DNA from: Liolophura sinensis
Taxonomy: Eukaryota > Mollusca > Polyplacophora > Chitonida > Chitonidae
DNA: 64,000 nucleotides
NCBI RefSeq assembly: GCF_032854445.1
Contig: NC_088302.1
Span: forward strand, 18,409,338-18,473,337
Direction: 5' to 3'
Shown: positions 1 to 64,000 of the stretch, in pieces
How positions within the stretch are numbered: the stretch's first letter is position 1
Layout of the letters: the number at the start of each line of letters is the position of its first letter
Program-made: the position numbers and the translations under genes
Notes under the pieces: model-generated
Seen by the model: only the letters and a program-made list of their open reading frames with translations
What the model was told of the DNA's origin: nothing
Databases searched by the model: none

Positions 1-95
1 GTGTTTTACGCCGTACTCAAGAATATTTCACTTATACGACAGCTGCCAGCATTATGCTGGGAGGAAACCAAGCAGAGCCCTGGGAGAACCCATAA
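1..95 (-). repeat. SINE fragment (3' body)
   Basis: The window opens inside a minus-oriented copy of the common tRNA-derived SINE: GTGTTTTACGCCGTACTCAA, then the CTTATACGAC block and the GGGAGGAAACC region. Confidence 0.85.
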
Positions 96-330
96 TAGAT
101 GAGACTTTACATGATGTCTTTGTCCGAGTCAAGAGTTTATTTTTGATGTCGTTATGTCGACTATACTATACTATACTGAGCCATGTCGAACAAAATGGAG
201 ATGAAATATACCTGGACTAAAAATCTGTGAGTATCATTCCATAAAACACTCAAACACGGCACCTGGAAATTTCAGCTTTGTAGTTTCTGGTGAAAACTGA
301 AACTGGTGAAATGCTAATGAAGGTCTAACA

Positions 331-553
331 TGGTCCTTCGTTGGCTGAATTGTCTAAAGCGTTCCACTCAGCGCAAGGGCTCTTTTCCCGTAAATGGGGT
401 CGCGAGTTCGAATCTATTGCCCGCCAGTTCGAGGTTTTCATGGTAGAATATTTCTCCAAGTGTTGTCTGGTTTACTTTACACATGTAAATGACCGACATC
501 ACTCACAGATGTTTAAATGAAATATTCTCGAGAATAAGGTGGTATAAACCTCA
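331..553 (+). repeat. tRNA-derived SINE, divergent variant
   Basis: A head with an A-box-like GGCTGAATTGTCTAAAGCG and a B-box-like GGTCGCGAGTTCGAATC is followed by a body that ends in GTTTAAATGAAATATTCTCG, a diverged form of the common SINE core. No tail or flanking duplication was identified. The body is too divergent to be a functional tRNA. Confidence 0.55.
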
Positions 554-1309
554 ATGACGGCGAGGATGTTCAGAATATCATAAAACATAAGGATTTCCTC
601 CTGAAAAGCTTTGGTGCGTGCTTATTGTTGTTTATAAATAAGGTGACGCTACAAACTTCTTCAAAGAGTACAAAGTGCTAAAATAAGACGGAGAGTACCT
701 ATATTCAGGCGAACCGACCAATAAAAACAAGCTGTGGATGAGCATCTCCAAGGGCAGAGGGATGGAGAGAAAGGATGAGGAGAGGAATGGGGGAATGGGG
801 GAGTGGGGACGGACAAGTGACTACATCACTTACTCAGGCGAGAGGAATGCAGGGATTGGGCGAGTCCATTCCGTGTCTTGGTAGGAACGATTGATCTGCA
901 TATACCGTTACGCAGAAACGTGCGGCTAAGCACTCTCAAAATGTTAAACAAAGAATATACTGTACCCTGTTGAACATGCGAACGTTATATTTACTCTTAT
1001 GCAATTAGCATCACGTGAAGAAATCGACGGAGACGTAACAACAAGTAGTTATATCGTGTCACAACCATTAATGACAATCCTGAGATAATTAAATTTATGT
1101 ACACCTAGCAATAGTTCCAAATTTCCCACCGAAACACTATCACTGTACTGAAGACTTGGTTAAATTGGACATAAATAAATAAAAAAAACAACGTGAGCAA
1201 AATCAGAAAATCAGTTTCGTCATGTATTTGGGGTTGTCTGACATGCACGCGATGATCTACTACAAGAGCTGGTGAACTAAAGATAGTCGCTTGAAAGGAA
1301 ACAGCTAAA
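554..1309 (+). other. Upstream region of gene A
   Basis: A purine-rich tract near 755-850 (repeated GGGGGAATGGGGGAGTGG-like) and AT-rich sequence lie before the ATG. The promoter of gene A is presumably here, but no TATA box or other defined element is clear. Confidence 0.3.
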
Positions 1310-4300
1310 ATGTCGGCTGCACAGGGTCCGAATTACGCTATGGAAAGCTGGGACGACGTGAAGAACAAAGTGGTGAAAATCAAATCGGACCTAGAAGCGA
1401 CGAAAGATGAGAAATTCGAGTTACAAGACGAACTAAAGACGGTACGGGGACAGGCGGAGCAGGTGAGACGCCATTTTTGTGTTCAAACTGTATATCTATA
1501 TATTCAGATCATAAGCTCATTAGTTGATCTACTTAGGCGTAGCGCGATATCATCAGCAGTGCAGAGGCAAACGTATACATATATGCACCAGGAACGATGG
1601 CAAAGTATATCAACAGGTAGAATGATGCCACTTTACTAGCTCAGTATTCCACGTATGGTGGAGAACCCGTTTTCCACTGAACTACATCGGCCTTCGTTTC
1701 CTTTAACAATTCGCGAACAAGATTCGGAAACTGTTTCGGATATGACCTATCTATAGTAATTACACAGGTAGTATAATTCTTCTTGTTCGACAGTGAGACT
1801 GATAAAGCTTTAACTTTGACAACACGTACCAGATGGTAGCAGTCCGTGATTATTTACCTCATATAAATGACATCGATTGATGAAGTGACTGACCCCGGGG
1901 ATCACGAAGCTATCTTAGACTTCGAAACAAAGGCAAAACTTCATTCATTAAATATGGTATGTTCCTCTGCGTTATTTTAGCTGAAATTTGTTACACAATA
2001 ACTTACCCAGAATTTACGTTTTCAAAGTAAACTTTTGAGCTTGTAATATATGAAACAACAATTTTAAAGTGATTTGAAGTTTTGACTTGAGTATAAGGTC
2101 GCTTTATGATACCGGGGCCAGGTGTTCAATGGAGTCCTCGAGAACATTTCACTTATACGACGACGGTGAGCCCAACAAACAGTGGAATAAAGGGCACGTA
2201 CAAATTCCTTGCGGAGGTCAGGTTTGAACCCGCACCTTGTGTGTCCGGGCTATTGAAAGACAACCACATTCAAACTATACAGGGCACGGCCTGCCTTCAA
2301 CCGATTGAAAGGAAACAACAGGATTCCTGATGTATGGATATGCGTGCATACATCCAGAAACAAACGAAATTAACATCTAGGTTTATATAATTTGCATATA
2401 GAGTAGAGTGTGCATATTTTCATTATCTCGATTATTATTAAATGTTCTTCATATAATTTGTCATGAGCTGATGACAAGCATGACATAACACTGTATGTCT
2501 TCATATTCTGTTCTCAGAGTACGCGTACGTATGTATACCTCGTTCTTCATTGGGAATGAATCAATTTATTGAGAGACAAAAATAGACAGATGTGCTAAAA
2601 CAAGAGAAAGATTTATGTTTAGTTAGTTGGTTAGTTAGTTAGTTAGTTAGTTAGTTAATTAGTTAGTTTGTTTATTTAGTTAGTTAGTTGTTTATTTATT
2701 TATTTAGTTCTTTGGTTATTTAGTAAGTAAGTTGGTCATTTAGTTTGTTATTTTCACTAGCAAGACGACGGACATTTTTTATAAATTTATGCAGATCCAA
2801 TTAGTCAGGCAAAATAGGAAACAGGAGAACATTAGGCTTCACCTGGATATTTCTTTCCCATGCGGCTAATGAATATGCTAAACCAAGGCCCTTCAGCTAA
2901 TAATAATACATATTCATTTCGTACAGCCACACATTCGAGAATTTTATAACTATATTTAACTACAAAATGTTCCTAAATTGGGAGCTAAACGTGGCTGAGT
3001 GGTAACGTTCGTGTCATCAACAATTAGCCACCCCTATAGGGAGCGTTCAATCCCTGCCATGGACATGGAATTAAGGGGATTCCCCCTCACTCCTCAAAGA
3101 AAGTGACTTACACCGGTTTTCTCCACATCCTAAAGTTAAAGGACATTGAGCCAGTGAACACTTCCTCCATATAGTATTAAAAAATAATAAATAAATAAAT
3201 AAATGAATAAATATGCCTGCTTAGTATTGTCATCTTCATCAAAATGTAAGCACACACACCTAATGAATGCTCTTCGTATGAAGTAAAACCCCAAGCATAC
3301 ATACTTACATACTACATCATACTACATCACCTTATTTGATGTTATATTACAGGTAACAGTGAAGCATGAGTACGGCATTAGACAAATCGACAGACTCGAG
3401 TACCAAGTCAACCAACTCCAAGGTATATATTCATGGATAAGCTAATATCAAAACAGATGGACTTCGTGGCCAAAGAAGTTCAGTTGATTCTGACTTCATA
3501 CCCGGTCTTACGTCAGAAGGTCTCTCAGCAACTTCCGGATGGTCATGGGTTTCCCTCTTCCCCTGCCCTGTTTTCACTCACCATAAATATTCTTGGGTAG
3601 GGTGTAAAACACTAATCAAATAAATAAATAAATATCAATTAAACTAAAATTAAGTTGTCCCAAACCTGAAAAGTTATGGATCGAATACAGAAATTGATTG
3701 TTTTATTTATTGTTCGATTTTTAATCAGCACTGTATAGAATTATTTGCTTTAGACTGTGGGCGATGAACCTGTGATACGTTTACATTCATAACACTCACT
3801 ATAGAGGTGTTTCATTCATGGTCCAGAAGCAAACGTTAAAAACCTGTGTAAAATATCAACTGATTGGGGTAAAAAAACACACTTGTCGTTAACAGATTTA
3901 AACAGATCTCTTGGGATGAAAAAAAAAACCTGGATGCGTAAAACAGCAACCGGTTCTACTTATGATTAAGTCTTTATGAAACTTTTGAATATAATAGTTT
4001 ACATATTTTCTCTTGTCTTACAGGTGAAGTCCATGATCTTCGAAATGACAAAAACCGAATGTCCAGTGAACTTGACTGTCGCAAAGAGGAGAACGAGAAG
4101 TTAACCGCCCAATTAGAGCTGGCGAAAGATGCAATGGCTGAGCTTCAGGAAGCCAACGACGATAGGCGGCGACAACAACAACAGATCAGCACCATGACAA
4201 CGGAACAGGAAGTGCTGCAGACGAGTTTAGATCGATCTAATGAGGAGAGGGGCCGTCTTGAGGACAGTTTGGAAGAACTCCAGACAAAATGTAATGCATT

Positions 4301-4472
4301 ACAGCAGGAGTTAGACAAATCGAAGGACGATATTGCTAGACTGCAAAGAGAGTTGGAGATTGCAGAGACGGAGAGAGGCAAGCTATGGGAGAGACTCGAG
4401 AAAGAACAAAATCTTCAAGCCAAAATGGTGGATGACATGATGGCCACAGCGGAGGAGCTCTGTAACTTGTAA
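1310..4472 (+). CDS. Gene A: tropomyosin-derived coiled-coil protein, 223 aa, three exons
   Basis: Exons are 1310-1462 (51 codons, phase-0 donor CAG|gtgaga), 3353-3422 (70 nt, ends phase 1) and 4024-4472 (449 nt, stop TAA), all with GT-AG borders and T-rich acceptors. The first exon begins MSAAQGPNYAMESW; its last 38 residues (WDDVKNKVVKIKSDLEATKD onward) have the length and heptad pattern of tropomyosin exon 1. The 70-nt exon matches tropomyosin exon 8 in length and phase. The last exon is a continuous Glu/Lys/Gln/Leu-rich coiled coil containing ERGKLWERLEKEQ and ending MMATAEELCNL. There is no signal peptide or membrane segment, so the protein should be a cytoplasmic rod, probably a dimer. 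Exon 3 has exactly the length of exon 3 in gene C. It is not a recognised named gene. The exon structure is well supported; the function (perhaps actin or filament binding, by descent) is inferred. Confidence 0.82.
2120..2290 (-). repeat. Diverged SINE-related repeat
   Basis: Carries GAACATTTCACTTATACGAC, then an AACAAATTCC-like stretch and GGTTTGAACCCGCACC. The same order recurs at 25775-25925, so both belong to one family with a tRNA-like B-box end on the minus strand. Confidence 0.45.
2622..2760. repeat. TTAG/TTAT simple repeat
   Basis: Imperfect tetranucleotide repeat (TTAG)n passing into (TTTA)n and back within intron 1 of gene A. Confidence 0.8.
2988..3205 (+). repeat. tRNA-headed SINE-like repeat with (AATA)n tail
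   Basis: GTGGCTGAGTGGTAACG resembles an A box and GAGCGTTCAATCCCTGCC a B box. The body continues to an AATAAATAAATAAATG tail. The anticodon arm region is not tRNA-like. Confidence 0.5.
3515..3634 (+). repeat. SINE, 3' part
   Basis: A plus-oriented copy of the common SINE body: GGATGGTCATGGGTTTCC, ATATTCTTGGGTAGGG, GTAAAACACTAATCAAAT and an (AATA)n tail, in intron 2 of gene A. Confidence 0.75.
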
Positions 4473-7018
4473 AACATTCAATGGTCATATTTCGGAACGG
4501 ACTTACAACATGTTCAAAAAATGTATCCATTCTTTATGTGCAAGCATAGGCGTTTATAATTATCTTAATCACTAGGACGTGACGAAGAAAGAATGTAAAT
4601 TAAATGTGGAAAATTTGGGCTTGATAGGCGATATCTGTCTGCTGTATATTGAGTCTGAGCATCAAAGATAAATGAATTTAATGATATATACTTTACTCTG
4701 TTAAAAATGGAAAAGTCAGAATAATGAACGGAAAACAGTTGTGAAAAAATGATATATGTACAAGCCTGTAAGGTTTGATATCAAAGACGTTTTGTTTTAT
4801 TCAAGCGTCTTCAAGTGTGCGATAGCGTAAATGGCGAATATATTGTGTTTACGTGCATGAGTTCATTTATTAAAAAGCATTTGTTGTAATTTGTAAGAAA
4901 AAGGGTTATGAACAGAGTACATACTTCGCTGTATATCATTTGTGTTTAAAAAGGCATAATGTGTTATGCACACTTTGTTAATGACTTCCAGCAAATAGCA
5001 CATGCCTAGCCACCTGTATAGGTTTAGAACACAACTCGCGATAACCGAGCAGAACTATATGATTTCTGGAACAAATCGGATTTACTCATCACGCAAGTTT
5101 TTCTAGCTGAGGTTTTACTTTAGCTAATATAAACCGCAATAATTTACCTAGCAATACGATATAAGTCTATCACCACTGCTCGTATAAGTAGCACGTATAT
5201 ACATGTAGATACAAACACACCGATGCTTATGCATCCTCATACCATGCATAGGTAAAACGGAGTTATGGATAAGACTATCAAATACAAGAACGTGCGGGAT
5301 CCTGAACGGTATGTCCTTATCTAACAAGATTTATTTATTTATTTATTTGGTGTTTTACGCCGTACTCAAGAATATTTCACTTATACGACGGCGGCCAGCA
5401 CTATGGTGGGTGGAAAGCGGGCAGAGCCCGTGGGAAACCCACGACCATCCGGAGAGGAATCCAGCATGAGCTGAATTTGAACTCACAGCGATCGCATTGG
5501 TGAGAGACTCCTGGGTCATTACGCTACGCTAGCGCGCTAACCAACTGAGCCACGGAGGCCCCGTTATCTAACAAGAGTGTTGTCTTCATGATATATTGGT
5601 TGTCTTCATTATATATATCTCGCCTTGTAGCATTTGTTAGATCCTGCGTGTTCTGTGACAATTTCAATCAACGTCATATGTTATTACTGCAAAAACTAGT
5701 GACAAGGTTATTCCATCAAACGCGACGCATAGATTAATATCCATGAAACATGGAATAAAGACGCGTTTGGTAATCCTCAGCAAACGACTTTTTGAATTAA
5801 AGATTTTCCAAATTTCTTCTCCATGCCACGTTTGAATGTGTAGTTAATTTAAAATCAGTCAGGGTCTAGGCATCGTAACAGACATTCGTATGCCATTCGT
5901 AAACTAGTAAGGACATTTCAGCGCCTTCTAAAGCTGAACTTTTATCAAGGTACAACAAAATTTAGGCGGAGTTTTTAGAAGTATTTCATTTATTAAACAA
6001 TAGCCTAATCACAGGTTCACCTCAAAACTGGCCCAGTTGATGTTAATGTAATGATCCCGCATGCATGAACGAAAAGATTTCGTAGCCATGTGTATGCGAT
6101 CGCTTCTCGATCAGTTATCCAATCAATAAATAAATCAACGATTCTGATAAAAACCATCAAAAAACTCAACCACGGCCTACATTGTCGCAGACAAAAACAG
6201 TTTATCTTACTACTGTGTATGTTAAAAAAATTTTATGTAAAGGAATTTAAATGTGCAAACAGTATGACTAATTGCAGCTTGCATTCTTAATTTCCGGACG
6301 GGGGGTTTCATTCCATTCACGCGCTTCCGTAAAAACCATAGCAACGTGCGAAACTGATACCCAACCAAAATGTACTTTGCTCTTTACCCGCCACATGAAC
6401 ACCTTTTGAGATAAACCTACGCCACGTGTCTAACAATACGTCTGCCTGACTCAACCTGTGTACATAGCCTTACTTCCAACTGGTTCTCATCAGGCCATAC
6501 AGTCTACCAAACCAAACAACTACAGTCTAGTTTCGGAAACTTAAGAATATACGTAAAACGTTATACGTTTTTCTCGCACGCGACTCACAGCGGTTTGGCC
6601 TACATTCTTTCCCTTTCCCCTATTACATACTGCATACAAACATGCATTATTTTCTAGGGTAGGATCACAAAAGTTTGCAGACAAGGGTGGAAACTCTTTC
6701 TCTCAACCCTGTAGCCCACAGTGCAGCTGTAATCCTCGTTAGGGCTCATCTGTTGTTGTTTATTTATATTGCACACTTTGCCATCGGTGACTTTGGACTC
6801 GCGTGTTCAGGATTGCCGACCCCGTGGTTCGCTCGCGCCACCGATCAAGTACCTGTTGCTGGAGTAGACTGAACTGGTATCGGTGGGCTTTTACTGGGAT
6901 TATCAGGGATTATCTCCCAACAATGCGTTAGGATAATGGCCACAAGAATTCCACATTTGAGGTGATGACATGCTACAAAGCAGGATGACTATGCCATTCG
7001 TCTGCACAGAAGCTGCTC
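4473..7018. other. Gene A 3' UTR and intergenic region
   Basis: AT-rich sequence follows the gene A stop. An ATTAAA lies near 4599 but no canonical AATAAA occurs close by. A full-length SINE with target-site duplication sits at 5330-5563. The rest, up to the gene B start, shows no recognised gene. Confidence 0.5.
5330..5563 (-). mobile_element. Full-length tRNA-derived SINE with perfect 13-bp target duplication
   Basis: The minus-oriented element runs from the (TTTA)n tail through the core (GTACTCAAGAATATTTCACT) to the tRNA-like head ending CAACTGAGCCACGGAGGCCC. It is flanked by TTATCTAACAAGA at 5317-5329 and 5564-5576, which marks a fairly recent target-primed insertion. The conserved body resembles SINEs with a shared central domain known from molluscs (from memory, not checked). 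Confidence 0.92.
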
Positions 7019-11932
<4,914 letters not shown>

Positions 11933-14351
11933 AATGTATTCGTTGTAGTTTATTGGCAGTTTCAATTTTATCATGACGTCATATCCACAATGCGCACATG
12001 CGCCATGCATAGTCTGACAAAGTGGATGACATCACTAGATCCCATTAGTCATCAAGTTCTGTACCTACCTCTGAGCAAAGTGGGAAATGTGATATAATCG
12101 ACATTCTTTATAGACCGACGTCGTATGAGTTGTGGAAAAACGAGGTTTACAAAACACCTGGACATATGTTAAAGATGGCTACCTATTCGCGATGGAGAAA
12201 TTTTGTCCTAATTTACGCAATGGTTCTTTAGCAGTATGATAATTGGCAAATGGTCAAGCATATTACCGGTGAAATCCGGTAACATTCGTTTTACCATTTT
12301 ATCTCAGGAAGAGCTTTATTCTGACTGTTCATCTTGTTGCTTCAGGAGAAGCAACATAATGGCTTAAATAGGACTAGGTAAAAAAATTGCGGTGATGATA
12401 TTTATTAATTTATTAGACAAAACTATATCAGTGCCTTTATTGCATGAGGTGTGTATCAAATGTAACTCTATGGTTTGTCCAGGGGCTGTCAAGGTGGTCG
12501 TCACTGAGCTCTGTTTCCTCCACCAAAAAACCTTGCCGCTGTTTTAAAAGTTGCCGTAAATCATAATACATTCTTAAAGTTTAGAGTTCGTTACGCTCAA
12601 AATCTTCTTTTTAACACCTTTCAATGCCGGGATATGAAAGAGGGCCATCTGGTAAAGGGAGATTATAATGTTAGTTCTGGAACAGGCTTACGCTTGTTGC
12701 TTATCTTTGAACCATGTACAACCAGGTGTGTTACTTATGTCGTGTTGGAATGTACATGTTTATTTTTGTATGACGAAAGCTGAGTGATAAAATATGTAAA
12801 ACGTGTTTTCTGTAAAAGTCTTTCTTATTTCTTTCGACTTTTCAATAGAAAAGATCGTTTTAAAAAGAAGTTTGACAAGAATATGCACAAATGGACATAT
12901 GTTTTATGATAACTTGTCAATTAAATATCATATTCGTTAAGAATATTCCACAGTTACAATGAGCGTGAGGAAACATAATCCTGAACATTGTATTATCCTG
13001 AATAGAAAAACTTTGCCTTAGAGCAGCTCGCTTAATGGTGCAGACTTGCTGTGTATGTAGTAAAATGTCTCAGCAGCCAAGCTGCCTATCAAAGCTGCGA
13101 TGTTCGTCAGCTCAGCCCGGTTGCGGTAGTGAAACCGGATCCCTCTCTGCCAAAATTAGAGCCGGCTTCTCCAGCAAACACTTCCAGGTTGTGCAGACCT
13201 GGATCTCGGTCGTGGTGTCCTAAATTTGGAATTAATGGTAATTCCCGAATCTTCACCTGAGCTCAGACCTCGATTACCTCTATCACACTGATACATGGTC
13301 TCTCCTCTTCGCGGTGGGAAGCTGGGCAATAGATCTTGGCAATTCTAGATAATTGGTCATGATGACTATACGCCAAACTATCTACACTCGCGAAATTACC
13401 TTCTTTGCTGATATATAACACCTCAATATCATAATTAAGGCTAAGTAATGTTCCTTGAAAGCAAGCAAATGTCAAAAGATATTTTTTACTTCTATACTGT
13501 TCTGTATAACTCGCCTTTCATAAAGGATGGCCGATTTCGATCTTGACTCAGCGATCTATATATATATGTGATAGGTAAATAGCATAGAGATGAGCACAAT
13601 ATGTTTCTTTGTAAACATTGCAAGGTAAAGTTTAGGCCTTTGCTTAGGGGTCATCAGAGAATTGCTTCCACCTGTTTGTGCCTGCAAAACGAGCTGTTCT
13701 AACTGCCACTGTGAAAATACCATCGCGGGCTACGGGGAATATGCAGATAGTATGACGGTAACCCTTTCAGGGTCTAGTGAGAGATGAAACACGGTGAGGA
13801 TAGCTGTTGCCAATATGGTGTACAGGTACTAAATATATCGTGTGTTCCTTGGATTAAGTGTTGCTTGGCGGTTAGAGTGTTAACCCAGTTACGAACACCA
13901 GACGCCGGCATGATGGAATGGGCGCATAGGTAGGGAAGGCGTTAGCAGCTAACGGTCTTCTGTAGTCTTCTGTTTTCTTCTGTACACTGGTAGTGAGGTT
14001 TTGGCACCGGTTTGGGGCTCGTCCAAGGCTGGGCAGCGTAGGCAGTGTCCTTGGCCCACGTATACATCACGCTGTGCCCGGTACCTGTCGACGAAGCGTG
14101 TTTCATTGCCCGACAGTTTACTGATTATTTTTCCGTGTGCGGCTTCTCGGGGCCTCTTCGCAGTTTCCATGTGTTTGAGATAGTTGAAGTATTTCGTTTC
14201 GAGGGACACCCGCTCGCGGCGAGAACCCGCTCTTCAACTCGGCGGTGTTTTGCAATATCTGGAGGGAGGAGTTTTCGCTTTTGACTGAAACTCTCAGCTT
14301 TGTGAGTTAAACTGTGCAAAAAGGAACGCAGACAGAAAATTGCCCACCACA
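11933..14351. other. Gene B 3' region, intergenic DNA and gene C leader
   Basis: A copy of a dispersed repeat family lies at 12226-12440. From about 13990 the sequence is less AT-rich and has CpGs, consistent with the promoter and 5' leader of gene C; a TTG CCC ACC ACA precedes its ATG in frame. No other gene was recognised. Confidence 0.4.
12226..12440 (+). repeat. Dispersed repeat family X, copy 1
   Basis: Shares with the copies at 24584, 34245 and 47800 the ordered blocks TTGGCAAATGGTCA, TTTATCTCAG, a TTTATTCT-CTGTTCAT block and GCGGTGATGAT. No coding capacity and no tRNA-like boxes were seen. Confidence 0.5.
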
Positions 14352-17300
14352 ATGGCTGGACGCAAAGGCGCATACAGTATTCTAAAGGGAATGAACATGA
14401 GTGTGCCGGGAGCGATGCATGCGGCCGATACGGCATCAGGCCAGCAGACTAGTACAGGCGTGCCCCAAAGTACACCGATCAAGGTTACGTCATCAATACG
14501 GTTACAGCCTGCCAAATCCACATCAGGAATTCAGCTACAACAAGTATCAGCTCCCCAAGGAGAAGGACAGTTCCAGAATTTGGGATCCAGTATAAGGGCA
14601 CAGGTGCCGGATCAAACTTCCGCAAATATGTCCTCGCAAAAAGTTACTAAAATTTCTGTACAGCATCAGAAGTCTGGGCAAAGCAGGGTGCAACAGTCGA
14701 CACCACAGTTTCAGCAGTCTACACCACAGTTTCAGCAGTCGACACCACAGTATCAACAATATACACCACAATTTCAGTCGTCTCCGCAACAGTTTCAACA
14801 GTCCACGCCTCAGTATCAACAACCTGCATCCCAGTTTCAACAGCCAACTCAGCTTACACAATCCTCCAAGGGCACTCCTGTACAGATCCAACGACAATCA
14901 GCCATTCATCAAAGGACTAGTCAGATGCAGTCAAATGTGGTGCCTAATCAGTACCAGCCAGTCCATCAACAACAACAGCCACAAACGACAACAGTCAGGC
15001 TCCAACAAAGCAATCAACAATCAACTGGTTATCCAAACCAACTTTTGGGCCAACAGGAACTAGGCTGGGGACATGTAGAATTCGAGCCGGTAAAACAACA
15101 ACCAAGACAAAGGCGAACACGACAACAGCAGGCGCAGCCTCAACAGCAAGCTTCAAATTTTCAACGCGACTCCGGTGAAACTGATTTCAGTTTCCCTCCC
15201 GTATCGAGCCTTTCAAAGCAGTTTCAGGAAGGTAAACCAACACCAATACATTACGATAACGAAGCAGCAAGTGATCAAGACTACATCGGGTCACAACAAC
15301 AACAACAGTTTCAGCCAAGCCCTTCATTTGGATCCCAGTATTCACAACCAACAGCGGTAGATGGTCCGAAACCTTCTAGACAGCAACCTAAACAGAAATG
15401 GCAACCAAAGCAGCAATCATCAGAGCCAACATTTGGAACCCAGTACACAGCTGCTAGTCCTAAAGTACAAAGATGGCAACCACCGCAGGCAACACAGCAA
15501 CCAACTTCTGAACCACAGAGTCAGCAGTATCAACCTTGGCAACAGCAGCAACAACAACAACCACAAAAACAGCCGTGGCAACAGCAACAACAGCAGCCTC
15601 CAGCAGCTCAGTCTTTTGGAACTCAGTTTACACCGGCTAGCCCAAAACCACAACGATGGCAACCAAAGCAAACAACGCAACAATCAACATCTGACACACC
15701 AAGTCAACAGTATAAGCCTTGGCAACAACAACAACAACAACAGCCCCAGCAGCAACCATGGCAACAACAGCAACCTTGGCAACAACAACAACAGCAGCAA
15801 CAACCTAAGAGTTCTTTTGGGACATCTTTTCAGCAAGAGCCGAAGCCGACGCCTTCATTTGGAAGTCAGTTTGGTCAACAAACCACCACTGGAAGTCCTA
15901 AACCTAAAAAACAACCATCCCAGCCTCAACCGGCGGTGCCATCATTTGGAACAGCATATGGCCAAGCGGCTGTGGTCAGCAGTCCTAAACCAAAACGTCA
16001 AGCGTCTCAACCACAGCCTGCTGTGCCATCGTTTGGAACTCAGTACGGCCAACCTTCTGTAGGTAGTCCTGCTGCCAGACGAACACCATCACAACCTCAG
16101 GCCGCAGTCCCATCATTTGGTACACAATACGGTAGTCCAAAGACGTCCCGGCCTACTTCATACGGAAGTCAGTATGATCAAGAAGGCGACCAAAGCCAAG
16201 TCCAACCAGCACAACAACAACAAACGCCATCATTTGGAACTGCGTACAGCGCTAGTCAGCAACCTGCCGCACCATCATTCGGAACACAGTTCACAGCCAA
16301 GGGAAAACCACCTGCAACATCAGAGAGCCCCAGATCCGTCCCCAGCCATCCAGCCGCACACGGAATTTATTACATGGACGCTGGGAAAACATCAGGTCAG
16401 TACGGCCAAGCAACAGGAGCGAAGAACGTGCAACAACAACAGCAACAACAACAAAAGACTAGTCAATTCCAGGGAGGCCAGTCATCTCAAGGCCAGTATA
16501 AACAGAACGTTACAGCACATAGTGACAAAGGACCAGCTGGAACTCGCCAAAGCCAGCAAACCAGCAGTGTTAGTTCCTCATTCGGAGTTCAGTTTGTACC
16601 AAAAGACGAGAGCAAAGCAAAATCGGAACTGGAGATGAAACGGAAACAGATTGTTCAGCAGCAAGATGTGGGTACCCAGTTGACCTTCGAGGACATCAAA
16701 AACCGCGTGGCCAAATTACGCACAGATTTGTTCAACTCACGAGACGAAAACCAAGAACTACAAGACGAGATGAGAAACCTTAACAACATCATGAGCGAGG
16801 TAAGAAATCCATGTATTCTGAGTGTTTCGTCATCATTTTAATACCTTACAGTTTCATAGATTTTACGTCGTTGTATTCCAGTAGTGTTTTAATACGGCAC
16901 GTTCCTATTTCACATTGCTACATTAACATGTTTCTATGTCATCATATTGTTACGTTAGCATGCTCTTGTGTCATTCTGTTGGTACGTCCGAATGTGTCTA
17001 TGTCATTATAATGGTATGTCAACATGCTTCTGTCTCATCCTTTTGGTGTTAGCATGTTTCTGTGTCATCATATTCGTACGTCAGCATGTTTTCGTGTCAT
17101 TATATTGCTACGTCAGCATGTTTCATTGTCATCATATTGCTTCATCAGCATGTTTCTGGGTCTTCCTGTTGACACGTCAGCATGTTTCTGTGTCATTCTA
17201 TTGATACGTCAATATGTTTCTATGTCATCCTATCTGTACGTCATTTTGTTTCTATGTCATCATATTGGTACGTCAGTATGTTTCTATGTCATCGTATTGC

Positions 17301-19292
17301 TACGTCAGCATGTTTCTATGTCATCATATTGTTTCGTCATGTTGTTTCTATACCATCATATTGGTACGTCAGCATGTTTCTATGTCATCATATTCATACG
17401 TCAGCATGTTTCTATGTCATCATATTGGTTCGTCATGTTGTTTCTATACCATCATATTGGTACGTCAGCATGTTTCTATGTCATCATATTCATACGTCAG
17501 CATGTTTCTATGTCCTGATATTAATACATCGACCTGTGTCAACAGTGTTTATGACATGGCGGTTCACACGCCAACATATTTCACACTTATGAAATAATGG
17601 TTCCTGCGTCAACATGGTAGTTAGCGTGTCAGCGCGGCGCAATGATCCAGGAGACTCTTGTAAATGCGACCGCTGTGAGTTCAAGTCCAGCTGATGGTCT
17701 TGCAACAACCTACGGATGATCGTGGTTTCCCTTGGCCTGTGTTCTTCTTCCATCATAATACTAACCTCCGCGGTATAAGTGAAATATTCTTGAGTGCAGC
17801 TCAAGAATCAAATAAATAAATACATTGATAAAGTATATAAATTTTCAAGGTTTTTTTTTTCAGATTTTTGGGCCATTTACCCTTCGAGAAGTTGTTCATT
17901 ACATAACCTGAATAATCACAAGAACTATTTCATTAGTGCGCTAGTACTGGTTTATCTTTGTGCCTTATCCTCCTAAGTAAAATAATTTTTAACCTTACAT
18001 AGCAATCGCTATAAAACCTGCGACCTCAGATTTTCTGAGAGAGTGTTGACCGAAAGTTTTACAGTATTTTACATGGAGCATTCCCGAATAAGACTAACCC
18101 ATTGCAAGAGTGACATATAAGGGGATCTGTTCCTCAGTCCAGAAATAATGTTTCATTTGTAAAAAACCTTCCAAGATTTCAGTAATAACAATGAAGTTCT
18201 CTAGCCTAGAGCTCTCTTTGGTCGAGTGAAAAACAAAGGGCTCCTAATAAAAGTCCAGGGCATGTTTGTATATCCATAGCTGGTATGTTGTAGGCGGATG
18301 TACTTATTTTCTGTTTCAGATGAAGGTTCAGTACGAGTCCAGTGAGAGACAGAAACAAGCTCTGGCACATCAAAGCGAAGAGTTAAGCGGTAAGCGAAGA
18401 TAACACTTTGATCCATTTCCTGGTCTGATTGAGAATATAAGCATCTTAAAACACATTATTAATACCATGTGTGAAGGCCAAAATAACATTGTGTTATTTT
18501 AGCTAGCTTACATTTTTGAGACTAATTTTAGAAGAAATTACCTACACCTGAAAACTTAAAAATAAATGTTTAACGCCTTGTTAAAGAATTGTTCACCTCT
18601 TTCTGAGGGTGACCAGGCTTATGAGTAGATGAAACCGGAGTAAACCGTGCACAGCTCTTGGCAAGGTACCTAAAAACCTCATGATTTGAGGCCACAACCT
18701 AGGAAGCGAGACCTGGATTCGAACACGCTGCCCCTTTGGTGATAGCCTTGATAATGGCAGGGAGCCAGCATGTTAACCATGTGAGCAGCGAGGGTCTGAT
18801 CTCTAGTAAATCACAAGTGAAATATATATATCTTTCTTGACAGATATGATTCACGACCTCAAGTCAGAGGAAACTCGCCTGAGACTCGAGCTGGAGAGGA
18901 GCGAAGCGGAGAACGAACGGCTGATGAGAGACCTGGAACGCGCGAAGGACACCGCTGAAGAACTACAGGACACCACCGCAGCCAACATCCGGATGTCCAT
19001 GCAGATGCGCGACGTACAAGGAGAGCAGAAGCGCATGCGCAGAGAGCTGGATCGCGTCTGCGCAGATAAAGCGGAACTGGAAGACTGCCTACAAGACGCC
19101 AACTCTTCGTACAACAAGCTGAAAATGGACCTGGATATGATGAACGACAGCATCATCGGCCTGCAGAGGTCGCTGGTGGCCGCGGAGTCTGAGAGAAGTC
19201 TGCTATGGGATCGACTGGCGCAAGCACAGAAGGACAAAGAACAGATGATGGAGGAACTAATTCTCACGGCGGAAGAATTCGAGGGTATTTAA
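14352..19292 (+). CDS. Gene C: Gln-rich head fused to tropomyosin-derived coiled coil, 988 aa, three exons
   Basis: Exons are 14352-16799 (816 codons, donor GAG|gtaaga), 18320-18389 (70 nt, phase 0 to 1) and 18844-19292 (449 nt, stop TAA). The first ATG of the long frame is at 14352 (MAGRKGAYSILKGM). Residues ~1-778 are a low-complexity head rich in Gln, Pro, Ser and Thr. It has tandem QQSTPQF units near residues 115-165, several poly-Gln runs of 5-10 with intervening PW (encoded by mixed CAA/CAG), and about a dozen SFGTQY, SFGTAY or SFGSQF motifs between residues ~324 and ~745, often followed by SPKP(K/R)RQ. Residues 779-816 (FEDIKNRVAKLRTDLFNSRD onward) are the tropomyosin exon-1-like 38 residues. 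The rest is coiled coil with RSLLWDRLAQAQ and ILTAEEFEGI. No signal peptide, so intracellular. It looks like a prion-like head on a rod. Not a named family known to me. Confidence 0.83.
16920..17530. repeat. 32-bp minisatellite
   Basis: About 18 copies of a unit near CATGTTTCTATGTCATCATA followed by TTGGTACGTCAG. The 3' part has a higher-order 96-bp period (three units) repeated twice, including the variant TGTTGTTTCTATACC. Confidence 0.92.
17622..17825 (+). repeat. SINE copy with tRNA-like head
   Basis: Head pieces GCGCAATGATCCAGGAGACT and GTGAGTTCAAGTCCAGC, body, core GTATAAGTGAAATATTCTTG and an AATAAATAAATA tail. It has diverged by several changes. Confidence 0.85.
18550..18800 (-). repeat. 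Diverged SINE-like repeat in intron 2 of gene C
   Basis: Starts like a reversed SINE core (TTTAACGCCTTGTTAAAGAA, TTGTTCACCTC) and ends with a B-box-like GGATTCGAACACGCTGCC and a tRNA-like arm. This is a distinct subfamily from the full-length copies. Confidence 0.5.
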
Positions 19293-22200
19293 ATCTCCCG
19301 TAGTCTTCCGTAGTATTCTTTACCCCACAGTGACCTATAGGAGACACACATTTTCACAACGGTCGAATGAAAACGAGACGAGACATTAAAGTAACAGGAC
19401 ATACAGTAAATGATACTCGAAGAACGAAGAGTACCTTGCTGTATGCCTACATAGGATGTAAATAGATATATAGATTTTATTGTATAGGTGTGTACAGAGA
19501 GCATTTCGCATAGCATAAAAGTAGCGTGCATTAGTAAGTATAACATAAACTGAAGGCGGTGAATGTCCATGCTGCCAGTAAATGCGCCCCCATACAGTTT
19601 ATCCAGCAGTTTAAGACACTTACAGCCATACAATAACAGTTATTTCGAAAATGTAAAAGGAATGTTTTCACAGTCACGTGGACATAATTTTGTGCTCTAA
19701 CACTTTTCTTTTTCTTTTTTTACCTTTTGTATTTTGTTCTTATTGTCTTTCAGTGTGATCGTATTTTTTATCTGTTATGAGTGTATGTATATCATGCCTC
19801 AAACAGTGTTATTTTATATACGTGTTTACGTGTGCTTTTTTACCATTAGCATAGATGAACGTTTTTTCAAAATTGTTATCTATATATGAAAGTAAATTTG
19901 TGATAAAGTTAATTGCCCCTTTTCGATGACGTCATGCACAGATTGAACATCCTTATTATATTGGGATTTTTTTCATACATATACTCAGATTTTCGCATTT
20001 ACAATGTTTAAATTATTTTAACACCAAATTGGGCGGGCCCATGCATGGGTGGAAATGGGAATGTTTAGATAAATATTTACTTGTCTTCCAAATTCTCAGA
20101 TGGTCTAGGGTCATGTTGACATCCAGTCGCCCAGCAAAACAATATCAATGATAGTTGCCTGTGATAGAAACAGCTGATCCAGCCATCTAAGATCGGGACA
20201 GAACGGATTTAATTCACCAGAATTACTCATGTAGTTGGTGATATGTTATGTCTACGGTCTAACTCATGCATAACATGTAAACGGATTCAGTGCCGGTTAA
20301 CCAGGCCTACAATGACGCCGCGACCGCCTGTAACGAAATGAGAAGAATATATACACATACGTGTGTACGCATGTCCTTCTGTGCACTGACGTCATTTCCT
20401 CTGTAAACCAAATGGATTCTGCAACTTTCGAAAACAATTCCTTTCATGAATGATTTATTTTCATTCTTCCGACCTCATTTGCATACCGAGTACAAGAGTT
20501 TCTTTTGGCTCACTCGAAACTTTTCGCTGCTTTACATTTCCAGATTGTACACAAACATAAAGTAACGGGAAGATATCTGAGATTTCTTCAAATTTAGTGT
20601 GAGCTAGTATACTATCTTTGTCTGTCAACAGTCTGCTTGGTAATAAATTTATCACGTTGTTAAATTGCGGATATTGTTGTTGTTTTTAATACTAGATATG
20701 TTCACAGCAATACCAACATTATGTCCATTGCAAAGGCTTTTTGGTGCTTTTTTGGGCTACGAGTGGCTAGGTTTCCATCGGTCAAACTATTATATGCATA
20801 TTCGAGAAACCCATACTTAATCAGTGACCATGTGATACTTCAATACAGAATAGATTCTCTGATGTAAAAAAATTTTTCTGATTTATTTCCTTGTTCACTT
20901 TATTTGTTTCCCTTTGACCTTTGACGTTTCCTCCTAGCCTTTGATCGGTTTCCCACATTCTCTCCTACGTTCAGGCTGTTCTCTACCGACAGTCCGTTTC
21001 CTCCACTGGCATTATCTACAGTTTCCTGATCGGTTTCCTCACTGGAATTCTCTAGGCGATCATTGATTCCAGTCAGACATGTTACAAAAATAATAGGCTA
21101 CCATTACCCAAGTTCTCCTTTTCACATTGAGAAATGCTAACATTAAGCTAGCAGTGTTCCTAAGGTCAGTGATTCCTGGATAAGCTGCAAGTCTATACGT
21201 CCTGAACTGACCATTCATATGCAAGACGGTGCGATTCAAATTTGAAATTCTGAAATATGATTCTTCACCGGAACATCCTATTTGAGAAAACAAGATGGCT
21301 GTGGAAGGTAGCAGGGTTACCAATTTAGGAAAGAAATGTACGCTGTAGTTTGAATCCGCCTGATTGTCATTGGCTTTACTACGTGACATAATATCTTCTG
21401 GAAAGCCAAGAAACATTTGTACATTATTCCTATAATCCGTCTTCTCAAACTCATCGTTTCAATGCATACTCGATTTATTTCACTGTTGTTTAAAGCTATG
21501 TATGTACTTTAAAACCACCGACCTTGGGTAAGTTACAAATGAACTTTCTCACATATGGCATACAGAATTGCACTGCATGTTGTTAGTCTTCACCGGACGT
21601 TACATTGCTCAAACGACTCGAACTATAGATCACTGATTGTCATCAAGGTCTCAAGAATAATTCAGTAAGAGGGAGAGAATCTAAGAAGAAGAAGAAAAAG
21701 ACAGGATCTAGTGTGCTCAAGGTTGGTATTTGGGTGTGGCAGAAAGTGATTATTTAACCCCCCATGTCCTCTGTCCTACCTTGTGTAAATATCCTTGACC
21801 TCATATACACAATACACAATTCACAATATGATGTCCACTGATTTGTCACGAAAATATAGTAATAGTATATAGTAAAAGTACTATACTATATAGTACTATT
21901 TTACTATATAGTAATGTAGTAAAAGAGGGGCCTCCGTGGCTCAGTTGGTTAGCGCGCTAGCACAGCGTAATGACCCAGGAGTCTCTCACCAATGCGGTCG
22001 CTGTGAGTTCAAGTCCAGCTCATGCTGGCTTCCTCTCCGGCCGTACGTGGGAAGGTCTGCCACCAACGCGCGGATGGTCGTGGGTTTCCTCCTGGCTCTG
22101 CCCGGTTTCCTCCCACCATAATGCTGGCCGCCGTCGTATAAGTGAAATATTCTTGAGTACGGCGTAAAACACCAATCAAATAAATAAATAAAACAGAGTA

Positions 22201-23470
22201 AAAGATACAAAGAAATTTACGTTTGTTTTCATTATAGTATGATTAGTAAAACGTTTTCATGACAGAATACGAATAGTATACATTAAAATCTAAGAATCAA
22301 ATCAAATATATAAATAAACACATAAATTGAAAGGTTTCCGCCATTCGAGTGGCCATGTATATCTTCTCTTTATCTTTAGATGATATACACAAGCAATTCA
22401 TTGAATCTTCCAAAGGGGTTATATAACATGACACTTGATACTATTAACTCAGGCAGCATTCCCGTGTGTCTCAAACAAGAAGACAGTTGTTACGTTGGAC
22501 TGAACCCTCAGCTGGCAGCGAATAATGTCTCCCTAGAGAGTGCACGTAAACTCTTTACGTTAGAATATACAGTTATTATTAGCATTCCAAACCTGCATGC
22601 AGTATAATGTACACGACCACGTGGTTGACTGTTTAAGTTATAGGCAAAGGATATTTGGAGCTACAACTGGAAATACGATAGCGTACAGCGGTTCTGGAAA
22701 TTTGTCCATAAGCGAAACTCTGTTGCCATGGTTATTGAAATGGCTGACGTGGATTGGTTTACTCTCCGTCTCTCGACACCCCACCCCCTATTTAACTCTT
22801 TCCAAAAAGTCTGATGCCAGGTGCAGTGTGTTTGTGGATAAAGCTGTGTCAGTATAGTATAATCTTCAGCTTAAGGCCCAATGAATGGTCCCAAATCTAC
22901 ACAAGTAAACTAGGCATAATAAATACTGCCGGTCGAGGGTTTAAAGATAAGCGCAAATACTTAAATTTGAAAGAGCCCAAAAAGAGGAAATTATATGGAG
23001 CATTTATATGCAGGTGTGAATAATCTGATATTTATTATAATAAAACTGATTATAGATAGCAACAATACTTTTCCAGTTGCTTTGTCATTGCTGTTATTAG
23101 AGTAATGGCTTTATTTAAAGACATGAGTTGGTTGGCAGAGACATAAAATTGACTATGATTGCTCATTGAAAAATCGATTAATTAATGGATTTGTGGACTG
23201 AGAGATTGTACAGATATATTATGTCGACTTAATTTAACTGATTAGATCGTCCGACACAACTATACCCATTTTTAATTATTATGTTTACCCCAAAATAAAT
23301 CTATTTATATCAGAAACTTTGGTGTAATCGTGCTAGGTATAAGTCTCGACGGTTTAAGTCTTAAAACGAAATTCCACTGAGAACACCTCATTCCCAGTAC
23401 AACCTCACCCGACACACCGGCTGGCAGCTTCCCGGCATACAGCCACTCTGCTAACTCAGCATCATCCAAG
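19293..23470. other. Gene C 3' UTR and intergenic region before gene D
   Basis: AT-rich DNA with a full-length SINE at 21927-22196 preceded by a palindromic TATAGTA-rich stretch (about 21855-21915). ATTAAA occurs near 19385. The leader of gene D just before 23471 is less AT-rich. No other gene was recognised. Confidence 0.45.
21927..22196 (+). mobile_element. Full-length tRNA-derived SINE with 9-bp target duplication
   Basis: The clearest copy. The head has TGGCTCAGTTGGTTAGCGCG (A box) and GAGTTCAAGTCC (B box), then GGCCGTACGTGGGAAGGTC, CCGGTTTCCTCCCACC and the core GTATAAGTGAAATATTCTTG, then GGCGTAAAACACCAATC and an (AATA)n tail. AGTAAAAGA flanks it at 21918-21926 and 22197-22205. The distance between boxes is too long for a tRNA. 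Confidence 0.95.
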
Positions 23471-26400
23471 ATGGAGGCCATCATGACTGCTCTCGCTAAG
23501 GTCCGCAACGATCTTGAACAGGCGCGTTCTGAAACAGCCGACTTAAGGGAAGAATTGCACTCTCAGCAAAGCAAAAACATGGAGGTGAGAAAGTTTGATT
23601 TTGACACAAGAATTGGGAAACTAATTACAATTTTAACAAAGTTTAAGAATTTCGTGGCATAGATGAACAGATATCATGTGGACCTCCTACCATTTACTAT
23701 TTTCAAATGGCTATTTCTCTATATTTCTGGTACGTAGTTTTATCATTTAACAGCTCTTTCAACAAACTAGTCGACAGACATTACAATTATTTTAATTACA
23801 CATTTTCGCAACTTTCATCCGGAGTGCTATTATGCGTGCTCAGCACCTAGACTTTCTATTCTAGGAGAAGGGTTTCCATGGCAACCATTTGCGGGTCGCT
23901 TAGCTTTCGTGCATGGCTTATCCTCATCTGCACCCCAACAGTTAACCTTACAGTCTGTGGGCAGGTAGATATGGAATTGGAGCATGCACGTTTATGCACA
24001 CGGGTCACACAGTGTAAACTCTGGGTATTAGGGGTAGGGGAGTAGGGGTTATCACATATTTCATGAGCGCATTGAATTTTCTTACTATTTATGTAGTAAA
24101 GTTAGCAATTTAAACCACAAAAGTGTATATCCTCTATAACTTTCGCATGTTACCATGTCATATCACCACATGCAGCTTGCACTTTACTGCATCATATCAA
24201 AAACTAAACCTAGCATGACCACCATTTTTTGAGCTGTGGTTGCTGGTAGTGAAGTCATAGCATTTTGTTACCTTCTTAACCTCCACCTGGGTGAGGAGTA
24301 ACACTGGGCAAACAGTTTTCAGTTCTATCCAAGATAGACAAAATTCTTATATATTCTTTAATTAAGTGCAAAACAACAGTGCAGACATTTATTGTGCATC
24401 AACACCATAAATGTCGCTGTGGCAGTAATATTACGCAGTCAATGCTCCTTCACTCTTCAGTTCGAAGGCAAATCTTCGACACAAGAGTCCGAACGATGTA
24501 CGTGTAAAAGCTTGTTTTCCAACATTGGGCACACGACGGGTTTGTTCAAAATCAAAATAAATGACTTACAGCATAGAGATTAAAGCTAGAGCAGCGACGA
24601 TAGTGTAATAATTGGCAAGTGGTCATACGTAACCAATAAAAGTCCATTCTCCTAACAGTTTATCTCAGTTAGGGTTTTATATTCTAACTGTTCATATAAA
24701 TGCTTAAATACTGTGTTTTATTTGTGGGAAAGTTCGCTAGTTACTTGTCAAAGGTCACTGGTTTACTCTGCGAACTACACGGTTACCTTGACGAATGAAA
24801 CTGACCGCAGTCGTGTGAAGGGCAAAGTAATCTGGAGTACGGCTTTAAACACCAACCAATTAATCAATTAAACAGTCAACCAGTCAACCAATACAACATA
24901 AACCCTCCAACACATACCGTGAATGCGCAAGCTATCAGTTCAGTCATTGAAAATTGTGCCTATTTCCCGGCTAAGGGTTTGAACTGATAATTTTGAATGG
25001 GAGAGGCAGGAGTAATATTCCTCACCATTGTCACAAAGAACAAGTAAGAACAACAATGAGGAAAATATAAATTCAATGAAATGAGGGGGCCTCCGTGGCT
25101 CAGTTATTTAGCGCAGCGTAATGACCCAGGAGCCTCTCACCAATTCGGTCGCGATGAGTTCAAGTCCAGCATATGCTGGCTTCCTCTCCGGCGGTACGTG
25201 GGAAGGTCAGGCAGCAACTTGTTAAAAGTTATAACTATTTGCTAGCCTTCTTTGCTCCCCTTGCATGCCTGTCTTGAGAAAAGCACGAAACCAAAACTGT
25301 ACCATAGGTACTCGGTATCGCGTGCATAGTGCACAAGCTCCATTGTGTGCTACTGGAGACCGGTACCTTGTATGTATGCATGCATGTATGTATATAGTGT
25401 ATGCTTAGGGTTTAACGTCGTGGTTAACAACTTTTCAGTCATATGACGACAAGGATTCATTAGGTGCGTGCACTTTTATCGTGTCTCCTTGTGGTAGGGT
25501 GAGCCCGTGCCGCCAAAGTGCTGCCTCCACTGAAGTATCATGCCAAAGACACCAGACATGACATCCCACCCAGTCACATTATACTGACACTCGGCCAACC
25601 AGTCCTGTGCTGAGCGCCAAGCAAGGTAGCAACAAGTACCATTTGGTGGGACCCGACCCGGGTTTGATCCCGGGTCTCCCGGTATCTTGTTCACCGTACT
25701 GTACACCACCAAATGTAGCATGGTTACCGGTATACGGCATCTTGAGTTTCGTGATATTTGGGACTTAATATTTATTTATTCCACTGTTGTTTAACTCCCT
25801 ACTCAATAATTTTCCTAATTGGGGGAATCAACAAATTCCCTGCTCAGAGCTGGTTTTGAACCCGCACCCCCTCAGTTCCAGCGATTGAGAGACAAGCACA
25901 TTTTACCACTAGACCACAAACCGCTCCTTCCTACAGTTATGAGTGAGTGCTTGGGGTTTAACTTCGTACTCAACAATTTTTCAGTCATATGACGACGAAG
26001 GAATCCTTAGGTTGCATGTACGTGCAATGTGCCTCCTTGTAACAGGATGGATTTCCACCGCTCTTTTATTTAGTGCTGCTTCAATGAGACGACTTACCGA
26101 AGGCAAGTAAGCCGCCCCGCCCCGCCCGAGCCATTCTACTGATACGGGTCAACCAGTCGTTGCACTATCCCCTTCATGATGAACGCCAAGCGAGGAAGTT
26201 ACAGCTTCCTCTTTTAAAGTCTTAGGTGTGACTCGATCAAGGATTGATCCTGGATCTACCGGTCCCGAAGCGCCTACAGTTATGAATGCAAATAGATCCC
26301 ACTACTATTAGAAGCCTAAAACTAATATCATGACTGACCTCTGTGGGTCCACTTATTTTTAAGTGAGAATGAAGTATGTTGTGTGGTAATGTGAATATTT

Positions 26401-26749
26401 CTATACATTCTAGTTTTTACATTATATACATTGTCTTCTTGTTTCTATTCATGGACAGCTCCAAAATCAGCTGGAGATGTCAGAGATGGAGAAACAGCGA
26501 CTTGTTCAGGAAGTCAGTGACTTACGAGGTTAGTAGTCCATTTCCAGATGTGCTGGCAAGACTGAAGCTATACGGCATTGTCCTGACCATCTCGTAGAGC
26601 CAGAGCCTATACAAACACTATCGATGTGCGCAAGTCATTACGGCATGCTCTGGACGAGGACAAAGGTCAAAGTTGCGGCCCAAAGCATCCATCTTGCGAG
26701 CATTACTGGAATTCTACTTTGGCGTATACTTTGGCGTATATCGGTATAG

Positions 26750-26797
<48 letters not shown>

Positions 26798-27050
26798 TGG
26801 CCATAACAAGAATTAAGTCGGCTTTGTGAAATGAAACGTGCTTTGTGAAATGATGCTAAAGTCCTTTCGATACAAAAATCATGAAAGAAAGTCACAAAGA
26901 ATAGATTTAGGAAGGAAAATATTGTCCCAATCACGCCTGTAAATGTTCTTTGGTGTCTCTTTATTTCCAGATACCGTGGATCAAATGAATGAAGAGAAGA
27001 GGAAATTTGGTCAAAACTTCAAGGATGAATTGCGAGAATTGTTGTCGTAA
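23471..27050 (+). CDS. Gene D: 87-aa mini-tropomyosin (exon 1 + exon 8-like + exon 9-like)
   Basis: Exons are 23471-23584 (114 nt, 38 codons, donor GAG|gtgaga), 26459-26528 (70 nt, ends phase 1, CGAG|gttagt) and 26971-27050 (80 nt, TAA). The start MEAIMTALAKVRNDLEQARS shares MEAI and its length with the tropomyosin exon 1 at 55565. The middle exon (SEMEKQRLVQEVSDLR) resembles the tropomyosin exon 8 pattern around AERxVxKLxKEVDxLE. The last exon (DTVDQMNEEKRKF) resembles DELxxEKEKYK of exon 9. In animal tropomyosins exons 1, 8 and 9 have 114, 70 and about 80-83 coding nt (recalled family knowledge), so the gene looks like tropomyosin with exons 2-7 removed. The product would be a short cytoplasmic coiled coil keeping both end segments that normally overlap head-to-tail. 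An AATAAA lies at 27920. Exon borders are strong; expression and function are unknown. Confidence 0.75.
24584..24715 (+). repeat. Dispersed repeat family X, copy 2
   Basis: AGAGCAGCGACGATAGTGTA, ATTGGCAAGTGGTCATACGT, TCAGTTAGGGTTTTAT and CTGTTCATATAAATGC match the 34245 copy in the same order. Confidence 0.6.
25085..25215 (+). repeat. SINE, 5' part only
   Basis: Starts GGGGGCCTCCGTGGCTCAGT, keeps the B box (GATGAGTTCAAGTCCAGC) and ends after TACGTGGGAAGGTC; the body, core and tail are missing. Confidence 0.85.
25385..25740 (-). repeat. Second SINE-like family, copy 1
   Basis: Ordered blocks GGGTTTAACGTCGTGGTTAA, TTTTCAGTCATATGACGAC, TGTCTCCTTGTGG, CTGACACTCGGCCAACCAGT and GAGCGCCAAGC, ending in a strong B-box complement CGGGTTTGATCCCGGGTCTC. 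The same order recurs at 25940-26275. Confidence 0.7.
25775..25925 (-). repeat. Diverged SINE-related repeat (same family as 2120)
   Basis: TTTAACTCCCTACTCAATAA, AACAAATTCCCTGCTCAGAG and GGTTTTGAACCCGCACC, followed by a tRNA-like arm (ACCACTAGACCAC). Confidence 0.55.
25940..26275 (-). repeat. Second SINE-like family, copy 2
   Basis: Repeats the blocks of 25385-25740: GGGGTTTAACTTCGTACTCA, TTTTTCAGTCATATGACGAC, GTGCCTCCTTGTAAC, TACGGGTCAACCAGTC, AACGCCAAGCGAGG and GATCAAGGATTGATCC. Diverged from copy 1, so not a very recent duplication. Confidence 0.65.
26752..26794. repeat. (AT)n microsatellite
   Basis: About 21 uninterrupted AT units in intron 2 of gene D. Confidence 0.95.
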
Positions 27051-27919
27051 CTACACGAAATTAAACTAGGGATATTCTGAGACAGATGCTCATTTGGATA
27101 AAAGTAACGTAGTTCAATCAAATTCGATATACTACCATGTACTGCGGAAAACATGGTGCGCATTAATTTGTGACTTATATGTAATTGTGCTTCACGCAGC
27201 CGTCAAGATTTATCGAGCTGTTTTTCGCCCCTTGCTGTTTAGATTAGACGGATATTTGAACGAGACTGTGTTATTAGTCGTAATGTCTAAGACGATGTTT
27301 ACATAACCAATGTCATTGTGACCTTGTCAAGTCACTACGCAGCTTTGCACGTCTGTCTCACTATGTATAAACGAACCTGGTGTGCATGTCTAACTGATGC
27401 TTATATTCGCCGTTGTCAGGCTCGCTGGCATGATGGAGCAAATGTGGAGTTACTTAACAAGGAAGGTACAGCTGACGGTGTGTGGGAGCTTCACCTGAGT
27501 GGAATTCGTTACGTGTTAAAATCCTTTTGATCTCTGCAAACACAGACGGTAAATCTTGACCACGGGACAAGCTACGAGTCACAATGGAAAATACAAGACA
27601 AACCAGAGGGCAGCTATAGGTCTGCGCTTTGTGTCTGTCTTCAAAGGATTCATTTTAAACATATTCTATGGAAATAACCACGTCAAAATATTATCCAAAC
27701 TTTACTGCTTTACCGAAAAAAAAAGCGGTTGAAAGGCTGACTGAGTCAATATGACATTACTGTTGCATTCGGCTGCCCTGCACTGCCTTCTTGCCTGTTG
27801 CGAAGTTGATCTCTAGCAGTGGACATAAATATATTCGTTATAACCAAAGGCTTTGGACATTGCTCCGAAAAAAAAATGCAGGGAATTGTTTTTTTTTTCT
27901 TTTTACATATTTTTCTGTC

Positions 27920-27925
27920 AATAAA
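27920..27925 (+). promoter_or_regulatory. AATAAA, possible poly(A) signal for gene D
   Basis: AATAAA occurs 870 nt after the gene D stop codon, followed by T- and TG-rich sequence. It is the first clear canonical hexamer downstream, but no transcript evidence is available. Confidence 0.3.
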
Positions 27926-28317
27926 TGTACTTCTTGACATACAAGTTTGACAACGTCTTTTCTTTTCGATACTCTAGTCTATAGATTTTTCTATTATATT
28001 CCGTCAGCTCTTAATTAGATGTTACTTAATTGAGCCTCACTTATTTACGAATACGTTCATCAAATGATTCGACTGATGTGTTGTAAGGACACAATTGACT
28101 GTTCTTGATCGATTGATCAGAATAATTTCATTTGTAGTGAGATAAAACATAGGAATCGAAAAGAACACAACGAAAGGACGTAACAGCAACTTCAGTCATG
28201 ATGTTTATCAAGGAAATATGATCATTGAAAAGCTGTGATGAAGCAATGCATTTCATACCTAGATTGGGCTAACCAAAAATATACATATGTTTGTCTGTTT
28301 GTTTAAATTTAATGATT

Positions 28318-28450
28318 TGTTTGTTTATTTGACTGATTGGTTTTACACCAAGAATATTTCACCTATACGTCTGTGGTCATCGTTATGGTGGGAGGAAACA
28401 CACCCGTATAGTTGCTCACAGACCTTCTCAAGTAATGTCGGAGAGGAAGC
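28318..28450 (-). repeat. Decayed SINE body
   Basis: TTGACTGATTGGTTTTACAC, AAGAATATTTCACCTATACG and TATGGTGGGAGGAAACACAC match the minus-strand SINE with a deletion. Confidence 0.7.
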
Positions 28451-28701
28451 CACTATGAGCTGGACATGAATTCTTTATTTTGCGTTTAATAGGATATTGT
28501 TTTCACTTTTAAATGTCATGGTGAGGTTTCCTGTTAGCGGATTATCATCGAGGCCGAGATATGATGCTGCCTCGCTAGAACGCAAAGCCGAAGACACCAA
28601 GCATGACGCAGGCTAAACAAGAAAGAGTCTACTGACATCGGGACAGTTGTAACACATGCTGATCACAACATACAGCATATACGTATATACCTAGGACGAA
28701 A

Positions 28702-28951
28702 CCTGGGCCCACTTTCACACAAATGTCGTACTTGTACAATATCTCACATATAGGACAATGGACACATATAGGACATATAGGACAACGTTAATAGTGACAT
28801 ACAAAATATCGTACGACAAATGTACAGTAATAAAAAATGTCACATGCCGCTTTTGTAAAAGTGGCTCCTGGGTCCAGTTTCACAATTACCCTATCATTGC
28901 CCTTTATGTGCGATTATCGTACATGTACATCTTCGTGAAACTGGCCCCAGG
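28702..28951. repeat. Hairpin element with CCTGGGxCCAxTTTCAC ends
   Basis: CCTGGGCCCACTTTCACAC at 28702 and CCTGGGTCCAGTTTCACAA at 28867 are both inverted relative to GTGAAACTGGCCCCAGG ending at 28951. Non-coding foldback pieces of this type are common in invertebrate genomes. Confidence 0.6.
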
Positions 28952-29180
28952 TGCCCTTGAACACGAGGCTGGAGCAAGCTAAAAAGTCATACCAGCGTCA
29001 GCCATGTTTTGAATTCGAACTTCCGCTTCGAAATCCCAGCTTAGACATGTACATATATACGCGAAAATATGCATGAAAACTTCTTCTATGGGGATGTTTG
29101 GATGGAAATTCTTGGCTTTTTGCTTTTTTATTGCTTTCAATATTAGGGTAATTTAGATATTTGATTTCGTTGTCAACAGT

Positions 29181-29353
29181 TTATCTTTCGATCATGCAGC
29201 CAGCATGTAGGCCTACCTTACCGAGACTTGGAGGAAGTTCGGATTAGGAACATGGAGGACGTTGGATTGACAAGTTCGATTGAAAAGTTTAAGCGGCTGA
29301 TTAAAAACGGTTTACAGATGATGCAGGCTTTGATATATCTACACTTCGGATGA
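29181..29353 (+). other. Weak exon candidate with LEEVR helix
   Basis: After an acceptor-like gttgtcaacag the frame reads FIFRSCSQHVGLPYRDLEEV, then RIRNMEDVGLTSSIEKFKRL and on to TGA at 29351-29353. The LEEVRIRN piece faintly resembles the first-exon motif of genes A-C (LEDVRAK in B). No good donor is seen and the match is short, so this may be a decayed paralogue fragment or chance. Confidence 0.15.
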
Positions 29354-29914
29354 CTAGGGAGATGTAAGGGACAGGTTCGAATTGTTAGCGAAATTGTGCG
29401 CGTGTAGGGAAGTCAGACCGATGCTGGGCGCTGCGTTAGTAGGCCTAGTGTCCCATCTATAGCTTGGGCTATCACGAGGCGATCGAACTATTTCCAAATT
29501 TCCAAAAAGTCCAAAAGTACAAAATATCAAAACGGTAACTTCGGAAAGCAAACAGTACAAAATCAAAACGATTTACCCTTTCCCGGACTGTTCCTATTCC
29601 CGACAGGTTGACGGAGCGAACGCTCTCGGGCGAGGGGGAGATAACTACACATGCACAGGCACATGCTTATTGTACTACAGTCGCTGGTGTCTTGGCTTCA
29701 AAATGAATAAAAGATACAGTTTTAATATTGTTTTCAACACTGTCTGTTGACGTTATGTCCTTGTAGAAGCACAGTCCATATGTTGGGATTCTAGATGTGT
29801 TTGGATTGATAATTTCGCCCAGATGCTTTCTCAATAATTACAACGCTGTTTCATAACAAGTCTTATGATTAAAAAAAAATTCTCACAGTTTCATTATAAA
29901 TATTTGCCTACTCG

Positions 29915-30070
29915 ACCAATACTTTTGGTATGTGAGGGTCCTTGCTGGCTAAGCGAAACAAGGTATACCTTACTGACATGCAATGCAGAGTTTTCGAATA
30001 TGATCGCAGTTAGCCCAGCTGTTTCTTATGTGGCGTTAAGCCATAATCATTCATTCATTCATTCATTCTT
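29915..30070 (+). repeat. SINE-like repeat with (ATTC)n tail
   Basis: AGTTAGCCCAGCTGTTTCTT and GTGGCGTTAAGCCATAATCA run into five ATTC units, a tail unlike the (AATA)n of the main SINE. Confidence 0.5.
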
Positions 30071-30769
30071 TACTTAGAGAAACACTATTGTACTGTATTT
30101 GTCCAGTTATAAACATGATGGGCGTGGCGTAGGCCAAAGTAAAATATTCTTGGAGAATACAATTTAATATTACCATACAAATAAATACATGAATATGTAA
30201 ACAGCTGTGACACACGTACACTGTTTTGAAAGCTACACATATAGGTTATCTATGAGGATTATCTCAGGAGGGCCAGGTATTAAAAAAGATGAATGAAATG
30301 TTCTAAGTCAGTCAACCTTAAATCAGTAGAATGACACGACATTAGACAAAAACAAACCCTTTTTACGATACATAGGTGTTAAGTGGCATACTGTCTTAAA
30401 TTTTTTTTATCAGACGTAAACGTACAAAGGGGTCATATAACACTTCCCACAACGCCAGAGAAAACCTGTTTTAACATGCGTCATTAACTCTCAGTTTTCG
30501 GCTCATTTCATGGGCTGCTGACTCATCATTCTGTAACGTGAATGTTACACGGTTCTTTATAAAAGAGAAACACATTTGTTTAAATGGGTGATAACAATAT
30601 AACATTCACAGTACTTTCTTTTTTCTTTTTCTTTTTCTTTTTTTTTTTATCTTCTAATTTTTTTGTCTTGTAAGTTTTTTGTCTCTATATTCACGTCTGA
30701 TCGGAGATACCACCAAAAGAGTAGACTAACTGTTCATAGTCTGCAAAACGCTTTTCTTTCCCTTATAAG

Positions 30770-31740
30770 GAACTCTATACGCTGTGGATAAACCAGGTGC
30801 GCCGTCGCCTGATGTTAGAGAACCTGACTAAAAAGCTCAAGACCAGTAACTCCGCGCTAACGATCGGCTTACCGGTGATCACAGCACAACTATGCACCTA
30901 TGCTGCTAATGAGGTTTAAATATCAGAGTTCGGCCGGCAGGAGGCAGTTGGTATCGTGTGACATTTCACGGATATACAAACATAGGATGACATCTGAACA
31001 GTGTCCTATACATCAGACCACGTAGACGATGAGGCTAGCGTTAGTTGATGCTGTGTTAAACGCTGCCAGAAAACACTGGATCTATGGCGACCATGAAAAA
31101 GGACGTCCGATAATGTATATCATAGCATAATATTGCCCTAAAAATCCCCTGTATGGAGGTTATACCTGGCGTTACCCTGCATGTATTCATCTATCCAAAG
31201 ATCTATCCAAAGCCTGTAAGAACGTTCACTCTGACAACATTCTTAACGCTTAACGCCTTCGACTGTTCCTTCAAAATCTGAATTCCAAATACAGAGTGTT
31301 CTCCCTTGCCTGAAAATGCCATATACAACCACCCATTATTGGAGAATGCAGAGAGAAAAGAATTTGTAAAAAATCAAAATGACCTTTCACTTGCAGCTGT
31401 TATACTCGTTATGTGAATTCTTTTAGATTTTCTTCACTCGTTTAATATTAAACATGTAAAATGACTTTATTGATTTCAAGTTTCACTCCAGTGCTGTTCG
31501 GTTTCCATAATGCTGGCCGCCGTCGGATAAGTGAAATATTCTTGAGTATGGCGTAAAACACCAATCAACATAATAATTTATAAATAAATAAATAAATAAA
31601 TTCATTTCAAGTGTATATATTATCTCATTTATCTGACTTTAGAGCAACGAAAGCTGTGCAGTGACCAGTTTAACAGAGGTGTCTGACAAACTGAAACTGT
31701 TTCAAATTCTGCCTAAACCAAAAGACTTCTACAAGTGAAT
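30770..31740 (+). CDS. Possible last two exons of an unrecognised gene
   Basis: A T-rich acceptor (ttataag) precedes an open segment at 30770-30913 (48 codons, ELYTLWINQVRRRLMLENLT, ending TYAANE) followed by GAG|gtttaa. A second acceptor (gactttag) precedes 31643-31740, which reads SNESCAVTSLTEVSDKLKLF and QILPKPKDFYK then TGA; both are phase 0. The first part looks like an amphipathic basic helix. No upstream exon was found with confidence, the donor is weak, and in another phase the first segment reads a short GTLYAVDKPG peptide to a stop. I do not recognise the product. It may be the tail of a small gene or a decayed one. Confidence 0.33.
31495..31602 (+). repeat. SINE 3' end
   Basis: CATAATGCTGGCCGCCGTCG, GATAAGTGAAATATTCTTGA, GGCGTAAAACACCAATCA and an (AATA)n tail. 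It lies between the two candidate exons of the 30770-31740 model. Confidence 0.9.
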
Positions 31741-32268
31741 ACATCCACACAACATCGTATAAGATAGATACAGTACATTTTTATGTTCATTTTATTTCCA
31801 CAATTTGTGGACAGATCCTATATAGCGACCACAGGATATTGTTTGGACATTCATGTTTTGAACTCCACATGCTATAGCTATCAGTAAATGTAAACTTTTG
31901 TATCTAGCCTTTGTTTCTCGATTTAACAATATGTCTGTCCTACATATTGTACATGTATGTCATAGACCTAGTACACATAATCACAGTGGCTTGTATACAA
32001 TAACCTTACCTGCTCATGTTTATATAAACACATATACACCGTAATATACAAGCATTTATATGACCGACATCCATACCATGGGTGTCCTGGATAGACCTGG
32101 ACGCAATTACACATGGGTAGAACAAAAAAAGGATTGATTATAATAATAATTGCTAATTGCAATTGTTCGATTCGGCTGAGCGCTGCGAACTGTGTTTACA
32201 GCACATTCATATAGCATACGTCATATGAAGGTATGTACACAAGATAGATAGAACCTATCTCAGATAAA

Positions 32269-32387
32269 CACTGTCATTACGAAGATCGTTAAGGGACCGT
32301 CCTACATTCTCAAGCTGTCGTCGGAGGCGTCAGTTGTGATGAAAGAAGCGAGTGCTGGACAGGCTGTCTATAGAGAAAACGAAAGGT
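32269..32387 (+). other. Weak internal exon candidate
   Basis: Following ctatctcag the sequence stays open as INTVITKIVKGPSYILKLSS then EASVVMKEASAGQAVYRENE, and ends at a donor-like GAAAG|gtaaca. Codon use looks more coding-like than its surroundings. No neighbouring exon continues it convincingly and the product is unrecognised. Confidence 0.2.
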
Positions 32388-32711
32388 AACAGCATTTTCT
32401 CAAGGTCTACCTTCAACCTTTGAAGTTGGCGGTCTGCAAATATCACCAGGGCAAATCGGGTCGTGCCACAGCCTTGCAGGAATCCCAGGCAAAGTGTCAC
32501 CAGTGATTAACAGAGCAAACATGGATCATATAATGGAGACGGTAGGTGCTATATTGTGCTCCTTCACGTAGAACGTGCTACCCTTGTAAATCACTGTTGA
32601 CAGTCATGAGTTCAGTACGCTGCTTAGGCCAAGGATTTTTTGTCTTTTAAAGGACACATCCATTTTGAAAAGGAAAGAGTATGTTAATATGCAATGGTTT
32701 ATTTTTTCATT

Positions 32712-32790
32712 TCATTAGGGTTTAGTATCGTACTCAATAATATTTCACTTACACGACGGCTGCGAGCATGATGGCGGGTGAAAATTTATC
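32712..32790 (-). repeat. SINE fragment
   Basis: GTATCGTACTCAATAATATT, TCACTTACACGACGGCTGCG and GATGGCGGGTG match the minus-strand SINE core. Confidence 0.7.
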
Positions 32791-32831
32791 TGTTCAGTCT
32801 GACTGAAATATGTTGTTTATATGAAATAAGT

Positions 32832-33066
32832 TGGAAGCCTCCGCGGTCGAGTGGTTAGCGTGCTGGTGCAGCACAATACCGCAGTATAACCTCTCACCTA
32901 TGCGATCGCTGGGAGCTCAAGCCCTCTCCGGTGGTAGGCCTATAGATGTGGAGGTCCATCAGTCACCTACAGATGTGTTTCCTCCAGGCTCTGCCAGGTT
33001 CCGTCCTGTCGTCGTATAAGTGAAATATTCTTGAGTCACGGCGTAAAACACCAATCAAATATATAA
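32832..33066 (+). repeat. SINE with tRNA-like head, near full length
   Basis: GGAAGCCTCCGCGGTCGAGT head, CAGGCTCTGCCAGGTTCC body, core CGTATAAGTGAAATATTCTT and tail. The A box reads GGTCGAGTGGTTAGCG rather than GGCTCAGTTGGTTAGCG, a variant head. Confidence 0.85.
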
Positions 33067-33285
33067 ATATATGAAACATACGCATTTTTATTGAATAGTG
33101 CGTGTGCATGCCTTCATCAGTTTTGTGGATTTTGGTATGTGTCTGAGATGATATTGGCGATAGACAAATTGAGTTATCTTTACATGTATTTCTTCTATAT
33201 ATAACAAGGATATGTAGCGTTCTTTGAAACGTTTGTAGCATTAATGATCAATCATTAAGTAGACACCAAGTAGAATATATCATAA

Positions 33286-33587
33286 GATTGGTTGATTGGT
33301 TGGTTGGTTGATTGGTGTTTTGCGCCAAATTCAAGAGTTTTTCACGTATATGGCAGCCAGAGTTATAGTTATTTTTTGGGTGGGTGGGAAGGGTTGGAGG
33401 GGGGGGGGGGGGTGAAACCAGGCCGAGCCCGGGGGGAACCCACACCCATCCGCAGGCTGCTCTCAGACTTTCCCATGTACGGCCGGAAACGAAGCCAGCA
33501 GGAGGTGGACTTGAACTCACGAAGCTCGTATTGGTGAGATGCTGCCCGATCATTGCGGAGCGCTATAGCAAGCTAACCACTAGGCCA
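33286..33587 (-). mobile_element. Full-length SINE with 9-bp target duplication
   Basis: (TTGG)n-rich tail side, then GGTGTTTTGCGCCAAATTCA, a 14-base poly-G expansion at about 33399-33412, TACGGCCGGAAACG, and the tRNA-like end AAGCTAACCACTAGGCC. ATATCATAA flanks it at 33277-33285 and 33588-33596. Confidence 0.85.
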
Positions 33588-34189
33588 ATATCATAAAAAA
33601 GAAAATGTGTAAACCCACATAAACCAGCTCATGACCCCACCCCAAACCTTTGTACTTTCATTAGCATGTTGGTTCTCTCTTTGGGCGAGTGTTAGGGCTT
33701 TAGGTGATATTGGTGGCCGTTTTATGTATCCTTATACTTACATCTTTAGTGTGTGTGTTTTTAAACAAGCTGCCTTCGAACATGGTGGCCAAAAAGTTAT
33801 AGCGCCGTGTGCATAATAAAAATAATGCACAACCACAATGCGCCTTATACAGTAGTCGATAGTGTGTTCTATATCATCTGTTCTTTCCGAATGTCCCACA
33901 ATATGCATGCGTCAAAAAAACTTTATATTTAGAGAAGAGTTTCCTTTACTAAAATGCGTGTGTGTTTTTTTAAGTTTGTGTCTAAATTCATGGCCCAACC
34001 ATCTGAAGTATTTAGCTATGTATGCACACATATATGTTAGAGCCGAGTCCCTGCATACCAGCAGAGATATACATTATACATATGCATGTACGTAGTTAAG
34101 TATGTAGAATACTTAGCGCAGAATTTGTATTAAAGCTTATGAAAGGCATCAGCCAATTAATGATATATGAATAAGAAACGAACTCGGGA

Positions 34190-34203
34190 GGGGGGGGGGG
34201 GGG
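34190..34203. repeat. Poly-G tract
   Basis: Fourteen consecutive G; similar C runs occur at 54913-54929 and 61192-61210. Confidence 0.95.
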
Positions 34204-34244
34204 TGCGTGAGAATGCCTACAGTGTAATTAAAAACTACAACATA

Positions 34245-34480
34245 GAGAATAAAACCAGAGCAGCGACGACAGTGTGATAGCTGCATGGCAAATTGGTCAC
34301 ACGTAACGGATGAAATACGGCGTCTTGTCAGTTTCCCTCAGTCAGGGTTTTATTCTTACTGTTCGTGTAAATGCATAAATAGTAGCAATTTACAGGTCCC
34401 CAAGCACCATGGCTTACTCAGAATTAAGTAAAAAAAATACGGTGATGTTAGTTGCAATTCATTAGACGTTGATCTTGAAT
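34245..34480 (+). repeat. Dispersed repeat family X, copy 3 (longest)
   Basis: CCAGAGCAGCGACGACAGTG, GGCAAATTGGTCACACGTAA, CCTCAGTCAGGGTTTTATTC, CTGTTCGTGTAAATGCATAA, CCATGGCTTACTCAGAATTA and ACGGTGATGTTAG. It best defines the family consensus. Confidence 0.6.
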
Positions 34481-36249
34481 TACTCAAAATGCAATTAACA
34501 TACAATCACTTTAGATCAATACAAGTATTAAAGCGTGGAATGTAGAGGGATCCATGACCTAAGGATCTTTTTTCTTTTTATTTCCATCTTGGTGTTATAA
34601 ACGCCCTTACAAGTTTAATAAGGAATAAATCATTGTGTATCAACATTTTCTACAACAGTAGCCTATGTCTCGTTTAACTTCAGAAAACAGGCACTGTTGG
34701 AAATAAAACTAAAGTTGTCAGTTGTATGGAGCACGTTTCAGTTTATAATGTAGTCGTTACAGATGGAACATAGGTATGCTTGATATATGCATATAAGGTA
34801 TTATATAGTTCTGGGCCTTTTTACAACCTCTAATGCACTGCAGTTTCCGTGGATAACGTATGCACGTAAGAAAAAAGATTTTGTAAGAGTTGTGTCCCTT
34901 GGAACGCCAGGATTGACGCCTAAATTATGATGGATTTGACTTAACATGTAGTAAATTGGCCGTTGACAATTTATTCTTCAAGAACAAACTACTTGTAAGC
35001 CTTAACATCATTTCAAAATATTGATCTCTGTTAACATACATATATGTTTCCTTAAGATGACTTTAGAAAACTTCTGAATCTTTGGTATGACCCGACAGGG
35101 ATTTGATCCCGGTTTTCTCGCTCAAAATTTGATGTATGATCTTGAACCCTCAGTACATATTTCTTTACTCGCTGCTTGGCAACAGCCCAAAGATTGAATA
35201 AGTGCATTTTTGAACGTTTACTTAGCGCTCTTCAGATAAATGCTAATATGAATGATCGAGGCCTCTGAAGACGTTATACTTGTATTTTGCCGTTCTACGT
35301 TTGAGTAACTATAGACACAATACCTTACGGTAACTATGGTTACGCGTCGTGGCTGATCTGACCGTCAAACAATCAGCACGCCCGCCTAATGAGAAATCGT
35401 GACACTTACTTTAATCTTGATAAACCATAAACTCTTTTGTTATTTTTTTTAATCTCTGAAATACCAAAAGGTTAAAAAAACAAGTCCCGTAAACGCAGAC
35501 TGTATATTTCGTGTTTAGTTTTGTTTAAACCGGCATGATAGTATAGACCAAATTTAGCCGGCATTTGTGAACTGCTCTAAACTGGATGACCTTAAAACTC
35601 CTCTATGACAATGAGCTGCATGTTGATTGATGTTAGTGTTCATGCTAAACAATGCTGCTCTTTATTAATATAACCTGCACCTCCAACAGACCATGGGTCA
35701 TGACCCATCGACTTCGGAAAGACACCAGACTGTAAGATGACTCATACCTTGTGATTACCACACTTGTATATAAAATGGCACGTCTCTATAGGCTTGTTAC
35801 AAGTTTCGTACACAATATATACAATCACACGTTTTATGCTAAATATACTCTTTAAGTATGAGCTTCATGCTCATGCTATATAAACACCAGCACTTTCATA
35901 CAAGGAGTCCGAAACATGTAAAACATCACACGAGCAATTAAAAGTTACAGAGTATACAGGGTTGGAGTAGGGTGATGGTGGTTGGAGCGGGGTGGAGGGC
36001 AATGGGCAGCTGCATGATGGGAGGGGCCTGCAGGTCTAACTTAAGATTTGGAAACTTGCCCACATGATTCTTTTTTTTGAATCCTTGCAAGTGTGTTAGG
36101 TGTCAACAATATACCGCACTTCTGAAAAAAAAAACCAATATTAAAAACATAAACCGTTAAGATACATAGGTGTATATAAACATTTGGAGGGGTTTTTCAA
36201 GATGAATCATTTCAAAATATGTGCGCGTTTATTTGACTTTTTTTTATTG

Positions 36250-36375
36250 CTGTTTATACTTTAGTGAAATATTTTTCACTTGTACGATGGCAGTCAGTTA
36301 TATGGGAAGCCGTAGTGCACGGTGTAAACCACCGACTTTTGGCAGGTTATTAACAAACTTTCCCACGCGTGATGT
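36250..36375 (-). repeat. SINE-related repeat, variant body
   Basis: TGAAATATTTTTCACTTGTA and CGATGGCAGTCAGTTATATG are SINE-like, but then GTAAACCACCGACTTTTGGC and CAAACTTTCCCACG replace the usual body. The same variant occurs at 46375-46505 and partly at 53222-53310. Confidence 0.5.
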
Positions 36376-37217
36376 AATATATACACAATATGTGGATGGA
36401 ACTGTCATCGCGAGAGTTAATAATCCCGAAGCCCGAGAAACATGTGGCTGCTGAGTCCAGGAATACAAGGGATATACGTCATGATTCCAACAGCATAGTT
36501 GTATCAGGTGTGTATCCATGTGTTTATAGATAGACAGAAGCGTGGGTGCCTTCAAAACGGTTTTCTTGTTATATCACTGTATGAACTGACGTCATGAACG
36601 ATGGCAGAAGTACAGCGTTGCCATGGAAACCATAGATGGTCAGTGCTGAAAAAATATTTGTCCTTTAACGAAGGTAAACATGGGTAACCAGCTGTCCAAA
36701 CACGTAAAACAAAAAGATTGCGATTTGGTAAAAAAAAACTTCACGCCATATGTGTGACCTTGCTTAAGCACATCTATACACCTTTGGCTTAATGTGTATC
36801 GTTGACGCGTTGGGACATTATCAGGAGCCCACTATAATAACATACGACTAATGGGAACTTGAAGAAAAAAAAGGAAAACAAAGGCTATAGCCAAAACATG
36901 TACAGATATATTGATGTTGTTGTACAAACCAGTTATAAAAAAGTAACACAAATCTTCTTGGCTAAAATAACAGACTTGTGACTATTTCTTTTGGGCTCTG
37001 GTTTTTGTGCATTGCTTTCGCCGGTGTTATTTCTCGTTTCTGAGGTCAACCGGATAGTGATGTGATTAGTGAAGCAATGATTATGGCCTAACGCCACATC
37101 TGCATCCATATTGTGGTGATGTGATAAGTGATGTCTGACTTGTCTCTCTCTGCAAATTAAATTGTATACACTTCGCGATTTCATGTGATGCCAACTATAC
37201 GCCTTACAGGAACAATA

Positions 37218-37360
37218 ATACTCTACTGTTTATTTATTTATTTGATTGGCGTTTTACGTCGTATTCAAGAATATTTCACTTACACGACGGCGGCCAGCAT
37301 TATTGTGGGAGGAAACTGGGAGAAACCCACGACCATCCGTATCTTGCTGACAGATTTTCC
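37218..37360 (-). repeat. SINE body, merging into a minisatellite
   Basis: TTTATTTATTTGATTGGCGT, GTATTCAAGAATATTTCACT and GGAGGAAACTGGGAGAAACC are SINE; at CAGATTTTCCCAGGTAC it passes into the 74-bp repeat. Confidence 0.85.
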
Positions 37361-37800
37361 CAGGTACAGCCTTATACTCTACTGAATCATATAGGACACC
37401 TTCAGCATATGTGGCCATTGCATACAGACCTTCCCAGGTACAGCCTTATACTCTACTGAATCATATAGGACACCTTCAGCATATGTGGCCATTGCATACA
37501 GACCTTCCCAGGTACAGCCTTATACTCTACTGAATCATATAGGACACCTTCAGCATATGTGGTCATTGCATACAGACCTTCCCAGGTACAGCCTTATACT
37601 CTATTGAATCATATAGGACACCTTCAGCATATGTCGCCATTGCATATAGACCTTCCCAGGAACAGCCTTATACTCTACTGAATCATATAGGACACCTTCA
37701 GCATATGTGGCCATTGCATACAGATCTTCCCAGGTACAGCCTTATACTCTACTGAATCATATAGGACCCCTTCAGCATATGTGGCCATTACATATAGATC
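37356..37800. repeat. 74-bp minisatellite, six units
   Basis: Unit begins CTTCCCAGGTACAGCCTTAT and ends TGGCCATTGCATACAGAC; unit starts are spaced 74 bp (37430, 37504, 37578, 37652, 37726). The copies are more than 95% alike, so the expansion is recent. Confidence 0.95.
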
Positions 37801-38495
37801 ATATTAGTACAGAAAATACTGTACCTCTTTGGCCTGAAATTTAGTCTATGGCCAAGTTATTCTTTTTGACTTATTCTGACGGTTTTGTTGATTTTGGAAA
37901 GGTGTCTTTTTTAAAATTTGTTTTAAAAATAGGATGATGTTGTTAAAATGTTAGTTTCAGCACCAAACGTAAAATCATAAGGCCTTTATTTGCCTTAAAA
38001 GACGCACTTTTTGTACGAATTTTGGTGAAATGTATAGTGATGGAAACCTGGACAGGTCCCTTGCGATATGATAGTCCCTTTAAGTTTTATCACATAGTTT
38101 ATGAAGCTTTTACTAGTAACACTGTACTATGGTTTTGGATGTCGATGCATGGTTGGCTAATGAAGGTTTCACACAAAACTTTTGGAGTTAAAAGTCGCCT
38201 TGGATAAAAAATGAATACAAATGAATAAACTAGTGATTAATCGGTTCTAATAACACCGTTATTTAACTTAACTCATTTCACGACCTTTCTGAAATCTGCC
38301 CATTTTGTTAAGTATGTTTTATGTCGACATTTTCCACTATTTTGGACAGATGCGCTGCTAGATTGCAAATACAGTATATAGCTGATTGTCTCATATCATG
38401 CTAGATCAAAAAGCAAAGTAATCCTTGTTCGACTTCACTTTGTTTTATATTCAAAAATAATTAGCTGACGCTATTGCATTCAATGACACCGTTCA

Positions 38496-38672
38496 TGCTG
38501 GCTTCCTCTCCGGCCGTACGTGGGAAGGTCTTCCAGCAGTCTGCGGATGGCCGTGGGTTTCCCCCATGTGCTGCCCGGTTTCCACCCACCATAATGCTGG
38601 CCGCCGTCGTATAAGTGAAACATCCTTGAGTAAGGCGTAAAACACCAATCAAATAAACAAATAAATTAATAA
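38496..38672 (+). mobile_element. Headless SINE
   Basis: Begins at CATGCTGGCTTCCTCTCCGG, with no tRNA head, and runs to GGCGTAAAACACCAATCAAA and the tail. ACACCGT occurs on both sides (about 38488 and 38675), a possible short target duplication. Confidence 0.85.
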
Positions 38673-39419
38673 CACCGTCTGCACACGGTTTTACGCGGAA
38701 CGGGCTTACAGTTCTTGTATATATATCGTACACGACCCTATTCCCTACCCACAGTGTTGTTAGATATTTATTCTCAGCGAAATCATTGCTGAAAATATTC
38801 CCACCCTTCGTACCACACTATGACAGTTTTCGGTCACGCGTTTTTCATCTCTTAAACACGATTATTTGTGAAATTCCGGATCTGATGAGTATCCTCGCAT
38901 ATATACACATTAACCTCTAACCGAATGACCCCCTCAACTCGACAATTGACGAGAGACAAATATTTATGAGGTCAACCGCAATTAAACCGCCACATATCAC
39001 ACCCTCGGTGAGGAGGCATTGTAGATGGATGCGATTTATCATGGTCAAGGTATGCCATTCAGGCACATGGTGTCAACCTCCTTCATGGGCATGCACTTCA
39101 CACATACCTTGCCAGAAGAAACCGCCATTAAACGTAGATATGAATATGTCATAGATAAGATAAGCCGACGATATATGTATGTATATGCTTGTGTTCAAGT
39201 GTGTAAACCTAACGCTTGCTCTTTCGATGACCATTATATGTCAAGTCAGATTGTGGATAAAGGGCAGAGAACTCGTTATCCGGATGAATGACCTGGATAT
39301 TAAAAACAAATTTGTTGATTAACTTGATTATTGATACATTCGGAGCATACGTTTGCACACCTGAGTACTTATTCTAACTCATTCAAAGAGCTACAGTCGA
39401 TCAAGGTCAAATAACTAAC

Positions 39420-40160
39420 TGTTCAGTTCTCAAGAATGCTGAACTGATACGAAAGCGAATTAATAGGTAAGTTAATTAGTAAACTCTGAATCCCTAACAA
39501 TGCACTATACAAAAGTTACAAAGGTGAAATAGTATATTCCGTACCGAAGTGTGTTCAACTGACAAAAGTCACCAGGATGAAGTAGTAAACAATAGCAGAC
39601 TTTGTATATACTTAAGACTGTTCAGTTGATAAGAAAGCTAACAGCGTGCAATAGTAAAATTTGTACTTTAGAGTGATGTACTGATAAGAAAATGATCAAG
39701 ATATCACAGTAAAAGCTGTACTCATTATATAGCGCCAAAGTGATACAACAGAGCATAGCAACGGTGAAATAGGAAACTTTGTACTCGAATCAAAAGTATT
39801 CAGTTTGTGAGAAAATGTCATAAACTATTAATGCTTACCTATTGCGAAAATGGCTAAGGTGAAATAGTTAAAAGCAGATCCTTGAACTTGAATCAAAAGC
39901 ATATTCAACTAATACAATATAAACAATAGTAAATTTTGTCCTCAAGAGCTAGTGCCCAACTTACAGGAAAGTGACGAAGATGCAACCAAATTTACAGACT
40001 TTATACTCAAGAGTGCACAACTCATACGCAGGTCGGCGGCCAAAATGAACTAGTAAACTTTATAATTAACACTGTTCAAATGATACGAAAGTGACCAAAC
40101 TGAAGTAGTGAACAATTATTATTGATCTTGGTTCTCAAGTAAAATAGTGAACAATTGAAA
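39420..40160. repeat. Degenerate ~60-bp minisatellite
   Basis: Recurring blocks TACGAAAGTGACCAA, GTGAAATAGTAAA and TTTGTACTCAAGAGTG follow one another roughly ten times, with many substitutions and indels. An old array. Confidence 0.65.
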
Positions 40161-41359
40161 GCATTGTACATCTAATGTTAAAAAATGTTAAAATTAACGC
40201 AATCACCTCCACCCCCACCCCCACGCCCACCCCTCCTTCCGCTCTCAGGCTCTGACGGCTTATATATATATATATAGGATAGGAGAGGCTGGACATGCGC
40301 GATATAGCCTATATATGATATTGTCTGGCCGTCGGGTCACGCTGTGCAAAAACTACCACTGTCACCGTGGCAATGTAAAGACGACACCAATGGCTTGAAG
40401 CGATATACAACTCCATGGCCTCGTATGGAGATTAACACTTATGAAATGAATAGAAGTTGCTACCCCGTGTACGAGATTTTCGTTCTGATAACTTCATGTT
40501 TTATGCACAATAGACAACATGCTTCAGGTTAAAGTGCGTGCTTCTAAATTAAGAAAAGCGTTAAAAAAGCTGAAGAATGTAGTTAAAAAAGGAAATAATT
40601 AAGGGCAATTATAACGTGTAATTAATGGAACAGCTAATCTCAGACGATCTGTAAATTATAAAGGGTGCATTAAATTTTTAAAAAAATAACTATTATACCA
40701 GAAACATTGTTTAAAAAAGGGTACTTTGCAGACAGTTATAGCAGAAGATTACAACTAGCTGGGAGTAGCAGAAGAACCTAAGAGAACAACATCAGGTCGT
40801 CTTTGGATTAATATGAGACTAAAAAAATAAGACCTCAATTTAACTGCGGGGAGATGTTATCACGTAAAAGCGTGAAGCTAAAGAGAATTCCAGAGCGCTA
40901 AACTGCGTATTTTTATCCTCATTATTTTACATACATGTATACGAACTGTTATATACATACTGCATACATGTCTTCTTGAACGTGACCCACACCTTACAAA
41001 TGTTATAAACATTTCATCTATATGCCAATTATATACAGGCACATGCTTCCAAAAACTTATCATTTTAACAAAATATAACCAGCTGAATGAGCTGAATGCA
41101 AGCCCATTGGCGTTTACCTTTCCGCCATGCATGCAGAGAGAATGACACTTTGTATACACTACAAAGTGTTCTTTTACGAGAGATATGCTATCCATCTACA
41201 AAGATTTGGTGAACAAATGAAATGAGTTTTGGATGTATATGTCAACTAATTTGACCAGCTTTTTATTAGGCATGCTTATAGGGCTCGTGTATTTGTATCC
41301 TTCATAACTCGTTCCTTGGTCATATCCGTCTATTTACATAAGTTACACACTGAGGCCCA

Positions 41360-41755
41360 CTCCATGGCCAAATGGTAAAGACTGCTAATATATCTTTGAC
41401 GTTCAGATCGGTTACTTTTGACACAGGAGGTCGCGGGTTCGGATCCAGTTCGCGATGGTGTGGTTATTCTACTTCATGAGGTTTGTCAGGCAAACAGTCC
41501 CGGATGCATGATTGCTCACTGTACGTGGCGCCCTAGTGATAATAGGCGACCATCTGTCTTCTACTAATATATTTTCATATATATCATGGTCCGTCACACA
41601 GGCTGCATTCATTAATAACATGCCAAGGGTCTGTGCATGATTTATGTGATTCAGCCATTCTGGTTTCATCCACTCATAAATGTCTCCACCGTCGTGTAAG
41701 AGTAAATTCATTAATTGAATCGTAATATAACAATGAATGAAATAAATAAATAAAC
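41360..41755 (+). repeat. tRNA-headed repeat, divergent SINE
   Basis: TGGCCAAATGGTAAAGACTG resembles an A box and GGTCGCGGGTTCGGATCC a B box. It ends with CCACCGTCGTGTAAGAGTAA and an AATAAATAAATAAAC tail. Confidence 0.5.
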
Positions 41756-41869
41756 AGGATTAGTTCTACAGAAAATAAGCTTAATTCCTTATAACTGTCA
41801 TCCACGTGTTTATCTCATCCGATTATCCCATTATTCAGTTTTCTCCGTCGTCGACTGGACTAATTTCTC

Positions 41870-42005
41870 AATGCACTCAGTCTTTTGACTTTCTGGTTTC
41901 CTCCACCCACATATATAGGTTACATCTGCATGACCGGCGTCGTAGGGCCAATATGTAAAAACATTTTCAGTAAGGTGTTAAACACCGGTCAAATAAAATG
42001 ATATA
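41870..42005 (+). repeat. Decayed SINE 3' part
   Basis: GGTTTCCTCCACCCACATAT, GGCGTCGTAGGGCCAATATG and GTTAAACACCGGTCAAATAA follow the SINE order. Confidence 0.6.
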
Positions 42006-43059
42006 CCAATACATTATGGTTTAAATGTTTCTCCTTCACTTATTATGAATTAATCTGTTCTGCTCACTTATCCCGCAATCGCATGCAATAGTTTCAAATG
42101 TTTTACCCAGATAGGCCTACTTACAGTAATAGATATCTATAGGCTAGAACTACATGAACATAGGGCCTAGTTGAAAAACACTCCAAACTATACCCTATAC
42201 CCTATATCCTAAATGTTTTCCCGTTAGACACACACCTCGTGCAGGTACATTCGTCCGGTTTCGGTATCTCGAGGGTTCTAGTGGATCTGTCGTGCATGCA
42301 TGGTGAATCATTGTCAGCAAATGTTGTTTACACTCTGTTCACCAGAAGGGGCAAATTAAAGGCCTATTAAGGCAATTATTCGCATTTAATATTATGCAAA
42401 TTGACAACACATGAGACACTTATCGGCAGGTTTAACTATTTAAAATATTTTAATTGTCAAATTATGTTGCTGTGGTCACCACAGAGAAAAGGTGAGTGAG
42501 TGCATACACAAAGGTTTCTGTATAAGCAGATCGTTTGCCTGAAGCGCCTTAAGTAGTTCCGGCAACTGCCTGGCGTATCTGAGCGGTGAGCGTCTACTGA
42601 AAGGAGTGATCATTGCATTGGATGAATCATACAAAAATGGCATTATCTACACGCTGTGTGAAAAGAAAGGAAAAGAAGTTTTTTTTTCAAAATCAAGCCG
42701 TGTATGGCTATGGGATATACTTTTACTTCACCCCTCCACAGGCATGCAAGGTGTTTGAAGGGATATATGTAACTGCATTAGTGACCTGGGTATATACCAA
42801 GCCATGCAGCTTTTTCAATCCAGCCCTTGCGCGTGTTCACGCCTGGGTGGTTAGGCCATTGAACTATATGACCACAAGAAAAAGATATAGTACACATTTA
42901 ATACACTTACTTCTATCACTTGCAGACTGGTCTAAGCTGACATACATTTTTAAATAAAACTTATATAGACTACACTTCAGACCCTGAGAGCGAGCCTGCT
43001 CGTGTAGGCCCACTGATGAATGATTCGGATAGTAGTATTATCACACATTTGTTAATACA

Positions 43060-44640
43060 TATGATCATACCTTCAAACATATGTATTATCGTATTTTGTT
43101 GATAAATATAGGCATATCTCCAAACATCTGCATTATAATATTTTTTGTTAACTCATATGGTCATATCTTCGAACATCTGCATTATTATATTTGTGTAAAT
43201 AACTATGGGCATACCTTCAAACATCTGCATTATTATATTTTTGTTAATTCATATGGACATATCATCAAATATCTGCATTATTATATTTTTGTTAATATAT
43301 TTGGGCATACCTTCAAACATCTGCATTATTTTATTTCTGTTAATACATATGGGCATATCTTCGAACATCTGTATTATTACAGTTTTGTTAATATATTTGG
43401 GCATACCTTCAAACATCTGCATTATTTTATTTTTGTTAATACATATGGGCATATCTTCGAACATCTGCATTATTATAGTTTTGTTAATATATTTGGGCAA
43501 ACCTTCAAACATCTGCATTATTTTATTTTTGTTAATACATATGGGCATATCTTCGAACATCTGCATTATTATAGTTTTGTTAATATATTTGAGCATACCT
43601 TCAAACATTTACATTATTTTATTTTTGTTAATATCTTGGGCATATCTTCGAACATCTGCATTATTATAGTTTTGTTAATATATTTGGGCATACCTTCAAA
43701 CATCTGCATTATTTTATTTTTGTTAATACATATGGGCATATCTTCGAACATCTGCATTATTATAGTTTTGTTAATATATTTGAGCATACCTTCAAACATT
43801 TACATTATTTTATTTTTGTTAATATCTTGGGCATATCTTCGAACATCTGCATTATTATAGTTTTGTTAATATATTTGGGCATACCTTCAAACATCTGCAT
43901 TATTTTATTTTTGTTAATACATATGGGCATATCTTCGAACATCTGCATTATTATAGTTTTGTTAATATATTTGAGCATACCTTCAAACATTTACATTATT
44001 TTATTTTTGTTAATATCTTGGGCATATCTTCGAACATCTGCATTATTATAGTTTTGTTAATATATTTGGGCATACCTTCAAACATTTACATTGTTATAGT
44101 TTTGTTAACAGATACGGACATACTTTTAAACGTCCGAATTATCGTATTTCTGTTAATACAAATGGGCATTCCGTCAACCATCTGCAATGTTAATACAAAT
44201 GAGCATTCCGTCAACCATCTGCAATGTTAATGCAAATGGGCATTCCGTCAACCATCTACAATGTTAATACATATCGGCATACATTCAAACATCTGCAATG
44301 TTAATACATATCCGCATACCTTCGAACGTGCGCCTTATCATATTTTTAATACCTATGGGCATGTCGTCAAATATCTGCATTATTATATTCTTGTTAATAC
44401 ACATGAGCATACCTTTCATCGTGTGCCTTAGCATGTTTTAATACATAGGAGCATACCGTGAAACGTCTGTATTATCATATCTTTGCATACCTTCAAACAT
44501 TTGTATTGCCATATTTTTGTCAGTATATGTACATGAGCATACCATCAAATATCTCACATTTTTGTTCATATATATGGGAATACCTTCAAACATCTGCATT
44601 GTCAGATTTGTTAAATGCACATAGATATACATGTACCTTC
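43060..44640. repeat. 48-bp minisatellite with 191-bp higher-order unit
   Basis: The basic unit is 48 bp (about GGGCATATCTTCGAACATCT, GCATTATTATAGTTTTGTTA, ATACATAT). Alternating versions form 96-bp pairs. Between about 43610 and 44050 a 191-bp unit of four monomers, one with a 1-bp deletion, repeats almost identically. The array decays toward 44640. Because 48 is a multiple of 3, long frames stay open on both strands (259 codons plus, 119 codons minus); these are not genes. Confidence 0.95.
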
Positions 44641-44893
44641 AAACATTCAGCGAAGCATTCTGAGTTTAATCGTCCATTGAAAGCTGCAAAGTAGTCGAAT
44701 TAGTTGAATTCTATGAACAATGAATTAGTTACCAAAGCCTGCGCTTCCTTGTGAAAGACTTTCAAACTTTAAAGCTTAAATAAAAGATTACCTGTGCTGT
44801 ATGTACCCATCACTCATACACTGTGATCAGAATACTCCGACATTGCATCGCGTTTATCTCCCCTGGTGCGTCTTGATTTCAGATACACTGGAA

Positions 44894-45034
44894 CTGTTCA
44901 GTGCCTCCCTTTTCCTTTACGCCAAGGTCAAGAAAGAATATAGCCAACACAAAATTAGACAGCATAGCAAAGCTATTTATAACAAGACGGAATCATTCAT
45001 TGCAGTGATATATGCCGTTTATATACAGGTTTAA
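44894..45034 (+). other. Possible orphan terminal exon
   Basis: After a good acceptor (cttgatttcag) the sequence reads in phase 1 as DTLELFSASLFLYAKVKKEY, then a basic helix, to TAA at 45032-45034. The entry phase is the same as the third exons of genes A-D, and it begins DTL as gene D's begins DTV. Beyond that there is no convincing coiled-coil pattern, and no matching first or second exon is visible nearby. It could be chance. Confidence 0.2.
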
Positions 45035-46374
45035 AGCAGATATGTTTCACCGAACTATGTAGGCTGTTCAATTTTTGTTTTGGTTTGTTTGTGCCGATTT
45101 TGGTGCCGCGGTCAACATTAAGGCGACCATATCGCGGTGATCTCAGCATGACTTTCAATGGTGCCATACATATATAAGATGCCTCACTGATAAACCTTCA
45201 TTGCTTGCCCAAGACACCAAATGCTAGCATGTACGCTTAAGTTTCTCGTGCAATTAGCTACATAGCAGCCCTTAATTCCTCGAAGCTGATCAGCCTTTCG
45301 TTATATGCTCGCTGTTTTGTGTCACTCTAACGGTCCGGTTACACAAATTTCCGCCTAGTATACTTCCGTCTTGCTGTTCATAGAAGATTTCTAGCTAACG
45401 ACCTGCCATTTCAATCGAATGGAAATGAATGTACATGAACCATTTAACTGCACTTAAAAACATTTTATCACAGTCACTTAAAACACTTTTTTACATCCAT
45501 TCTATCCTTAAATGGTGCCTTGCTTTACACATATAGTTATGATTTCTATTTCGGTCTTGGATAGCATTTAATCATGGAAATATTTCGGAAACCGGTCAGT
45601 CAGCATGGGAGATCGCAGAAAAACGGGTAGATAGCTCGACTGTGGAAATATATCACTACACATACTATATGTTTCTGTGTGGAACATGCACCAAAGAAGA
45701 TTTTTAAAAAATCGCGAAACAAAACATGGTGAGTTGATCGGGATCGAACTCATAACGTATAAACAGTGAGGTGATGTAAAGGTTGACATGCAGCAAGAGG
45801 GACAAACTGGCGAACCCAAATGCAGATAGTAACTCACAGAAATCCTATCCATAGTAATCTTACTATTCAAGGATAGTCTGCAGTGAGAAAATGAGTTACC
45901 TGGGATACTGATCGCAGCTTTTGACAGCTTCAGGTAAACTTACAGGAATTATGTGAAATAGAGTCCTAATAGTGAGTGACCCCTGGGTTCAAATTTACCG
46001 TTAAAACAAGGTGCGCTTACATGACGTAACGAGCATACAGAGTGATTCATGAACTAACTGTTTACCTATTCACAGGGTAAGTTTTTTAGCAAGCGGATAA
46101 CCCCAGCTTAGCCCAGCAAGACATCTATTTTTCTGAAGGCTTGCAGCTGTAAGCTGTAAACAACATTATAATTTCAGCTTCAGTACTTCCTGTCGTTAAA
46201 TATATAGGCCATTGCCAAATGGGCTTTTCAAACGATTCTCTCGGAGATGAGAAGAAAAAAAACAAGAAAACACGTCCACGTTAAGTTTGATAACGATGTT
46301 TCTGGTGAGCTACACAGCAATACAAAGAGCGGTTTGTTCCGCGGGAAAAATTTTGACGGCTTGGTTGATTGTTC

Positions 46375-46505
46375 TTCGACGCTTTCGTGAAGAATTTTTC
46401 ACTGATATATACGACGATGGTCTCTTTTGGAAACCGAAGTATCCGGCGTAAACCATCGACCTTTTGAAAGTTACTGACAAACTTTCCCACGTAAAGCAGA
46501 AAAAT
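46375..46505 (-). repeat. SINE-related repeat, variant body (second copy)
   Basis: GAAGAATTTTTCACTGATAT, GGAAACCGAAGTATCCGGCG, TAAACCATCGACCTTTTGAA and GACAAACTTTCCCACG match the 36250 copy in order. Confidence 0.5.
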
Positions 46506-47799
46506 AATTGGGTGAAAATTTACAGTTGCGCTTCAAACAGATGGGAAAATAAGAATATCATATTAACAAATCAAAAACCCGATTAATCTGTGATATTTGT
46601 ATCTGGGATTGTATAGGGTCTACTCATACTGCATTGCAAGTCGTGTATGTCCGCGTGTGTAGAAACTTTTCCTGCATATTTGAGTATGATCAAGGCATAC
46701 AGCATACAGTATAGCCAGCTTATGTATTTAGAGCCTCACGACGTTACTGAAACACCAGGCTGTGTAACGGTCTCAGGTTGCAGGTGTCATCACCTCGAGC
46801 AGTCTAGGCGCTATATTTGCGAATGCATCGGGAATTAGTGCCAGAGGTAGGAGAGTTCTTGGCGTGCTTCAGAAAATATCGTATTCAGCAGAATTCAGTT
46901 TGTATCCTCTAACAGTGAGCATCCAGGTTTTCCTGCGGACTGCATGCAGCTTGTATATGCCGTTGGTTATCTCGACATGCAAAGGCTGTGTGGCAAGCAT
47001 GTGTTATGCATCTCTATCCGTAATACACATGCCTACAGCCAGAGCCATTTTACAACATGTAACGCGAGGTTGTTCTTCTTTCCGCGTCTAATGAATAATT
47101 AGGCATAGCGTGAAAATATTTTAAATTTAGCGCGCCAGTAGCCTGCAAATACATCCCTCTTCAGATCGCCAGTAGCATTAAAATACTATTTATTCGGCTC
47201 GCCGGTAGCGTGAAAACACCATAGTGAGGTACAAATTACATTTCAGCAGAACACCGTAAGCATAAAAATCTGCCCACTATATAGTATAGTATATCTGTTC
47301 CATCCTGCACATGCGCAGTGTGCAATCACACAGATCCCTAAGTTCTGTATTATCTCAGAAATAAACGTGTTTTTTAAAGTAGGCTACAGGTTGCGTCTCT
47401 CTCTCTGCACATGGGCTAAACTAGTGGAGTTGTTCCCCAGCAACATCATATGATAAATACTTCACTATACGGTGTATACGTAGAATTAGCCGCCCGTGCT
47501 TCTTTATTCAGGGCCCCCACATATCCTTTTCCGACCGTCCACACGGTTTCCGCTACATCCCGTGGACTGTTTGTCGGGATGAAGCTAGTGTGTGGAAATA
47601 CTAGGTTAATTTATCACCACCGGCCGGCATCAGCTGAGTTATCTCCACACCCCCACAGGAATTTCCCGGCCCATACAGTATATGTGAACTCGCATGATCA
47701 TGCCTAATGTTTTGTTTGATCTGTCTGTGTGCGAGTGCGTCTGAACGTTTCATTCTCGGCACAGACCTACTTTTTTCTCCGATACAAAATGTATCAGTA

Positions 47800-47990
47800 T
47801 GGATAGTAAGACTAGCTTTATTCTAACAGTTCATACGAAAGTTTATAAAGTAGACAATTGCACACCCGGGACTAGCACCAAGGCTTAAGGCTAATTATAG
47901 GCAAAAAAAAAAAAAATACAGCGATGTTATTAGACGTCACTGGAATACACTCAAAATGCTGCGTCGTACTCACATTTAATAAACATTTTC
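47800..47990 (+). repeat. Dispersed repeat family X, copy 4
   Basis: TTTATTCTAACAGTTCATAC, CACCCGGGACTAGCACCAAG, an A-run, ACAGCGATGTTATTAGACGT and CACTCAAAATGC follow the order of the 34245 copy. Most diverged of the four. Confidence 0.45.
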
Positions 47991-49049
47991 ATATAATATT
48001 TTAAGGAGATGTCTTGTTGCATATAAAAACAGGAACATAACGTATATAGAATACGCCTTGTTTTATTATATGTAACATTTCGAAATATAATATCGATCTA
48101 ATATCGCATTTGGACAATATTAGTCATGGGCTATTGTCCATACGCAACGTACCTGTTCTTTGCCATTGCCTAAATCATTGGATTCTTGGATTCTCCATCC
48201 ATACACCTCACAGCCGACAAATAAGTGAATAACCAATCATCAAATATATCTATTGGTAACCAGAACGAGCACAGGAGCTAGAATCGAACTCCTGACCTCG
48301 TTTGTCAGATGATACACGTTATTCTATAGGAAACCCAGTTAGACAGCCATCCTTAGTTCCTGAAGATTGCACTGATGATTTGTGGCTACAGATGATGCTA
48401 ATGTACATGGGTGAGGTCAGGAGGTCACGTAATCTCGAGGAAGCACGCGCGTCTCGTGCCGGTTACCGTTACTTCCATCTGTTAGGGCCTCATCGTATTA
48501 CTCTTGCCTCACATGGTTGGGGTTTTGGTGCGGGCGTAAACTATACCATATGACAGCACCCGTGTCTGTTTTTAAGACTGTCGTGGCGCGTGGCGACAAC
48601 AGATCAGCAAATGACATCTTATATTGATTTGTTGCCTATATTTAGTCCGCTTTTTGCTGCTCCTTGGGAGGAGATATACTTTGGGCGGTATTGACATGTT
48701 ACCGACTCTTTCTTTGGTTGGGGGGGGGACATTTGAATTTTAGAATCGATTCTTTGTTCAGCTGTGTGTTGCCCTTTAGGTTCAATGGAATTTGTCTCCA
48801 TTAGCCTAGGCTTAGAGTCGCTAAACTAATAAAAATTGCTGTATATAGTACAGAATTCTGTGACAAATTAGCAACAAGTATTTAATCTCTTTATCTATTA
48901 ATATGAATATAAATTCACCTGTAATATATGCACGTGTGCATTGTTCGTTGTGCAGCTTGCGACTGTCTTATGTCTGTTGAAAATCTCTTATCCCAATATG
49001 AAATTATATCTGTAGGTCACACGTCGAAAAGTTCGTCAGTAACCTGCCA

Positions 49050-49152
49050 AAGATCGATGGTTTATTCCAGGTACTCTGGTTCCCTCCACATGTAAAGCTG
49101 TTTCGTCGTATTCTTGAGTATATGGTGTTACACATCTATCAAATAAATAACA
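49050..49152 (+). repeat. Decayed SINE 3' end
   Basis: GGTTCCCTCCACATGTAAAG, CGTCGTATTCTTGAGTATAT and a CAAATAAATAAC tail. Confidence 0.6.
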
Positions 49153-52100
49153 AACGCGTTCCTCTTTTTGGTTTTTGGAAATTTTAACCCATCGCCATAG
49201 CAACAGAAGCAATCTGAACTGAGTTTATCGTTTGTCGTTATACATCGTTTATGTATATATCACATGAACATATATCCGACGGTATGCTACAATGTCAGAC
49301 ATACCATCCGCTTTGACAAATCCCTCCCTGTGCACGATGCATAAGGATTGGACAACTCTTGTCTGCCCTCACCTACAAAGTTCGTATAGGCTGTAGGATC
49401 ATGGCGTCTTATTATACACTTGGCACCCTGCCAAGTTGGTGTAATTCTCTTGTCAAAGTTTAGATTCCACATGGCTCTCTGAGCGTGCTCCTAAACCCTG
49501 ATTGGGCACCAACGCAATGTTATCATCTTAGCATGTCCGCCATATTGTAGAGATAATTTAATGTGGGTTGTCATGGTAACACGACTCCAATATGGCTGTC
49601 AAGCAAACCATATACATTCTTATTTCTCCACAGTATGAAAGCTTGAGAACAAAGCAATTGGCCATGTATGCATTGAACAGGAAATGAGCAAAAAATATCA
49701 AAATGAAAACGCATGCAGTGTGATTTAGACCAAACCGCAAACTTAGAATATTTTGTCTAGACATGTGATAAGCCATTTGTGCGGAGTTTCCACAATGTGT
49801 TTAAAAGTCTTCAGGGAAAATGAACGCAAGTGAATGTAATGTGAAAGTTATTTACAAGTAAAATGCAAAACAACTTGCCGTCTGGTTCTCAAATTTAATC
49901 ATCAATTGCCTCGCTTGCAGTAATGTAGGAGATATTATTGCAACCCATCCCGACCTTGAGTTGTTTGTTTGTTTTTTTTTTTCGTTTTACTCGCAAACGT
50001 CCGTGAAGCCCCGGTGTCATATGCGAAAATCAATGCTTACGGAAACCAACGAAATAACCCGATCCAAACCGTTCCGATTTCACCTCTTTACGCCTGGCTG
50101 CAGTATAAGTTCGGTAACACGTGCCCGGAGTTTGCACATGTATCTGATTACCGTGTAATCTGCATGTACATTCTCCCGTGTGGCAAATAATAGGCGGTGT
50201 CACATTACAGAGTGTATAGGTAATTTGCAGCGAATCACTGTGGACATAGCATAATAAGGCCACAGTCCGCTGACAAATTACAATCAACATGCATATATAC
50301 ATGCCATATATGCACACAGGACTAAAGGATGGGTTTGAATCTTGTGTGGTTCAAGTCCTGCCGCCTATATCCAGATCACAGAATGCGCCCAGGAATTTAT
50401 GTGTTCAAACGGACATTCGTATACCGGCAATCAACCAAGATGGACGCTCCAGGTCAATAATCGCAAGGCCATTTCCCCCAAACGTTTAACACAAACCACA
50501 AAAAGCTAAGAAAGTATATAAAGTAGGAAAACCATGAAGGAATGATGCAAAGAGAATCTGTCAATAGTTTTCCATGATGATGGCAAGACGCATGGAATGG
50601 TCTAGATCAATGAAAGAAATCAGTACCCAGCTCCTGTACTACAGTATATATAAGTTGTCGATGATCAAAATAGGTATAAATGCAGATACATTGCCCTACT
50701 GGATACAGCACACAGTATAGGTATTGTTATTTAATTATTAATTCATTATATTGCGAGGTAGGTTTTCCTCTGTAAAACTTATGAGGGCGAAGAAAAAAAA
50801 GAAACCACTGTCAACTACTGGGTTCGATCTTATGAAATGTAGTGCAGAACATGCATACGATCGCGAATTTACATTGGTGTGTAGGTGACTTCGAGACTTC
50901 AGGTCATATCTAGCTTCTATTTATATATACAAGTTATAATGACAGTTTATAAATCTCAGCAGACATAATGAAACGGTTCGACATTTCCCCTTTTAGTTTG
51001 TGTCGTGGCGTGGAAATCATTTCCACGAGTAAATGTTATGACCCAAAGGCAATCGCTTGCTTTTTTATATAACCAGTAAATAATTTTCCTTATACAAACA
51101 AGTATATATACATATCAGTCGTACCGACATGTACACCTGCTTAAGTCTTTTCCGTGATGAACCATTACTGCTAGGTACATGCATATATGCTGTATCAGAT
51201 ATGCAAAACCAACCAGACACCTGAATGAACAGAACAGAACAGCCTACTCAGTCAGTCGTCTTATCAAGTATAATCAGCGAAACTGTTAATTAACAACTGG
51301 ATCGAATCTGAGCAAGTCGGTCATCGAGACTTTCGGAACAGACATGTCAGCTGACTCACAGTCTATAAACACAAGAGGAACACAGGTTTCCTTCATGTGT
51401 CACAGGTGTGGGTATCATTGTACAACCACTATTCTCCACATAACAGCTTAATTCACATTATCCGACATGGAGAGCTCGAATCCAGATCCAGTTACTTCTT
51501 GCTTAATCCAGACTGTTCACGGACTAGTTCAAGGCAAAAGAGCAGGAAAGTTACTTCGAGAAAAAGACGCATACAATCAATATATCGAAATTCGTATATC
51601 TTGAAAATGGCGCATTTAAAAATGCAGTGTAATATTTAAGTACTTTTTACTCTTCCGCTTGTTTAAAATCAACTGATTTATACAGACACATATTCAAAGC
51701 ATTGTGCTAATCTGAACGCATTGTGTTTTCAGAAATGTTACATAGCACTACCTTTGGATAACTGCATATTGTGCATGTGAAAGTGCCAGTAGAATTTTAA
51801 AAGCAGGGGATTAATATGCCATCAATTGCTTTATTGATCGATCCCTCGCCCTTGTTGGTTCATATTTTAGAACATTACATGCACGAGGTTATACAAAAAT
51901 TTTATTATGCAATAATCAGATTGGGCATGTATCAACGGACTGTTACAGGCCTATATAAGTACTAACGCAAACATGATACAGGTCTGTACAGATATGGCGT
52001 AACAGTTAGTTTAATGCAATATTTCTAACAGGTAATCTATAGTACTATTATTTCTCTATACAGGGAGAGGCTGTTTGCGTGTGATAATTGATCAGTCGTA

Positions 52101-52637
52101 AATACCAGTTACCAGGCATTCCTCAAAATGGTCGTGGACAACTATGACGTTGATGTAGGACTATATACATGCTAATCCGGCGTTATTTTCAGTTCATGTA
52201 TGGTATATGCAAAAACACGCTGTGCCACTCACTTCATCCATAAGGTTTTAGCGCCAAGAATAACGTTGCCTTAGAGTGTAAATATACACCGACGTGCGGA
52301 TTAAAATAGTTCGGCCCACATGGCCCGAGTTATAATTACTGGGTTATAGTTTACACCCGACACTTTTGAGGCGAAGTAAACAGATTCATAGCCTACGTGT
52401 TTTAAAAGTAAGCATTTCAGCTGAAAACGGGGTGCGGTAAACGGAGAACATTTATGCTTCAGGCGAGAGATACAACGCACAGTGCATGGGGCAAGGTGAC
52501 ATTCACGTATATTTCCAGTGGTTCATTCACAGGTGGGATAAAAAAAACACACGCCTCTCTAATACTGGAGATGAAAAACTCGGTTAAAAAATTTGCACAA
52601 TGCATCATGCGAAATGTTCTTCCGAGACTTTCGGACT

Positions 52638-52785
52638 ACGATTTATTTATTTACTTGTTAGGTATTTTACGCAGTACTCAAGCGTATTTCACTTATATAC
52701 GTTGGCGGAGGACATCATGGCGGGAGGAAACCGGGAAGAGCGCGTAGGAAACCCGCATGATCCAGATAAACTCACGGTCACAGCT
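52638..52785 (-). repeat. SINE body
   Basis: TTTATTTATTTACTTGTTAG, GCAGTACTCAAGCGTATTTC and CATCATGGCGGGAGGAAACC match the minus-strand SINE; the head is missing. Confidence 0.8.
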
Positions 52786-53037
52786 TTGCTGACAGGGTCC
52801 TGAGTTTCTGATGTGCTGCATGTGCTAACATTTTCACCTCTCGGCCTCGGAGGCTCCAACTTAGATTGAAGCTCAGAGTAATATATATATAGTTTTCACA
52901 GATATAATCCATAACGAACGGCATAAAAAAATGATATCCGTATATTTACAACATGCAAAACAATGCACTTGTCGCCCCAAAATGAAATGATACATCAGAT
53001 GTCTTGTCATGTTAAATTTACTTGACATATTTTTAAA

Positions 53038-53215
53038 GTTCATGCTGGCTTCCTCTCCGGTCGTACGTGGGAAGGTCTGGCAGCAACATGCGGATGGTCG
53101 TGGGTTTCCCCTGGGCTCAGCCCGGTTTCCACCCACCATAACGCTGACCGCCGTCGAATAAGTGAAATATTCTTGAGTACGGCGTAAAACACCAATCAAA
53201 TAAATAAATAAATTT
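53038..53215 (+). mobile_element. Headless SINE
   Basis: Starts at CATGCTGGCTTCCTCTCCGG, essentially the same truncation point as the 38496 copy, and keeps body, core and (AATA)n tail. Confidence 0.88.
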
Positions 53216-53221
53216 ATTTTT

Positions 53222-53310
53222 GACTTATATACGATGGTGGTCAGTTTTACGGTTGGGGGAAGCCGAAGTGACAGGAGTAACCCACCTGCATTTGACAAGT
53301 GGTTAGCACG
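53222..53310 (-). repeat. SINE-related repeat, variant body (third, partial copy)
   Basis: TTATATACGATGGTGGTCAG, GGGGAAGCCGAAGTGACAGG and GTAACCCACCTGCATTTGAC resemble the 36250 and 46375 copies. Confidence 0.4.
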
Positions 53311-53492
53311 CCCGCTCGGTGCAATGACCCAGGAGACCAGATCTCACCAAATCGATCAATGTGAGTTCAACTCCAGCTCTCGCTGGCTTCCTCTCCCGCG
53401 GTAAGTCGGAAGGTCCGCCACCAACCTGCAGATGGCCTTGGGTTTCCCCGGGGCTAAAAACGCCAATCATATAAATAAATATATAAATTTGA
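53300..53492 (+). repeat. SINE with head, internally deleted
   Basis: GTGGTTAGCACGCCCGCTCG head, GAGTTCAACTCCAGC, CTGGCTTCCTCTCCCGCGG, then GGGTTTCCCCGGGGC joined directly to AAAAACGCCAATCATATAAA. The central core is deleted. Confidence 0.8.
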
Positions 53493-55199
53493 CAAATGGT
53501 CTTCACCGAATGCAAGATTGCGCAAAAGGCCAGTAAAGAGTTCGTCGATCGCTTACCGGTGAGAGCGCGAGAAAACAAATTCTTTGTCCATTCATAATTC
53601 ATAATTACCTATGCGTCCCATGAATGGGAACAGAGGAAACAGCGGTACAACGTATATAGTTCCTGTATACTTTGGACACAGAAATGGAAATCTCAAAAAT
53701 CTGCGAGAAAACCACTTAATAATATACAAGTAATTTGATTACAGTATTTCGGATATGAAAAACCTAAATTGATTTCCAGGCGCTCCATAACTTTTAAAAT
53801 GTTAATCTCGAAAACTCATCTCTGTTATTACTATGAATATTAATGCCGTAATGGATACCGGTGCTTATATCTTTTGCCCTGTATGTAGTGTTGTATTGTA
53901 TGCAGTACACAGTGTTTTGTTTCAATATCTTGGAACGGAAACCACAAGTTCCAGGATTTGTATAATGAAAGCAATTAAGAAGTGTTTTTTTTTTTCTTTT
54001 TTCTTCAAAAGACAAGCTTCAACGAAAATTGAAGAAGTGCATTGATTCCTCCGATGCACAGAATCATTCACCATGTCAGTTTCAGACTAACTCCCTATTA
54101 ACCAGTCATAATAACTGAAAGTACCAGTACTATTTTTGGTGGCTGCGAATGTCCATTTGCTTTAAATAATTTTCCCACATCGTTAGTGATTTTGATATAG
54201 ACTTATCAGCCTGGCAGTAAACTAGGGGCTGAATCAAATAATAGTTGCGAACGGTTTAAGACAACTTAAAGTTGATATACCTGTATATATACCTTGTCGT
54301 ACCTGTAAGGAAAAACTCAAACACCTTAGGCACACGATGCACAAAAAGTTACGTTTCACAAAATATTTTCCTGTTAGCAGCAAAGATTATTCAATTTAGT
54401 ATAAAGCGGCCAAGCGACAGAATGATCGGATCAATAACAATTTATCCCACATCTAGACAGATAAACTATTCAGGAAACACACTGTTTACTAGAAATGTTG
54501 AGTTTCATGACCGTTAGCACAGCAGGGGTGCTGTGTGCAAATGTAAAGATGACACTGCCACGACTTTGGGGGAAGAGGGTTACATCTGCTTTCGTTGACT
54601 AATAAACCCATTCACGACGCTATCTATGTTTACTTCTGATGTACTAGCATAACAGCTGGCAAAAGAATCATTTATCTAATGGCCATAGCTTTCATGCGTT
54701 TCCATGGAAACCGAAAGTGTACACGCGCGAGAGATAGAGAGGCGTAGAGAGAGGGGTTCCCTTCCGCGTGTTGGTTTACAATATTGCAGACCATTTGGGA
54801 GCAGTCCATACCAAGTTTGACCTATCCTCAGGGAGGTAAGGGTCCCCACCCCATTTTCACCTTACACTCACCCTTCTCACAACCACACATGCTCAACATG
54901 CCCTACTCTCCTCCCCCCCCCCCCCCCCCTATACAGCTCTTTCTACCGCAACAAACCAAGAGCTGTCTAATCCAGATTTCAGGTGCATTAAACCGTTTTA
55001 GTTTAATAAGATAACAGTTTGCCAAGGCAGTTTGAGAGTTTATAGCAGCTCCTTTAAATGAATGGCACTTTATGCCCGACCCCCCGTTCCTGCCTGGCAT
55101 GCATATAACTGTAGTAGACTTAGCAATGAGATGGTCCAAGGGTTTCCCCCTACTGCTTTTCAACTTTGCCAAAGAAGGTTGTAACTGAATCTGGGTTCG
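53493..55199. other. Intergenic DNA before tropomyosin
   Basis: AT-rich, with a 17-base poly-C at 54913-54929. No recognised gene; short frames here are not supported. Confidence 0.4.
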
Positions 55200-55564
55200 T
55201 CGTGACGTTCCCCAATTGCTACACTCTCCTCTCAGAGGGCGCGTGTTCTGATAGGTTAACCGTTAAAACACCCGTGTGACGGAGGCCTCAAAGCTAGAAA
55301 TCTGGACGAATAAGAGTTAACTTCATCGCAGCCTTTTCGAGTCATCGGGTAATAGTACAGACTCTTTCGTCTGTGGTGAAGCCAGTCGCCGTCTCCGGGC
55401 ACCACAAGCTCCCGTTACTCTCGTCTGCAGTCCTAGTACCCCGTCACAAGCCAAAGGCGTCCGCAAAGGCACATCGTCTCGCCAGCGAAGCATTCCTATT
55501 GCTTTTAATTCCCTTTACTCATTTTGTCGTTTTATTTCTTGGATAAATCCAGAAAACAGTCAAC
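55200..55564 (+). promoter_or_regulatory. Tropomyosin exon 1 leader region
   Basis: This GC-richer stretch precedes the tropomyosin ATG and probably contains the transcription start and a 5' leader exon. The T-rich run from 55501 and the AG at 55551-55552 look like an intron acceptor 12 nt before the ATG, and the start context (gtcaacATGG) is good. No clear TATA box was seen. Confidence 0.4.
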
Positions 55565-57435
55565 ATGGAAGCCATCAAGAAGAAGATGTTAGCCATGAAA
55601 ATGGAAAAGGAGAATGCCTTGGACAAGTCCGAGGAGTTACAGCAAAAACTAAGGGAAACCGAAGAGCAAAAGGCAAAGGTAAGAAATCAAACTTTTTTTA
55701 TGTATCTGTTTCTTCCAAATATTGACTAACTTGCCCTACAAAATTCACAGAGATATCAGTTTTCGCTTAAAAGTTTTGCAAAATGAAAACAGTGGCCTGT
55801 GGATATTTTATGTATAAAATTTTATACATAAAATAAAATGTTTTGGTACAGGGTGAAATGTATCCAGCAAATTATGACGTTTCCCTCGTCTTTTTACTGG
55901 TGTATCTTTCGAAATTTGCACTGAGAAAGTTTGGCACTTGCCAGTCGAACAGAAAATTTATTCTTAGCTATACAAACGTCAAAGAATTACTCTCCTCACG
56001 TACATCAAATATTGCACTCACAAACTGTAGCTTTCTTAGGCCGTTAAGAATGACAAGGGACGTATACAGTAAAGGAATCTGCTTATCTCAGCAAAATGGT
56101 GACATTCACATAACGAAAAGGTCTTCGCTGGCAGTTTTCTCCATTTAGCTGTTATTCCAACCTTCAAAACGCCGGCCGCCATGTTGGTAACCCAATCTGA
56201 TGTTGGCCTATACCTACATTCATCGGTATACTGGACTTGGATACACGGCTTTCCAGGCCCTGGTGGCTTCTATCTATACTTCACGTGCACTTCAGGTCTG
56301 CGGGCTGATGTTAACTGTCAAAACAAATTTAAAACCAGTTTCCCTTTTTTCATCTCTTTTTCCATCTACCTCTTTCTAGAACGGCGTCTTTCTAGAATTA
56401 CCGCGTGTAAAAAATGCTATAAATACAGAACACGAACAAATTCTGCTAAATTTATGAATATTTAAAATTTATTTACATCGATGAATTAATGTAGTGCGAA
56501 CAAAAATTTAAAAATACAAGAAAACTATCATTTTCTGTGAAATTGCAAGCAATTGGTGGTTATGTCTAATGTTAATCTTTTGATGAGTGATCAAATTCAC
56601 GGCAGACAGTCCAACAGAGTCGGTGCTCTGCTTGTCATCAGTTTCGGCTTGACAGTTCGTCCTCGCTTGCCATGTGTCACGCACGTGGTTCTGTTGACAT
56701 CTCAATGCGCATGCTCAACGGTTCCAAAATGACAACTTTACAACAACCTTGTAAAGAGCACGTGTTTTAAATCTGTCCTGTAAAGAAAAAAACACATACA
56801 GCTTGTTAAAACTGGCGAACAAGTGACAGGCACATTAACCACCGGTTGTGATGAGGGCCAAGTTTGTTGAGTGTTGACATAACTAACGACCACAACAATG
56901 ATCGTAAAGTTAACACGCTCTACCAACCACAAAAATAAAACGCCACAATCAACGCGGATGATTAAATGCACTTTGATTTATTTCCCAGTAGAGCCTTTAT
57001 TAAATTAACCCAATGAACATAAACATAAGAAAAGGAATGGGATTATAATGACATTCAATCAAAACGATCAAAACGATCCATTACAGCATATTTACTGTGC
57101 CATAAAACAGGTAATATTTTATATAAGCGATTGTCTGACGGCCTTAAATGTTGGGTAAATTTGGAAATCGCATTACTGAAGAAATTAACATGTACATTTC
57201 CGTATAATATATTTTACACTTATGAGAGAAGCTCTATACGCCATTTGGAACAAAATGTTACATCTTATGTTTTTTTTCTCCTGTCATTTACCTCCTTTTT
57301 TTCTCCCAGGTTGAAGAAGATCTCAGCAATCTGCAAAAGAAATACGCCAACCTTGAAAATGATTTCGACAATGCTAACGAACAACTTCTTGAGGCACAAA
57401 CAAAACTGGAAACCCAGGACAAGAGGGTCACCGAG
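55565..57435 (+). CDS. TPM: Tropomyosin, exons 1 and 2 of the high-molecular-weight isoform (partial gene)
   Basis: Exon 1 is 55565-55678 (114 nt, 38 codons) and exon 2 is 57310-57435 (126 nt, 42 codons). Both are phase 0, with AAG|gtaaga, tctcccag|GTT and GAG|gtaagt borders. The protein begins [20 protein letters not shown] and continues with [20 protein letters not shown] and [20 protein letters not shown], ending KRVTE. This is the classic start of protostome tropomyosin, and exon sizes equal those of the animal family (residues 1-38 and 39-80). Tropomyosin is a dimeric coiled coil that lies along actin filaments and polymerises head to tail; in muscle it works with troponin, and in catch muscle it is a thin-filament component. 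The remaining exons 3-9 lie beyond the right edge. A T-rich tract with AG at 55551-55552 suggests that exon 1 begins at 55553 after an intron in the 5' leader. Confidence 0.95.
55679..57309 (+). other. Tropomyosin intron 1
   Basis: No alternative exon 1 or 2 was recognised. The 101-codon frame at 55843-56148 has no coiled-coil character. Confidence 0.6.
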
Positions 57436-58442
57436 GTAAGTACCGCTTTTTGATACAGATATGGTTTCTCCTGGGGAATTGAAGGGGTGGGGGGGGGCTT
57501 TTGTATACCAGTGAAGGTTAGCGGTCATACAGAGGTCATGCTTTAACATTTTCTAGCAATAGGGAATATCATCGAACACTCCGGACCCAATCATGCATGA
57601 TACGTCAAATAGAAAACTGGTTTCAACAAGTCTCAGATAAATGTATAACAGATATACACAGAATATACCATTTGACATTTCAGCTTGATATACCATAAGA
57701 TATCGACATGAGCTTATATTGTTCACACGTAATCTAAGATAATTTCTTTCCAGAAATTAAGTAATTAAGAATTATTCATTTTAGTACTTACAGTTGCTTA
57801 TTTACTAACCTGTATAGTAATTAGTTTACACAGGCAGCGCTAATTATGTGGAAAACGGCTTATAAAAAATCTTTAATGCAAATATCAATTCTATAAGGTG
57901 ATAAGTGAATACCAGAAGCATTATAGCCGATAGTCACCAAGATAAGTCGGTGGAACAAGGGGAATTCGTGTGGTAAATTAAAAAGCACCAAAAGATGCCG
58001 CATTAATGGCCCAAGTTTCTAACGAAAAAAGTGAGTACTTCTAAAGAATGAATAAAGCTAAAAGCAAAACGATATTGCATAGAGGGTATGTGAAACTTGC
58101 TTTGACCTTCACGGCAGTCAAATGACCTTTACTGATGTCAAGGTTATAGTGTGATATAGTGCCAAGCGATGGCTTTCTTCTGCATTTTTAAGTTCCATGT
58201 CAGTTGCCAGAAATGTTATCAGCTGAATTGCAGGAAATACTATCTTCTGGTGGAAGCGTGGAAATGAATGAAATATAATAACGATGCAATGGCTATGTAA
58301 TGTAGCTTTTCATTGGTCTTAGGCTATATGGATGAGCTGAGGGTATGGTATATATTCCGGCCACATCCCAGCAGAAAATGGCACTAACCATAGTACCTAT
58401 TTGTGGTCAGAACCAAAGTACATGTAGGGCTGTTCGCAAGTT

Positions 58443-58540
58443 TTTACTTGGTTAGTTAACGTCATGCTCAAGAATAGTTCACCTCTATGTGTGAATTTAT
58501 GATTGTTTGGGGAAAGTAGGCATATCGAGCCCTAAGGAAA
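58443..58540 (-). repeat. Decayed SINE core
   Basis: GTTAACGTCATGCTCAAGAA, TAGTTCACCTCTATG and TTTGGGGAAAGTAGG follow the minus-strand SINE order. Confidence 0.5.
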
Positions 58541-59846
58541 TAATTGCACTTTCTTTTGTACCTGACAACCCTACTTACGTTCCCTTTAGATGGATATTAA
58601 GGGATTAATAATTTCTACTCTTGCACGCATGCCAATATAATTATAGTCTAGGTCAAGCGCCTGATTAGTCTATTTTCACAAGGTTGTATAGTTTAACCTA
58701 GGCGAAAGTCATTTGCAGTCAAGGGTGACCATATCAGCTTTGGGGTTTGTTAGCTACTTAATATGATCGTGTTTAGGCACAGTTGTGAATCTGGTTCAAG
58801 GGTGGGCGGGGCAACGCCAGCCGTCACCCTCTCTGATTTCATAAAAGCTCACAGCATGGTCTCTAGAACGAAATCTCATTTTTGCAAATGGGCTTGTGCA
58901 CCCTGTTTACACACTAAAAACACTACAGACATAAATAGAAACACTTATAACTCTACAGTTGTTAATGAAAGTGGTTTTTACTTCTATTTTTTTTTTCACT
59001 CTATAAGAGTTTGCATCGCATACAAATTTGTTAGGTGGGATACAAGTGTTGAATTAATTCTTGACATCTTCAGACCTGCCTCACACTTCATAGTTTATTA
59101 CACTTTTTTTTTAACGTTCGTTATTGAAAATACAATAATGATTGTATCTGGTAATATTTGGATATGTATATCACCATCTGGCGGATTTCATCTCTGTCTC
59201 GTGACATTCTTTTGTTCGGTAAAAAAAAAAAATGTACGGCTTATTTTAAGACCGTTGTAAATTCTTAGGGGTTCACTGTATGATACAACAACAGAGGACT
59301 GCCATAAAGATGTGTTCTACATGTAGGTCTACGCATATTTTTGAGTCATGGACGGCATTTTACGCACCCTAACATTCACTACAGAGGCCAAACTGGTTAA
59401 GTTATTAAACCAGGAAGCTGCCAATTTACGTGGGTGTTTTACATGAAGGAAAGTGGAGAATTGATGGAGTCTGGTTGTGCAGTTGTGTGTACTGGAAGCT
59501 GTGCCATGTTATATGTGGGGCCTGGATAGGATCCCTTACGGCTGACAAGAAATACCTGGGGTTCAAGAAGGCATATGTCTTAGAATGCAAGACACGGCTC
59601 AGCTTCAGAAGTTATATAAGTTACCAGCTCACAAAGGACTATACACGAGAACCATTCCTCTCCGTATAGCATATCTCGGTGTCTAACCTAATGCGCCCCA
59701 GCCTATTGTGAATATTTGTTAGCACGGCTCTAAGTGTCGAGATACCCAGCCAGCCCTGTGCATGTACACACCGCCTCGCGCTGGAATACTCTATTTGGGG
59801 TCAGAGTTCAACGTGAAGCTGGGGCTGAATCATGGCTCAGTTGAGG

Positions 59847-59854
59847 TGACGTCA
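59847..59854. promoter_or_regulatory. Consensus CRE-like TGACGTCA upstream of the 60187 exon
   Basis: The palindrome TGACGTCA lies 333 nt before the ATG at 60187, with a second half-type site (CACGTGACG) near 60040. Such sites bind CREB/ATF-type factors in animals. The position fits an internal promoter for the long first exon, but an 8-bp match can be chance. Confidence 0.3.
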
Positions 59855-60186
59855 TACAGCCTTATATGGAATACAACGCGAGGAATGCCAACCAGATTGA
59901 AAGGCCAGCAATGAATAGAGAGGTTGTGCGCTTTTCCGTCTGCTGAGCTACACCCCTCCGCACTGGGACAGTTATTTTTAGCTGTCGTTGATCGGTTCGA
60001 CAGACGTGTGTGCAGTTTGTTGTGTTCAAGAATAAAATTCACGTGACGTAGACAATGTTATTGCCGAGGCCGTTTCATGTTGAGGAGATTTCTGGCGAAT
60101 GTCAGCCTTCGTATTAGAAAGAAAGTAAGACAAGGCCATTTTGTCTCGGTTGTGTGCAATATTTGGACTTTAGGAATTATCCGGAA

Positions 60187-60870
60187 ATGAGTGACACCTT
60201 GATACCAGGTGAACAAGATCATGTGGAGACTTTAAGGTTGTCACAAGAATCTCAACTCAGTTTATCTCAGGAGACACAACAATATAACTTGTCTCAGGAT
60301 TCACAAAGTTTAAATTTGTCGCAAGATTCATCTGCGAACTTGGAAGTTGGCATAACGGACAGTGCGCAGAAAAGTGATTGTGTGATGGACGAGCAGGAAT
60401 CGACTGATAAAGTCAAGAAAAAGGACGGGACGAAAAAAGTGAAAAAGAAAAAAACGAAAAAATCCAAAGACAAAGACAAGGACGGTGAAAAGGGTGAAAA
60501 AAGTGAGAAAAGGGAAAAGAAAAAGTCCAAAAAGTCGAAACACTCCAGCAGACGCCCCGAACCTGAAGGTGGGAATACGGCTGTTGGAAATTTCCGTGAC
60601 GAATACGATCGTATCATTTACAGTAATGTGCCGATGTTTTCCGATCTGGAGATGTCGGATGAGGAGTCCAAGAAACAAGATCGGCCCCCTCCACCTCCTC
60701 GCCGCCAGTCCCGGCTACGACAGATCCAAATGCAGCAGCAGCAACAACAAAATAATTCCACGGGGATTTTCTTCCCTTGCCCAAACTTCAGCATCAATTC
60801 AAACACTATGATAAAGTTTGCAATTATAGGAACGGAACTGCAGAATATTGCTCGGACAGCCATGAGAAGG
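60187..60870 (+). CDS. Long alternative first exon inside the tropomyosin locus: 228-residue SQ/Lys-rich head
   Basis: A single open exon of 228 codons starts at ATG 60187 (MSDTLIPGEQDHVETLRLSQ) and ends in phase 0 at AGG|gtatgg. Residues 19-46 hold seven SQ/TQ pairs in LSQ(E/D)(S/T) units. Residues 75-123 are extremely Lys-rich, as in KKVKKKKTKKSKDKDKD. There is then an acidic patch MSDEES, PPPPP at 167-171, a short poly-Gln and a hydrophobic end MIKFAIIGTELQNIARTAMR. It lies on the same strand between tropomyosin exon 2 and the short-isoform exon, and its phase fits an exon 3 start. I infer an alternative tropomyosin N terminus, comparable in idea to the long-headed Drosophila Tm1-I/C isoform. 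It could instead be the first exon of a separate gene whose remainder lies beyond the window, or the true donor could be earlier (for example GAAG|gtgggaat near residue 127). Confidence 0.6.
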
Positions 60871-63734
60871 GTATGGATGATATTACTCTATAGACGTTCA
60901 CAGCACAGACATGAAAAACCAAATGTTCTTTTGAATCTCTGCATGTATGTAGCGGTATATATGCAAGTGGGTTATGTTTCCAGATTTTTCAGTGCATGCA
61001 TACTTTGTATATGCTTTGTAGAATGGGTAAATGCAATAAATGGCATACATAGTGCCTGATAAGACTATCGGTTGAACGTGTACAGAGGGTCCCTAAAGCG
61101 TGTATATACTGGTACTTTGGAGCCTGTACTGTGCAAATTGCCCATCCTCTGAGCCCCCACAGGTATAGAGTTATGTAAATAGGTAGGCCTACCCCCCCCC
61201 CCCCCCCCCCATCTGTTTCTTGTAGCTTCTTGTGGCTTCGTTGTATACCTATTTATACGTACGCATGCATACGGCAACCCTATGTACTCAAAACCAGGTA
61301 TTAAGTTTCGGGTGGTGAACCGTTGCCACGGTAACGAAGTACAGAAATAACCAGCCTAACGGAATCTGTTGCGCATGTGCAGGGGCTCAAAGTTTTGACA
61401 TCTGCAATAAACACATGCAGATGTGGAACGAAGATGGCGGCATCATTTCATGGAACTGAGTAGTGTTTGTGTACTTCTCTCTAGCTTAAACTTGATTCAT
61501 TCCGCGGTAGTTTTGGTTTATAGCTGGCCATTAAAGCAAGTTTGTTCTTCCCACAGTGAACTGAAGTTTTCTTCCATTTAGAAATTTTGTACTTTGGCCA
61601 GATAAGCTCGAAGATATCAAATACTTGATGACTTCGATGTCCTTCGATCCTAAATGGCTATTTTATTGCCTATCTTTTTCATGAAACATAGATTATGCAA
61701 GGAAAATCGTAAGAATATTCACATTATTAAAGAAAATAATAAATAAAAATATTTGCTTCCGGGCAAAATATAATAGACAGTACACGTGCAATGGTCTTTA
61801 GTCCCTTGTGGCGACATTTCCTGGGTGACCTTATTATCATTGATCATTTTAAGTACCTCGCCACAATTCCTGAATATTCACTCTTGAGGGGCTGAGCAAT
61901 ATTATTGCAATGGGAAGGACAGGAAATCTGTCACAAAAAAATCCGGTCTAATCAAAATTTTCTGCAAAAGAAAAAATCATGGTCGATCCTACATTGCATG
62001 ATCTTCGGAACTTTAACGTGTTGGACAGAAAAACTGCCTTACAATGCAGCATACCGTATACACGTTTAAAGAACATAAACAAGACATAAGTTCAATTCTT
62101 ATAATTATTGTTAATAAATATTGCTCTTTAACGTGATTGCTATTGGAAATTATCTTACCGATTCTTTTTTATGGCGGTAAAAAGGATGTTTTATGTGAAA
62201 AGTCTGCAAATTATGTCTTAACTGCCAATTTTGTACAGAAAGAGAAGAAAAAATAACTTCCGAACTCCACAGGTACTTTTTTGCCCGGTCCCACCGATAA
62301 TTATTGCTCAACCCCTAGGATGAGGTCAACTAGAAGCTGCGATTGTTTACAACGGTTACGATTACTTCTAGTGTATATATTGTGAACAAATTTGATACAG
62401 TGCATATGTCAGCTATATGGACATGGCGACATCCAGATGCACGCATGCATTCCGTCATCAAAGCCACTACAGGCTGCGAAAACTTGGGGAAAGCAGAATT
62501 GTTACAATTAAAGAATAAACAGGTGTTCAGTTTTCATATCTGCACACGCAGCTGAGAGCACACTACAGCTTGAAGTTCAATAGGTGTAAATAAGTGCCTT
62601 CGTGTTTGTAGACATGAATGTGTATTTGTCTATACACATGAACGTGTATATGTCTATACACATAGACGTGTATTTAGGCCATACTGCTTCGGTGATTTGG
62701 AAATCTACGCAAAAAGGAAAAACTTAATCTTTGGACATTAAACGGATAGAACTTATCACTGCTTGATTCATATGTTTGCAGTGTATATATGCAAACTTGT
62801 ATATGCTGACGTTGTATGCACACATTTAATTAGAGATGGAAAAGCAACTTAGTAACCATTTTCAGTTTGTATATACGCATTTAGAGACTGCATTAGTCCA
62901 TATACATTAGTCATTTATGCTTTATATGTGACTTTGTTAATCAGTAGAAAATCCATTGCCTTTATTATGTTTCATTTAGAATTTATATAGACGTAATTAT
63001 ATTGCGTATACTTACCTATTAAGTCAGTGTATAGGTTTTTAAATCACAGTAGCTCAAGTTGTGGCCCGTCCCTATGTCATAACTGCAGGATTAGGCGTCA
63101 TGTTGTTTTAACCAGTACACTTGCTGTTCTCGATAGTCGTCTAGAAACAAACGTGCGGATTCTTCAAAATAAAGTGACTATAATTCTAATACATAATACT
63201 TAATCCCATTCACGATAAAGACTGCGCGATAATCCGTTTCCCCTAACCGGTTGGCCGCCGAGGACAGAACGAGTTTGACTGCTCCAGCCGATACAGATAA
63301 CAACTCCACGTGAATCAAGTTGACAGCTGACCGCGGAGGGAGGTGTGACACTTGTCGGCACAGCACAGGTGACTCGCTGTGACTCGGAAATGGTCACATG
63401 ATCAGCAATACACCTAGCCGCCTCTTCACTTCTTGTCGGCGCACAGATATTCAGTTGAAAACGGCATTAACTTGACAGTTTTGCAGTGCATGTCGACTGA
63501 ATTTGGCCCATTTTGTCATATAGTGGAAGAGTCGTGACGGCCGTGTTGAAACGGGGCTTGCTGTGACCACTAGCCTGGAAAAACAGGGTGTTATTTTGTG
63601 GCGGATTCATAAAGCCGGTGGTTGAGTAGTTGGTCTCATTCCTGTTCTCTGCGATCGGCCATTTTTAGTGTAATTTTTCCTTGTTGTTTGCCTTTGTAAA
63701 AGTGTGCCGTTTTCTCGAGCAACACAACTCAGAA
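60871..63734 (+). other. Tropomyosin intron region with upstream region of the short-isoform exon
   Basis: A 19-base poly-C at 61192-61210 and AT-rich DNA. The less AT-rich stretch at about 63200-63734 probably holds the promoter and leader of the 63735 exon. No other exon was recognised. Confidence 0.4.
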
Positions 63735-63902
63735 ATGGATTACCAACAACGAAACAGGGGCAGTCTGCAAATGCAGACATCAAATGCCCTAGGAAACCTT
63801 AAAAAGAAAATGAACGCGGTCATGGATGAAAAAGACTACTGGCATGACCAAGTGGAGGAAAAAAACGCTAAGATTGAAGAGTTGGAGAAGAAAATTGAAT
63901 CG
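63735..63902 (+). CDS. TPM: Tropomyosin alternative first coding exon, short (low-molecular-weight) isoform type
   Basis: ATG at 63735 opens a 56-codon exon ending GAA TCG|gtaggt in phase 0. It starts MDYQQRNRGSLQMQTSNALG, a short polar leader, and continues LKKKMNAVMDEKDYWHDQVE and IEELEKKIES. This segment follows the tropomyosin exon 1 pattern (compare [14 protein letters not shown]). It lies downstream of exons 1 and 2 and is followed immediately by a donor, the same arrangement as exon 1b in vertebrate TPM genes, where an internal promoter gives cytoskeletal isoforms lacking exons 1a and 2. A reading through a possible acceptor just upstream (actcag) would not be in frame with the 60187 exon, which supports mutually exclusive first exons. 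The upstream leader contains no obvious TATA box. Exon 3 lies beyond the edge. Confidence 0.75.
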
Positions 63903-64000
63903 GTAGGTGTCCCTTAAAAAGGCGTGGTCGAGTTTCTCCTAGGAAAGTAAATGTACCCTTAAAAACCATGTCACCCGGGAAAATCTGTGTGTCGAAGTTG

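Follow-up and report, generated by a model that had tools for sequence, protein, structure and literature searches.

Organization of the locus

The window analyzed here is a stretch of 64,000 nucleotides from the chiton Liolophura sinensis (contig NC_088302.1), and the region examined comprises this window along with 60 kb fetched on either side. The host genome was published under the name Liolophura japonica, which was corrected to L. sinensis. A complete tropomyosin gene lies in this region and is adjoined by a tandem array of at least six coiled-coil genes (Z, Y, A, B, C and D), all on one strand and covering about 44 kb between Z exon 1 and the end of D; from Z exon 1 to tropomyosin, which is on the same strand, the distance is 72 kb. 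The first-pass annotation had described genes A-D, which are borne out, and the array is larger than was claimed there, with Z and Y being two further genes upstream of these four on the same strand. The features in the window are:

1310..1462, + strand: gene A exon 1, 51 codons, of which the last 38 (from 1349) form a tropomyosin exon-1-like coil
3353..3422, + strand: gene A 70-nt exon, phase 0 to 1, exon-8-like
4024..4472, + strand: gene A last exon, 449 nt, its 149 codons made up of 27 (the length of exon 9) plus 122
10586..10655, + strand: gene B 70-nt exon, phase 0 to 1; alone no match to exon 8 (rank 50 of 262)
11328..11932, + strand: gene B last exon, 605 nt
14352..16799, + strand: gene C exon 1, a glutamine-rich region of 778 aa that carries SFGTQ/SFGSQ repeats, followed by a 38-codon coil (16686-16799)
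18320..18389, + strand: gene C 70-nt exon, phase 0 to 1
18844..19292, + strand: gene C last exon, 449 nt
23471..23584, + strand: gene D exon 1, exactly 38 codons, with a MEAI start like that of the local tropomyosin
26459..26528, + strand: gene D 70-nt exon, phase 0 to 1
26971..27050, + strand: gene D last exon, 80 nt with the stop codon counted, compared with 83 nt for tropomyosin exon 9
55565..55678, + strand: tropomyosin exon 1, 114 nt
57310..57435, + strand: tropomyosin exon 2, 126 nt
63735..63902, + strand: probable 1b-type alternative first exon of the tropomyosin gene, with a phase-0 donor fitting exon 3

The 38-codon tropomyosin exon 1 that had been claimed on this strand at about 55.6 kb is thus present, and recovery of exons 3-9, as the first-pass annotation had proposed, completes a gene of 284 aa with exons of, in order, 114, 126, 134, 118, 71, 76, 63, 70 and 83 nt. 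Its start is MEAIKKKM, the conserved N-terminal motif of tropomyosins being M(D/E)AIKKKM. Introns 1 and 7 are both of phase 0, and exons 2 and 3 start in phase 0. The 70-nt phase 0-1 penultimate exon, the absence of which was the principal observation named as speaking against a tropomyosin origin of the array, is present in two alternative copies, and there are three alternative last exons of 27 codons each. The 1b-type exon, when joined to exon 3, matches the Pfam Tropomyosin profile (PF00261; curated cut-off 38.6 bits) with 66.8 bits.

In genes A, C and D the architecture reported earlier was recovered in full, i.e. a first exon ending in 38 phase-0 codons, followed by the 70-nt phase 0-1 exon and then the last one. 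All known first exons of the array end in phase 0. The combination of a 38-codon exon 1 with the 70-nt penultimate exon is exact in Z and D; Y, A and C carry N-terminal additions (5, 13 and 778 mostly glutamine-rich aa, respectively), and their 38 codons were delimited by alignment. Together with an extra exon of Z there are six 38-codon exons in the array. Gene D (114+70+80 nt, 87 aa) corresponds almost exactly to exons 1+8+9, while spliced Z encodes 131 aa, with a further form of 169 aa. The proteins start with MEGIKKKM in Z and MEAIMTAL in D, and the tropomyosin motif is not kept behind the extensions of Y, A and C. No Pfam match was found at E 0.01 for the 778-aa part of C. For gene B no first exon was found; the candidate at 7163-7213 was rejected, its score of 34 equaling the best reverse-strand match and being exceeded by the top match in two of three shuffles.

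The last exons have 26 codons in D, 70 in Z, 149 in A and C, 201 in B and 268 in Y, against 27 in tropomyosin, and that of Y apparently contains a second copy of the 122-residue unit. The coil part of the array proteins measures 87-334 aa without any counterpart of exons 2-7, and the coils of A and C (210 residues) and of Y (329) consist of whole numbers of heptads. A hydrophobic period of 3.47-3.51 is present in all six genes and was reached by none of 500 shuffles of each.

With their phase-0 ends the array first exons could in principle be spliced to tropomyosin exon 2 or 3, and alternative exons are abundant at the tropomyosin locus, so that the array might be read as alternative 5' and 3' exons of one big tropomyosin locus and not as separate genes. 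Against this, Z, Y, A, C and D each possess a full start-to-stop exon set with AG/GT borders and a poly(A)-signal hexamer past the stop (at 616, 362, 126, 92 and 9 nt, respectively, with another at 869 nt in D), and D finishes 28.5 kb ahead of tropomyosin exon 1; we consider this reading very unlikely.

Correspondence of the array exons with tropomyosin

The register of the array exons relative to tropomyosin was scanned without gaps, using coiled-coil windows of the same genome as controls. The exon-1 register ranked first among 247 places for Z, the Z extra exon, Y, C and D, and second for A. Among 2251 control windows, an equal or higher score was attained by none for Z or its extra exon, by one each for A and C, by two for Y and by three for D, and the summed exon-1 score of the array was matched by none. 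The summed score of the six genes for exon 8b was reached by two of 2814 control windows. The exon-8 place itself is top-ranked for none of the array 70-nt exons (ranks among 262: Z 4, Y 2, A 2, B 50, C 2, D 4), its summed score tying with another place, and the exon-9 place is second in sum (ranks among 258-259: Z 3, Y 9, A 3, B 3, C 7, D 5). The C-terminal end agrees well with that of tropomyosin only in A, B and C (ranks 8, 4 and 2 of 259) and poorly in Y, Z and D (42, 77 and 216).

Sequence profile searches single out gene Z. Its exon 1 is the fifth of 39 genome-wide matches to the tropomyosin profile (29.7 bits, E 1.6e-4), being preceded only by four exons, all tropomyosin's own. For spliced Z the top-scoring Pfam family is Tropomyosin (34.7 bits, E 1.6e-8), and for the 169-aa form it is the sole family at E<0.001 (37.9 bits), both scores lying below the 38.6-bit cut-off, which no array gene exceeds. 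At a loose genome-scan threshold the same profile gives matches in 10 of 14 control prokaryotes, none of them above the cut-off. Three forms of Z were scanned: two align from profile position 1, while in the one running from the extra exon onward the profile places the 70-nt exon at 193-215 and the next 27 codons at 216-242, i.e. on exons 8 and 9. As the latter register amounts to just 20.1 bits, barely above the best match of a shuffle to any family (19.4), we do not count it as strong evidence; the 70-nt and last exons of Z without a 38-codon exon gave no tropomyosin match at E<0.001.

In the remaining genes generic coiled-coil models score above tropomyosin, which reaches 9.1 bits for C and 7.4 for Y and is absent among the best 25 Pfam matches listed for each of A, B and D. 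That A-D stand nearer to another family, which the first-pass annotation had named as contrary evidence, is nevertheless not clearly the case: no family among the matches listed for these five genes exceeds its own cut-off, the nearest being Mto2_bdg with A (22.2 against 22.3 bits). In PDB searches other coiled coils ranked first, and Z aligned from residue 1, at a non-significant E of 0.2, with the fungal short tropomyosins 8puz and 9ff9. Searches of the genome with Z, Y and A (E up to 1) and with D exon 1 (E up to 10) returned no tropomyosin exon, and those with Y, A and Z found relatives solely at the present cluster, other matches being weak (best E 0.013).

The best Pfam models of A, B, C, D and Y thus being other coiled coils, the array could represent an unrelated coiled-coil family, e.g. 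a GAS8-like one, lying beside tropomyosin by chance and with coincidental exon sizes. GAS8/DRC4 (PF13851; cut-off 32.3 bits) is the best rival family by E-value: C scores 30.4 bits, above nine heptad-preserving shuffles (best 18.3 bits for GAS, 19.4 for any model), and A and C are sixth and seventh of 28 matches to this profile in the genome. However, the other array genes score 16.2-22.7 bits, and array exons reach 21.7, 20.7 bits or less, amid other coiled coils, while the true GAS gene of this genome gives 92, 60, 48 and 28 bits and sits on contig C5, for which reason a GAS8 origin is not favored; natural cross-matches of tropomyosin itself reach 27 bits. Such a family would further have to share by coincidence the exon-1 size, start and phase, the 70-nt exon, the last exon of D, the strand and the linkage, in addition to the summed exon-1 register and the match of Z to tropomyosin. 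We regard this explanation as unlikely.

Coding constraint

Comparison of the last exons of A and C gives identities of 0.53, 0.64 and 0.30 at the first, second and third codon positions, against 0.29, 0.30 and 0.27 expected from composition. With third positions near chance and the first two conserved, this indicates that A and C are old, constrained coding genes. An open frame as long as the Y last exon has a chance probability of about 3e-6 by composition (that of Z, at about 0.01, is not telling). These observations, along with the five complete open models with AG/GT borders, argue against the array being decaying tropomyosin pseudogene fragments, an idea which could draw on the want of a recognizable first exon in B and of a full rod in any array gene, and which we judge highly improbable.

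Origin, potential functions and relation to known systems

Taken together, exon sizes, phases, the exon-1 register, linkage and the profile match of Z support the earlier proposal of an origin by tropomyosin duplication, and we consider it likely that the array descends from the adjacent tropomyosin gene with loss of exons 2-7. Since the tropomyosin profile has ceased to recognize A, B, C, D and Y, the case for them is built on exon architecture, register, linkage and the homology of the genes to one another. The founder would have kept exons 1, 8 and 9 and lost exons 2-7; with introns 1 and 7 both of phase 0, a single deletion between them would yield an in-frame gene of 88 codons, a size from which D, at 87 aa, hardly differs. 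Tandem copying of this founder might then have given rise to at least six genes, which would have diverged by addition of heptads within the last exon, by duplication of exon 1 in Z and by gain of new N-termini in A, Y and C.

The predicted products are most likely intracellular coiled-coil rods that dimerize, with lengths of about 13-50 nm given the coiled-coil rise of 0.15 nm per residue. Judging from its MEGIKKKM start, Z may dock on actin or tropomyosin ends, as perhaps may D, whereas the long members are more likely to be scaffold rods, with C displaying a disordered glutamine-rich head. A bolder, and rather doubtful, proposal is that tropomyosin has founded a separate family consisting solely of its two polymerizing ends, in which the Z and D minis cap or join cables on actin and the re-grown rods of Y, A, B and C form a filament or scaffold system, one with an SFG/glutamine-rich head able to condense.

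The full length of the tropomyosin rod is usually seen as tightly constrained, with novelty arising via exon choice. If the proposed origin is correct, a very conserved filament gene has spawned an unusual new family of rod proteins in a chiton, and the dropping of the middle, in-frame fusion of the ends and re-growth of the coil would constitute a natural experiment on freely evolving parts of tropomyosin. It would also illustrate how, owing to exon phase, one deletion can give rise to a gene family, and would mean that chitons, or molluscs more widely, gain a set of uncharacterized rod proteins.

The structure may lack a described family, as the first-pass annotation had suggested and as literature titles indicate. 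Lophotrochin/trochin, spiralian ciliary-band genes, were considered as a name and rejected: lophotrochin is described as part DUF4476 and part new motif, and 'tropomyosin' and 'coiled' are absent from the main text of that source (PMC7441323). The main text of a chiton radula paper (PMC6351634) lacks 'tropomyosin', 'coiled', 'glutamine' and 'Q-rich'. Passages of PMC9741552 discuss the duplication of tropomyosin exons in human, fly and worm and cite Irimia et al. 2010 on tropomyosin paralogy, and in PMC5888912 the label 'tropomyosin-like' appears once, in a figure legend.

Like animal tropomyosin genes (TPM1-4, Tm1/Tm2, lev-11; PF00261), the array genes combine a 38-codon phase-0 first exon, a 70-nt phase 0-1 penultimate exon and a heptad coil, with D agreeing in length with the 27-codon last exon and Z having a MExIKKKM start, and they adjoin tropomyosin on the same strand. 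A tropomyosin is defined by an uninterrupted run of about 40 heptads in which actin-binding periods recur, a definition that the array proteins do not fit. Unlike tropomyosin, the array lacks exons 2-7, the last exon is enlarged in Z, Y, A, B and C, there are new N-terminal extensions in A, Y and C, and A, B, C, D and Y are without profile signal. The short non-muscle isoforms, which are exon 1b transcripts of one gene with exons 3-9 kept, are likewise shorter rods from a tropomyosin locus, and a 1b-type exon is present here (63735-63902), but the array genes start and stop independently and retain only exons 1, 8 and 9. Short tropomyosins about 160 aa in length (PDB 8puz, 9ff9) serve as the ordinary tropomyosin of the cells that make them. 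The array resembles these in offering short tropomyosin rods; in contrast, the chiton also has a full-length tropomyosin, and its minis are read as derived from it by exon loss.

Gene models and extent of the array

The first-pass annotation described genes A, C and D as each having a first exon ending in a 38-codon coil, a 70-nt exon (phase 0-1) and a last exon, and this structure is present in all three when gene models are defined by AG/GT borders and open frames; gene B comprises a 70-nt exon and a last exon only. Fetching 60 kb on each side of the window revealed two further array genes, Z and Y, upstream on the same strand (window coordinates, negative values lying upstream of the window):

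-16833..-16720, same strand as array, Z exon 1
-16022..-15909, same strand as array, Z additional 114-nt exon
-14897..-14828, same strand as array, Z 70-nt exon
-12326..-12115, same strand as array, Z last exon
-9310..-9182, same strand as array, Y first exon
-5778..-5709, same strand as array, Y 70-nt exon
-4057..-3252, same strand as array, Y last exon

Splicing of the additional Z exon may be alternative or constitutive. Searching the whole genome with Y, A and Z as queries recovered no further array members at E up to 1; matches outside the cluster were weak (best E 0.013) and are read as generic coiled coils. As the search scores best candidates only, the array has at least the members Z, Y, A, B, C and D. 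No tropomyosin exons were returned by genome searches with Y, A, Z or D exon 1. In this assembly of 632 contigs and 609,464,459 bases the window occupies C8:18409338-18473337; PMC11068029 gives a chiton assembly of 632 scaffolds and 609.5 Mb; the species name has been corrected from Liolophura japonica to L. sinensis (PMC12441733). Eight consecutive matches to molluscan haemocyanin domains on the contig of the window, C8, are consistent with a mollusc.

In gene C the coil is preceded by 778 mostly glutamine-rich residues (14352-16685) with repeated SFGTQ/SFGSQ motifs and with WQQQQ runs; in this region no Pfam family was detected at E 0.01. Its intron 1 contains a 32-bp minisatellite of 18.7 copies (16927-17522). 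Several long open frames in a 48/96/191-bp tandem repeat at 43048-44186 probably reflect the repeat period rather than a gene.

Comparison with the exons of the local tropomyosin

The adjacent tropomyosin gene, located in the fetched flanks with a human TPM1 query, encodes 284 aa in exons of 114, 126, 134, 118, 71, 76, 63, 70 and 83 nt, with alternative copies of exons 4 (three), 5 (two), 6 (three), 8 (two) and 9 (three); the alternative sets lie downstream of the window at 71.3-88.1 kb. Derivation of the array from tropomyosin by duplication with loss of exons 2-7, as earlier proposed, would conflict chiefly with a tropomyosin lacking a 70-nt penultimate exon; the downstream exons, once retrieved, include one, and this objection therefore falls away.

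Array exons were slid along the local tropomyosin in all alternative chains of exons 4, 5, 6 and 8, with two of the three exons 9 included and split codons treated approximately. Of 247 places, that of exon 1 scores highest for Z, the additional Z exon, Y, C and D and comes second for A; its summed score is 293, against 216 at the next-best place. Among 2251 coiled-coil-like control windows of this genome, which overlap and are thus non-independent (eight of 12 control loci, the other four yielding none; two loci supplying 1716), the exon-1 score is reached by 0 for Z, 0 for Z-extra, 2 for Y, 1 for A, 1 for C and 3 for D, or by 0, 0, 2, 0, 1 and 6, respectively, if the first residue is omitted. 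No control window reaches the summed score (best 209).

The exon-8 match of the 70-nt exons is weaker than the exon-1 match of the 38-codon exons. Of 262 places, that of exon 8 ranks 4 for Z, 2 for Y, A and C, 50 for B and 4 for D, and is tied first in summed score; 2 of 2814 control windows reach that sum for exon 8b, and 40 do so for exon 8a. When the beginning of each last exon is placed in the same way, exon 9 ranks 3 (Z, A, B), 9 (Y), 7 (C) and 5 (D) of 258-259 places, and its summed score is second to that of a place 14 residues upstream. Neither the exon-8 nor the exon-9 place is the single best for any array exon, and the 70-nt exon of B alone does not match exon 8 (368 of 2814 control windows score as high).

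The introns of Y, A, C and D were screened for every open 70-nt stretch between AG and GT; on a rough coil-and-splice score, the array exon ranks first in three of these genes (Y, C, D) and second in the fourth, A. A post hoc criterion was passed by all six array 70-nt exons and both copies of tropomyosin exon 8, as against one of the 90 candidates that 85.2 kb of background sequence yields.

Proposed origin, constraint and function

Tropomyosin introns 1 and 7 are both phase 0, so that a single deletion running from one to the other would fuse exons 1 and 8 in frame. The predicted product has 38+23+27 = 88 codons, and D contains 87. Enlargement of the last exons would have followed this founding deletion. 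Those of A and C have 149 codons each (27+122), 53 of them identical without gaps. Against the Y last exon, A and C are identical at 41/149 and 42/149 positions at offset 0, and at 28/146 and 34/146 at offset 122, which suggests that Y holds a repeated unit; in the comparison of Y with itself, offset 14 scores 74, nearly equal to the 78 at offset 122. From the 38-codon block onwards, A and C each have a coil of 210 residues and Y one of 329, all whole numbers of heptads.

Identity between the A and C last exons at codon positions 1, 2 and 3 is 53%, 64% and 30%, against 29, 30 and 27% expected from composition, a pattern indicating that third positions are saturated and the protein held; the 38-codon blocks of Y, A and C share this skew. 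Hydrophobic residues recur with a period of 3.47-3.51 in all six predicted array proteins (B lacking a first exon, C limited to its coil part), a periodicity reached by none of 500 shuffles per protein, scanned on a coarser grid. Judged from sequence, they are very likely dimerising coiled-coil rods. Putative binding to actin or tropomyosin is plausible for Z and perhaps D alone, where the N-terminus is free.

The tropomyosin neighbourhood

Within the window the tropomyosin gene probably also has the following exon:

63735-63902, tropomyosin 1b-type first exon (window coordinates)

Between exons 2 and 1b, an open frame at 60187-60753 (MSDTLIPGEQ...) encodes a low-complexity protein rich in lysine and glutamine, without a Pfam match at E 0.01; the frame could be a separate gene or an additional first exon. 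Vertebrate tropomyosins are not known to have as many alternative exon sets as this chiton gene. Beyond tropomyosin, a long open frame (L007:4355-6952, minus strand) encodes a C2H2 zinc-finger protein (Pfam C2H2), which we take to resemble basonuclin. Since the human pairs TPM1/BNC1 and TPM2/BNC2 also share chromosomes, the linkage of tropomyosin to a basonuclin-like gene may be old.
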